In this document: in pieces, positions 1 through 64,000 of the stretch
Layout: each line of letters starts with the position of its first letter
Numbering within the stretch: position 1 is the first letter of the stretch
Source: Bursaphelenchus xylophilus
Taxonomy: Eukaryota; Nematoda; Chromadorea; Rhabditida; Aphelenchoididae
Reading direction: 5' to 3'
Assembly: GCA_904066235.2 (NCBI GenBank)
Contig: CAJFCV020000004.1
Span: forward strand, 6,386,001 to 6,450,000
Length of the DNA stretch: 64,000 bases
The notes under the pieces: model-generated
Database searches by the model: none
Told to the model about the DNA's origin: nothing
The model's input: only the letters and a program-made list of their open reading frames with translations
Made by a program: the position numbers and the translations under genes

Positions 1-2
1 TT

Positions 3-455
3 CAGGAATTGGCTTCAATTGAACATGATAGTCTCTTTATCGACTTCCGAAACCGATTGAATATGACTGGTCGAGGTGGGGACTTGAGGTTAGTGCAGAT
101 ATTCGGTCGACTTGCACTTGGAGTAAGTGTAATTCTGTTCAGTTTGATTATCTTAATAATTTAGTTGGTCCCCTATTTTGGAGGCTTTGTGTGGATACGA
201 TACCTTTTTGTGTTATCGGATTGTGTTTCGATAGTGGGAATAATGTTTTCTCCACCCATAGTGGGAGGGATGGTTCAAGTCATGAAGATGTTGGGAAGGT
301 TTATCGTCGAGAGACAACTCCAAAAGAGAATAAAGGAGGCCCTCAAGAAGTATAAGAGGAGAGGAGCTCAAAGTCCAAGTCGCGAACTATTGTTGGCCAA
401 TGTTGAAGAGGAATTCAATGACGAGTCTGGATTTGTTACAACCGAATTTGTTTAG
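3..455 (+). CDS. 3' end of an unrecognised membrane protein gene (partial)
   Basis: This is the last part of a gene that begins before the window. Frame 3 is open from base 3 to 122. A 42-base intron (123-164, GTAAGT to TTTAG) follows, and the last exon runs 165-455, ending in TAG. The visible part is about 137 residues. It has two hydrophobic stretches, one around VPYFGGFVWIRYLFVL and one around VSIVGIMFSPPIVGGM. After these comes a basic segment (QKRIKEALKKYKRR) and an acidic C-terminal tail, the arrangement of a membrane protein with a cytoplasmic tail. I do not recognise the family. The neighbouring gene on the minus strand ends 60 bases away, so the two converge. Confidence 0.6.
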
Positions 456-514
456 AAAAGTTTATGTAAATGTGGCGTTAGATTGTATGATCCTTTCTAA
501 TGTATAATATTATC

Positions 515-2099
515 CTAAATCTTGTTCATGATCTCCCTGTAGATCTTAGCTTCCTTGGCCATTTCTTCTGTGTCTCGGAGAGTTCTTTCCTTCTCGATCT
601 CGGTGTATATTTGGTTGTCTTGGAAGTCTCCTTTTCTCCGAGGGAGAATGTGCACATGTACATGCTAAAATAAGGGAAATCACTTCGGAGCTTTCGTATT
701 TTCCTTACGGGAACAGTTTGGCCAGCATCTGGGCCGTCTTGGATGCATACAGTAGTAGACGTTAGATTGTAATGATCCTCTAAAACCTTCTGGACCTTCT
801 TGGCAACGATAAAAAGATCAGCTGTTTCTTTGTCATCAAGGTCCGTCAGCCTTTTCACTTTTCTAATAGGCGATACGAGTACATCTGGATTCGAATAAAC
901 GGTTTTCAGTAATGTGCTTACGTCCTTCGACTACTGGTTTTATGTTGACAAATGCAAATGAATGTTCAGATTTGATGAAGACTTGTTCTGGAGGAATCGG
1001 AATTTCCGCGAAGTATAAATTTTCGGTCACTAAAGAGATGATTAATCCATTTGTTAACGTACCCGGCCAAACAGTATTGTAAGTGATATTGTACAAGTCG
1101 TTTCTTCGGTGAGCAATCACTGGCTGCAGCTCACGGACTTCCTTTACATAGTCCAAATCGATTTCGGCAAAGCAAATGTCTATTGAATAACTGGATCACA
1201 GTTCTTAAAATACTCACCAACTCTATCCGAGCATTGAGAGACGATCGCACCCCAGGGATCAATGACCATGGAATGCCCGTAAGAAGATCTTTTCTCGTTG
1301 TGTTTCCCAGTCTGAGCAGCAGCGATGACATAACATTGTGTTTCAATTGCCCTGGCTCTCAGCAAGCTCTTTAAATTATGCTTTACTAATGCATTGATAA
1401 AATTTCTCACCTCCCAATGTGCCAACCCAGTGTTTACAGTGAAACTTGAAGGGTACGACAATATCTGAGCACCTTGAAACCTGTTCCAAAGAGCCAATTC
1501 GGGGAATCTGACGTCATAACAGATGGAGAGACCTAGTTTTCCAACGGGTGTTTGGACGGGGTTAACCAGGCGAGATCCAGCTCGACTGAATTCACTTTCC
1601 ATTAATCTGACTCGACCCGGGATGTCCAGATCGAACAGATGGAGCTTGTGATATTGAGCTTGAGTATTCCCTTCAGAATCGATGACAATATGTGTATTCA
1701 AGGGCATTTTGTCATCACTCTCCTAAGATAACATGGTTATCCGAGTAAGGTGGCCTACTTTGTTGTGAAATCCTCCGAGCGACAGCCAGACATTATTCTC
1801 CTTGGCTAGAGTTCTGAATCTTTTGAGATAGTCCGAGTCTTCTCTGAAGGCCAAATTGATTGTTTCCTGTCGATTTTCTCCAATGTAGTCAAAACATTCG
1901 GGGAAGAAGACCATCTGAAATGGATCAGTGTCCTCCATCTTTTCCTTACCTCACATTTCTTCTCCTTAGCCCTCAGGACAAGTTCCTTACAAGTTTCAAA
2001 ATTTGCTTCTAACTTGTTCATCGATGTTAACTGACACACGGCGATGGAATGTCTCCCGGTCGGTAAGGCCATGCTCATTTTGCGGAGAAAGTTCAACAT
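515..2099 (-). CDS. nft-1: NIT-FHIT fusion: nitrilase-family amidase joined to Fhit dinucleoside polyphosphate hydrolase
   Basis: At least six exons: 2099-1950, 1914-1759, 1722-1411, 1368-1218, then exons from 1179 down to the TAG at 515-517. The N-terminal two thirds is a Nit-type nitrilase fold with the catalytic Glu region (VFFPECFDYIG), the Lys region (QYHKLHLFDLDIPG) and the Cys region (LGLSICYDVRFPELALW). The C-terminal third is Fhit. The intron at 665-708 must be removed to join GQTVP to HVHVHILPRR, which restores the histidine triad; without splicing the triad is absent. Nit1 hydrolyses deaminated glutathione and Fhit hydrolyses Ap3A/Ap4A. The fusion in one polypeptide is known from nematodes and insects and is one of the best lineage markers here. 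It is probably the last gene of a minus-strand cluster with FAM210-like and TRAP-delta. Confidence 0.95.
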
Positions 2100-2336
2100 A
2101 AATCTGGCAGCTTAATGAAATCAGATATATTTTTATGTAAATTGGAACATACCATATCTGAGTCTACTTAATTAAAGCCGACTTTTTATTGGGCTAACGA
2201 AATATGATACAAATAAAGTAACACCTATTATCAGATCATGCGGAATAACCGATTATCGACTGTCATTTGGGTTTGTCCTTTTCTTCAGCTCCCGAACGAC
2301 CGAAATACCATGTAAAACAATATATTAGACCATTCA

Positions 2337-3093
2337 TCACATGGAATTGGACTTCCCTTTCTTGATGTTCTTCAATTTGGCGTTGGATTGTGTAGCCGCG
2401 TATATTCTCCTCTTGTTTAGATCAGCATATCTCGTCCTCATATGATATTCCACTTCCCGAGCTGTCTTCAAAAGACCCATCTTTCTCAAAACAACGAACG
2501 CGAGTCTAATTCCAAGAAGTCCAGTGGCATAACGAAGCGGGGTGGCAAGCTGCATTTATTGAAAACGTCATAATTATACTTACTTTGTATAACAGAAGAG
2601 CGATTACAATTTTTCCCGCCGTTTCCGGGATATTTTTGACCTTTTCGACTATGGAATCTGGCATGTGAAGGAATTCAAGGAATTTGACGACGTCGACTCC
2701 ACTGTAAAAATTACTCAGAAATCGATTTAACATACCTTTTGACGACCAAGAAAATGCCTCCAAACCAGGCAATGCAGGTGGCCGAATAAACTGGGATCGC
2801 GATATACCAGTACCTCTTGAAGTAAAACTTAAATTTGGCGAAAAGTCCTGGGGGTATGACTTCTTGTTGAGCTGTCTGGATGGCTTTAAGTTTGGCCGCC
2901 CGTTCTTCTTCTGTCATTACTATCCGAAACCTCCTCTCGGGTAACAACCGCCGTCTCTGAACACTCTTTACTTTCGCTTTTCACTTACCACGGCTTCTTT
3001 GACTCCATCCTTTGATACTGCAAAACATCTGGACGAGAAACACGTCGTCCTTATGGCAACAAAATTACTTCTAAGGACCGGCAATGTTATCAT
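2337..3093 (-). CDS. FAM210-family (DUF1279) mitochondrial membrane protein
   Basis: Exon 1 (3093-2989) codes for a basic, Ser/Arg-rich presequence (MITLPVLRSNFVAIRTT), typical of mitochondrial import. It was found only by joining across a 32-base intron (2957-2988). Later exons carry the conserved DUF1279 block, including YWYIAIPVYSATCIAWFGG and SGVDVVKFLE. A second hydrophobic segment (ATPLRYATGLLGIRLAF) follows, then a basic C-terminus that is probably coiled. FAM210A in vertebrates is an inner-membrane protein linked to mitochondrial translation; the role here is inferred from family only. The gene lies 237 bases upstream of NIT-FHIT and 152 bases downstream of TRAP-delta on the same strand, fitting co-transcription. 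Confidence 0.88.
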
Positions 3094-3245
3094 ACGCGAC
3101 AACATTCTTAAACCAAAAATAAAATTTCATTTAACACCAAAGTATTTGAACACGGAACCGCCTTTTTCCAAATCACTTTAATATTTTAAGAGATTTATCA
3201 CAATTAAATTATACAACTATTAATAAATAATAAAAGAATAAAAAC

Positions 3246-3920
3246 TTAGGCCTTGAGCTCCGATCTGTAATTAAACGCGGCATAGACAGCCAAGAAACTA
3301 ACAAGAAGGGCCACAGCCTCAGAAGAAATGGGCCAGTTACGGGAAACTCCAGCATGATAGTAGTCCACAACAAAGGATGGCTCGATTCCTTCTCCTTCGG
3401 CCTTGACGTACTTGTTGTATTGATCTTGGTCATAGATCTCAATTTTGAAGGTCTGGGCTGTAGATTCCTCGTTGGGGAGAGACCAGGAGACTTGATAGTT
3501 GCCGGTCTCATCTGACAGAGCTACCTGGTTGATCTTTCCATTGATCTTGGCATACAAAGGCACTTCCTGGAATGAAGATAAGGTTTATATTATTTCCAGG
3601 CCAATTTAATATCACATTGTATACTCATAAAACATACAATATTAGTTTAGAAAAACAACTGTCGACACAAGAAACGTTACGGCAACGTCCGCAAAAAAAC
3701 AACACTTAAAAAACATTACCTTAGGGTTGTTTGAGCATTGAAGAGCAAATTCGACGATATAGGTGGTGTGATAGTGAAAGAAGCCATCAGTGGTGGAAAA
3801 CCCGCTTTCTGTTACTTTGGGAGATTCGCATTTGGCAGCTAAACACAAAATAAAAATTGTTTAAAATATTTACTTACCAAAAGCGGATGAAACCAGAAGC
3901 GTAAAGATCACAAACTTCAT
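3246..3920 (-). CDS. SSR4: Translocon-associated protein subunit delta (SSR4/TRAP-delta)
   Basis: Three exons are seen: 3920-3878 (signal peptide [14 protein letters not shown]), 3838-3720 and 3566-3246. The mature N-terminus contains a Cys (AKCESPKV) and a second Cys (LQCSNNPK), then a beta-sandwich region ([20 protein letters not shown]). A C-terminal transmembrane helix ([17 protein letters not shown]) precedes a short basic tail. This is the standard layout and length (about 160-170 residues) of TRAP-delta, an ER membrane subunit at the Sec61 translocon that assists insertion and glycosylation of secretory proteins. The first gene of a probable minus-strand operon; its start lies 319 bases from the divergent CAF1-like gene. 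Confidence 0.92.
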
Positions 3921-4239
3921 CTTCAACAAATGCCGAAAGGTGGAACCGAATACTCTCAATCTACTCCAATCAAAAACACATCACGTAAAAATTTTTGCAG
4001 TTTGTTTGGCGCAATCAACCGTGTCAAGACACCAAAACCATCCTCCACAAAAAGCATCATCGCGATATCTTTTCTATAAAATACAGAAAAAAGTACTTGC
4101 GATTTTTCGATGTAAGACATGTAAAGGGCTTTTTACAATTTTTAGACCTGTCAGATTTTTTCTTATTATGTTTGCTTTGTCGTTTCACAATTTTTCTTTA
4201 TATTTTATTGTGTATATTTTTAGGCTGTAAAACCGGACA
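3921..4239. promoter_or_regulatory. Divergent intergenic region between two candidate operons
   Basis: This 319-base stretch separates the first codons of TRAP-delta (minus) and the CAF1-like gene (plus). It holds no plausible coding exon and is T-rich towards the plus-strand gene. Both flanking genes head closely spaced same-strand clusters, so it probably carries both promoters. No specific motif could be identified by eye. Confidence 0.5.
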
Positions 4240-5271
4240 ATGGTTGCACAAGACATTATTTTTCGAGATGTGTGGGCTTCGAATCTCGATGAAGAATTTG
4301 CTGAACTTCGGAAAATTGTCAGGAAAAGCAACGCCGTTATAACGAACATCGAATTCCCGGGGATCTGTATGACTCCAATCGGGACTTTTTTCAGCCAGGA
4401 ACATTTTTCTTATCAGCAATTACTTGTCAATGTAAATGCCCTCAAGCCTCTTCAGATTGGCTTTACATTCATTCACAAACCCATCGTTGTTTTCCAATTC
4501 AATTTCCACTTCAATATTAATGAGGATATGTGCTCGGATGAAGCCTATAATGCATATCAAGCTGCTGGTTATGACTTCGAAAAACACAACGTATGACTCG
4601 CTTGTCTTTACGTTTTTCTTTAGAACGAAGGTATCGATCTCTTGGACTTTGGTGAACTTCTGACCACTTCTGGCCTCGTAGTATCTAAATTGACATGGGC
4701 ATCTTTCCATGCCGCCTTTGATTTTGGTTATATAATTCGATCTCTAAATGGAGGATCTCTGCCTGCCGATATTCGAGAGTTTTACAAACTGTTCAGAAAG
4801 TACTTTAGCACGGCTTATGACATTAAATACATGATGCAACACGCAAATGCGACGAGGAGAGGACTTACGACCTCAATGAATATACAGGAGGTAATTCAAA
4901 AAAAAAAAAAATATTTGTCTGGTTTTAGACAGCCGAAGCAATGCAATTACATCGATGGGGGAAGGTGTACAATGCGGGATCAAACTCTCAGTTGGCGGCT
5001 CGAATCTTCTTTTTTCTGAAAGACGACATTCTAAAGGAAAATTGGCAAGAGGTAAGGTCAATTTTAATTATTCTAGTTTTCTTTTTAGTTGTCTCACAAC
5101 ATTCGTGGATTGATCTCGGGTATTGGTGGGAAGCCCGTTCTCCCTCCAGGTGCCGTTATTCAGAATATATTTGCTCCAAAGTCCTATAATGGGCAGACCG
5201 AACCTCATCGTGTGGGCACTGGTACCCCCGGCCGACCTCAAAGACATAGTGCCGCTTCCATGCGGAATTAA
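4240..5271 (+). CDS. CAF1/POP2-type CCR4-NOT deadenylase paralogue with degenerate active site
   Basis: Exons: 4240-4590, 4624-4890, 4929-5051 and 5089-5271. The protein follows CNOT7/CNOT8/ccf-1 along its whole length: DVWASNLDEEF near the start, FQFNFHFNINEDM, SFHAAFDFGY, then a proline-rich C-terminal extension. CAF1 is a DEDD-family 3'-5' exonuclease that shortens poly(A) tails. The first catalytic pair, normally MDTEFPG, reads TNIEFPG (Asp to Asn, codon AAC). The last block, normally QHQAGSDS, reads VYNAGSNS (His to Tyr and Asp to Asn, codon AAC). Only the Glu and the middle Asp remain. The segment before FQFNF is also shorter than in the human enzyme. It is probably a catalytically dead paralogue that might still bind NOT1 or CCR4. 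It heads a plus-strand cluster with the two genes below. Confidence 0.88.
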
Positions 5272-5394
5272 CTTATTTTGAAAATGTATTGTACAGTTTA
5301 TTGTATAACTAAAGAACGCGGCTTAAAGTGGCATGTTGAACTTAATGGTAGCGACTGTTTTATATCTATTCAATTATTTTTAAGTCTTGTTTAT

Positions 5395-5400
5395 TAATAA
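5395..5400 (+). terminator. Poly(A) signal AATAAA after the CAF1-like gene
   Basis: An AATAAA hexamer lies 124 bases after the CAF1-like stop and 38 bases before the next start codon. This spacing fits 3'-end formation next to a trans-splice site within a nematode operon. Confidence 0.45.
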
Positions 5401-5437
5401 ATCTAGAGATGGAGACTTAAACAGAGATATAATTTAG

Positions 5438-5797
5438 ATGCCCAAGAAACACAGTCTGTCAAATAAGGTCAGAAAGCGAAAAGCCAAGGATCTGGATCAG
5501 ATTCACGATGATTTAAAGCCGGAGAAAGCAGTTAAATTGAACAATCAAGAGATCGATCTTGATGTGGCTGGCGATGCTCAGCATTACTGCATTGAATGCA
5601 GTCGCTACTTTATTGATGGACACACACTGTTAAAGCACAAAAAAACAAAAGGTTTGTATTTGCAATGTTTTTGATTTTTTTTAAATTGTTTCTTATATGT
5701 AAAGTATTTTTTAGTTCACAAGAATCAAGTTAAAAGATTGAAAGATCCTCCTTACACGCAGAAGGAAGCCGATGCAGCTGGAGGTCTTGGTGTTTAA
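5438..5797 (+). CDS. ZNF593: ZNF593/Bud20-type C2H2 zinc-finger protein
   Basis: Two exons (5438-5651 and 5715-5797) join in phase 1 across an intron ending TTTTTTAG. The product has 91 residues. It has a basic N-terminus ([20 protein letters not shown]), an acidic linker, and one C2H2 finger ([19 protein letters not shown]). The second histidine side of the finger is completed by the second exon (VHKNQVKRL). It ends in [15 protein letters not shown], a very conserved tail of this family. Bud20/ZNF593 proteins accompany pre-60S ribosomal particles during nuclear export. The gene lies 166 bases after the CAF1-like gene and 149 bases before the NT5DC-like gene. Confidence 0.93.
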
Positions 5798-5946
5798 TGC
5801 CGCATGTTTATTTGTTGTTATTGTTAATGAATTGAAGATTAATCTTTGACATTAATGTTGATCACAGATGATAATGATTGGAAAGGGGAATGGTTGGAAA
5901 CCATTAGTTATTTCCATTCTTTCTAGACGAGTAATCTATCTTTTAG

Positions 5947-7661
5947 ATGCTAAAGGGAAGATTTTTGGCGACATATCATCAACGGGCGTTACTGATGTCG
6001 GATGTAAAATTAGCTGATAGGTTACAATACATCTACAAGAAGTCGAAACAGGATTGCACATTGCTGAAGGCGGCGCAAAGGGTTAACCCTCGGGCGGTTT
6101 TTGTCAATAATGAGCTCGACTTGCACAAGATCGGAGTGTATGGGTTTGATTACGATTACACATTGGCTGTGTACACTCGAGATCTGAATGAATTGATCTT
6201 TAACATCGCCATGAACAACTTGGTGCAGAAGCTCAAGTATCCGGCAGAGTTGTTGGATATTCCTTACGATGTTTCCTTTTCTATTAGGGGGCTTCATTAT
6301 GACATCGACAACGCTTGCCTTCTGAAAGTCGATGCTTATAATCAAGTCCAAAAAGAAACGGCTTATCGAGGGAAGAGAGGCTTGACTGAGCAGCAGATTC
6401 AACGGATCTATGGGGGCTTCAGTATTCCTGATATGAAAGGGAGAAACCTTCCTCAACTGGTCGATCTTTTCAGCCTCCCTTGGGCTGGATTGCTGGCTAC
6501 GGTAGTGGAATATCTAGATAACAAAAACTTTGTTTTTGATCCGATGGGATTGTATAATGATATTGCTGTAAGAGTGTACGATCAAAGTCAGGATGAACCA
6601 ATTTTAGGCTAGCGTCCAAGAAGTTCATCTGTCTGGTGAAATGTATAGATCGGTGATGAGTAATATGGACAAGTATGTCCATCGGAACGCTGGGCTTGGT
6701 GATTTCTTAGAGCGGGTAACTTCCCATGGAAAAGAGTTATTTATTGTAACTAATTCCCCATTTACTTTCATGTAAGTGCATCTTACACATTAAAACTCGT
6801 TTAGGAATGCGGGGATGACATACATGTTGGGGCCAGAATGGGGGAGATTCTTCAAGTATATCGTGGTATCTTCGAAGAAGCCCGGCTTCTTCCAAGGAAA
6901 CTCTCCATTTCGGTTATACAATGAATGCACGGATTCTGTTTCATTCGAAAAAGTGGAACGACTCGAGGCTGGAAAAATTTATTCTGGGGTGGGACTTTTA
7001 AAAAAAGAGATCGGGTTTATATTATATATGCATTTTAGGGTATTATTATGGATTATTATAATTATCATCATTTTAGGGTAATATTCGAGAGTTCTCGTCC
7101 AAGGCTTTCTTTAAAAGGCGCGGCGTGCTATACTTTGGAGATCACATTTACTCCGATTTGGCAGAACCCATGCTTCAACTTGGCTGGAGAACGGCCGCCA
7201 TTGTTCCAGAATTGGCCAGAGAAATCAGAACGCAGAATACGGATGGATTCAGATTGAAAGTTCTATGGCTAGAGACCCTTTCTCAACTGATAGAACAACA
7301 TCAAAAATATGGGAAGCAAGAGATAAGTGCGGAGAAAGTGATCCGAGGTTGGGCCGAGGAACGGAAACGCCTTCGACTCGAGCTGAAGTGCATGTTCAAC
7401 GCGCAGTTTGGGTCGATGTTCAGGACCTTCCACAACCCGACCTTCTTCTGCAGACGTCTGATCCGTCTTTCCGATATCTATACGAGTCGGCTTCCCAATC
7501 TAATCCAGTATGATGATGATCATACCTTCTTTCCTCGACGGAATGCATTAGCCCATGAGCCTTATCTGCCCGAACCGGAGATTGTGGATATTTTGCTCGA
7601 GAATCCACCTGTCAAGTCCGACATCGAGTTTGAAGGAAGAAAAAATGAGCTTACATTATGA
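5947..7661 (+). CDS. NT5DC-family HAD-type 5'-nucleotidase domain protein
   Basis: Exons: 5947-6567, 6608-6773, 6807-6988 and 7077-7661. HAD motif I is YGFDYDYTLAVY (the DxDxT nucleophile block). Motif II is in ELFIVTNSPFTF, and a late acidic motif is in GVLYFGDHIYSDLAE. The rest matches the cytosolic purine 5'-nucleotidase (NT5C2) and NT5DC2/3 superfamily. The length, about 518 residues, is right for the family. The first residues may include a mitochondrial presequence, as in NT5DC2/3, but that is uncertain. The substrate is not established for NT5DC members. It ends the plus-strand cluster. Confidence 0.9.
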
Positions 7662-8490
7662 CCTCTTGCCCTTAAAAGGTATTTGTAGAAAGTATGCATG
7701 GTCAAGTAGTATGTGCTATATACCATTTTAGAGAAAGGTTTTCAAGGAAGGTTTTTCAAAACGGATTCAAAAATTGCCAACGGATCACTGATTTAGAGAA
7801 ATCGGCCGATGACGGCTACGTCAAAAATATTATTTTTGATTTGGCGAACTTTTTAGAGATAACTGGGTAATTATTTGAGCCGTAATCAAACCCTCTATTA
7901 ATTGTACAAAACTATCTACATGATTTCAACGACAAAATTTTGCCTCTAGAAGCAACCACCTAACTATATAGAGATAGATAAAATTTTTTGAAGTCTCGGT
8001 TAAAATGGGAGTGATGCAGTCAACGCAAACTGATTTGCTAAAAAAAATCCTTCTCACATAATCCGCAGCCTTTCATTTGGGGCAGATTGGGTATCGGGCC
8101 AACACTTTATATTCAATGTTGCAAAGGTTGCTTAAAATCTGACGTCAACTTGATGTCAAATTGGCGTCAATTTGGAAAAGTCGGAAATTGGGATATACGA
8201 AGCTTTCAAACGCGAGTTTAATATAGGCTATGATGAATACCGTTTATATTAGTCGTAACTGGGTTGACTGTTTTTCTCATCGGTCGTATTGACAAGACGA
8301 GCAATTTAGTTCATAAAAATTTTAAATTACTACGATCTTTCAGTGAAATTTCACAAAAATTTTCCAAAAAAAGTTCAATTTGACAAATGACAGAACGATT
8401 TGACATGACGAAAATGACGGCGATTTGATAACGTATAAAATTTTTTGAAGCCGTAGATCTCCACGACGAACTCCCGTTGGTAATTTTTGA
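7662..8490. other. Non-coding, repeat-derived sequence
   Basis: No coding exon is seen. A block at about 8066-8127 (CATTTGGGGCAGAT, ATCGGGCC, AATGTTGCAA) recurs inverted at about 9185-9259. This indicates an older inverted-repeat element into which the 8491-9049 element was inserted. Confidence 0.5.
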
Positions 8491-9049
8491 CAAGGAAAGT
8501 ACTTCTATGGGGTGTGGAGTTACAGGTCGAGATATATATCAAAAAATTCGCAAAAATTTTCTGATTCAGAATATATAAAAATTAGCTGCCTAATTTTGGT
8601 CTGATGACATGTTTTTGTCCTCAGAAGTTTTCTCGCGACACCATGCAAGTGTCTTTTTGACCGTGTTTTTACCAATAAAAAATTTTTGTTTTGTGCTAAA
8701 ATAAATTCTGAGGCCTTGACAAGCCTTAAAATATCAAATTAGATTAGAACAACACCTTAGAAGTAGTTCCAATGTAAAAAATGGGTTCTAGTGTGGCAAA
8801 AGGGATCGAACCCGTCCCCTTCGGATTCCCAATCTAGCGCTCTACACCGCTCTCTTCCGAAGGAAGAGACCGAGCGCGCTTTTGTTGCCGCAGATTTTTT
8901 TCCTCGAGAAATACATTTATTGATAAAACTCGTAGGTAGACCAAAATTAGGCAGCTAATTTTTATATATTCTGAATCAGAAAATTTTTGCGAATTTTTTG
9001 ATATATATCTCGACCTGTAACTCCACACCCCATAGAAGTACTTTCCTCG
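8491..9049. mobile_element. Fold-back element A, tRNA-like core, TGA target duplication
   Basis: The element is 559 bases. The left arm (8491-8605) and right arm (8937-9049) are inverted copies of about 113 bases. The ends read CAAGGAAAGTAC and, inverted, CGAGGAAAGTAC, flanked on both sides by TGA. The interior has no long ORF but carries a tRNA-like stretch on the minus strand. The same end sequence and layout recur at 22818 and 43896. Confidence 0.85.
8790..8868 (-). other. tRNA-like sequence inside element A
   Basis: On the minus strand a perfect B-box (GGTTCGATCCC) lies near 8804-8814. An A-box-like stretch (GTGTAGAGCGC) lies upstream, near 8840-8850, with GGGAATCCGAAG between. The acceptor stem does not pair cleanly, so this is a tRNA-derived relic or Pol III promoter, not a functional tRNA gene. 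Confidence 0.55.
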
Positions 9050-9059
9050 TGAAAACGGT

Positions 9060-9966
9060 TCCTGGGACGACTTTACCACATTTGACAGCCATTTTTTCGA
9101 GGCTTCAAAGCCATTCTGACACTTTGGATAGTCGATTTAGATTTTGGCTAGCGTTAAAAAATATAGTTGTGAATTCAAAAAAAGAATGTTGCAACATTGA
9201 CTATACATATCGGGCCAATGCGCGATCTGCCCCAAATGAAATCACCCCAAATGAAGGGTAGCCGTTATTTGGCCATGGATGGTTTGCACATTTCCCTTGT
9301 TAGGACATTGTTTGAGACATTTCTTCCAATCTTCAGTTTCTCAGTTTATATAAATGATATTGCCGAAATACGGAGTCTGATTATGTACACAACAGAGATA
9401 TACCCAACACGAAAGAAACCTTTTGTATGAATGATACGTGGTGATAGATTAATAACATGACCCTTTACAGATAGACGAAATACCAATTACAATAATCGGC
9501 GGACCGGATGGAATGAAGCGAAGACAGAGAAAGAAAGAATACGGTAATCAATATACGGACGGTTAGTTACAATTTTTCTTTTTCAATCCAGTCAAAAGCG
9601 GCAATCTCAATCCAAGGTTAACTTTAGAGTGAATTGTAGTGGATCTAGCGGAAAGTAGGCGTAAAATTTTGGTCAAAAAATGCCAAATTCAGCCTTAACT
9701 TTTGGGCAAGACCCGCCAGCCCAAACTTAGCTTTGGACTGAATTTGCCGCTTTTGGCTGGCTGAAAAGCAAAAATTAAAACTAACCATTCATTTATATAA
9801 TAGAAGCGATGGGAGGAGGCTATGGCTGGACAGAGAGGCCGACCTGTCGCCTGACTACGTCTTAAAAGTCGTGGTATGTGAGAGGGACCCGAGGTATAAC
9901 CGACGCATATTTCCCGCATATGCCTTCCCCTCCGTCACTCCTCCCCATCGGACATCAACAAGGAAG
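9060..9966. other. Repeat remnants, no gene
   Basis: The stretch at about 9089-9135 (TTTTTCGAGGCTTCA, CTGACACTTTGG) recurs in the intron repeat at about 60430-60460. A small inverted repeat joins about 9594-9630 with about 9715-9755 (AAAAGCGGCAA and its complement). No coding exon is supported. Confidence 0.4.
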
Positions 9967-12058
9967 TCAAACAGATATTCCGGCCAAGGCCAGATCATGC
10001 TCCAGGAAGTCGGTGAACAGGTCGATCTGTTGTCGAAAGCTCCGTAGACAGGCCAACATGTGTTGTTTCCTTTGGGTATCACTCATTTGGGCAAGGATAT
10101 TACGCATGTCAAGAATAGGGGGCAAGGGAACACTCGCACTTCGTTCTGTTCCACTTGGTTCGGCTTCTAATGATGGACTTGTGGCTCCATCAAGAGAGGC
10201 GTGGGGTTCGGAGGCTGAGGAATGGGAGCCTCCCATTACAGTTTGTTCCACCCAATCAGCTTCGGTCTTTACCATTGTGGCCGGCTCATCAAAATCCAAC
10301 TCCAGATCAGGGGATCGATTCATTGAGTTTATGGATGAATCGAAGCCGAGGTCATCCATCTGAGGGAATAGTCGAACATATTCTTGTTCAATTGGAGTCC
10401 AATTCACTGCTCTACCTCTTCTAAAATATAAGAAATGAAAAATAACGTCGAAAGGTCGTCAGTTCAAGTGTTTATGGAAAGGCCATCAAATGCTTCCATC
10501 AATGAAATATTAATTAAATGTAATACGGTAGCCGAAGCTGACTTTTAATAATTTTTAAGTAAATTACCATGCATTTTGTGAACTTAAATAGTATTCAACA
10601 AGCTGATAATAGCTCGCCGGGGGATGGTTGGGCTTGAAGGGTTACGGTAACAAAGTAATCGTATTCAAAAAATGCAGGTATTTTCCGATTTTTTTTGGAA
10701 TTTGAAGAACGGCAGAGATTTAACTATTACGATTTGAGAGAGAGGTTTCCGTAGCATAAAAAATTTTTTATTTTCTAGTTCTGGGGTTATTCGGCCTATG
10801 TCATCATCGACTAAAAAATTTTGAATTCCATCGATTGCGACAAAGAATGGGGTAAAGAGACTCCGTAAGGCAAAAACTCATTGAAATATTTAAATATGGC
10901 CCGATAAACTAGGGTCGCAATCGAAGGACTCCAAAAAATTCTGCCAAAAAAACAGCGAAACCCCGTTCTTTGCAACTATCAGTCTGTGGGGAAAATACTG
11001 GCGGGTCGTCGGGCCTTGGAACTGAAAAATTTTCTCAAGATTTTTAACCAAACGTAAATATAAAAAGATTGGGATGCCAAATTGGTACCGGTTTTAGGAT
11101 TTTTAAAAATATGCTAAATTTGCTTTTTCGCGTTTTGTGTCATTTCGGTATCACCGTTTCTATTTATCTATATTTTTTTCAAAAAAGGTAGGAAAGCGTT
11201 TTAGCGTCTTGCTTCAGAACAAACGGTGCTGTCTTATTTCTTCGCCCTTAGTAAATGGTTACCTTCACAAAATGTTGTTGCCCAGCGGAGGCTATTAAGC
11301 TTTTGCAATATGTTTATAGCGTTGTCCGCTACAACGCGCCAGCGGACAATTAAAAATTCTAATTATAAAAAGAGCACACTCGACCAGTCCAAAAAATATT
11401 GGACACAATATTTATCAAGCGTGGCTTCTTTTTTGATGCTGAAAATGAGCACGGGCATTTCCGACGTGAGAAATATTATGCTCAAGAGAAGAAGTCATAA
11501 TAACTTTAATGCTATCTCAGCATAATAGAATATAAATCGACTTTTTTGTAACCTTGTTTGGATGTTTTTCCCTCACGGTATTTCAAGCCTTTAGGGCTTT
11601 TTTGCAAACATATAATATCTTCCTATACAGTACTCGAGATTTATCCGTAACAGTCTCATCTTTCTACTACGTAAGAACCTAAAGTTATCGCCTGCCGAAA
11701 AAGTCATCCGTTTTTGAGATAAATAAATTAGAGTATTCCGTCAATACCTCGGAAAATTAAACCACGCTCCAAAACAAAAAAAAAAAAAATTATACGTTAA
11801 AAGTTCAAGTAATTTAAAAAACTAAAAGTAGACTCACCTTTCCATGTCATGCTTCAATTTGACCAGACTTTTGATATTGGAGATCCTCTTCTTCCACTGT
11901 GCCACTGTCAGATTGCGAGTGTTCTGTTTGTTAAGCTGATGTGCAATCTCTTGCCAAACCTCTGATCGTATTCGCGGTCCTTCCGCAATGTGGGCCGCCT
12001 TGTAGGCGCGGACGAGAAGCAGCGCGGCCTGTTCGTCGATCTCGGTTATACCCTTCAT
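9967..12058 (-). CDS. Myb/SANT-like DNA-binding domain protein
   Basis: Two exons: 12058-11838 and 10420-9967, joined in phase 2 across a 1417-base intron. Exon 1 is almost entirely a Myb/SANT-like (zeste/MSANTD type) domain: LLLVRAYKAAHIAEGPRIRS, then EVWQEIAHQLNKQN and VAQWKKRISNIKSLVK. Its conserved tryptophans and basic third helix are consistent with DNA binding. Exon 2 adds an acidic, Ser/Pro-rich middle and a C-terminal helix (RKQHMLACLRSFRQQIDLF) that may dimerise. The total is about 225 residues. It is a probable transcription regulator with unknown targets. The intron is unusually long for this genome and contains no ORF. Confidence 0.75.
10421..11837 (-). other. Long intron of the Myb/SANT-like gene
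   Basis: The intron is 1417 bases and AT-rich. A weak inverted repeat joins about 10840-10865 and 10960-10985 (TTGCGACAAAGAATGGGG and a diverged complement). No ORF or clear terminal repeats were found. Confidence 0.5.
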
Positions 12059-14354
12059 CGTGCTGCAACGGAATGACTACAAGCTGCTTGGAGGCGCCTC
12101 GGGGCCTAATAGAAAAGACAAATAGAAGTCACGACCTATTTTCGCTCGAAACAGATAGTCAAGTTAAGGTGGGGCCTGAGGCAAGGGAAAATATTGGGAA
12201 GAAAGGAAGGGATTGGAACGTCGCGGAAATTACCTGATTGAACACACCGAGGTTGTTGTTGTTATATGCTAGCGAACAATGGGGGAAATAGAGGCTTTCT
12301 CGGGAGGCGGTGGTTGCAAGAAAGAGAATGCGACAAAGACTTTTTGGAGAGTGCGGACCCAAAAAATAAATTCTCGAGAAAGAAGCCCCGTTCTCGAACC
12401 CGAGCTAGATAGATAGATAGAACAGAAAGCAACTGAAATCAAAGGCTTCTCCCTCTTGCTCTTTCTTCGGAGTGAAAGCGAAAGCCCCTTTCTCTTGCCT
12501 CCTTATGCCTCAAACACGGATCGGACGACGCGCATCGCCTTTGTCCGATTGGAACCAAACACGGGAATAGCGGGGTTATATTGTTGTTGTCTCGGCTCAC
12601 ACAGATTCCCAACCCCTCCCGGAAATCACCTTAACACAGTCAGCAAAGAAGGACGGACCACCTCAAAAGAACTTGTCCTTTTTGTTCAAATTCCATCCGA
12701 AAAGAAGAAATGTACGATATGGTATTTGGGAACATAAAGGTAAGACAAAGACGGCCATCTACAATAGCGGACGTTTCCATCGGAAATAAAACAAAATCAG
12801 TCACCAAAATAGTACAACATTGCTCAAGGGATACTGTAACATAGGCAGCAATGTGATATCCGATAAGTAAGCATATCAGATATTATATGTACATGTCTTA
12901 TGCCCTTATCTCGGAAGCCCCTGGACAAAGCCAATCTCATAATAAATCTTGTCCTCAAACCCCTATTTCTTGGCCTTGGAGACCATTATAAAACAAATAC
13001 AAATTTTTAGATGAAACGTTTTCTTGAATAAAACTTCTTACCGTAATAATGGGTTACGTAATCTGTTCGAAAAGGGAAGAATGTCAATTATAAAATAAAA
13101 CCTTTGGGACTAGAGACGTGAGGCATTTTAGAGCCATAGCATGGTCTCGGTACCAGGGTTTGTACTCAAAGAAATTGTTATCTCTCATCGCTTTATTGTA
13201 GTAAAAGTATGATTTGTAATCCAAAACATGGGAGAGTGGCCACGAAAAAGTTGACTTTGGCCTTTGGAAGGAGCGTGAAGTAACTACTAATTACGAAATT
13301 ACAATTTCAGCTATTTTCGAGAGTAATGGTAAAACTAACAATTGGTTCGTACAAAAATAAAATCTTTTGAATTCTTTTCTTCGGGCGACCGTCGCCTTGA
13401 CTATTGTGTTATATAACTGTTTAGGCAAGCAAAAGTCAACTCCAGAATACTTTTTTGTGGAGAATAAAAGTTTCCGGTGCCCAGAAATTAAATTTTCTTC
13501 CAGGAAAGCTGGGCTTAATCCCTCCAGAAGATGGCTAGCCTATTTTTAGTGGCCTCCCAGATCTTGACTGTTGCAATCTTTTGTGCGTAAGTGGCTGCTA
13601 TTGCGTAATGTAAACAGGATTGTAACCGTTTTGTAGCCTGCAATCCCTCCCTCCCTCCTCGGCCCTACAATTATTCATGCCCTAATTATAAAACGCAGAC
13701 CCCAGTGACACATAAACGCATATACAGCAGGAAAGGGCGGTAGAAACATACGAAATCGAGATGCCTCGGCACGCTCTTTAATGCGTATAGATTATAACCA
13801 GGGAGCCGGGAATGTGCCTGTCCATTTCCCTGATTGACAACAATAAGGAGGTCTTTCTCAATGAAAGCTGCTTTCTTTCCCCTAAGGCGGCTAACGGGGG
13901 GAGGTGGCCAGGTTTCAAAAGCCCCTTCCCTTCTTTCTTTAAACACGCATAATGCCCAAGCTCATCCGGCCGCTAAGCAGGCGGCCAGGTCTTAATGATT
14001 GAATCCGCATAAAGTATGGAAGGGATGGCCTACCTCTATCGTGATATCTGGCATTGTTAAGTAGGCTATTAACAACGGAATATTAATCAAAGTTTGATTA
14101 CAATCTAATGCCATACAAATAACACATGAGACAAGCAATCAGACGGATCGTGTAAAGTAATGTAAATGGCGTGCTTAAGAAGGCAGAGGGATCCCGGGTA
14201 AGATATCCCAACACTTAGAGCAGTCTTCTTAGGACTCGTATTACCAATGAAATGGCCGTTTCCCATTGTTCCTGGATTATAAAATTTTTTGATTTTTTGA
14301 GATTAGAAAAGAAAAATTATTTTATAAATACCATTAACCTGAGGACCCGATGTT
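12059..14354. other. Intergenic region with promoter-like GC-rich part
   Basis: This lies between the divergent Myb/SANT-like and GTPase genes. It includes a (GATA)n-type tract at about 12405-12420. A possible signal-peptide exon starts at 13532 (see findings). Otherwise no coding exon or repeat was recognised. Confidence 0.45.
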
Positions 14355-15691
14355 ATGAGAGCGGTGGGGACTCCAGAAGAAAAGGTGAAACAAATACGTT
14401 TGGCCGTGGTGGGGGATCCGTTGGTAGGAAAGAGCTCATTGATTAAGCAGTTTCTCCATTCCAACAACGTCGATGAATTCATCAATAAGAAGTCTCTTCT
14501 CGATGAATCCACCAACAAAAAGATCGTTCGATTCGAGGGAAAGGACTACGAACTAACTGTAAGATGGTCCCTCAAGACGAGATTCTTATTCGAGTAATCC
14601 TCTTTTACGTTTCAATAGCAATTATGAGATTTGCTCGGGATGTTTTAAGATATTGGATACCGACCATGACCCAGTCCGGAGAGGCGCTGCTTACATCGGC
14701 ACAGACATTGTGCTGGTGGTGTACTCAGTTGATGACTGGCATTCCTTTGATAATGTGGACAAGAAAGTAATGTTTTTAAAAGAGAACTAAAAATCGGCCT
14801 GATCCCAACGATAAACAAATTCTATCTGGCTTATGGAGATGTTGGGCCATTTGATTAATTAAAATTATTTTTAGTGGGTACCTGAGATTAGAGAGCGCCT
14901 TCCTCTTAAGCCATTTCTTCTCGTGGCCAACAAAGCCGACCTGAAAGAAGGCATCGACCAATCAGAACAGAGTCGGTTTGTCTCCGTCTTCGATGGGATG
15001 CAGAAGTGCTCCGATGTGCACGGTGCGGCGTTCTTTGAGTGCTCGGCTCGGAATGGGGTAACTTTTGATGCTATGATTACCGTATCCTCCACTGACACTA
15101 CTTTGTACTTGTAGAGTATACAAAGTATTTGAATAGACGGCTTATCTAAAGCAATTTACCTTCCGGGATCTACTTGGAATACCTGATGATTAATGTCTAC
15201 TGTACATATATTTATTTCTTCAGGATAATGTGAACCCTATCTTCCAAGAAGTTTCGCTGGTTTATGAACGAGAATTTGCGCGACTTTTGGAATGCACGGA
15301 AATCCCAGTCCCTTATTCCGTGTACGATTTGGCCATGGCTCCAGTTAGTGTTGTGCAGAGAGCAACCCCCGTTTTAAAAGTAAGTGTCTTTCTCTTATAT
15401 GCACTCAGATTTTGTTTCAGCAATGTGTCTGGAATATCAAGGAGAATCTTTTCAATCCAGAATCATTTTCGGATGCCAAGAATACTGTAAGATTTCAATT
15501 ATTTACCCTACTTTTCCCAGATTTACAATTTTGTTCCAAGTTTCCCTACATTCTTTGGAGGCTCAACCGAAAACGAAATTCAGTCATTGAAAGATGAGAA
15601 AACGGCAAGAAAGCGACCATCAGACCCTGAGGGCATAACTGGATCAAAACGAGTCAAAAAAGATCTTCCTTCAGATCCAACAAAGAAATAA
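14355..15691 (+). CDS. Divergent Rho/Ras-like small GTPase with altered switch II
   Basis: Six exons, about 14355-14558, 14629-14767, 14875-15058, 15225-15379, 15420-15487 and 15521-15691. The G1 P-loop is VVGDPLVGKSSLIKQF. G4 is LLVANKADLKEG. G5 is FECSARNG. KWVPEIRERLPLKPFLLV matches the Rho family. G3 is LDTDHDPVRRGAAY where DTAGQE is expected, so the Gly-Gln needed for hydrolysis is missing, and a short insertion precedes it. The C-terminus runs about 100 residues beyond the fold. It ends in a lysine-rich tail (GSKRVKKDLPSDPTKK) without a CAAX box. The acceptor at 14628 (ATTATGAG) is not typical but is the only one keeping the frame. It is probably a nucleotide-binding, hydrolysis-poor atypical Rho protein. 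Confidence 0.72.
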
Positions 15692-16401
15692 AGGAACTGA
15701 AATCTGTTTACTTAGGCAAATGTTATGTGGTCTTTGATGAGATGAACATTAAGATAATGCTCTCTTTGGTCGTCAATTTGATTATTGATTTTCCTTTCGT
15801 TGCGTCCCAATTATATCCTGTTCCTTTCTTACGCAACATACCATCATTTTTACTGCATCCATAAATCCCATTTTTCCCGATTTATGGGGAGGAAATGCAC
15901 CTTCGGGCTTTATAAATTTATATTTTCGTTTTTTGAAGCTCTTTTTACCGTAGTCTAATTTGGAAAAGTTTTCGTTTCATTTTGTTGTCAAATGGTTGTC
16001 AGTAATCAAATGGATTCGCCTAAATATTGTTAATGTAATCGGGAAGAGGAATTGAATTAACACCACCGAATGTTACATACACTCACTGAGACCCGGGCGG
16101 AGAACTAAACTAATGGAAAATAATCAAAAAAGCAGCCGGCAGGGGTAAAAGACCGGAAGTGCCGGTTTGGCCACCATTTTTAAAAAGCCATAAAGAAGGG
16201 GAATTTCTGAAAAGTGTGGTACTGATTCTGAAGGCGCTTCCCTCCGGGCCCCCTTCTTTTTTAGGTAAGGGCCGAACTGTCAGAAAAACGGCCGCGGAAA
16301 TGGAAAGACGTAGCAGACTCGATTAATGAGAAATTGGAGCTTGATTGGTGCCTCCACTTCCCATCTTAGCTCCTTATGCTATTCCACGTGTGGTTGTCAT
16401 C
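15692..16401. other. Intergenic, no gene seen
   Basis: Spacer between the GTPase gene and the GPCR gene. It presumably holds the GPCR promoter. No repeat or exon was recognised. Confidence 0.4.
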
Positions 16402-17985
16402 ATGGTTAAGGGTTTGAATCAGTCAGGTGAGGAGGGATGGCCTTGTGCTTCGATTACAATCAGATTATCATCAATCTGACTACTCCAGGCAGCTGATGAT
16501 TCTAAAAAATATTTATAGTAAAATTCAAACTATTGTGCCTTCGTCAAATTTAACTTTTCCAGGTACTCTGGAAGCGTACCCCTCGTTAAAAGAGCCAGAT
16601 CCAGGGATTTTTGTGATCGCCGGAATATTTCTGGTATGTTTTGTGGTGGGTGTATGCGGAAACGCGTCCACCTTGACGATTATCTTGGACATGGGTACTC
16701 CAAAGAAAACCAAGAAACTCCGGGAAACTCCTCAAGACAGCTTTCGGGTTTACGTCGCGTCGCTGTGCATCGTGGATACCTTGATGTTGCTGAGTCTTCC
16801 TTCAAGTAAGCGCTTTTAATACCATTCAGTTTGACCATTTCTCCCACGTAGGGTTCATGCCCGTGTTATCCTTGGGCCGACGTACTTTTGAAGTTGTTTA
16901 TTTACTTTCGCCTTGATTTAGCCATCGTTGATTCGTTAATTGGCTTCTGGATATTTGGAACGGCGGTCTGCAAATTTCATCACTTCTGTGGGTCGGTCGG
17001 CAGAATCGCCTCCACTCTGGTGGTAAGTCCCTCGGGGAATGGTCGATAAACAACAAACTCTAGATTACGTCAATGAGCATCGACCGTTATCTTGTCGTCG
17101 TGTCCCCACAGAAACTGAATCAGAGGTCGCGTCGGACCACCTTGATTATCATGATGCTGTTATTTGCATCCGCATCATTGCTGCTCTTGCCATTATTAGT
17201 ATGTTGTATTGGGTGTTGCTTCTGTAACTGCCCGTTTATACAAAGGGTCAATTTTAGATCTTTGCCAAAGCTCAGAAAGTTTTGCTATTCGAATCCGAGA
17301 CCAAAGACGGGCATCCCGTGCAGATAAGGATATTCAAATGCCTTGACAATATGCCCACAAACTTGTTGTTCTGGTTCACGGGATCCACTTTCTTCTTTGG
17401 ATACTTCTGTCCGATTATTGTCATCACGTTCTTCAACATATTACTCTTGGTCAAATTACGGTAAGAGAGACTTGATCTAAATCATCCTTTCCCAGAAGCC
17501 ATCAACAGAAGATGTCGACCAAAAGCATCATCCCCATGCGGAGAGTGACCATCTACATCATGAGCATTGCTTTGTTCTACTTCCTTTGCTGGACTCCTTA
17601 CTGGATGAGTGTCCTTTACGTGAGTTACGTGGACCTGTTCGAGTCAAGGACCATCAAGACTCTAACCAACAAGTCGGAACACATTATGTTCCTGGTCTAC
17701 TGTGCTCACATATTCCCCTACATAAACACGGCCCTTAATTGGCTTTTATACGGGCGATTGGCGCGGAATTTGCGGGGGAATCGAGCAGAGAATACCCAAG
17801 CAGCATCCAATGGGGGGACCAGTCTCATCAAGAATGGAGAATACGAATCCAACTCCAAACGAGCACACGATCACAACAAAACTCTCAAGTTCGACAACAA
17901 TAATCTCGACCCGAAGCTGATCCATCCGCTGACAAAGAACTGCGAGGATTTTTCTCTCGACTACCGAGAATCCGAATACACATGA
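16402..17985 (+). CDS. Rhodopsin-family peptide-type GPCR
   Basis: Exon 1 (16402-16426) codes for MVKGLNQS with an N-glycosylation site. The next exon (from 16563) starts in phase 1 and carries TM1 (IFLVCFVVGVCGNASTL). Later exons hold TM2-TM3 and the DRY motif (SMSIDRYLVVVSP), TM5, TM6 with FYFLCWTPYW, and TM7 with a degenerate NPxxY (NTALNWLLYGR). The long C-terminal tail, rich in Asn and charged residues, is probably cytoplasmic. The order of motifs and the FxxCWxPY box fit the somatostatin/allatostatin/galanin-like peptide receptor group; the ligand cannot be told from sequence. AATAAA follows at about 18002. It converges on the Arp10 gene 82 bases away. Confidence 0.87.
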
Positions 17986-18067
17986 AAATTTAAATTATGC
18001 GTAATAAATTTTTATCTACAGTGATCGTTCGATTATCAAAGGCGTCAAAAAAGGTTGCAAGAAATTA

Positions 18068-19606
18068 TTAAACTTTCAACGACTCCCAAGGCAGATCCAC
18101 AGTAATTTCGGATACTTTACAGTCATCTTCAATAGTGATCTCATCGTTTTCAGTGAGATCAGTCCAGTCCGGGATATGCTTTGTCTTATTCCATTCGTTT
18201 CTCGTTATAAGTCGAGAAGAAATTGCGTCCAGAGAACCAAAAAGGCTGGCTGGCAAACGTCATTTGTTGTTATAATTAGTTATGACAACTTACCTCCTAA
18301 CCAGGCTGAGTAAAAGTTAAGGCTAGGTTGATCTGTTTCTCGGTAAAATCCAACTTCTCCAATGGTTCTCAGCTTTTCGTCATTCTCAATCAACACTAGA
18401 AGTTCCTCTTCCAGTCGATGTAAAAGACCTTTCATCATTGATAGACCGCCGACAACAAGAATTCCATTCAGCATTGGTCTCTTGAGATCAATATTTAATC
18501 CTCTAATGCATTCAATGATCGTATCTTGAAGCGATAACCCATCTTCCGTGGTGATGAACAAAACTTCGGCTGCGGCTTCCCTAACAAATTAAAAATAATA
18601 ATAACTACAAGCTCCGATAGCAAGATAATAAAAAAAATTATACCGGATCAGCCCAGGAATAACCATGTATTCACTTCCATAAGGAATCTTAACATCCGGA
18701 GGGGGAGGATCAATCTCACAATCGGGGTCCAAACCTAGAACAGAAAGGCATAAGCAAATCTTAACGCATACCCTTTTCTTGAATCTTAAGTCCCCTTTCC
18801 CTCTTCGTTGCAAAACAAAATCGAAACAGAATATCTTCAGCCAATCCCTTCTTATCGAATACAATCATATCTTCCTCCGACAATTCTCTGAGATCTCCGT
18901 CGATATTCCGCACTCTACCCATCTTCCTCATCAACCCTCTGACTTTCTTCTCAGCTACCAAAGTCGATAAGGTTGTTACCTTTGAATTTACTCCCATCAC
19001 AACCCTTTCGTAAACAGGGGTAACCAACGCCTCCTTTATCCCAAGATCCACAACTAATGCTGTCTTCACGTTGTATGAAACAAGTTGCATCAACGGAGAG
19101 GGAACATAGCAAACACCGGCAGCTCCAAGTGATGGGTTCTCAAACAAAGCCCTTCCACATGCATCTCTGAACTCATATGAAGATAACAGATTATCCACAA
19201 TCACTACATTTAATCCATTCGCACTCTTCATCAGCCGTCTAAATTGTAGATAAACTAAAAAGAACACACTCACCTTAAGGTAATATCCTTAAAGAAATTC
19301 CCAATAATTTTGTTTTGAGATTCAGGATCCCTATTTTTATCAATGAGCTTATGTGTAATAGATGGTCTCAGGCTGTCAACATATTCGGTCTTGAATATTT
19401 CTCGGGGACAGAACTCCCCGGCAAATCCAATCCTAAAGCATAGCTAACAAGGAAAAACAATAGAAAACGAACCTTGTAAGCCTCTCTCCCACTTCTATAA
19501 CAATCACATTCACTACATGAGCCTTCTGGGAAGTGTTAGTAAGAGAAGAAGTAGACCTCCTTGATGTATACTTGGCTGTGGGTTCCTCCAACAGTCGCGA
19601 GCTCAT
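18068..19606 (-). CDS. ACTR10: Actin-related protein 10 (Arp11), dynactin pointed-end subunit
   Basis: Start ATG at 19606 (MSSRLLEEPTAKYTSRRS), stop at 18068-18070, about eight exons. Matching segments are IGFAGEFCPREIF near the N-terminus, NVVIVDNLLSSYEFRDACGR, and GAAGVCYVPSPLMQLVSYNV followed by ALVVDLGIKEALVTPVY. IPGLIR, TTEDGLSLQDTIIECIRGL and GILVVGGLSMMKGLLHRLEE follow, then SAWLGG. Arp10 has lost much of actin's ATP-binding consensus, and here too the phosphate loops are weak. It caps the pointed end of the Arp1 filament in dynactin, which activates dynein. The exon that restores EAAAEVLF joins across a short intron near 18580-18650. Confidence 0.85.
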
Positions 19607-20395
19607 TCTACTCCACCCGAGATTCTAAAAATAAATAAAAATAAATTTTATTTATTTTTATTTATTCGGCCTAGCTGCGCCCACCCGACAATCAAGTAGG
19701 ATCGCTATCTTATACGCTAAAAAAGAAAAGTGGCAAATCTCATTGTACCTTTTTGTGACTTATACACGCGTTGAATTATGAGGAACAGACCTGTAGCACT
19801 AATTTTAATGATCTTTCCCATTTTTATTTTAGTACTACATCATCTTCGACATTTTTATCAGCGACACGTTTTTTTTTCAGATTTCTGGCCCGGCCAGTCA
19901 AAAGACAGGCCCGGCCGGGGGACGCGGTTTGTCAATTTTCCATTCAGCTGGCTCGGCCAGCTGACGACCCCTGATTTTTTGTAAACTGTTGTAGATGCAC
20001 CTCGCAAAGTGTAAATAGACCCAAAAACCGCGGTTAAAACCGAGTTAAAAAAAGCGTATGTTTTTTAGGTAGCTAAAAAACAATTGTAAAATACATAGCT
20101 TTCATAAGGATTATTACGAGAGTTTGGCCGTTATAGCTGGCCGACCACGGCTAAAGCCATGGCAAAATAAACTGCACAACATTGCGAAGGTTTTCAGAAC
20201 TTCTTAGAAGATCTAGATTCGCCTTTTTGGGCCGAAAGTTCGGTTTTCACTCGTCAGATTCCCGATGCTTTTAGATATTTTGGCATAATCTTTCTTCTCC
20301 CTTTCCCCACTTACGTTCATCAACTTTTTAGTGGCAGTAAATTATGTTCGTATTGCAATTGGTTGTACTAGATTACAGTAGTACAATTGATTGTA
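19607..20395. other. Intergenic with AT palindrome and GGCC-rich remnant
   Basis: An AT-rich near-palindrome lies at about 19627-19666 (arms ATAAATAAAAATAAA and the inverse). A GGCCCGGCC-rich remnant lies at about 19885-19965, similar in composition to the ends of the hAT-like elements near 39 kb and 46 kb. No gene is seen. Confidence 0.45.
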
Positions 20396-21183
20396 CAGAG
20401 TGGTTCAGCCGGAGCTTCCAACCTTTCCAGTATTTCTCCGCCAATATTGGACCAATTTCCATAAAATTTATATAAAACTGAAGCTGAGACACACCGTTTT
20501 CAGTCCACCAAACAGGACGAGTCTACGTTCATCGAGGCCCCCGCGAGGAAAAAGTCGCGGAGATCGGTTGTGGCCCAAAAGTACGAATGCCGTGCCCGTG
20601 CTGACCTTTGACCTTTTCATTCCAAACTTTGGAATGAAAGCTTGGAATTAGGTGAAACAGAAAAGTTTTGGAATGATTTTCAATTGACTTTCTCGGACTT
20701 GGAAGATTTTTGGACTTCGGGCTAAAAAAGTCGCCAAATTCACTGAAATTTTTATTTAAATTAAAGTTCACGTCCTGGGTGCCGTCAGGCATGTAGATAG
20801 TCTCGCCCATTTGTCCGCATTTTGAAGATTTCCCCCAAAAAAGTAATGCCTAGAAGAATAATCACGACCATTCCGTTGACTGCCGTCAATTTTTTCTTCG
20901 ACTTATAAAAGTTTCATGTAGCCAAAGACTCGAATATTTTTCAAGTCCGAGAAACTCCATAAAGTCATTGCAAAAAAATTATAAGTTTTACCGATTTCGG
21001 GCTCCAGTTTGGAATGAAAATGTCAAAGGACAGTACTTGGGCCTCCGTCAACGTAGACTCTTCCTATTTGGTGGACAAAAATGTGTGTCCCTGCTTCAGT
21101 TTGATATAAATTTTACAGAAATTGGTATGTTCCTGGCGGAGGAATGCTTGAAAGAAGGTTGGAAACACGGCTGAAACACCCTG
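20396..21183. mobile_element. Tc1/mariner-type non-autonomous fold-back element
   Basis: The ends are CAGAGTGGTTCAGCCGG at 20396 and the inverted CAGGGTGTTTCAGCCG ending at 21183. Both sides are flanked by TA. Inverted arms of about 135-140 bases (20396-20530 and 21045-21183) share blocks such as TTGGTGGAC and CTACGTT. No transposase ORF is present. The element is 788 bases. Confidence 0.75.
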
Positions 21184-21922
21184 TACTTTAATTTTTGTTC
21201 GCTGCTACAGTTCATCACTTTTGGCTCGCGGTTATAATTAAATATAATTCGGTCGGGAAAAATACATTTTTTAGGTATGAAGGCCTGGTTGAGTTGAAAA
21301 GGTCTGTGCCCAAGCTTAAGTGGCTGATCAAGATGATTCATTCGATTTTATTGAAGCCATTCCATGATCGGAGACAGCTCCATGTACGTGTATGTGTAGT
21401 ATTGTCTTCTTTTTTATGTTACTTTTTTAGGTAACAAATTGAACATTTTAATAGCGGAATGGTTAAATGTTATTAAAGGAATTGATAATTAGACACGCTT
21501 ATTATCTGATGTTATTTTTGTTAATTTCAGCTTGATTTTCATTGGATCATTTTAGTTTTGAATGGAGATAAATTTAAAATAAAAATGGATCTTCCATTAT
21601 TTAGATGTTTTGCGCATAGAGAGAGGTTTTCTATATGAGAATATCAGATTATTGCATTTAAGTAATACTTTAGTCGTAGTCAATGATGCAACTTTGGATA
21701 ATGAAGGCATAGAAAGTGAGGAACGTCGTGTTTTAGAGAGGGGCAGACAAGCGCGCTGATTGGTTGTGAGGGAAAGAGAGACGGCTGCACGATGAAAGGA
21801 GCTTTTCGGCGGGCAAGGTCAGCTCTCGCTCGCCTCTTTCTGCGTCGAAGTCGTTAAACTCTCGCTTTTTTCTACTAAATCTTGCAGAAATCGGTCCGAT
21901 TCTCGCCGGAAGTTCAAGTAGC
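21184..21922. other. Upstream region of the TASOR-like gene
   Basis: AT-rich to about 21700, then more GC-rich towards the start codon at 21923. It is probably a promoter with a 5' untranslated region. No coding exon is seen. Confidence 0.4.
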
Positions 21923-24900
21923 CATGTTGGACGAGAATGGGGCCATCATTCATTACAGTGCTCCATCAACAAGTCAGTCTGCCTACGCTGCAAGTACGTC
22001 CAATTCTTTTAAATGACGTGGATTTAGACAAAGCCAAAGAGTTTCATTTTCAAAATGTTTCTTTGACGGATTATGGTGTGTCTGATTTTATTATGGAGCC
22101 AGTTCTCAAAAGCATTTGTGATCCACATAAAAAAGGATTTGTTCGATTCATATCAGTCAAAAAAGTGATCAATGGAGAATTGGACGAGAAGTTTCAGAAG
22201 AAACAAAACGACTTCATGTCGATGGGAATCCCTTCCGAATTTGAATACGGATTTTTTTGTTTGACGGGAGTCAGTAGTAAAGAGGTAAGCTCAACTTGAA
22301 AGTCTTTAATCATTCCTAGGAAGAAGATTTTTGTAGGTTCGGACTTAAAACAGGTACAAATTATATGGGCGAAATTGGAGATGCCACTGAAGGTAAGTAA
22401 AGTTTAATAGTTTTCATCTTTTCTTAGGGATTTACTTTTCCCGGTATGCTGATGTCAGTAGTCCAGCGTTGTTCATGAGTGGCCAACCAGTGAGAATGCT
22501 GGTTTGTAAAGTATTGCTGGGAAGGGCCAAGAAGGTAATCCCTCAACCGAATAAGACTGGCTGGAAGATTTGTCCTGATAGGAATTTTAATTCTCATATC
22601 TCAGCAGATACAAACCTTAATTTAGCCGATCAACCTCCTCATATCAGATACAGACATTCACAGGTATAGGATTGCGAAATTATTTACAATAAATTGCAGA
22701 TGTTTGTCTACGAGTTTGATCGAAGTGGAAGGACCACCGTGGATCGGCCAGCAAGTATATTTCCTATGGCTATCATTAGCTTAGATATTGCAAAACCAGG
22801 GTACGTTTTTTCGTTTACAAGGAAAGAAAAGTACTTCTATGTGATGTGGAGGTATAGGTCGAGACATATATCAAAAAAATCGCAAAATTATGCTGAACAA
22901 GAATATGTAAAAATTGGCTGTCCAATTTTTGTAAAGGCGAAAACAGCGTCAAAACCACGCAAACGCGCTTGTTTGAAAAAGTTTTTGCCAATTTGATAAT
23001 TTTATTTTGAGCTAAGGTAAACTCTAGCGGCTTTACAAGCCCTTTTAAACAATCAAATTTTAGTACACTTTAACAGTGGTTCCAATGTAAAAAAAGGAGT
23101 TCTACGCCAAAGAGGATCGAACCCGTGGGCAGCCTTTCCCATCGGATTCTCGCTTTTCATGTCACGAATTTTCATTTATTGATAAAACTTGTTGATAGAC
23201 CAAAATTGGGGAGCTAATTTTTACATATTCTCGTTCAGCATCATTGCGCGGATTTTTTGATATACAGGGCGGGCCACTCGAAACGGGTAACTTTTTTATT
23301 TGGATTTTCCGCAGAAACTCCGCCGATTTTTCTTAACCCTTTCCCGACGAGTCGGCACGTCTTGGCAAAAATCAAAGAAGGTACCCTACTGAGTAACAGC
23401 ATAATAGTGGTTCAGCCCGTCGAAGCGCTATTTGGGACTTATGACAAAAAATGTCCTAAAAAGTACCACTATTTGACATATAAGTTTTGAAATTATTTTG
23501 ACAAGCTATAGATCGGAAACTACCCCTAAGTTAAAGTCGCGGAGTCCTAGTATTGTTACATCCAAGAACTGTCCAAATTGGAGCACCATAGGATTTGTTA
23601 TCGATTTTTGGAAATTGAATTTTTAATTTTGGTCAATTTTCGACCTAAAATCAAATATCTCTTCCGCCGGTATTAACCATTTCGGTCCAAATGTGGTTTA
23701 TACGAAGCTATTGTGATGCTAGCTTCTTCCTAGAATGTTTCCACAAAAAACCTATGAGGAATATTCTGTAAAACGCGAAAATGTTGGAAGTGTAAATGTT
23801 TCATCGTATAACATGCCGCCGCGAGCCGATAAGGGACTGGCGCAGCTCGAAACGAGAAAATAATAATTTTTTTCGAGAAACATTATTTTAGTGTCGAAAA
23901 GCTGATTTCAACACGAAGTACAGGCAGAAATAGCACGCAAACTAAATGTCGTTTTTATATTTTTACTCTGTTTTCAGGCAATTTCATTCGAGTTTAATTT
24001 GGTTTCATGCTAAAATCAAACTTCTCGAAACATTTTAAAATAGCTTCTGGTTTCGAGCTTCGAGCTGCGTCTGTCACTTCTCGGCTCGCGGCGACATTTT
24101 ATTCGATGAAACATTTAAACTTTCAGCATTTTCGCGTTTTATAGAAATATGCCTCATAGGGTTTTTCTGGAAACATTGTAGGAAGAAGCTAGCATCACAA
24201 TAGATTCGGAAAAACCACAGTTGGACCGAAATGGTTAATACTGGAGGAAGATATATATGATTTTAGGTCGAAAATTGACCAAAATTAAAAATATAATTTC
24301 CAAAAATCGATATCAAATTCTATAGTGCTCTAATTTGGACAGTTCTTAGATGTAACAATACTAGGACTCCTCGACTTTAGTGGTAGTTTCCGATCTATAG
24401 CGTGTCACAAAAATTTCAAAACTTATATGTCAAATAGGGGTACTTTTCCTGACATTTTTTGTCATAAGTCTCAAATTGCGCTTCGGTAGGCTGAACCACT
24501 GTTATGCCGTTACTCAGTAGGGTACCCTCTTTCATTTTTACCAATACTATCGCGCACCAAATCTCCAGCTGCGGCCGCCGTCGAAAAGCGATGATGGGCG
24601 ATTCCGAGACGCGACGATCCGCGGTTATTTTCCCGACGGACTGATAAACCCTGTTTTTAGGCCGGATTTATTAAATCTAATGTCTATCAAATTACACGCG
24701 TCAACAGTATGGAATGGCACCCTTCAAGTTCAAAGTCAGACTGTCAAACACGTAACTCTACACTCTCACCATAATCTAATGTCCCGGCCGAGAGGTCTCG
24801 ATTCCTTGAATATTCCTTATATCCTCTCATATTCAAGCATGATGAACTTTCATCCGTTTGCTTCACTCTTCAACGATGACAAGATGGGATTATTGATGAG

Positions 24901-27900
24901 ACATCCAGAGGTATGCTTAAAGACCCAGAATCGATCAGAGTGTTTTGTCCAATATTTTGTTCTGAAATGTGAAGAAAGCGAGCACTTCGAAGATCTGTGC
25001 ATTTTACTTAAAAAGGAATCTGTGGTAGGTAGTTAACTTATGGTTGATATTTTCAATTTAGGTGGGATATACTCGACTTTCTAATGGGACTAGAGTCGTT
25101 CTCGTCCCGGGTGGTGGTCTGAGCTTTAAACTTGGTTTGACAAATTATGAATACGCAACTATTCATTGTTTATTTTTTGCTGATCGTCCCTATGATTTTG
25201 CCAATAAGAAGGTCGAATTCAGTGGTTATTATGCTCCGTGAGTTCTTATTTTGTGACAATCAGATTTGTTTAGATTAACTGACAAGATTCGTCCTGAACA
25301 GCGAATTGATCTGCAAGATCCAGATGTTATTAGAAGTTTAGACCGTTTATTGCCACCGAAGTGTTCTGTTACAAGACCCGTCACTCCACCTGCAAGAAAT
25401 CATCCAACGCCTCCAATGTCCGAAAGCCCTCAGATTCCGGAGGACCCCAAACTGCCCGAGGTACAGAAGTTACCCGAATTTCCAAAGGACGGACCCGAGC
25501 TTCCGCGACTCCCCGATCTCCAAAAAAAATCTCAGATCCCAAAACTTTCTGAAATCAGGCCATTGTCTCAAATGTCAAAGTTGTTTGAGCTTCCTGATCT
25601 TTCCCATCCTCCTCCCAATTTGATTCCACCCAGAGGCGCTCCTATTCCTTCTAGTACTGCACCTCGTTTACCATATGATTTCTCTGCACGGGCACAAAAA
25701 AGAGCAGCTCCCCTTCCAGATATGTCAATCCCACCTCCCGTTCTGCCCAAGGTCAGAAGGGATGACCCGGAGGGAAAGAAGAATGCTGAAAATGTGATAA
25801 AACAATTGAAAGAAGTTGATAAGGAACACATCTTCAAAGATCCGAGGATGGAAATGCTGAGGAAACGAGATCCGGAGAGATTCGTGGAAGTTGTAAAAGA
25901 GAAGAGTCTGATGTCGAAAGATCAAATGAATAAGCCAATCGAGGAGCCTCCGTCGATGCCAAGCTTACCTGTCGCCAAGTCTGATACAATATCGGCTCAA
26001 ATGGCTCATAAATCGACGGATCCCCCTGCCTCTAAAAAGCAACCCGTTTATGCCGACAAATGGCCAGCTCTTCCTTCAATGCCGCCTTCAAGAGTAAATG
26101 GACAGCCTGGAAGCCCAGTAAGCTGTTTTTATAAAAATTTTTTAGCTTAAATTAGCCCAATATAGTACCAATATGTAGTCGTTTGTAACTTTTTCATTAC
26201 AGGGTGCGGCAATTTTTCGGCCGGATTTTAATTGGCCATAACTTTTTTAGTTTTTGGGCAAATGTTAAAATTCTTTTTTTCCCTGAATCGATAGACAACC
26301 CCATTTTGTTTAATACCAAATATGTTATACCCGTTCATTAGACTACAGTAAAAATTCGAGACAAAGAAAAAGCTCTAATTTTCATAGCTGACAATGGAAT
26401 TACCCCTAGTGCGACTCTCAGATTTTCTTTAAATTTTGCACATGGGCCGGACGTAGGCCACACATCAATTCCTGAAAGTTTCAGCCCGCACCTTTCAGGG
26501 GCGACCAAGATATTCAACGATTCTTTGCGGTCAGGAGGGCATATGAGTGGTCACACAGAAAAACTTTTTGGCTATATCTTCGCTAGTTTTGCGCGGAGAT
26601 AGCTGATTTTTTGTGGAAACGGTATTCTCCATGGCATGAACAGGCATGAAACTTTTTACGACAAAATTCGTAAAAAAGTCATTTTTCTGGCGATTTTCAC
26701 ACACGCCGAAAAAGCAGAGAAAACGACCGAAATGCCAATAACTATGAACTAGGTCCCTGTATATATAACATATTTGGTATTAAACAAAATGGGGTTGTCT
26801 ACAGATTCAGGGAAAAAAAGAATTTTAACATTCGGATAAAAACTAAAAAAGTTATAGCCAATTCAAATCCGGCCGAAAAATTGCCGCACCCTGTACTTTA
26901 ATCACGTTCGAAGTGATATTCTGTGTTTTCCGAACTACAACGAACAAAACATGTACTTTAACAATGAAAAGGTTTAACAATCCAATATTTCGCAGTCAGA
27001 TGTGCGATTTTTTTCTTTTCATCTACCGATTCCTGCAACTGGCCAACTAGTTTTCAACTTCAAAACCATGTTTTGAACGGCAAAAAACAAGTTAGGACAA
27101 AATGTCAACCACTCACTGATTTTTTATGACCAAATTCCACTTTTTTAAACCTTCTTTGAATACAAAAGTATCTTGAAAATTCCCATAAATACCCGAAAAT
27201 ACCCGGCCTCTCGGGTATTTAGGTATATACCCCGTCCGAACCCTAGTACAAAGCCTTGTTTTCTGATTAGAAAACCACGTTTTTATTTCTTCTTGATTTT
27301 TTGAGATCAACTTCATCTTCCGAAAAAGATTCCTAAAGAGTTTTGATATCTAAAATCTTTTGGTCAATCGATAGTGTGTGGACGAAACGTCTGAACGGGT
27401 CTGGGAATGGGCTAGATTGACTTGAAATAATTTTAGATCAAGCCGATGAAACTGGATAATAATGCATTAAGTGGAATTCTGGGAGGAAAATGGTTTTCTG
27501 GAGGTCAGGACATCGATATGAGGACACCTGCAGGCCCCAGTCAGACTAATCCACCTCAATGTGGTGTCGGTGATGACAGGGATGTAGTGGTTATAATGGA
27601 TCCGGAACTCGTTATTTTGAATGATATGTAAGATTAATTTGTTTGGTGCATTCATGAATTGCTACTTTATGTATTCTATTTCTTCCAACATAATTCAGAT
27701 CTGTTTGTCAAATGAATGAACTTCTGAATGCGGCCACCGTTAAAAATGGACAGTCTTCCAAGAAGGTCAGTATTTATTGGCATTTATGCAATCAGGAATG
27801 GCTGGATGTTCAAAAGTAAGTAAACCTGTAAGAAATGTTTATAAAAATTACAGGAATAACCCGATAGATAAGGTGGTCAGTGAACGATCAAAGTCTTTTT

Positions 27901-28223
27901 TGCATTTGATAAGAACTTACAAGGCGTCGGGTTTAGTAAAGGATATGGAACGTCACGTCTGTGATCAGGCGGGCAGATCCCCAAATAAATATCTGATCTG
28001 TTCCATGAACACTAAACGGAAGTACCCACATGCAAGGGTGGTATTCCTCTCAGGTAAATGTTTCTTTTTATTTTATAGCATGTAATCTTCATCAAGCTCT
28101 ATACAATAACTAAATACTTTAGCTTTAATCCACCCCAACTTTGGAAATGGCCCCAATTTTCTTGCGAATAATGTCGAACTGATAACTCCGGCTGAATTAA
28201 TGCGATCGTTTAAATCCTCATGA
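21923..28223 (+). CDS. TASOR/TEX15-type protein with DUF3715 (pseudo-PARP) domain
   Basis: Start MLDENGAIIHYSAPSTSQSA at 21923. The first intron begins just after and restores the frame into KAKEFHFQNVSLTDYG. The DUF3715 block is unmistakable in type: GLKTGTNYMGEIGDATEGIY, FSRYADVSSPALFMSG, RMLVCKVLLGRAKKV, QPPHIRYRHSQMFVYEF and RPASIFPMAIISLDI. In TASOR (HUSH silencing complex) and TEX15 this is a catalytically inert PARP-like fold. A Pro-rich repetitive linker (PKLPEVQKLPEFPKDGPELP) and a helical C-terminal region follow. A 20-base micro-exon (27796-27815) is required to keep the frame. Introns 22801-24660 and 26118-27436 are enlarged by transposons. The total is about 850 residues. A chromatin-silencing role is inference from the domain. 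Confidence 0.72.
22818..23264. mobile_element. Fold-back element B, truncated copy of the element A family
   Basis: It lies in an intron of the TASOR-like gene. The left end CAAGGAAAG follows TTA. Large parts match element A in order: GTACTTCTATG, ATATATCAAAAAA, TTGATAAAACT and GACCAAAATTGG. The inverted right arm stops at 23264, where a CAGGG-ended element begins, so its right terminus is lost. Confidence 0.7.
23105..23155 (-). other. tRNA-like remnant inside element B
   Basis: GAGGATCGAACCCG at about 23112 is the complement of a B-box (GGTTCGATCC). Only the 3' half of a tRNA-like unit can be seen, at the position corresponding to the tRNA-like unit of element A. Confidence 0.4.
23265..24653. 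mobile_element. Large palindromic element within intron (element G)
   Basis: Inverted arms of about 500 bases at about 23362-23862 and 24044-24541 share long blocks (GGTACCCTACTGAGTAAC, CTAGTATTGTTACATC, CGTTTTATAG-like and ACCATTTCGGTCC), with moderate divergence. The outer ends read CAGGGCGGGCC and CCCTG. TA precedes the left end but is not seen on the right. No transposase ORF is present. Confidence 0.65.
26150..27234. repeat. Dispersed repeat R, copy 1 (interrupted)
   Basis: It matches 46003-47203: TTAGCCCAATATA, GTCGTTTGTAACT, GAACGGCAAAAAACAA and ACTGATTTTTTATGACCAAA. Both end in a hairpin with stem AAATACCCG/CGGGTATTT but different loops, followed by TATATACCCCG. Copy 1 is split by the 26200-26893 element. 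Confidence 0.75.
26200..26893. mobile_element. Tc1/mariner-type non-autonomous element H
   Basis: The ends are CAGGGTGCGGCAATTTTTCG and its inverse, flanked by TA on both sides. Inverted arms of about 130 bases (26200-26333 and 26758-26893) share CCCATTTTGTTTAATACC. The paralogous empty site at about 46055 reads CATTAACTTAATCACG, confirming the insertion. No ORF. Confidence 0.85.
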
Positions 28224-30188
28224 AAAATATCTCTGTTGTAAACTACCAGGTGTTTTTGTTGTTTGATCTTGAACACAGAAATCAGGATTTTCTTTCTCTA
28301 AGATAACATTATTTGTTTCTGGAAGTGAACTGCGTCTAACGGGTAAACACTTTATTTATTTCAAATTTTTATGTTGGACCACTTTTTACATATGATTAAA
28401 TAGTGTGTGACAGATTATTGTAATTTTCGTGGGATCCGGCTTAAAGCGGCCGTTTGTTGCGCGGAGGACCACGGGAGACCATGTCCTCGGGCATAACAAC
28501 GGAAAGGCCGCGCACCAGTTGGAGGGAAGAGAGAGGACGACAAGTAGAAGGTTCGGCAGGTCGATGCCCCTTTCTCATGCGCGTGCCAACCCGGCCTTGC
28601 CGGTTCTCTCATGAGTTAGAACTAAAAATTGTATCCAGCCTGTCATTTGCGGCGCAGTGTTGCCTGCGGCTGTGGTGTTTATTTTAGACCACCCTTGTCA
28701 AAAACGGAGTGACCTCAACCAAAATACGACATAAATGTTTGCGGAATTGACCCCTCCCGTGAACATGCAGTTTTGACAATCTAGTGAAGGCAAATTAAAA
28801 TGTTTATGTGCCTTTCAGTTAGGCCGAAAAGGAAGCTGGGCGTCTCTCGTGGCATACGCCTTCCCTCTCTTCCCCTCTGTGTACAACGGGTTTCTGGTTT
28901 TGGTTGTTTGTTGGAAATGGAGTGTGACAAGTCCGGTTCGGGAGCGGGTCGCGGCCCTCAAAAAGGAGAAAATCCCGCCGGGTTTAGCATGGATGTCGTC
29001 CTTAGGTCTCGTTGCGTCTTCTTCGCCCCTCTTGGCCGTATCACCGCTCCCTCTCCCTCCTCATGTTCTTAACAGGCTCGGATTTATTTGGGCATCTTGG
29101 TCCGAGGAGGGGCCAGTTTCAGATCTTCGGTGGCGGATGCCGTAACTCGGTTCTCTCACGTCTGTCATCATAAAACACGTGCCATTAACATCGTCCGCGC
29201 TCTTATCTCGGGGAAATTTGATAAAGCGGATAATTGGCGCGGCCGGGATTTCTATCTCCGGGTCCGGCCGCACCTATGTAAAGGTGAAAGAGTGGCCACC
29301 GCCGGACTCCTTGACGACTGCCCCCTAAAGGCGGCGCGCTCCTCGGCCCACTCCTGCCTTAGGAGATCGCATTACCACCGAAGGGGAATGCATTCTTTTC
29401 GCTCCAACTTGTTCACAGACACGACCAACTTGGGGTGCTGCTAGTGGCAGTAATCATTTCTTTCATGCACATATTGTACCTTTGATTTTCGGGCACCGCC
29501 CACCCACGTTCTATTGGCTAGTTCTCCATTTTCTTGTTCTTCTCCGTTTCGCTGCACGAGTCCCGAGTCCTCCCCCTCTCCTCGACTGATCCAATTTCCT
29601 TCCCATTTGTGAAGGAAAGGTCCGAAATCCCCTGAGGAAAATACTTTTTGATCTCGCTGCGCACTCCTTGTTTCTGTTTTCAATCAGGTTCGCCTTATCC
29701 AGTCAGTTTGTATGTTATGAATAAACTGATAGCCGTTTATTCCCCCGAATGAATGAGTGAGTGCTTTGCAGGCCGTTAAACTTTTTCACTATCCTTTCCC
29801 GAGTCCCCACCACTGTACGATTATTGTCGTGTACAATGGAATTGGAAAACGTCAAGTGTTTTTAATCGGATTATGAGCGCCTTCCAGTGCCATGAATTGT
29901 AACTCCTTTCCCCTTTTCAATTAATGCCCACATTTTAACCGTCATCCCGCTTTTCTCCTTCTACTTGGCAATGCTCGCCCTTCCATGATGGGGAGCGAAC
30001 TGCTTCAATTACCCGTTAATACCAACACCATTTTTTTCGAAATTCGATTCGTTGTTGCGTAGATGCATCATCCCTCTCCATGGTTCATTGTTTCTTACTC
30101 ACGTCTTTACAGAGAAGATTCAAGAATTCCGTCCGATCGTTCCCGCCTCGCTAAACGCCTGGGCCTTGGCCGCACCCCCTTCGCCAAA
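28224..30188. other. Intergenic and 5' region of the G-alpha gene
   Basis: About 28430-29420 is clearly richer in G and C than its surroundings. Several long ORFs there have no recognisable protein content and overlap each other in opposite frames. The stretch is probably a promoter and untranslated leader. Confidence 0.4.
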
Positions 30189-31599
30189 ATGGGGCACTGC
30201 ACCTCCAAGGACCAGAAGGATCAGAAGCGGCTGAATCGTCGCATCGACGAGCAGATCCGAAAGGACCAGTCCATGCAATTGAGGGTCATCAAATTACTTT
30301 TACTAGGTGCGGGCGAAAGCGGGAAGAGCACCATTCTCAAACAAATGAGGTAATCAGACGATGACGAGTAGTTGTGTTCTCAAATGAACTTGTAATTTCA
30401 TCTTGCGTCAACATTATAATTGTTATTTTTCTCCGATTCTTTCAGGATTCTACACAAAGATGGCTTTTCAAAACAAGATCTTGAACTTATTAAACCAGTT
30501 GTGTACAGCAACTGTATTCACAGCATGCTAGCGATCCTTCGTGCCATGTTTCATTTACAAATTGAATACGATGATCAGGAAAGAGTGGTAAGCCTTCCCA
30601 ACTTGTGAATAATGTTTTGATGTTCAGAAAGACAGCCAATTGGTATTTGCAACAGTCCATGCCAATAAGGAAGAGTTGACGGAAGAGCTTTCAGCGGCAA
30701 TGGAACGGTTGTGGAAAGACGAGGGCGTGCAGGAGTGTTATCGCCGTTCCAATGAATACCAGATTGACGACTCCGCCAAATAGTAGGCCCTATAATCAAA
30801 TCATATTCCCGTCTTTGCAGCTTCCTTGATAATTTGCCCCGACTCAGCCAACCAGATTATATCCCCAATGAACAAGACTTGTTGCGGACTCGGATAAAAA
30901 CGACAGGCATCACCGAAGTCCTTTTTGAGTTAAAGGGACTCACCTTCCGAGTCATCGATGTTGGCGGTCAGCGATCGGAACGAAAGAAATGGATTCATTG
31001 TTTTGATAATGTGAATGCAATCATTTTCATCTCTTCCTTGTCAGAGTATGATCAGACTCTCAGGGAGGACAACTGTACGGTACGTAAGAAGCAGGTTTTT
31101 ATTCGGAGACGTGTCAAAAGCACTTGTTTTCTTTTGCCTGCGGGCCTTGCGTAATGACCTCGCACGGACATTACTCAAGTCAAAGAACGATGATCCAAGA
31201 TAAAATCTGTACTTTTTCAGAATCGGATGCAAGAATCGCTGAAGCTGTTTGACTCCATTTGCAACTCTCCGTGGTTCGCAGAAATACATTTTATCCTATT
31301 CTTAAACAAAAAGGACTTGTTTGCTGATAAAATTCCGCGAAGTCCATTGACTGTCTGTTTCCCTGAATATAAAGGTAATCATAACATCAATTCACAGGCA
31401 CAAAATTTCAGGCCAACAAAGCCAAACAGAATGCATAAATTACATCCAGTGGAAGTTCGAGCAACTAAACCGATCTAATCAAAGAGAAATCTATTGTCAT
31501 CACACTTGTGCAACCGACACAAACAACGTCCAATTCGTGTTAGACGCGAGCTGTGACATGATCATTGCTAAGAACTTGAAGTCCATGGGGCTATGTTAA
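30189..31599 (+). CDS. Heterotrimeric G-protein alpha subunit, Gi/o-like
   Basis: The start codon at 30189 gives MGHCTSK, with Gly2 and Ser6 for myristoylation and Cys4 for palmitoylation. An upstream in-frame ATG at 30063 would hide this and was not used. G1 is [16 protein letters not shown]. The switch arginine region is [12 protein letters not shown]. Switch II is [13 protein letters not shown]4 is FLNKKDLF. G5 is TCATDT. The last exon ends KNLKSMGLC. The fourth residue from the end is Met where Gi/o proteins usually have the Cys modified by pertussis toxin, so it should be insensitive to that toxin. The family is closest to nematode-type gpa genes. Six or more exons were joined by eye. 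Confidence 0.9.
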
Positions 31600-32948
31600 G
31601 GACTGATCCCATCTCAAAACTTTACGGGTTTCTCCGAGTGCCAACGTGGATGTCTCGTGCAAAATGTACACGACTGAAGCCGTCAACTCGACAACATGAC
31701 CGGCCTCGAACGGAGGATTACATTTCTCCTACGTTAACATTCGAAGACCACCATTAGGACGACAACTACATTCCGAACTTTGCCAAATTGTAATCTGTGT
31801 ATTCGAAAGTAATTATTTATCAGGGAATTCTATTTCCAAGATCTTCGAAACAATCTTTTACCGGTAAATAAAAAATGATATTGAAGGACACCCGATTATC
31901 TCTTGGAGATCTCACCATAAAAACATGCAGCTTTCACTATCAGCATGAGCGGGTTTAAGTGCTACTTGGAGGCGGAATGACGCGAGAATGACGAAAGAAT
32001 GGGCCCAAAAATGAATGAGACGGCCGACGAGAGAACAGGCCGGCCGACCACGGCCCAGATGCGAGCAGAGAGAGAGGCGGGGGTTGGGATGAGGGAAAGC
32101 AGCGCAACCTCCTTCCCAACTGACGGTCGCCGCCGTTCTTTCGCCCGTTCATCCCTCACTCTGCTCTTGCAGTATTTGGTTGTTTTCCGTAGACCAAGCA
32201 TCCTCGATCTATTCTCACAAGACCACGACCCGAGGCGATCGGCCGTTCAACGACTTCCAACTGACTTCCTATGCAGTCTTTAACTCATGTGGGATCTCCG
32301 TCTTACACATCGTCCTCCATTTCGAAACAAATTCCAATTTCTCTCCAAAACTTTGTTTTTTACCCAAAAGGTCGACATAACAAACACACGGTAGGCTTAT
32401 GGGCGTGATATACCATCACATCCAACATTATTTAAAAGCCGATGAATCGTATTTTCTTACCACTTGGGACTTGTCAATACTTCGTTGATGTACATAAACA
32501 ACATGCCTCCATTTTAATTCTTTTACTGCTCCGTAGCTCACTACTTTCTGGTATGACGCTTTCGAAATTTTCCCCAAAAAATTTAGGATAAAAGAGGCGG
32601 CTTTGCGAAGATTTTTTGGCCTATTCTCATTTTTTCTTCGGTTTTGACGCGAACACTTCCGTCGTTTCAAACATTTTTTTTGGAACGACCTTCAACTTGA
32701 TCAATTGACAGAATTGCGACATTGTACCAACTGACGTCCGGAATACCTTTTTTTTTGAGATCACAGAGCTATGCAAGAGAAGGCCAGAGAAATTCCAATG
32801 GCCAGAGAATTGAAAATGAGGTTTACACATTTTTTATTTTTTACGAGATCACGTTTCGCGGCCGCTTTGTTCCTCTTGGTTTGAATTGAACTCGATATTC
32901 TCCAGAAGAGTCAGAAGATCCTGGAGTTACAATAACTTCCGGCCTTCA
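31600..32948. other. Intergenic, no gene supported
   Basis: This lies between the G-alpha stop and the PRODH start. About 31970-32160 is GC-rich with overlapping ORFs of no recognisable content. A splice-acceptor-like ATTCTCCAG at about 32898-32906 may be a trans-splice site for PRODH. Confidence 0.4.
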
Positions 32949-35209
32949 ATGCCTTCTTTGGGTCGTCCAGTTCATGTGTGGAAGATTGTTGCTCGTCCGT
33001 CACCTCTAATCTCTGTCAGACATCGTTCCCAATTACGTCAAAGCGCCTCGACGGTTGCCGCAACAGGTACCCCTCCCGCAGCATTATCGAAAGAGGTCGA
33101 TCGATGTTATAACAAGCTAGATCTCCAGTTCGATAATGGAAAGGAAGCCTTCAAGGTAATTTGAAGAAAAAATGTTACTTTCTTATGTTTAGAGTAAATC
33201 AAATTGGGAATTGTTTCGTGCATTATTGGTACTTCACGCCTGTGGAGTTAATTATTTGGTCCAGCATAACCAACAAATCTTGTCCGCACTGAGGAAAGCT
33301 GTGGGGCCGACATTGTTTAAGAAGATCCTCAAGTCAACCTTCTATGGACATTTTGTGGCCGGCGAGAGACGTCAAGAGGTTGGTGAAACAGCGATTTGGC
33401 TGCGTAGGTTGTATAGCAAAAATGCTGTGATAAGGTCAAATTCCTCTAGTTTTGAGATGGTTTCTACTACCTGAGCCGCTCCTTAATATGACCTCATATC
33501 ACATAAAACTTTGCCAATCAGACGCAACGCAAGGCGGTATGTCGGGGCTACGTTTCTCTTCCATCAGTTGACCTTTATTATTTTAGGTACTCCCGGTGGC
33601 AGACAAATTGGCTCGATTTGGAGTAAAATCAATATTGGATTACAGTGTGGAGAGCGATATTACTCAAGAAGAAGCTGAAGAAAAGGCAGTCGAAGGGATT
33701 ATCGGCGAGGAGAGTATTCCTGAAGTTATTGCCACCCAAAAGTTCGTAGATCAAAAGCAAGTTGATGCTACCCATCAAAGGTACTCAGTGCACAAAGAGT
33801 TTGGTGATCGTCGTGTAGATGTTGTCAGCGCGAGGTAAGTGCCCTTTTCCGATTTACGGATTTCGTCTCTTCTTTAGAACATACTTTTACCAAGGCGAAC
33901 GGGAATGTGATAAGAATGCGGATATCTTCTGCAATAGCATTGACGCAGTCAAAGAAGCAACGAAAGGACAGGGCTTTGTGGCTATTAAATTGACAGCTCT
34001 TGGAAGGCCTCAACTTCTCTTAAAACTCTCTGAAACTATTGCTCAAACTCAGCATTTCTTCAAGGCTTTGACTGGATCCACTTGGGAAAATATGGTCCTC
34101 AGTAGAATCAGTGAAGAAGATTTCCAAAGACGGCTTAAAGAGTTTGGAATCAAGACCGACAGCAAGTTCGTCAAGGAATGGTTCAAAATGGCAGATTTTG
34201 ACGCTGATGGTTTCGTCGATTTCTACGACTGGGGCCGGTTATTGGATTTGAGTGAGGACATGACCATGTTCCAAGTATTTAATATTAAGACCGGTAATCT
34301 GGAACCTCTGATTGTCAACTTGAGTCCAAATGAGTTGGAAGAATGCAACAACATGATGCAAAGATTGGTCAGGGTAGCTGATCATGCCAAAGACCAAGGC
34401 GTTCGAATTATGGTCGATGCTGAACAGACTTATTTCCAGCCCGCTATCTCTCGTTTGGCTGTGGCGTTGATGCGGAAATACAACAAGGACGGAGGGAGAA
34501 TTCTGAATACTTATCAGGCCTATTTAAAGAACGCTTTGACTAATATGAAGATAGACATGCATCTGGCCAGGAGGGAGAACTTCCATTTTGGTTGTAAATT
34601 GGTGCGAGGAGCCTATATGGAACAGGAACGGAAGAGAGCCGAGGCTGTCGGATATGAAGATCCCATCAATGTCAATTACAATGTGAGATTATTTATTTCT
34701 TTTTTTGACATAAATATGTACCTTTGCAGGCAACCACCCAAATGTACCATCGTTGTTTGGATGCCATTGTTCAAGAACGAGCAGAGAGAGGACCCGGAAC
34801 AGTCTCGGTTATGGTAGCCACACACAATGAGGAGTCTGTCAGATACGCCGTCCAGCTGATGAAAGATAATAACATAGCTCCAAGTGAACGATCCATTTGT
34901 TTTGCTCAACTCTACGGAATGTGCGATCAGGTGTGTGATCTGTTGCAGTTGGTTGAATGTTCTATACCACTCATATGATTAATGACTGCTTTATAGGTGT
35001 CATTTCCTCTGGGACAAGCTGGGTTCTCTGTGTACAAGTATCTTCCCTATGGTCCGGTGGAAGATGTACTTCCTTATCTCTCCAGAAGAGCTCAGGAGAA
35101 CGGCAGTCTCTTAAAGACGGCTGGAAAGGAACGTTCGATGCTGTGGCAGGAATTGAAGCGTCGTCTGACGTCTGGCCAATTCATCTATCACACTCCGGCG
35201 TCAATCTGA
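32949..35209 (+). CDS. prdh-1: Mitochondrial proline dehydrogenase
   Basis: ATG at 32949 ([18 protein letters not shown]) gives a basic presequence suited to mitochondrial import. The frame is open further upstream, but without an ATG and behind a splice-acceptor-like site. The PRODH barrel is shown by [70 protein letters not shown] and the C-terminal [19 protein letters not shown]. The enzyme oxidises proline to pyrroline-5-carboxylate with FAD. An EF-hand-like loop ([13 protein letters not shown]) is inserted before the catalytic part, as in some other animal PRODHs, suggesting calcium binding. AATAAA occurs at about 35432. Confidence 0.94.
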
Positions 35210-36533
35210 ATGACCTTATCTATGCCCCTCCGGTCACTCGCATTAGGAATGAATTTGGAAAACATTTGGCGCTTTTTTGCGGGTTTCTTTTTCTTCAGTA
35301 GTTCATTGGTTTCAGAAATCCTGATTTATACATTTAAATAGTCATATCTGGGATTTTTAGATGTACCAACGGTTACTTCGTTTTACTCTTTTTTTCGTTC
35401 ATTTGTTGTGAATTCTCTAATTAACCAGAGAAATAAACGATAATTTTGTGCGACATCAATATAGCGTGAAGGTTATTTGTAAATGTGGTATTGTGGCAAC
35501 CCCATTATAATTTTATTGGTCGTGTATTTCACTGTTCACTTTACTTCAGTATTGAGGGTCCGGCGGGGCCCCGCGAAGTGCAACTCAAGCAGGGATGGTT
35601 TTTTTAAAACTCATTCTATCGTTGAGGGTTCATGTTGATGACCCTAGCTGGGAACACCTTTGGTAAAACGCCACAGCAAGTACACAAACGTTGGACTTGA
35701 GGTCCTCCTCTGTCAGGGCTCCGCTGATGTCTCATTCGAGTCGAGCCTCTGTATAGATTGCGACAATACTATTGTAGGGTACTACAACGTGCACTGAAAC
35801 CGTATTAACTTCATCCTGCCCCCATTGGTCACGTTGCCGATAATTTGAAAAAATACAGGGTGTTTCCAGAAATATTGCAGAAAGCTTTTGCGAATATCTG
35901 TTTGCTTTTTTTGCTATCCAAGAAATGGATTTTAAAATTCGAAGTGAGGCGCTTTAGATTATGCAAAAGAATTTTTTCTTGTGTCGGCGGAAGGATCGTT
36001 TATCTGCGGCGACATTTGACCTCTTTTGAAATTGTTACATCTGGTATGATGTAATTTGTTTGTCTCGACAGTTTGGCGGATGTTTTCACACTTTGGCGAA
36101 GAGTCTTTACCGGGGGAGGCCGTTTTGCCGGCCTAGCTTTTAAGAGTCGAATGAAAAAAGTCGAGGAATTTTTTGCTTGGCACTTCACAGTATCGTTTAT
36201 TGTTTATGCAAGGTAAATGAATGACACATTAAAAACATGACTCAGCCCCGTCGGTGACCTCTACGTACGACGTCATTTCGAAAAGAACAATGGAACGACC
36301 TTTGAGTCCGAGAGTTTCCTGAACTGAGTCATTGACGAAGAAAGCGACGTGAGGCGAAGAGGGCCTTCCAGTGGATATTCGAGTCCCATCTTCTATGGGA
36401 CGACAAAAGAGACCGGTTTCAGCTCCAACGCGCACTCCCTCACCTCATCGACTCAGTTCACCGACTCCACCCTCGAGGTCGCTTCCCTTTTAAGCGCATC
36501 CCGACTCGGTAATGTCGCGCTTATTCTGTAAAC
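35210..36533. other. Intergenic with one Tc1/mariner-type end
   Basis: TACAGGGTGTTTCCAGAAA at about 35856 resembles the CAGGG ends of other elements in this window. No matching inverted end was found before 36533. A promoter for the Ground-like gene is expected close to 36500. Confidence 0.4.
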
Positions 36534-37333
36534 ATGACTTCTTGGCTCGGAGCGGTTCTTGTCGTTTCCGGAACGCTTTTGATCGACGCCGGAGGCTATG
36601 CTCTAGGCGGTGGATGCGGTTGCGGGCTTCCCCCGCCACCTCCACCCTGTCCACCACCTCCACCGATGCCCATTTGTCCTCCACCACCGCCTCCCTGTCC
36701 CCCACCTCCAATTTGTCCTCCAACTTTCTGTCCCCCACCCCCAATTTGTCCTCCCCCTCTCCCACCACCGCCTCCACCAATGTGTCCTCCACCACCTCCT
36801 CCGTCTCCTTGCGGTTACCAGACAGCCATGGTTCCTTATCAGCCACCGACCTATCAAGTAGCACCTCCGTCCAATGACTGTTGTTGTCAATGCGGTTCGC
36901 CTTGCAAATTCAGAGGCCGTGCCCGAACTCATGGAGCTCGAATCTTCTCTGCTCTGGCGGCCGAAGTCGATGAAGATCCAACTTGTAACAACGAAAAGTT
37001 GCGTAACATCATTATTGATGTAAGTCGAGGAGAGCTGAAGGTTCAAAGCATTTGTTTTGAATTAAAAAGCAGTGAAAACACTTGTATATAATAATCATAA
37101 AATGGACATATGACTTTTGTTTTTAGAACATCGACAAAGATCCGACCATCTCAAAGCGTGCTATCCAAGCAGCTGCCGAGGAGAAACTTTTTGCCAAAAT
37201 AAATGTGATTTGTGGAAAGGAAGACTTCAGCTACGTAATCTACACGGACACTTACTGTCAGTCGACGGTCGGCGAGGTAACTTGTTACGCTTTCCGACCA
37301 TTGGGTCCGGGATCGGCCGAAGAAAATAAGTAA
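36534..37333 (+). CDS. Ground-like domain secreted protein (hedgehog-related family)
   Basis: Two exons (36534-37019 and 37127-37333). A signal peptide (MTSWLGAVLVVSGTLLIDAG) is followed by a low-complexity Pro/Cys region of about 60 residues (CPPPPPMP-type repeats). The C-terminal Ground-like domain starts at CNNEKLRNII. It continues through DPTISKRAIQAAAEEK, FAKINVICGKEDFSYV and YCQSTVGEVTCYAF with its conserved cysteines. Ground-like (grl) proteins are nematode-specific relatives of hedgehog signals, usually made by hypodermal or glial cells and linked to cuticle or apical matrix. AATAAA lies at 37383. Confidence 0.93.
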
Positions 37334-37623
37334 TTGCCACCAAAATAATCTTCGTTGTTACTTGTATTTGTATAATTGGGCAAATAAATAAATTGTTATT
37401 GTTTCGGGAGGTCTTTCTTTTCGAAACAAAAGGAAAACGAGTAATTACGCAACTTTCCTTTCAAATGTACGTGTATAAAAGAGCTGTGACGGAACGGAGA
37501 GTTCGAAAAGCAATCACGCTTTGATCTACAAAAGTAAGGGATGAGAGAAAAGTTTATTAAGAAGTAAGTGTACTGTTGTGGCATTGAGTTCCAAAATATA
37601 TACAAGATGAGTGTCCGCTAGCT

Positions 37624-38175
37624 TCAGAACCATTTCCACGACTTCATGTCGTTGTAGGCCTTTGTTAGGAGTTCTTCCCAGTTCTTCTTCTGCTCAGCTG
37701 AAACCCCTCCGGCATTCTTTTCCATGGCTGCCAAAAAGGCGTCCGTCACTTTCTAAAAAAACACATGAAATTACAGTAATCTCACAATTTTCGCTTACAT
37801 GGAACTCGCTAAGAGGAACTCCGACATCGCTGTACTGTTCCTTGAAGTTTGAAAGGGATGATCTCCACTTCCTGTCTTCACCAAAAGCTCCAGGAAGTTG
37901 GAAAAAGTACTGTAATTCAGAAGATCCAAACATTACAAATTTCTGAGAGGCTCCCAGACGGTCGGGGTCGATGCCATCGGCTCCATAATGCTCGGCCATT
38001 TCTGGATGTTTTTTGAACAATCTGAAAATAAGAACTTAACTAGAACACTGTGTACATAAATCAAGCGTCTAAATAAAATTCAACAGATTACTTACTGTTT
38101 GTGAAATTCCACTGCAGTGTTCTTATCCATCTTGTACTGCGAGGCATGCTTCTTGAGGAGGTCCGTGTTCACCAT
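37624..38175 (-). CDS. Globin-like protein
   Basis: Start at 38175 (MVNTDLLKKHASQYKM). Introns join FHKQLFKKHPEM and SEFHKVTDAFLAAM. The total is about 140 residues. The B-C region (QLFKKHPEMAEHYGAD), the F-G region (FKEQYSDVGVPLSEF) and the final helix (KKNWEELLTKAYNDMKSW) have the globin pattern. The proximal histidine is not at the expected place in FKEQYSDVGV, where Tyr appears, so haem binding is doubtful. The family assignment is by overall pattern only. It converges on the Ground-like gene with about 290 bases between. Confidence 0.55.
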
Positions 38176-39432
38176 TGTTATCAGATCTCCCTGATTGAAG
38201 CCATGTGCTTGGATCTGCAGCTTTTAAACAATCGCGTTGCCAGATCCCGCCCTCAGGCAGTTCTCGGAATCGATCACATACTTTGTCCCGGGACATCTTT
38301 CAATTAATCTTTAAACTGGAATGAACTCACGTGGAGGCGCCAGCTGAGGTTTGGCCTTGAGGGCATGGCCACGTCCCGGTTTCACTGCCGATCGGGGAAT
38401 GACGTCAAAAAATTATTTTTTGTTTGGCCATCTCTTCGGCCAATTAGATACGAAAACAGCACGTGTGTGATAACAGGTGCGTTACTTCCGGAACGTTCTG
38501 CAAACGTGAAAGAGCTAACTTGGAGTGGAAGAAGAGGAATGTGTTGCACTTGGAGGGAGAAGGGAACAATGTCATAAATTTGGAGCCTTTTTTTATTCTT
38601 GATTGGCCAACAATCTTTATTCTTGGAAAAACAAATCAAAGATACCAAGTACAGGGCATTTCAGATATAAATAAATAAAAGAAATCCTAGCGGTTATGAC
38701 ACAACTTCGATTATGACCCAAGTAAACAATCGTCCTTTTCAACAGTAAATGCTAACCAGACAGCCGGACTGATAGCCAAACATCTCGGCCGATAGAAAGA
38801 ATTCATAAGATCATTTTCCTACTGTAACCAATGATAGTAGTTGGAATGATGATTACGACTTTTTGCAAAGGCCCGGTTAAAGCCCAGGCCGGCCCGGCCA
38901 TGCTTGGCCCGCTAATACAAAAAGTTGGGTAAAACTCTTTGCACTTTCTACTGGAAGTTTTTATGCTCTCCAGAAGTTTTTTACGCGTGTATGAGTAAAA
39001 TTAAATCGTCTATTCGGACGTCTGGAATAGCCGTAAGGGCAGCTAAGATCCTGCCAAAAAATTTGCATTGTGTCGGATTTTTTTAACTGTTTCAAAATAT
39101 AGGCGTGATAAAGCCACATGTCTAATCAAAAACTGCTTAAACACTATCATTTACATTAAAAGTTGCGCAATCTGACACAACATTGCGCAATTTCCCTCCT
39201 TGTAAAAATTTCCGCAGTCCGCTGCGCGCGCGCGCAGGTCCGCTAAGCTTGAACTTAGCGGACCTTAATGCCGTAAGAGATTTACAGGAGTTTCCTGTAT
39301 AAATTTCGTCATAAACAACAAAAATAAAGACACAAAACTGTCGCCGTTGATCTTTAACGTCAAAACAAACAGCTCACATACATTTTTACAACGTTTAGGA
39401 TATTTTTAAGGAACTTTGTCTTTCAATAAGGC
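38176..39432. other. Intergenic, hairpin and GGCC-rich remnant
   Basis: A GGCCGGCCCGGCC remnant lies at about 38885-38900. A run of CG dinucleotides at about 39224-39234 is followed by a perfect 12-bp hairpin (AGGTCCGCTAAG and its complement around CTTGAA, about 39236-39265). No gene is seen. Confidence 0.5.
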
Positions 39433-42400
39433 CAGACATGGCAATCGGGCCGGGCTTTTTGCCCCCCGGGGCCCGAAGCCCGGCCCGGTAAAATGTAGGC
39501 CCGGCCCGGCCCGTTTTCAGGATTTTTGAAGCCCGGCCCGGCCCGGCCCGTTTTGAAAAAAAATTTTCGAGGCCCGGCCCGGCCCGGCCCGGTGAGGTTT
39601 CGAGGCCCGGCCCGGCCCGGTAATTTTTCAAAATTAAAAAAAAAAGTTTCCCGCCGTTTTGGCACCAGCTTGGCATTGTGTTTTTTTACCGTATTCAAGC
39701 TAGCGAGGCAAAAAATAACCTTATGCCGTTGCTAGCAGTACTTTTATGAGCCTAAATACGTTTTAAAAATTAAAGATTTAAGGATTCCATCTGATTGTCA
39801 TGGATAACATAATTTCTCCTCTCAACTTTTTTCCTTTGTTTTCTCCGGGATTCCAACGGCTGATTTTGCAATCAAATAGCATATCTGAAGGTTCTCATTT
39901 ATTATTACGACATTCGTGCGGTGGTTCAATTTTCGATCTTCCAAAAAATCAAATAATCATCAAAAATCACAAAAATGGTTAACAATGATGACTATTATTT
40001 TTAAATCGTCAATCTTTTTGTGTTTCTTAGATTCCTATTGTATTTTCAACGTGACAAGACCTTTTACCCCGCCCAATTCGCCCTAGCTCGGAAGAAATCA
40101 TCATGGATAATATCGGGAAAAAGTCAGAAAATCGTCAAAAAATCATTATCACACTTCAGTATTACTTCTAATTCACACATATTCTCATTCCCCAAGGGCT
40201 GATGGACATTCTCCACTAAAAATAAAAAATTTTATTTTTCTACCGTAATCCACCTACTACGGTAATTCACAGTAAAATGGACGGAGAGATTTGAAAATTT
40301 GCACAGAGAATCCGCATGCCGTGAAACATAATTCCGCCAAGTTTCAGTCAAATCCATCGACCGGTTCCAGAGTTATAGCAGATTATTTTTTCACAAAACT
40401 CCTTTTTTGAACCTCCAAAATCGCTTTTTCAACCCTATAGTAACTGCTGGGCATTTTTTGGATACCATATCTCAAGTCTAAGTTGACCGATTCTTGATTT
40501 TTAAAAAGTATTTTGACTAATTCGAGTACTGCGAGCAACCTTATGATGTTAGTTTTCGGCCTAGTGGGTCATACATGGCCGAAAACACAATGCCAAAATA
40601 TTGCCAAAATGGCGGGAAACGGTGGTTTTTATCGAATTTGAACGGATTTTTGTGTGTTGTGGCTTTAGTATATACTCAAGATGTTATACTTCAAAAATTG
40701 TATTTTTCATGGCATGCTGAGGGTGTTTCACGCTAAAAGTTTTAATCTCATATTTATAATCAGAAAGTGGAATATCTTACCACAGTAATGCGTGAAAAAT
40801 AAAAAAACAACGCGATATTGCTACACATGCGCTTCTCAAACTATTCTAATCATGGAACCGTCAAGATCCGTTCAAAAAACCACTTTCCCGCCATTTTGGC
40901 AATATTTTGGCATTGTGTTTTCGGCCATATGTGATCAACTAGGCCAAAAACTAACGTCATAAGGTTGCTCGCAGTACTCGAATTAGTCAAAATACTTTTT
41001 AAAAATCAAAAATCGGTCAACTTAGAGTTGAGAAGGAGGTAGAATATTTGTGGTTTAGAACATATATTCAAGTGTAAAATGGAAATTTTGACGTTTTTTA
41101 TATTTTTGTTCGATATTATTCATGATGATTTTATCTTAACTAGGACGAATTCGGGATCGTAAAAGCTGTTGAGATATTGGAAATATATTATGACTATGAA
41201 AGACGCATAAGATTGAAGATTAGAACATTGTAATTAAAATTTTCAAACATTTTCATGATTTTTGACAAAAAAATAATTTTTCCGGAGATCCGAAATTGAA
41301 CCATAGGGATGGAGCATAACCCTGCCAGGAGCATAACCCAAAAACGTCGGTTGGGTCATTTAATTGCTAAATACATCGTCGAAATCCAGAAGAAACTAAT
41401 GAAAAAAAGTTGAAAGGAGAAATTATGTTATCCATGACAATCAGATGAAATCCTTGAATTAATGGGGGTTGAGGGTCCTATTTGGGGGCTCCTGAACACC
41501 TATGGCAGAGAACCAAGCGCTATAGTCATGATCAATCATGATTAGATTATTAAAAAGTCGTATATTTAATATTAAAAAACATTTTAGGTAAAATTAGTGT
41601 TGAAAATTGTGTAAAATTGGTCAAATTGGACGAAAATTAAAGTTTTAAAAGTTTTTTCAGGTTATTTTATTTTTTCTAGCAAAGTTTTTAACAATAAAAA
41701 ACGTTTATCACCTTCTCAGAGCTAAAAATTCAACTCGTAACACAATGCCAAAATCCGAAATTGGCATCCCAATTTTTCGTTTCAAGACAAAAAAAAATTT
41801 TTTTTTTCAACCGGGCCTCGGGCTTTTTTTTGCAACCTTGGGCCCGAAGCCTGGGCCCGAAAAAAACGTCGAGCCCGGAGCCCGGCCCGATGAAATGTAG
41901 GCCCGGCCCGGCCCGTTTTCAAAATTTCCAAAGCCCGGCCCGGCACGTCAAGAAATTGCGGGCATTGCAAAGGTTCTCACAGCGAAAAAAAATTCATAAA
42001 ACCTGTCATCCAAATTGCACATAACAATAATTTTTAACCTAATTTTTTTTATGGGAACTCTAGGGAGTACTACTAGTCGTATACAACTGTTTTTTATACC
42101 GCTGGTACATTCTAAATGGGTGTCATCGTGACGCATTTTCTGAACATGGTTCGAGCTAGGCTAAAAATAGTGCAAATTTCAAGGCCAACTATCAAAAAAA
42201 CTGTCCCATCAAGCGGGACGGGATCGGTGTAGATACTCGAAGAACAGTTTAAGGATTTTTTGACGTGGAGCCTATACCTCCTTCCAGTGCTCTCTGACTC
42301 GGTATCGTCGATACAAACTTTTATTTAGACGTTGTATTCTTCGCCATGGAAAACTGTCAAAATACTACGATTATGGGTATATTTTGGTTCTATTAGCTTA

Positions 42401-42594
42401 AGCAGCCCTCGAGCTTTCTATTGGTATCAATATCTTGTGATTTACTATTAATCTTTATGTCAAAATATTGCAAACCATTTGGACAAAAACGGATTTGCAC
42501 AGGGCAGAATGCCAAAAAAAATCTAGGCTTTTTCATTGGGCGCCCGTTTTTCTTTTATTTTTTCTTGACGTGCCCGGCCCGGTTGCCATGTCTG
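39433..42594. mobile_element. hAT-like non-autonomous element, 3.2 kb, 8-bp target duplication
   Basis: The ends are CAGACATGGCAATCGGGCC at 39433 and the inverse of CAGACATGGCAACCGGGCC at 42594. Exact 8-bp duplications AATAAGGC lie at 39425-39432 and 42595-42602. Sub-terminal GGCCC-rich tracts occur at both ends (39450-39625 and 41810-41945). Nested inverted repeats lie inside: 39772-39830 with about 41400-41460, and 40470-40640 with about 40865-41030. No transposase ORF. A 629-base element sits in its right end. Confidence 0.87.
41944..42572. mobile_element. CAC-ended element inserted in the hAT-like element
   Basis: The ends are CACGTCAAGAAA and its exact inverse. CCCGG occurs on both sides (41939-41943 and 42573-42577), a 5-bp duplication, though the GGCCC-rich surroundings make this less certain. 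The element is 629 bases without an ORF. Its ends match those of the element at 47204 over CACGTCAA. Confidence 0.65.
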
Positions 42595-42606
42595 AATAAG
42601 GCAATA

Positions 42607-43806
42607 CACTGCAGGATGAGCCAAGTCTTTCTCCTTGGATGGTCAAGTCTCCCTCTCAAATTTTTATTTTTTCAAGATTAATATAAATGTCTTTATGTTT
42701 TAATCTACATATATGGACAGGACAATAACTCAAAAAGTAAGTTAAATTATCTCTCTTTCTGACTATACAAAACTTTTTTCGATTACATATTGTTATTATT
42801 GCGCATTTAGGCATTATAGAAGGTGCATAAATTTAGGTAAATGCTGTTCGTTCTTGACATTAGACGAACAACATTCGAAAGTCTTACCCCAAAAAGAACT
42901 GCCGTCGAGCCTTCTTCGTGCCAAAATTATTTCAGCATGAAAATGATCTACAGTTTTTTTGTTGATTAGATTTTTGATATTACACTAGGTACTTTTGTAA
43001 GTTTAAGGCGAGATTAGGTCACGTTTTACGTCATATAAGGTCTAAATGGACAATAAAACTTTCTTTTAACATTCTTAACGTCGTAACAGTGATTTCCCCC
43101 TTTTATTGTCGTTTTTGATTTTTTTTCAGATTTTAGGTATGGAACAATTTTTATGTATCCGCGGCCATAGATGCGTATTAATACTTCGCAAACCATATTT
43201 CAAAGGTCCCTGGTCGATCTAAAACATGTTTAAAACAGTATGAGAGGTATTTGAGACTTTTTTAGATCCAGGTTGTACTTGATCACTTACACCCTAAGAC
43301 ATCTCAAACCCTGGTTTGAAAGAATATTTATGTTGGTGACGGTTTAGTAATGGCTCAGCTTTGTAGTTTTCCGGGTTTAAACTTCAAAAACATTAGATTT
43401 TGCCTGCAACTTGACAAAAGTACCTAGTGTAATATCAAAAATCTAATCAACAAAAAAACTGTAGATCATTTTCATGCTGAAATAATTTTGGCACGAAGAA
43501 GGCTCGACGGCAGTTCTTTTTTGGGGTAAGACTTTCGAATGTTGTTCGTCTAATGTCAAGAACGAACAGCATTTACCTAAATTTATGCACCTTCTATAAT
43601 GCCTAAATGCGCAATAATAACAATATGTAATCGAAAAAAGTTTTGTATAGTCAGAAAGAGAGATAATTTAACTTACTTTTTGAGTTATTGTCCTGTCCAT
43701 ATATGTAGATTAAAACATAAAGACATTTATATTAATCTTGAAAAAATAAAAATTTGAGAGGGAGACTTGACCATCCAAGGAGAAAGACTTGGCTCATCCT
43801 GCAGTG
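42607..43806. mobile_element. Near-perfect palindromic element with CACTGCAGG ends
   Basis: Inverted arms of about 390 bases (42607-42996 and 43413-43806) are almost identical, differing by about one base over most of their length. CAATA flanks both sides (42602-42606 and 43807-43811). The central 420 bases are unique. No ORF. The near identity of the arms implies recent insertion or ongoing arm homogenisation. Confidence 0.85.
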
Positions 43807-43895
43807 CAATATATAATATTACCCAAACAGTCGCAAAAGCGGGTTTTAAAACATAGTAGGGAAACACTGATGTTATTTATGACCAGTTGAACTTA

Positions 43896-44467
43896 CAAGG
43901 AAAGTACTTTTATGGGGGCTCTTACTTTTTGACGGGACATATCTTAAAAAATCAGAAAAAATGTGCTGATCAAGGAAATATAAATCTTAGTTGCCCAGTT
44001 TAGGTTTTTAGGGGTGAAAACTCAATCGGAAGTTGACTTAAAGTCCTATATGAACCCCTTTTCGCTTAATTTTTCACTGGTTTACAATTTTTGTTTTGGC
44101 TTAAAATGATGTTTATTGAGTTTCTAAGACGTAATAAATCAGTCTTGGCATAAAAATTTATTTTTCAGACCTTCAACTTCAAAAAAAGTTGATTCGGCCC
44201 AAAAGGGAAATTGAACCCGTGCGGCGTCCTCCCTCTTGATTCCAGACTACGGCGCTAGCCACTCGGCCATGCCGCTCTCTTACGAAAAAGGACCGACTGC
44301 GCTTTTCATCGTTTCTTTTGTAGGGAAATTAAGCCAGTTTTTGGGCATTTTCACCCCTAAAAACCTAAAATGGGCAGCTAATTTTTATATATCCTTGATC
44401 AGCACATTGTTTTGATTTTTTGAGATATGTCCTATCAAAAAGTAGGAGCCCCCATAAAAGTTCCTTG
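43896..44467. mobile_element. Fold-back element C, tRNA-like core, TTA target duplication
   Basis: The ends are CAAGGAAAGTAC and the inverse CAAGGAACTTTTATGGGGG, with TTA on both sides (43893-43895 and 44468-44470). Arms of about 120 bases share GGGGTGAAAA and GATCAGCACA-type blocks. A tRNA-like stretch lies inside on the minus strand. The element is 572 bases, close to element A in size. Confidence 0.85.
44192..44278 (-). other. tRNA-like sequence (Leu/Ser-like shape) in element C
   Basis: On the minus strand the A-box is perfect (TGGCCGAGTGG) and the B-box is nearly so (GGTTCAATTTC). An extended variable region lies between, as in type II tRNAs. The acceptor stem does not pair well. This is a tRNA-derived relic within the transposon. 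Confidence 0.6.
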
Positions 44468-44594
44468 TTAGATTACTTTTGCATCACGTTTAGTTCCTAT
44501 TTTGGATTACGGTAATGTCATGACGACCCGCGTCATATGCAAAACAATTCCTAAACCCACCTAATGATAATTCGTACCATTTTTTAGGCATTCT

Positions 44595-44693
44595 GCAAAA
44601 AGTGAAAATGGTGTCTTGCACCATTTTGCAAGGGCCTTCCAATGGTGTGTAACACTTGCCATTTGATGAGAGTCAGTTTTTACACTTCCTCAG
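44595..44693. repeat. Solo arm of the element F family
   Basis: It matches the right arm of the 58146-58882 element (GGCATTCTGCAAAAA, AATGGTGTCTTGCACCATTT, CAAGGG and CCAATGGTGT). It ends CACTTCCTCAG followed by TTA. The left arm was not found with confidence. Confidence 0.6.
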
Positions 44694-44701
44694 TTAATGT
44701 A

Positions 44702-45950
44702 CAGGGTGCGCCAATAAAATCTGGACTAAACTAAATTCCATGTAGCCTTTTTCGGACGGCCTAAGAATGGAAACTTTTAGCACTTTTAGAAAGGGTAGCA
44801 ACCGTACTGTAAAGCAACGGTAATGCCCAGGTCGGTGCCTATTGCAAGAGCGAAAAAATAGTCGAAAGTTTTTGGAGGTGCAGAAATTTTTTTTCCAGAT
44901 GATGACTGGGATATTAATTCTTCCATTATTTCTGCTAAGGGGGACTGACGTTCTTCAAATTTATTGTATATAAAGTACGTGCTGTTGACTTCTTAACAGC
45001 CAGCGGAATCATGGCTGGCGGCCGATCTGGCGGCGCTGGTGGCGGAAACAAAAAATGGCCCAAAAATTTGGATTTTTATGTTTTTAAGGATCTCAACGCA
45101 TGATTATGGCCCGCGTTGCTCCAAAATTCCGTGATTACAGAGCGTATACATAGACAATTGTCATAGTGTAAAAGAAAATCCGCACATACAAGGGGACAGT
45201 TTCTGCATAAATAAAAGTTCATGGGGGGAATTCAAGGCACGGTCATTCGGGACTTGAAACGTTTTGGCAGTTTGTAACAAGTTGGAAAGGCCTTAAGCAT
45301 TAAAATTAACATAGCGTTGTATACTGGGTACATGCTAATGTAGCCAAATCACTTTTAGAAATATCTAGTCCAAGATCACTCGAATAGCGAGCATACAGTA
45401 AATTATGCCACTGCAGTCACTATTTCATCCCCAGAGGCAGCAGATAGAAAAATCCTGTTTGAAAGGCGACTAGGCAGACTCTAGTTATCCTTGCAAAAGT
45501 AGTTATGGTGCTTAACATGTTTGGAATCACACAGGAAAACTTCTACATAAAAATCTTTGATTTAACGGAAGTTTTCGGGAAAAAGGGCCCGTTTTTAAGC
45601 CAACTTTGGCGAGCTGTAAAAAGCCTAATTGTCATAATGAGGCAAAATCAATTTCAGTGTATAAAAACCGACCGGAGCTGTATCAGAAAAAGTAAATTTC
45701 AGCCCATAGCATAAAACGGTAAAGATAGCGCAACCATTTTTTGACCAATTTGGGGTCCGTGTTTCAGGCGCCTTAGTTGTAAGCACTTATAATGGCAAAA
45801 CAAGTGTCGTAGACGATTATTTTGTCTGAAACTTTAAAGATAGCTTCTTGGACGTATTACACGTGTCCACAATTGCCCACTTTGTTCTCGTACTGTTCCA
45901 GCCCGCAGGGCAAGCAAAAATATTAGTCCAGATTTTATTGGCGCACCCTG
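44702..45950. mobile_element. Tc1/mariner-type element with perfect 28-bp ends
   Basis: The ends CAGGGTGCGCCAATAAAATC at 44702 and the inverse at 45950 match perfectly for 28 bases, and TA flanks both. The element is 1249 bases. The interior has no intact transposase ORF; any remnant is too decayed to identify by eye. Confidence 0.85.
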
Positions 45951-46002
45951 TAGTTACAGTATGACTGTCATGTTTTGCCTCGGCGTATATTGGGGTATTT
46001 AT

Positions 46003-47203
46003 AAAATTAGCCCAATATATTGACAATATGAAGTCGTTTGTAACTCATTCATTAACTTAATCACGTTTGGAGTGATATCCTTTATTTTCCCAGCTACAAA
46101 AAACAAAACTAGTACTTTAAAAATGAAAAAGTTTAGCAATCCAATACTTCGCAGTAAGATTTGTAATTTTTTCCCTTTCATCATCCGACTCCGGCAACTG
46201 GCCAACTAGTTTTCGGCTTCAAACCTAGACTTGGTTGCCGGGCTGGGCCGGCCCGGGCCGGTGTTCGGGCCGGGCCGGGCCAAAGCAAAATTGAAACGGG
46301 CCGGGCCGACCTGTTCCGGCCCGCGGGCCGGGCCGCAACTTTCGGCCCGGGCCGGCCCGGCAAAATTAAAATTCTGAATTTCAACGCGAAAAGTTGGGTT
46401 GCCAATAAAATTAAAACGCAAAGCCAAGAATAGGGTTTATATTTTTCTTACAGTAAGCATAATTTTATAAAAATAAAGCACGGAAGTACTCAAAAATGGC
46501 TAATAATAAGCAATTTTACCGGTAAAATATATTAATTGCTAATGTATATTAGTGTTTGTAGTAATTTTTTGAACAAACACTCAAAATAAGCGTAACCCAC
46601 ATCTTTAAAAACACAGTTAAGAAGCCGTGTGAAGCAACACTATCATCTTGCAGTTGAAAACCTTGGTAAACGTGGTTTCACCTTTGCTGAATCTATAAAA
46701 TTGACCTTGGGGCAATTTTTAATAGTCTGAAAACGGATTTCGGAAATTTTTTGATTAATTTTGAAAAGGCAATGCGTTGTTAAGTAATTTTTTGCTTTAA
46801 AAATGTGCTGTTAGTTGTTATAGTAAAGAAAAACATGTGACATCTAATAGCGAATTAAGGTTTTTTACTTCTTCTCAATTTTCGGGCCGGCCCGGGCCGG
46901 GCCGCGGGCTGGGCCGGGCCGAAGAAAAATTGAAACGGGCCGGGCCGACCTCTTCCGGCCCGCGGGCCGGGCCGCGATTTTCGGCCCGGGCCGGCCCGAG
47001 AGCCAAGTCTATTCAAACCCAAGTTTTGAACGGCAAAAAACAAATTTTGGCAAAATGTCAACATTCACTGATTTTTTATGACCAAATTCAACTTTTTTTT
47101 ACATTTTTTGAATGCAAAAGTGCTTTAAAAATTCCCTTCAATAACAGAAAATATGTTTTTAATATAAATACCCGGCTTCGCGGGTATTTGGGTATATACC
47201 CCG
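46003..47203. repeat. Dispersed repeat R, copy 2 (interrupted)
   Basis: This is the partner of 26150-27234. The core sequence is the same on both sides of a GGCC-rich insertion at 46226-47011. The terminal hairpin AAATACCCG/CGGGTATTT is retained. A second insertion sits directly at its right boundary (47204). Confidence 0.75.
46226..47011. mobile_element. hAT-like GGCC-rich element, 8-bp target duplication
   Basis: The ends are TAGACTTGG and its inverse CCAAGTCTA. The exact 8-bp duplication TTCAAACC lies at 46218-46225 and 47012-47019. Sub-terminal tracts of GGGCCGGGCC type lie on both ends in inverted orientation (46236-46365 and 46880-47000). The paralogous empty site at about 27056 has a single CTTCAAAACC. 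No ORF of biological meaning; the frames in the GGCC tracts are artefacts. Confidence 0.87.
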
Positions 47204-47431
47204 CACGTCAATCCAGCGCATTTCCTGAACCGTTTCGAAACTTCGTACCGTTTTCATTGGTTTAAAAGAGAGACGAAATGTCGCGAAATTATCGGCACTT
47301 TTTCTCGCCCGAAATAATTGTTTTTTTTCTCGAAAAGGAAGAAGAAAGATAAGAAAATGCGTTTTATCGGATTTTGAACGAATCACCAAAAAAGGGGCGG
47401 GAAATTTTTTCTTCTATTTTGGATTGACGTG
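47204..47431. mobile_element. Short CAC-ended element with CCCCG duplication
   Basis: The ends are CACGTCAATCCA and the inverse TGGATTGACGTG. The 5-bp duplication CCCCG lies at 47199-47203 and 47432-47436. The paralogous empty site at about 27230 reads ATACCCCGTCCGAA, exactly the flanks joined through one CCCCG. The element is 228 bases, non-autonomous. Confidence 0.85.
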
Positions 47432-47666
47432 CCCCGTCCGAATCCTGCCGCGGACCGACCCGGACTGCTTTTTTCTGTCGCGGGAAAAGAATTTTTCGGT
47501 TTCAATGCGAAAACATTTGGCGCAAAAATATTTATTCAAACATCAAAAATAAAATATATTTTTTGTTTTCCTCGCCCGTACGGATTCGTTTTTTCAGCCC
47601 AATTTCCGTGGGAAATTAACCGATTGCCTAATTTTCATACAGCTTAACCATCTAGTCTAGAAAAAA

Positions 47667-50600
47667 ATGCACCGCCGTGGAAAGCCCGTGACCATGGTAT
47701 GTGATAACAGTATAGTACAAGGTATTGGAATTTAGAATTTGGAACAATGGATGATCCCGAGGTTTGAAGAAACAATCCAAGCCGGACCAGGTTGGAACTC
47801 TACCTTTTCCACAACAACGAGGAAAAGTTCCATATCTAGGTTTGATGTTACTGATTGTTCTTTGTGGAGGAGCCGGGTAAGCGACTGTTTTTTCTTTTCA
47901 AAGATTCTAATTTGACTAAAAAATAATTTTCTTTCCTTTTTAGCAATACACTGTAGCCTTGGAAGAGGAAAGTCGGGCCAAGGAAAATATGCCTATGCCT
48001 GAAAGTTCGTTGTTGAAAAGCGGAGTAAGTGTTTAAAGGTGTAGTATCGTCTATTTGAGATAAGCATATATTCTCTTCTTTTTTTGCAGGAGAATGATGT
48101 ACTTGGAACCACCTTTCTAAATGTGACTGATGGAAGCCTATGGAGAACAAAAATTAATGGGAGCCGGGTAAGGGACTGTTTTTTCTTTTCAAAGATTCTA
48201 TATTTGACTAAAGAATAATTTTCTTTCCTTTTTAGCAAAACACTGTAGCCTTGGAAGAGGAAAGTCGCGCCAAGGAAAATATGCCTATGCCTGAAAGTTC
48301 GTTGTTGAAAAGCGGAGTAAGTGTTTAAAGGTGTAGTATCGTCTATTTGAGATAAGCATATATTCTCTTCTTTTTTTGCAGGAGAATGATGTCCTTGGAA
48401 CCACTTTTCTAAATGTGACTGATGGAAGCCTATGGAGAACAAAAATTAATGGGAGCCGGGTAAGGGACTGTTTTTTCTTTCAAAGATTCTATATTTGACT
48501 AACGAGGGAATGGTCTGAACTTCCCCCAGCGTTTGGGAAAATGACTAGTACAGGCGGATAGGGCAGGTCAACTTTAGTAAAAAGAGCCATTTTCCAGCTG
48601 CGAAATAAGCCTAGCCGACGAGAAAAATCGACCGAAAGTTCCACAAAAATTTCCTCTTTCTCTTCCCTCGGAAAGAAGAGCGGTGTCCAGTGGTTCGGTT
48701 AGCCGAGTGGATAAAGCATCCGCTCGATATTCTTTTGGGGGTTGGTTCGATTCCGGGGTCTCGCGAAGGAACGTGATAAGGCTTTGATGAGCGAGATCAA
48801 ACTCTAACAACCCAAAAAAATTTATTTTGCCTTTTTCAAAGTCAAGTCTATCACAAACAAGTATAACTTTGACGTTTCATCGCTTTGAAGGTTCGGAAGC
48901 ACCCAAAAATTCATTTGTTGACGATTATTGTTTTGGTATAATGCCTCTAAAAACGTATAAAAATGGCAAAACATTTTTTTTGGGTTGTTAGAGTTTGATC
49001 TCGCTCATCAAAGCCTTATCACGTTCCTTCGCGAGACCCCGGAATCGAACCAACCCCCAAAAGAATATCGAGCGGATGCTTTATCCACTCGGCTAACCGA
49101 ACCACTGGACACCGCTCTTTTTTTCCGAGGGAAGAGAAAGAGGAAATTTTTGTGGAACTTTCGGTCGATTTTTCTCGTCGGCTAGGCTTATTTCGCAGCT
49201 GGAAATTGTCTCTTTTTACTAAAGTTGACATGTTCTATCCACCTGTACTGGTCATTTTCCAAACGCTGGGGGAAGTTCAGACCATTTCCTCGTAAAGAAT
49301 AATTTTCTTTCCTTTTTAGCAAAACACTGTAGCCTTGGAAGAGGAAAGTCGCGCCAAGGAAAATATGCCTATGCCTGAAAGTTCGTTGTTGAAAAGCGGA
49401 GTAAGTATTTAAAGGTGTAGTATCATCTATTTGAGGTAGGCATACGTTCTCTTCTTTTTTTTGCAGGAGAATGATGTACTTGGAACCACTTTTCTAAATG
49501 TGACTGATGGAAGCCTATGGAGAACAAAAATTAATAGCAGCCGGGTAAGCGACTGTTTTTTTCTTTTCAAAGATTCTAATTTGACTAACAAGGGATCGGC
49601 AAAACCGCGCATCCTGGTTTTTTCTTGAGACATACACCATTTGAAAGAGCGTAAAAAACTGGTCTAGGATCACATTTTATTAGCTGCTATTTTCGCTCTA
49701 CGACTTAGCTAACGAGCGCTCTTTAGTTCTAGGTTTATCTCACCTTTTTCCGAGGAAACAAATCCGAACGGTTTCCAAAGCACAGCGCAGCAGTGCTTCG
49801 GTGGCATAGTGGGGTAAGGCGCTGAACAAGGCGAACCTGCAGACCGGGTCCGAAACCCCCTTTGATCTTTTTTGATTTTTTCAATATTACAAACCAAATA
49901 AGGTCTGGAAGTAGTGTTTGAGTTTCGTATAGATATTTGTAGTATAATGGGAGCTGTTTTTTAACAAAAACCGAGATTTTTTTTCATTCTTTCGAATTTA
50001 TAGTCCTTGCCCTTGAAGTGGGTATTATGGCTGAAATTTTCAACGGCTTCCAAATTTTTAAGAGTAAAGTCAGGTAAGCTTGATCTAGGAAAGTACGTTA
50101 AAATTGAGTCTGAAAACGGTTTACATGTTTTCTACCCGCTATGTTGCATTGGGTTACACGACCTAAAAGATCGTGTGATCACATATTGTGAACATCGACT
50201 TGGGTATCTGAAGGTCGGAAAAAAGTATGTATTTTGCATAGGATGAAGCGTTGGACGTCATGGGTATTAGACATAAGAAAAGTAATTCTCCAATCTCTTT
50301 AGCCTTTCAAAAGCAAAGAGTCGTGAAATCCAACTAGGAATTTTTAAAAAATGCTCGCTAGCTAGGGCGTAAAGCAAAAATAGCAGCTAATAAAAGGTGA
50401 TCCTAGACCAGTTTTTTACGCTCTTTCAAATGGTGTATGTTTCAGGAAAAACCCAGGATGCGCGGTTTTGCCGATCCCTTCTAACAATAAGGAATAATTT
50501 TCTTTCCTTTTTAGCAATGCACTGTAGCATTGGAAGAGGAAAGTCGGGCCAAGGAAAATATGCCTATGCCTGAAAGTTCGTTGTTGAAAAGCGGAGTAAG

Positions 50601-53548
50601 TGTAGATAAATGCAATTGAGATAAGCATATATTTTCTTCTTTTTTGCAGGAGAGTGATGTCATTGGAACCACTTTTCAAAATGTGACTGATGGAAGTCTA
50701 TGGAGAACAAAAATTAATAGGAGCCGGGTAAGGGGCTGTTTTTTTTCAAAGATTCTATGTTTGACTAAAGAATAATTTTCTTTCCTTTTTAGCAATACAC
50801 TGCAGCCTCGGAAGAGGAATGTCGGGCCAAGGAAAATATGCCTATGCCTGAAAGTTCGTTGTTGAAAAGCGGAGTAAGTGTAGATAAATGCAATTGAGAT
50901 AAGCATATATTCTCTTCTTTTTTTGCAGGAGAATGATGTCCTTGGAACCACTTTTCAAAATGTGACTGATGGAAGTCTACGGAGAACAAAAATTAATCAT
51001 TCAGAAGCTTTACAAGAGCCTCCATTGCGCGAGGAGGAGGAATTAAGCGAAAATTTGATGAACTTATCAATGAGTGAATTCACTGGTCCCGTGAATCCGT
51101 TATTAAGAAAGTTTTCATCAAATTTGGCCCAGAAATCTCGACAGAGTCTAATGCCTTTGGATCCGAGAAGGCCTTCGGTGCCACGGATGTCCCTCGGTCC
51201 AATGTTCAGGAATTTGAGTCTGAAACGGAAATCTTCATTAAATTCGGAGATTTCGAACGGTTCATCTCCTCATACATCAAGTGGAAGATCTTCCAGAACG
51301 TCTGAGCCGTCCACTCCGAGGTCACCGGCTAGGAAGGTTATGAGTTTGGTAAGCGATAATTATTTGGTTGATTCAAAAGTTTTCGCCATTTTTTGTGACA
51401 CTTTAAAAAAAAATCCAGATCATGATTGAATGTATGTTTAAAATGAAAGCATATATGTACGGGGTAGACCTTTGCAAAATTCCAGAATATTTCAAAAACA
51501 TAAAAAAAATCTCCGTTTGTGTCAAGGTGAGTATCCCGGAGCCTAGTAATTTTCCGGCTCACTAAAAAATTCCGGGTTTGGTGTTATTCGTACTTGGGAT
51601 GACAGTAGTTTCTTGTGAAAGTATTGCTTTACTTATATGTATCTACTCTGGCGTTTTTTGCAGCGTCTCATAAATTTGAGAGCCGAGTTCTCGATCGAAG
51701 GCAGATTTTAAAAAAAAATTTTTTTGGAAGGGGTTCGATGTTGTAAGAAGCTGTTAATCTAAGGTAATCCACAAGCAGCCCCAGCATATATATCGGGCAA
51801 ATTGGCATTGGTTGAAATTTTTAAAAAATTTAAAGACATGGCGGGAAACTTTTGAATCAACCTAACATTTAAAGCAAATTACGGTGTTTTAACTTTTAGA
51901 CCAAAAAATCTTCCCCGAAATTGGTGGATCGAGTCAGGATTATGGAGCTGATAAAAGCGGCACAGGAAAAAAGTTATGCATCGCCAACGATCTCATCCCT
52001 CAGCAAGTCGAAAAGTGATTTTGGATCTCCTGATTTTCAAGTAGTATTAAACCCGGGGAAGAGACGGGACAACAAGGAAGGGAGGTCATCAGCATTGGAG
52101 ATGATCGCTTACAATTATCAGACACCAACTCGGGATGAAAGAAATCGTCCCTTGGAAGAAGAAGAACTGTTGAGTGGCCCAATCCCTTCACAGCCGGCTC
52201 GGCTTAGTCATTCCGTCAATCCTAGGATTCTGTTTGATGGAGAGGGTGGGTTTTTAGGGATACTTTTCGTGTTCTATATAGTTATTTAGAAACGGTAATC
52301 AATTCGGGGGATCTTTTATCTCAGCCAATTCAAAGTCAGAAGAACCAGCCGCTGGGTTTCCTGAATGAGAGTGACATTACTTTGGGTTCAGAGTCCCCGC
52401 TAAGGAAGGAGGATGTCAGAATCTCGACTGGGCATCTTCCCAGCGAAAGTCACTTCTTCTCTGATTCTGTGGTTGGTCTAGAGTTCTGTGAAGACTTACC
52501 CGGATCGAGTCAAGACAGTGGATTCGATTCAACTAAAATAATGTCATTTGCGAGAGAATCAGACGACACGGGGGCGTCCCTCCAATTAGAAGAAGGTCTC
52601 AGATCTCCAGCTCCAAAACATCTTGTTATCGCCGCAAAGAAACAAAAACCATTGAAAGAAGCCAAGATTAGACCTCCGAAAATAGTTGTCGTGAGTTTTG
52701 TTTCATTTGTACAAGCTGGGAGATTTTTGCGGCCCGATTTAAATTGGCTATGACTTCTTTACTTTTTGGTCCAAATCTTAAGATTTTTCCCTTAATCGGA
52801 TGTTAAAGTTGTCTGTCTGAAAATGGAACATAGTGTTGAACAAAAAAGTCAGACTGTCGTTTGGTGTGGCTGTAGATACTCAAATTCAAAGGGTTATGGG
52901 CGTTGGAAAATACAGTTTTTACCTAATTTTGTCCATAAATTTCGATTTTTTTGGCAAATTTCACCTTTGTTTGGGCCCAAAACGTTGACTCAATTTTGCG
53001 GATTTCAAAATTTTCTATCTTCTACCGTTCCCGAGATATATCCGATTTTCGAGAATTTTTTAATTTTATTCATCTGTATAGCATATTCGGTATCAAGAAA
53101 AGCGGGAGATTCTGAGGGCTCGGGAAAAAAGAATATTTGGCTGAAAAATAAAGAAGTTATAGCCAATTGCAATTGAAATTGGGCCGCAAATTGCCTTACC
53201 CTATTTATAACTTTTTTTTTTTTAATTTTAGGGCGCTGATGAATTTGCATCGGATCATAATTTGAGAAGGTCGACGAGAACAAGACCAACGCGGCGACTG
53301 AATCATGGTGCTGGAGAACGTCTGATCTACTCTCCTGGAGGATGTAAGTTGATCCTCTATGGAATGCTGTATTTTTAGCTGTTATTGGAATTGAACAGGG
53401 CAAAATCTATCATCCTTTATGTATAAAGTACAATACACCTGATCTTGCGAAGGCTTTTGAAATGGATAAGAAGGCGAAAAAAAATAGAGCTGAGATGAGG
53501 AAGGTGCAGAGGGAAGGACGAAATCAGAGACTCGCCCAGTCTCAGTAA
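47667..53548 (+). CDS. CENP-C-like centromere protein candidate with five tandem exon pairs
   Basis: Exon 1 (47667-47696) and exon 2 (47736-47876) are followed by five copies of an 81-base exon and a 78-base exon. The 81-base exons start at 47944, 48236, 49320, 50515 and 50793. The 78-base exons start at 48090, 48382, 49467, 50650 and 50929, the last fused to a long exon ending 51348. Further exons are at 51900, about 52290-52690, 53232-53343 and 53379-53548. All repeat exons are phase 0. Repeat motifs are EEESRAKENMPMPESSLLKS and NVTDGSLWRTKIN. Near the C-terminus RRSTRTRPTRRLNHGAGERL plus IYSPGG resembles the CENP-C motif, which binds the CENP-A nucleosome. The rest is Ser/Pro-rich and disordered-looking. 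No cupin domain follows, only a basic 60-residue tail. The assignment rests on that motif. Confidence 0.6.
48680..48762 (+). other. tRNA-like sequence in left arm of element D
   Basis: The A-box TAGCCGAGTGG (about 48700-48710) and a perfect B-box GGTTCGATTCC (about 48744-48754) are present. The anticodon arm is not canonical. The inverted copy is at 49035-49117. Confidence 0.6.
49035..49117 (-). other. tRNA-like sequence in right arm of element D
   Basis: Inverted copy of the 48680-48762 sequence, nearly identical, with both box motifs intact on the minus strand. Confidence 0.6.
49589..50481. mobile_element. Fold-back element E, tRNA-like core, TAA duplication
   Basis: It is 893 bases, in the next copy of the repeated intron of the CENP-C-like gene. 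The ends are CAAGGGATCGG and, inverted, GAAGGGATCGG. TAA lies on both sides (49586-49588 and 50482-50484). The arms are about 130 bases (49589-49718 and 50352-50481). The interior has a tRNA-like unit on the plus strand. Confidence 0.85.
49793..49862 (+). other. tRNA-like sequence in element E
   Basis: TGGCATAGTGGGG is an A-box-like stretch. CGGGTCCGAAACCCC is a T-arm/B-box with one deviation. GCGCTGAACAAGGCG could form an anticodon-like arm. No functional tRNA is claimed. Confidence 0.5.
52700..53215. repeat. Diverged element of the H family in an intron
   Basis: The left side (GCGGCCCGATTTAAATTGGC) and the inverted right side (GCCAATTGCAATTGAAATTG then GGGCCGCAAATTGC) resemble the ends of the 26200-26893 element. 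Terminal CAGGG bases are eroded. It makes up most of the 541-base intron 52691-53231. Confidence 0.6.
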
Positions 53549-53696
53549 TTAAAGTATTGTGTAACGGTCTGAATTGTTATGTTATTACTCACAATATATG
53601 TACATTTTTTACTTTTATGTTTAAAAATTAAATAATTTTGTTTATGCAAATTAAGTAAGAAACGGAAAGTTCCATTTTTAAACAATTTGTGGAGCG

Positions 53697-54631
53697 ATGG
53701 CTGTTCACCCAAGAGATCCGATGGCGTCGTTGAAGTTGCCTTTATCTCTCCGAGATCTGCCTAAATCAGTTCTGACTTCGAGTTCCAGCCCTCCTCAGAA
53801 GTCCGATCCCAAATTTCCGGAATTTACTCACGGAATAGGTGTCGTCTTCGATTATCAGACGTATTTCAAGAAGAAGAGAGACAAGCATTCCGGGATTAAA
53901 CTTAATTCGGCCTTGGAATTCACCGCTAAACTCGAAAGGTATGCGATCAGAATGGCCAAGGAAAACTCGAGTAAGTGGATAAGCTTTGGGGACTGAGTCT
54001 GGATGGGGTTCCGAGAACATACCACTTGTGGTCAGCAGGCCAAATGTTAATCGGTTTCTATTTTCTCTCGGCTTATTAATCCCCTCCGGATTAAACATGT
54101 TGTAGCATGTGCATGGGAGTGATTGCGTCATCTCCATTTCAGAGATTAATCGGCTTCTTCGCCCGAAACATCCAAATCTGGCCCCCAAATGTTCGATTTG
54201 CGAACTTTTTCTGTTAGAGAACCCAGCTACCGTATACTTCCACATTTGTGAGTTGCCTCCTAATACTAACTTTATAAAAATGATGATTAATTTATTGATC
54301 ATTACGTTTTAGGGTCCTCGGATACAAAAAATGCAATGTCCTTGAGTTGGAATCAGGTCCCCAGAAATGTGGCCAAGGAGATTGGCGATGGCGAGGTAAC
54401 AAAGCCGGCCAGAAAATATGGTTTCAGTATCTGAGTGGCCCCGTAGATTTGTGTAATAGTTGTACGGAGACGATGAAATGGGCTCAAGAAAGAATCGAAT
54501 GGCATCGGATGAAGAGGAACATCAGGAATGGGAAGGACCTACCGGCTATTTGTGATCTCTACACTCAGTTACAGACTGCGATGAGATTAGTCCATTTTTG
54601 TTCTATCGAATATAATCTGGCCTTACAATAA
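53697..54631 (+). CDS. Unrecognised protein with a CxxC...CxxC zinc-finger-like pattern
   Basis: Exons: 53697-53970, 54143-54247, 54313-54395 and 54428-54631, with a 32-base intron between the last two. The N-terminus is Ser/Pro-rich, then comes a conserved-looking region (FTHGIGVVFDYQTYFKKKRD). After that KCSICELF and, about 55 residues later, DLCNSCTETMKW could bind one zinc ion. A basic helical segment (RIEWHRMKRNIRNGK) follows. The Cys pairs recall GATA-type fingers, but the spacing is too long and I do not assign a family. The gene starts 148 bases after the CENP-C-like gene, so the two may share an operon. Confidence 0.6.
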
Positions 54632-55030
54632 GTTATATTTTGTGACATTTCCAATAACAACCAAAACCTGAGGGTCCCAAAATAATTAGGTTATATTTTG
54701 GATATACATAGATCAGACCACCCACGAAGACATCCTTGCCTAGGGACTTCCAAAAAAGAGCCAACAATTATTTAAAATTCGGATCCAAAAATCTTCGGAA
54801 ATTGCTCAGAAAATTTATTTTTTTGGAAAAGGATTACTAAATTAACTAAACTGCAAAAAGTAGGAATTGAGCTCAAAAGTACAGAATGATCGTCAATCTC
54901 CCCCGCGGACTCTAAAATAAGTCAGAGATGGCCTTTGAGCTGATGGCCAATTAGCAGGTTCACCATGCTATTTCACGTCCCTTTGACATTTGTTTTTGTT
55001 TTCAGACACCCCAATTCGAACGCATCAAGA

Positions 55031-55387
55031 ATGCTGCAGCTCGAGGCTAATCTTCAAGTCCACAGGGATTCCGTTGAACGAATTGGGTAAGCCGTAATGA
55101 CATGCGTTGATAAAAGAAAGGTCAATTTTATTGTATTATAATATCGTTGTAGGAAGGAAATTGCGGCCCTTCGAGGACTCCCTTCGATCCGAGAGAATGG
55201 CCATGAACTCTTGTTGTACTCGAATATTAGACAATACAGTAGCTACTTCCTCAAAGTAAGCATCTTTTTTATTGTTTATGTCATCACGGAACTCAAAACG
55301 GCCTCTTTAGAAGTACTTCCTTTTTGTTGACTTATCTTAATAGTTAATTAATTGCAGAAAGTTTTCTATTCTTACGATATCCTTTAA
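55031..55387 (+). CDS. Small unrecognised helical protein (about 62 residues)
   Basis: Possible exons 55031-55086, 55153-55255 and 55358-55387. They join in frame as MLQLEANLQVHRDSVERIG, KEIAALRGLPSIRENGHELL, then LYSNIRQYSSYFL and KKVFYSYDIL. The first half has a heptad-like pattern typical of a short coiled coil. TTTTCAG lies just upstream at about 55005-55011 and could be a trans-splice acceptor, or these could be extra exons of the gene before. No family was recognised. Confidence 0.4.
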
Positions 55388-56827
55388 TCTTGCATAATAT
55401 TTGAGCTTTACTGGAAAAAAATTAAAACACAATCTCCGAGATAGCCGTGATGACGTAACAACCAGTGTCCCCGATCTAAATTTATATTCAAGGAGACGAA
55501 ACAAGATTGGGTGGTCGAAAGAACGGCCGAAGTCGAGGAAACGGACCGTTCTCATGTCATTTCTTGGGCCAAGATCCGTCATTTACTTTGTGGCTAGAGC
55601 AAATAAAAGTGTAATATTCAGACCGGAAGAGCAGATTGTTTCGGGTACGACTAATTAAAACTAATTGGACGCTGGGGACTGCGCATTTGCACCTCCGACT
55701 GACCGAGTCTGGCCTTCAAACTCTCGGCCAGACTGTTTCTTACGTGTCTCCGCAGATACGACGTCGAGTAGGAGGCGACTGTTTACGCCATACCGTACTC
55801 GCACATACTAGAGAGGCCGGCTTCGGTTTCATCCTTTACCTGCCGGATAAATTATTCATATCCCGCCCTGTTCCGACGTATTATCGCTCTGTTCTTTCTT
55901 GTTATTTTTATTAATCACAATCTCCCGGACCCCTTTCCCACCCTCGGGTGTAACAATTAACCCCCGTGTTTGTCTAAGAGCCCAACTTTTTGCTTATTTG
56001 CTGTTTCAGCCTAATCCGACGCGATCTTCCAGACCAAGTCCCCGATTTTTTTGATGACATTTAAAATTCCCCTGATGTTCTTTATACTTTAATTGGAAGC
56101 CATTGTCACCTTGGAATGCTGACCTTTTGCCTTTATATGGAATTTGATTGTTCTGGAGCTGTTCTTGAATACTTTTAATATCTTTTTTCCAATTGTCCTT
56201 TGTGTCATCCTCACCTCGGGATTTCCCATTTTGATTTCTTTTTCTTTTCTCTGCAGATTCTTTGCAACTTTTACAATTACAGTAATCCCCCGCCCTTTTT
56301 TATTGGAATTTCACATTTTTTAAGGCCGGATCTGAGGCCACGGGCCTTAATTCCCTGCGGACATTCGATGTAAACATGAATATGTGTTTTTACACCGACA
56401 TACGATGCCGTCCAATTAAGTGAGTGATATCAATTTAGTACTTTTGTAGATAATACCGCGCGGAAATGCCCCCATTTGGTTATATTTTGTGCCGTGTATG
56501 GTCATCTACATCAACAGGGGGTTTGTTTTTTGTTCTCAGATTTGATCAGTACATTTACAGTTTTCTTTTTCATGCAGTCCGTTGGTAGTAGGTGTAGAGT
56601 ATAATAATGATTCCTTTGCTTGGACATTACCAGTTATTTGTTGTGTTCTTTTTTGGGGATAACTTGATTATAAATGGTCTCTGTCAAACATCTAGTCCTT
56701 CTCCAACATCAGACCCTTTTCTGATGAGATTACTCTGCCGAGAGACCCATTTAAGTATGCGCGATGACGTGTTATACCTACATCAAGATGTAAGGGAAGG
56801 GATTGCAGATACACGGAACGTCGGGTA
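55388..56827. other. Intergenic, GPCR upstream region
   Basis: No repeat or confident exon. An ORF at 56607-56828 begins with a hydrophobic segment but ends in TAA overlapping the GPCR start codon. I found no splice that joins it in frame to the receptor. Confidence 0.35.
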
Positions 56828-58021
56828 ATGTGGGCCCTCTTGATCGTATCGGGGATTTACATCTTGACCTTCGCCTTCGGGACGGCGGGGAATCTCTGGG
56901 TGATGGTTTCCATGGTCCGAAGCAGGTGAGTGAATCCTAGCCGCGTCTATGAAGGTATCTGCAGAGTCTGTCACATCCCCTCACAACGACCCTGCTCACC
57001 CAGAGAGCGTTCTCGAGTCTTCATTTTCTTCCTGGCTGTGGCTGATTTCATCGTTTTATTGACGATTCCGTTCTCTTTATCCCAAAATCTCCAGGTGGAT
57101 TGGCCTTTTGGATCAGTGGTAAGTAATTTGATTAAGGAAATCACAAGCGTCTTTTCCCGAATTGCTTGATATTATAATAATGTTTCAGTTGTGCCGCTTG
57201 CACGCAGCTATAGATTACAGCGGTAAATTCTTCTCGGTGGTGATTCTGATGTCAATGAGTATCGAGAGATATCTGATTGTGTGTACCAGGTGGAGATACG
57301 TGACCTCTCCGAAGGTGATTATGACCATCCCTCTGGTGATGGGCGTCCTCTTCTCGGTGATCGTTCCCATTATCCCTCAGGTCATTTACACTCGTCTTCT
57401 GACTGTTGTCATGGAAGGGCGGGATCATAGAGTCTGTTATCAATCGATCCCCACCCAACTCTCCCCCATGTACACCTCATACACATTCGCGGTGGGATTC
57501 GCGATACCCTTGTGTGTGATGACCATCTGTTATATACAACTGGTGCAACATGTCAGAAAGAAATTCCGAGAACGAAAACAGAGTAGAAGTAAGTGGAAAG
57601 GGGATTACTGTAGCTCGGATTCCATGATTTCAGCCAGCTCTCAACGTCCCAAATACATGTGTGAGCTGACCCGATCGATCTGTCGGATTGCTGTGTTCCA
57701 TTTTAGTTGCTGGGCCCCGTTTTGGTTCTTTAATATGGCCCCAATTATCACAGAATCTCTTGAATGGAATGTGCTTTTGGAGGGCAAAACATGGTTTGAA
57801 ATCGGGAAACTCTTTGCGAATATGCTCCCTTACATCAACTCAGCAGGTAGTAATCAGTAACGCTGATAAAAATAAAATTTCCAGGCAACTGTATCTTGTA
57901 TGCTTTTTTGAATCGTGACATCCGAAAACACATAATCTGGAGACCATCCAGCAGTAATGGCCGGACGATTACTGCCCTGCCCAGCGAGACCATCACCTTC
58001 AATCCATCTCCCACCACCTGA
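56828..58021 (+). CDS. Rhodopsin-family peptide-type GPCR (second)
   Basis: TM1 begins directly at the first in-frame ATG (MWALLIVSGIYILTFAFGTA then GNLWVM). The upstream frame stays open back to an acceptor-like TTGCAG at 56808, so a further exon for the extracellular N-terminus is likely missing. TM2 has LAVADFIVLLTIPF. TM3 ends in an ERY motif (SMSIERYLIVCTRWR). TM6 has FHFSCWAPFW. TM7 has NCILYAFLN, a variant of NPxxY. Introns join RSRTSSQRPKYM and INSAGNCILY. The layout is that of neuropeptide receptors; the ligand is unknown. The Cys after LQVDWPFGSVLC is the usual TM3 disulphide Cys. Confidence 0.83.
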
Positions 58022-58145
58022 TCGTCTCCAATCCAGATGCCAATATTTGTTATATCACTTCGTGCTACAGTCTGAATTACGGGTCACATCTTAATATGGG
58101 TCGGATAATAATTTAATTATTTTAATAAATATTTTAATGGACTCA

Positions 58146-58882
58146 CTAGGGAAGTGTACATACGAACCCTCACCAAATGATAAGTGACATACGTCATAGA
58201 AGAGCCCTTGAAAAATGGTACAAGGCACCATTTTCATTTTTTGCAGAATGCCTTTCCGCGACGACGTACTGTAAATTGTAAATATTAATTTTAGGTCATT
58301 TTGCAACAAAAATGTTTTTTTCTCTTGGGCAGGAAAAAATACTGGGGGAGGTTTGCTTCAATAGTTCAGTGGTTGCTGAGCCGGCTGATAAGCCAAACCA
58401 AGCCAGGTTCGGTTCCCAGCTTGGGCAAACTCATTTTTGCGTTCTTACAGCAAGGAAAATATTAGCGTTCAACTTTTACAAACCTTTTATTTCTTCTGGA
58501 ATACGGTCGATTACGGTTAAAACCATAAAACGTACATGTTTTAAGATTAAAAAAGTGGAAAGTGTTTTTTTCGTCTTATGGGTATTTGAAACCAGAAAAT
58601 AGCAAATGTAAAATGGCTTTACTGGCAAGCGCCAAACTTCATAATGATTCTTAGGCCAACCTAGTAGCAATACGTACCATTTAGCGTTTTGAAATAACAT
58701 TCATTCTGCCCCATAGCAGATGGATATTATAACTACTTAAGGGACAAATCAACCGCTTATAACTTTTTTCCCTGAGGCATTCTGCAAAAAATGAAAATGG
58801 TGTCTTGCACCATTTTTCAAGGGCTTTCCAATGGTGTATCACATTTGCGGTTTGGTGAGGGTTCGTTTGTACACTTCCCTAG
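58146..58882. mobile_element. Fold-back element F, tRNA-like core, TCA duplication
   Basis: It is 737 bases. The ends CTAGGGAAGTGTACA are perfect for 15 bases, with TCA on both sides (58143-58145 and 58883-58885). The arms are about 110 bases. The interior has a plus-strand tRNA-like unit (58351-58430). A solo arm of this family lies at 44595-44693. Confidence 0.9.
58351..58430 (+). other. Nearly complete tRNA-like sequence in element F
   Basis: A 7-bp acceptor-like stem (GTTTGCT with GGCAAAC, one G-T pair) closes an 80-base unit. It contains A-box-like TAGTTCAGTGGTTG and B-box-like AGGTTCGGTTCCC. The anticodon arm is not canonical (a 4-bp stem GGCT/AGCC with loop GATA), so a working tRNA is unlikely. 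Confidence 0.6.
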
Positions 58883-59005
58883 TCAGGGTATAAAATTTAT
58901 TAGAAAAATCTGAAATCTTCGCTTTAAACTAAAAGACCAAGAGTCGCCAAGACTTCCTTTGTAATTTCCTTTCCGTTTTTGCGGTCGGTGATTCCATTTT
59001 CGATC

Positions 59006-61604
59006 ATGTATTCGCCTTTAATTATTCGACGGCTAAAATCTTTGGTAACTCCAATCAGACAGGTCTCTGATGCCAGAAAATCATTGATTGCTCAGTTAAA
59101 TCAAGAATTGGATGACATCAGGGGAGCCGGCACTTACAAGAATGAACGTGTTATCTTGGGAAAACAGGGGATGGAGATCAAAGTGCAGGGCCAAAGCCGC
59201 AGTCTACTCAACTTTTGTGCCAATAATTACTTGGGTCTAAGTAGTGATCCGGCGGTTATACAGGTGGGAATGATTACAAAGAAAGCATGATTGTTCTAAC
59301 TTAACATAATTCTTTCTTCACAGGCCAGTAAGACGGCACTGGACAGTCATGGTGCAGGTCTGAGTTCTGTTCGTTTCATCTGCGGAACCCAAGACATCCA
59401 CAAAACATTGGAACAGAAGATCGCCCAGTTCCATGGCCGAGAAGATTGCATTTTATATGCAGCTTGCTTCGATGCAAATGCTGGGGTTTTCGAGGTGTTA
59501 ACTAGTGAGTTATTTGGTTTGAATTTATGGTATAATGGTCGACGTCACTTCAGCCAAAGATGACGCAATTGTGACCGATGAACTAAACCATGCCTCGATT
59601 ATTGATGGAGTCAGATTATCCAAAGCAAAACGATTCTTGTTCAAACATATGGACATCAGGGACCTTGAAAACAAACTTAAGGAAACCAAGGGTACCTTGC
59701 TTCATTCTCATCAACCCTATTTCCATTTCAGATTGCCGGAGAAGAGTGATTGTAACTGATGGAGTGTTCAGTATGGACGGGGATATTGCCCCATTGAATG
59801 AGATCTACCAGCTAGCCGATCAATTTAACGCTTTGATATTTTTGGACGAGTGCCATGCTACTGGATTTCTGGGAGCTACTGGCAGAGGAACCGAAGAAGC
59901 TTTGGGTAAAAAGAAATGGGGTTTAATGTAAGATTCGCGTACGACGACAATCGAGTCCTCTACAGTCAGGGCCCGCGACTTACGAGCGGGCAACCGGGTC
60001 GGGTGTTCAAAAATTTTCAAATCTACCTGCCTTTCACCTGGCCGGGCTCGAGATTTCGACCCGAGGCCCGGTTCTCAAGCCAAATGAAAGAAATGCATAC
60101 ATTTAAATTGATCATTTATTAATTCTAACTTGCTATAGTGGTCATACATAATTGAGCCCGTTTTTGCCCCCTTTTTTTTGTCCACATGACGGCTTTCTTT
60201 GAAAATACTTTGACCAGCCAGCCAATGAATTGAAATCACAGCCAAAGTTTTTAATCGCTAGCCGAAGACCCACATGTAGATCGGCTGGCCAAACTGCTAG
60301 AACGACGTTAAAGCCTCAAAGAAGCTAGCCAAAAAGTTGGAATGGGCGTAAAAAAGTTTCAAACGACGTCCCAATTATTAAAATGGCTAGTAAAAAACTG
60401 GAATCAACCTTTTGGCTAGCTTTTTTCGAGGCTTCACAGTTATTCTGACACTTTGGCTAGCTAATCCAGGTTTTTTGGCTAAGATTTGGCTGTGACTTCA
60501 ACTCATTGGTTAGCTGGTCAAAGAATTTTCAAAAATAAAATATTGGGGCAAAAACGGCCTGGGGACAAACCGTTTTGGGACACAAAGGCCCAAAGAAAGT
60601 GAGGATAATACTACCACATTCACATATGAGTACTAGAACGTGGACTGATGCGTACTGTATTAACTGGACCGGGCCCCTTTTGTCACCCTGCCAAACTTTG
60701 GATTAATTTTAGGACTCGGAAATCGAGCGGATATAATAAATTCGACGTTGGGAAAAGCTTTGGGAGGAGCGATGGGCGGATACACAGTCGGACCCAAGCA
60801 ATTCATCGACCTATTGAGACAGAGAAGCCGGCCCTATCTCTTCTCAAATTCCTTGGCACCTCCGTTGGTGGGCGGAGCCATAAAGGTAACCAATTTGTAA
60901 ATCATTTTAATTATACACACAGGGTGTTCCGAGAAACGTGCAAGAAGTCAGAGAAAAGACGCGCAAACGTACTCTCTCGCTCCAAAAATTCCCCATTTCT
61001 TCCCCGACAAAATTTTTTTGCCTTATTTTTTGGCCAACTGCCTGCAGCCGCAGACATAACAGTCTATTCTCCGAACCATTTTAGCTTATCTCAGCACCAT
61101 TTTTGAACGCTTTATTATGAGGCTAAAACTTCCAGAAAGTGTTCAAATAAGTGCCAAGAAATCGACAAAAACCCTTCCGAAACACCCTGTAAAAATCTTT
61201 GCAGGTCATTGAACTGCTTTCAAATCCCAAAAACACATTCAAATCGGCATTGGAAAAGAATGTAAAACTGTTCCGAGATGAGATGAACAAGCTCGGATTC
61301 AAGGTTATGGGAGATCCCCGTCATCCAATTTGTCCCGTTTTCTTGGGAGACGCCGCCTTGGCTTCTAAATTCGCGAATGAAATGGTCAAGGAAGGGATTT
61401 ACGTCATCGGTTTCAGTTATCCAGTAGTGCCAAAGGGTAAAGCCAGGATTCGTGTCCAGGTAATCTTTGATTTTGAAGATTTAAATTTATCCTAATTTTG
61501 ATTACCATTGTGCCTTCCAGATCTCAGCAGCGCATACTCAACAGCATATCGAGCGGTGCGTTAATGCGTTTAAGGAAATTGGGTCAAAACTAAAGGTTAT
61601 CTAG
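59006..61604 (+). CDS. GCAT: Glycine C-acetyltransferase (2-amino-3-ketobutyrate CoA ligase), mitochondrial
   Basis: The start [19 protein letters not shown] at 59006 looks like a mitochondrial presequence. The alpha-oxoamine synthase fold is complete: [79 protein letters not shown], the PLP lysine in [16 protein letters not shown], and [17 protein letters not shown]. It catalyses the CoA-dependent cleavage of 2-amino-3-ketobutyrate to glycine and acetyl-CoA in threonine breakdown. Two introns (59906-60712 and 60886-61204) are swollen by repeats. It ends 75 bases before the convergent TARBP1-like gene. Confidence 0.95.
60155..60580. repeat. Fold-back repeat in an intron of GCAT
   Basis: Inverted arms 60155-60255 and about 60478-60580 share GTTTTTGCCCC, CTTTGACCAGC and TGAAATCACAGCC-like blocks with moderate divergence. 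Part of it is related to about 9089-9135. A GGCCC-rich remnant (about 59965-60075) precedes it. Confidence 0.6.
60920..61189. mobile_element. Short Tc1/mariner-type element in GCAT intron
   Basis: The ends CAGGGTGTTCCGAGAA and the inverse of CAGGGTGTTTCGGAAGG match imperfectly. TA follows the right end, but the left flank is CA. The element is 270 bases, non-autonomous. Confidence 0.65.
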
Positions 61605-61679
61605 CTTACACAATGAATACATCTGATACAACTTGGCGATTTAGTAACAAAAAAATTAAAACAGTAACAACTAGATATG

Positions 61680-63090
61680 CTAACAATACTTTTGTGAAGC
61701 AAATTGGTAGATGAACAAGGAAGCGGAGACATGGACATTAAGGGATCTGGTCTGTCCGAACTGCTCGATCTCAACAGTTTGATCCACCGATCTGATTAAT
61801 TCTGGCGGCACTCCTCTCTTCTCTTCTCCCAATAATATCAGTGTTTTATCAGGGAATTCGAATTCGTGTAGAGGGATCGAGGCTGATGTTTGTTCCGCTG
61901 CGACAACCTTGTATCCCTGGAGCTTGGAAGATTCGAGGAATTCGAGTAATTCATCTGGCTTCACCTCAATAATGGGAATCCACTTCTCGGCCGACATGCT
62001 CAAAGCCTTGAAATTCTGATCGGAGATTATATTCTCGTTTGACAAAACTAGAGCAGAAACCCCGAATACCTCGCAAGTACGACAGAGTCCTAAATGTTCA
62101 CATGAAAAAATAAAAAGACATTAATTGGATGAACCGCAATGCTTTACTGACCTCCCAAATTGGCCGTTTTATTGATCAAACTGGCCACCACAACAAGTTC
62201 CTTCCCATTTCTCTCAAATTTATTCTCATTTGGATCAATTTTCTGCTGGAAATCTTCTGTAAAATCATTACATTTCATTTCGGGAATCATGGACAACATT
62301 TCGGGAGCTGAGAATTTGTTCTTGACCAATGCTAGAGTACACTAATCAGTTATTTATATTGCACTTACTCGAGAACACGTCTGACTCCTTCAATGGTCCT
62401 TCTCTGAATTCCTTCAGGAAGTCTACAAGAACTTTTAGTGCCTCAGGGCCCGGTCTTATCTCAAAGATCAATTCATCTCTTGGCATTCCACAAAGAAAGG
62501 GTAATTGGTAAAACACGACATGCAAATCGAGTTGATCAGAGTTGATATCGTTGAAGAAGGGGTCCTTTACAATGTTGTTGACGACTTCTTGAGAATTCCC
62601 GCCGATCTCCGGATTGAAGGTCACCAAGTCTTTAACAAACTCCAATCTCGGATCTTCCATCATCTCCTTGGAATGCCATTTAAAGAGCAGTTTCAAAACA
62701 GCTATTGTTGCGCATTTAACACTGAAGTTTGTCACAGTAATCCATCTTAACATCCTGAATACTGCATCGTATATTCGTTGAGGTCGATCTTTCAAATATC
62801 TGAGAAGAACGAACATCCAAGAGACTACAGAACCGATTCTCTTCTCTCCAAAGTATACGTCTTTCTGGAGCCATTCCTCGAGGAATTCTTCGCTTTCCAT
62901 ACAATAAGTTGTAAGAATCCATTCAACAGGAAGTTTGATCGAGAACTGTTGGCTTCCATCGAGGATTGTGTTGATGCAAAGACTAATGATTCTCTCTTTG
63001 TGCGGATTATTCGAATTCTGTTTGACTAGTAAAAGGAGTAACAAGACGAGCCGGGTTTTCAATCGATGCCCAAGAGATAAACCAAAAGAT
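61680..63090 (-). CDS. TARBP1: TARBP1/Trm3-type tRNA 2'-O-methyltransferase, 3' part
   Basis: The C-terminal SPOUT (SpoU) domain is complete: NKTANLGGLCRTCEVFGVSA, TLILLGEEKRGVPPELIRSV and TRSLNVHVSASLFIYQF are the three SpoU motifs. The upstream exon (63090-62346) is helical and matches the long repeat-like N-terminal region of TARBP1. The enzyme methylates the 2'-OH of G18 in the D-loop of several tRNAs. An acceptor TTTTCTGCAG stands at 63091. The 5' exons must lie beyond a Tc1/mariner relic that begins at 63113, and so outside the window. Introns include one using the second of two AG sites (CTCTAG) to keep frame. Confidence 0.9.
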
Positions 63091-63112
63091 CTGCAGAAAA
63101 CATGACAATTTA

Positions 63113-64000
63113 CAGGGTGTCCCAAAAAAAATGCATGTTTTTTTGATGGGTCCTGACGCAAAAATGTTTAGGTCAGGCCAAAAGATTTTTGTACTACTAA
63201 AATCTCCGTGTTTTTCTGTCCTAGACATTTCCGTTTCGTGTTCATATCGATTAACGAACATGGTTTTTTTAAATTTCAAACAAAGGAACTGCGATTTTGT
63301 CACTATTTTTGAGCCGTTCAAGTTGTAAATTTGCCCAGTATAGAAAGGACGTTGAGTCAAAAGTAATCACGCGATGTAAGGAGCTTGATAACGATAGTAA
63401 GCGTCCAGGACGTAAAGGAAAACGCACCGCCAGCGGTTCTGTCAACCGGGAGAACACCAACAGCAAAACGCTATTTTCAAGAAAAATTTGCCTGTGAGAT
63501 CGGCATCAGCGACCGATCGGTCACCCGAATAGTCTATGATGAGCTACGCCTCACGCTGTATAAGCTGTAAAAAGCTCAGATCTTTAAAGTAGACGGCAAG
63601 TGCGTGCGGCGCGAAAAATGTCGAAAACTCAAGGGCTGGGCCGCAACTCACAGACGTGAGCGCATTCGTTCGTGGTTCAATATTTGGCGGATGCACAACC
63701 ACCAGAGCAATTGGATCTTCTTAGATGAGGCCCTCGGCATGTCGGCTAACGTCGAAAACCGTCAAAATCCGGGCCGTCATCGCCTAAGGCGGAATTTCTC
63801 CCAGTGGCGAGAATTCCATGGTTTTCTCGGATCAAGGGGGCAAAATTTTAGCGCCGCGTTAATCTTGATTTTCCCGTACTTCTGTTGACTCAGCAGAACC
63901 TCGGCAATGCAAATTTGGCGTCCTTGCTAGACTCAGCTCCGGCTCACAAGGCAAAATCGACTCAGGACCCGAAATGGGAACGATTTTCCCGATTTCACCC
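63113..64000 (+). pseudogene. Decayed Tc1/mariner transposase element
   Basis: The left end CAGGGTGTCCCAAAAAAAAT follows TA. Fragments of a DDE transposase appear in different plus-strand frames: an HTH part (IGISDRSVTRIVYDELRL), a middle part (HRRERIRSWFN, HNHQSN) and a late part near the window end (SAPAHKAKSTQ). Frame shifts and stops break it, so it is inactive. The right end is outside the window. Confidence 0.75.

Follow-up and report, generated by a model that had tools for sequence, protein, structure and literature searches.

Six inverted-repeat elements lying in a 64,000-nucleotide stretch of the Bursaphelenchus xylophilus genome (C4:6386001-6450000, the whole of the DNA analysed and referred to here as the window; genome 78.25 Mb, 8 contigs) are Tc4/Tc5-type DNA transposons, with a DD37D transposase in the related element T1, and their deletion derivatives. 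Their families carry the A and B boxes of a tRNA gene at a fixed place and in a fixed orientation, the boxes being conserved against randomised surroundings while the cloverleaf is eroded and an oligo-T run lies downstream. With a probability of roughly 0.6, sequence comparison points to a degenerate tRNA gene that has been reduced to an internal Pol III promoter, inherited from one acquisition and retained through binding of TFIIIC and probably Pol III. The kind of transposon is known; as far as the open-licence literature shows, the tRNA-like module within it is the new part.

Results

Elements and box pairs in the window

All six elements lie where a sequence-only reading of this DNA had placed them and all are inverted-repeat elements, the five complete ones with C.AGG ends and 3-bp TNA target site duplications (TSDs) as that reading described. 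Its further statement that all six contain internal A and B boxes holds for four of them, A lacking the A box and B retaining a decayed B box only. Element A (8491..9049, minus strand, 559 bp, TSD TGA) is a non-autonomous Tc4/Tc5-type element with its tRNA-like unit on the minus strand, in which the B box is retained (8802-8812, minus strand) and the A box is deleted in the window copy. Element B (22818..23264) is a truncated, diverged relative of A whose right end is gone and whose best box score is 16.3. Element C (43896..44467, minus strand, 572 bp, TSD TTA) contains a box pair at 44207-44269 on the minus strand (score 23.4), directed inward with the A box 199 nt from the right end. The long inverted-repeat arms of element D (48503..49292, 790 bp, TSD TAA), which are related to those of T1, each carry a pair scoring 30.3 with the A box 198 nt from the respective end, at 48700-48754 on the plus strand in the left arm and at 49041-49095 on the minus strand in the right arm. 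Element E (49589..50481, plus strand, 893 bp, TSD TAA) shares its target site with D, within a duplicated unit, and contains a pair at 49802-49857 on the plus strand (score 23.3, A box 214 nt from the left end). In element F (58146..58882, plus strand, 737 bp, TSD TCA) the pair is found at 58362-58416 on the plus strand (score 27.5, A box 217 nt from the left end).

Transposon type and transposase partners

The sequence-only reading had proposed a transposon family not previously described. Instead, the elements have the published Tc4 signature, a fold-back structure, described in 1991, with TNA duplication at CTNAG (available text of PMC11071193), and Tc5-type transposase partners exist in the genome. 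Both ends could be located in 50 of 52 copies that were retrieved because they resemble A, C, D, E or F, and 49 of these 50 are flanked by identical TNA trinucleotides (exception L067); TNA thus prevails as the duplication in the copies examined, which are not an unbiased sample of the genome. A full CTNAG target was present in 28 of the 50 copies (D 22/30, F 3/4, E 2/5, C 1/4), with no preference for it in family A (0/7). Fold-back structure or terminal inverted repeats with C.AGG ends, TNA duplication with CTNAG as the preferred target, and a Tc5-type transposase with a DDD triad (domains in T1, T2 and T3, triad spacing in T1) are thus all found in this group. A first look at the genome gave unconfirmed candidate copies numbering 1025 for A, 792 for C, 163 for D, 128 for E and 154 for F, only 40 of which were scored per family.

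A Pfam DDE_1 search of the genome returned one locus, which lies inside T1 (C2:2847065-2849706, 2642 bp, TSD TTA in the context C-TTA-G). T1 arms are 98% identical over 348 bp, each carries a module, and the two transposase exons are open, the product matching Transp_Tc5_C (6.8e-13) and DDE_1 (7.1e-6), with a weak HTH_Tnp_Tc5 match below the cut-off and 37 residues between the last two catalytic aspartates. Searching the genome with the second T1 exon gave 12 matches, the six strongest of which (E below 1e-29) were examined: T1 itself, T2 on C7, a second T2 at C3:5097992, and T3 at C3:1052408, C4:11121129 and C6:2911908. In T2 on C7 the Tc5-type frame is open over 449 aa (Transp_Tc5_C 1.6e-15) and both arms carry modules; HTH_Tnp_Tc5 exceeds its cut-off in T2, and DDE_1 does so in T1 only. 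The T3 match to Transp_Tc5_C (2.5e-15) is on a 147-aa remnant. Open frames of only 147-180 aa occur at the match in the T2 at C3:5097992 and in the three T3 elements (1.5-1.6 kb); all four look like internally shortened copies. A box pair lies inside the arms, of approximately 340-400 bp, in all six of these transposase or transposase-remnant elements, in both arms of five; in one T3 copy (L090), one arm only scores above 17. The module is consequently part of the transposon and not an accident of the short derivatives.

Relationships between the short families and these partners are visible in the arms. At both ends of a family C copy (L071) the outer 117 bp match T2 with 97% identity, family A arms are approximately 70-73% identical to T2, and D arms are 66-71% identical to T1. 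For E and F no transposase partner was identified in the DDE_1 and T1-exon searches of the genome, as judged from the six strongest matches. Of the seven HTH_Tnp_Tc5 matches in the genome, one is T2 on C7; three others (L080-L082) have neither boxes scoring at least 17 nor arms of this kind and are taken as candidate other genes. No relative of the transposase was revealed when prokaryotic genome contigs and viral contigs were scanned.

Box scores and occurrence of the module

Boxes were scored with A-box and B-box position weight matrices derived from 21 different tRNA sequences found in the genome; true tRNA genes score 27.1-35.7, but the same sequences trained the matrix. Six box pairs score at least 18 in the window and all are inside the elements: D has two, and C, E, F and A have one apiece. 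The pairs of C, D, E and F score 23.3-30.3, while in the A match (18.6) only the B box is good, the A box being spurious because the true one has been deleted in that copy. Outside the six elements none of 693 pieces of 171 bp reaches 18, the maximum being 17.4. The consensus sequences of A, C, D, E1 and E2 each score above all 300 of their dinucleotide shuffles. For the F consensus 44 of 300 shuffles scored as high, a failure attributable to the mixing of subfamilies in a four-copy consensus, as the four copies behind it score 25.2-29.9 singly.

The tRNA-like core is systematic in the copies examined, as had been proposed from the window. A pair scoring at least 18 was present in all 27 A pieces other than the window copy (24 of them at 23 or more), all 30 D copies and all 21 F pieces (each including the window copy), three further F copies, all five E copies, all 12 C pieces and five further C copies. 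Among strictly defined elements in the window and loci L001-L092, having identical TNA, C.AGG ends and similar terminal 30 bp and with four duplicate loci left out, 53 of 54 carry the pair; these 54 are not an unbiased sample, since most were fetched because they resemble window elements or carry a transposase. They do not include T1, which spans two loci, or the C and E copies of the window, which fail the strict criteria, and the lone element lacking a pair is a 462-bp F derivative (L048). Outside true tRNAs and Tc4/Tc5-type elements or fragments, the latter judged by eye, matches of at least 20 in the loci were limited to one in L055 and a pair in L091. The L091 pair belongs to a different fold-back element, designated X, in which a similar module lies approximately 436 nt from the end.

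Position and orientation of the module

Distances from the element end to the first A-box base are 198 nt in D, 199 in T1, 200 in T3, 202 in T2, 206 in A, 213 in F, 215 in E1 and E2 and 219 in C, as measured in one well-preserved copy per family that we selected; three further T2 and T3 copies gave 202 and 200. Across nine families and subfamilies the range is therefore 198-219 nt, the module always pointing inward, and in D, T1, T2 and T3 it occurs at mirror positions in both arms. In seven families the standard deviation of position is 6.4 nt compared with a minimum of 117 in 100 dinucleotide-shuffled sets, and the mean box score is 30.1 compared with values never above 14.1 in 100 shuffled sets of seven.

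These values bear on the suggestion that the resemblance arose by chance or that SINEs inserted into fold-back elements. Some encouragement for it comes from the Rfam tRNA covariance model, which reports no tRNA in the window and reaches just two of the scanned loci that contain Tc4-type copies, both of family A and both below the cut-off of 29 (L002, 28.7 bits; L007, 22.4 bits). Chance is contradicted by the empty background and by the shuffled sets, and mirror-image positions in the two arms and inverted-repeat ends argue against a SINE, a retrotransposed unit with a tail and its own duplication. Unless the scoring matrix is faulty, this suggestion is hard to hold; we regard chance as highly improbable and a SINE as unlikely.

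The sequence-only reading had left undecided whether the tRNA-like unit was acquired repeatedly or retained while the rest diverged. The constant position and orientation favour retention since a common ancestor over independent acquisition, with the caveat that T2 and its relative C differ in their cores. Under repeated capture, elements would have taken up tRNA genes or tRNA-derived modules independently, or exchanged them by recombination. Differences in core sequence and in A-B span (55-67 nt in Tc4-type cores) are in keeping with such events, as is the module of X, a distinct fold-back type. C and T2 have their outer 117 bp in common but not their cores, so exchange or re-acquisition is possible in this instance. 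Independent events would not, however, be expected to place the module 198-219 nt from the end and facing inward in nine families and subfamilies, and we consider repeated capture unlikely as the general explanation.

Conservation of the boxes between and within families

When seven families (A, D, E2, F, T1, T2 and T3) are aligned on the boxes, identity is 0.79 in the A box and 0.89 in the B box, whereas in neighbouring blocks it is 0.25-0.33. Picking best matches inflates box identity, but the same picking in shuffled sets gave maxima of only 0.59 and 0.68 for the A and B box, respectively. Pairwise comparisons were less decisive. E1 and E2 are 0.86 identical in the core and 0.74 elsewhere, with 137 of 830 windows as high, and a second E1/E2 pair gave 0.845 and 0.705 (107 of 828 windows as high). 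For A and C the corresponding values are 0.83 and 0.60 (29 of 496 windows as high), while between B and A the core (0.62) is less conserved than the rest (0.73).

If each copy needs its boxes, these should mutate less than their surroundings. This was observed in D, in which, among the 30 best matches to the window copy, boxes differ from the consensus at 14 of 1320 positions and arms at 490 of 15512, approximately three-fold fewer differences in the boxes (P=0.02); the terminal 20 bp showed 7 differences in 1198. In A (27 pieces) and F (21 pieces) box mutation was not below that of the surroundings (P=0.90 and P=0.53, respectively), a result that fits neutral decay after insertion. The commonest A subfamily, comprising 13 of the 27 copies, shares an altered last B-box base, indicating that a perfect B box is not needed for amplification.

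A passive passenger, in the form of a tRNA gene captured once and subsequently inherited without use, would account for the same place and orientation in all families examined and for A and F boxes that decay like their surroundings. Unused sequence should, however, decay along with its neighbours, and the flanks, followed for up to 60 nt ahead of the A box and 40 nt beyond the B box, are at chance identity between families while the boxes remain at 79-89%. We therefore consider a passenger improbable, and the conservation of boxes against a randomised background argues instead for use.

Likeness to tRNA genes

Likeness to tRNA is limited to the boxes and their spacing and does not extend to the full molecule. 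An A box and a B box at tRNA-like spacing are present, the A-B span being 55-56 nt in A, D, E, F and T2, compared with 54-56 in true tRNA genes, and 61-67 nt in C, T1 and T3. An intact cloverleaf is not. Ten Tc4-type cores form 2-5 of the 7 acceptor stem pairs and 2-5 of the 5 T stem pairs, compared with 6-7 and 5, respectively, in six true tRNAs. Full tRNA genes were accordingly rejected, the cloverleaf being eroded and no tRNA being detected in the window by ARAGORN at default settings or by Rfam; at lowered thresholds ARAGORN made many calls scattered over the consensus sequences, which were not used. Element X scores 32.2 and 28.2 bits with the Rfam tRNA model. Conserved boxes combined with poorly kept structure suggest that the module is not a tRNA but a promoter or TFIIIC site.

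The first run of at least four T residues, surveyed in one copy of each of nine families and subfamilies (two for A), follows the B box after 0-2 nt in A, C, E1, E2 and T2, after 17 nt in F and after 56-70 nt in T1, T3 and D. The last three also have TTTT between the boxes, which could end Pol III transcription early. It had been suggested from the window that the elements make Pol III transcripts of their hairpin arms. T-runs so soon after the B box, within 0-70 nt, predict short RNAs and make transcripts of the arms unlikely.

The module might alternatively act as RNA, a short tRNA-like or hairpin product, for example a decoy or small-RNA precursor, being selected rather than a bound promoter. 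T-runs 0-2 nt past the B box in A, C, E1, E2 and T2 would define a short 3' end for such a product, and the 5' flank common to A and C could, by eye, form a hairpin. The poor cloverleaf pairing and flanks at chance identity across seven families, leaving no common RNA structure visible, count against it, and we think a selected RNA rather unlikely.

Discussion

Retention of a bound internal promoter, the reading we prefer, would proceed as follows. One tRNA gene is proposed to have entered an arm of an ancestral element approximately 200 bp inside its end and to have been inherited thereafter, elements with long arms carrying one inward-facing module per arm. The boxes would have been retained because they are bound by TFIIIC and probably also by Pol III. 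A TFIIIC complex approximately one nucleosome-length from the end might keep the transposase-binding end open or shield the element from silencing, any benefit most likely being local. A short RNA of roughly 75-150 nt would be a by-product or second product, and after insertion copies would decay like other DNA. As a tentative extension, doubtful at present, the whole Tc4/Tc5 branch in many nematodes may have a built-in tRNA-gene promoter at each end, with TFIIIC, bound 200 bp into each of the terminal inverted repeats, opening or insulating the ends.

DNA transposons are usually viewed as a transposase gene together with transposase-binding ends. A Pol III promoter at a constant position close to the ends of otherwise dissimilar families would be a new functional part and, if confirmed, would link tRNA-gene chromatin with transposition in a new way. 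A DNA transposon could thereby have scattered many TFIIIC-like sites through a nematode genome.

Comparison with known systems

The elements resemble Tc4 of Caenorhabditis elegans and the TcMar-Tc4 group in fold-back structure, CTNAG target with TNA duplication and DDD transposase, but the description of the group in the available text of PMC11071193 mentions no tRNA-like or Pol III module. The open-licence literature, including the available text of PMC11071193, PMC11118728, PMC3164644, PMC8288018 and PMC5014426, yielded no report of tRNA-like modules in Tc4/Tc5-type ends. Likeness to Tc5 of C. elegans is seen in the Transp_Tc5_C matches of T1, T2 and T3 and in the HTH_Tnp_Tc5 domain of T2. 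Tc5 itself has long inverted repeats.

Extra TFIIIC sites are A and B boxes that serve as chromatin or boundary sites and not as tRNA genes. The module resembles them in having these boxes outside working tRNA genes; to our knowledge such sites are not built-in parts of transposon ends, and a search of the open-licence literature found no paper on extra TFIIIC sites in C. elegans.

tRNA-derived SINEs retain conserved A and B boxes as a Pol III promoter within a degenerate tRNA, and the module shares this combination. It differs in its setting, within inverted-repeat elements that duplicate TNA, some of them with their own transposase. A SINE/tRNA-Deu-I class has been reported as present in B. 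xylophilus and missing from other nematodes (available text of PMC11118728), a label that may represent a misreading of Tc4/Tc5-type elements; SINE/tRNA labels in repeat annotation might conceal DNA transposons.

Tc4/Tc5-type insertions at shared and nested sites

The window interval 48400-50600 contains two tandem-duplicated units, one carrying D (48503-49292) and the other E (49589-50481), elements of different Tc4/Tc5-type families that occupy an equal position within the unit. The unit flanks are 96% identical across 113 and 77 nt, and GACTAA directly precedes both insertions. The presence of two separate families after an identical GACTAA suggests a hot spot for insertion.

Nesting is observed at other loci of the same genome. 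A D element lies within an A-type element in L042 (1368-2746), giving a relative age for the insertions. The L055 element, an inverted-repeat element with a tRNA-like module (1015-3159; box pair at 1241-1295, score 25.9), contains one nested D element and a portion of a C element.

Fold-back elements

Element X, a fold-back element of a type other than Tc4/Tc5 (C3, about 1051927-1055344; L091/L092), starts with TTAA and has arms of about 660 bp that are 96% identical, each containing a tRNA-like sequence (Rfam tRNA, 32.2 and 28.2 bits). The left arm is interrupted by a copy of T3, a Tc4/Tc5-type family, inserted at C|TTA|G, and the right arm retains the intact, uninterrupted counterpart of this site. 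A long fold-back element at window 42607-43806 has 289-bp arms that are 100% complementary and looks very young; a matrix scan of the whole window detected no box pair scoring at least 18 within it.

Relation to the published annotation

SINE/tRNA-Deu-I is reported in B. xylophilus and stated to be absent from other nematodes in PMC11118728. The sequences under this label are possibly mislabelled Tc4/Tc5-type DNA transposons with a tRNA-like module.
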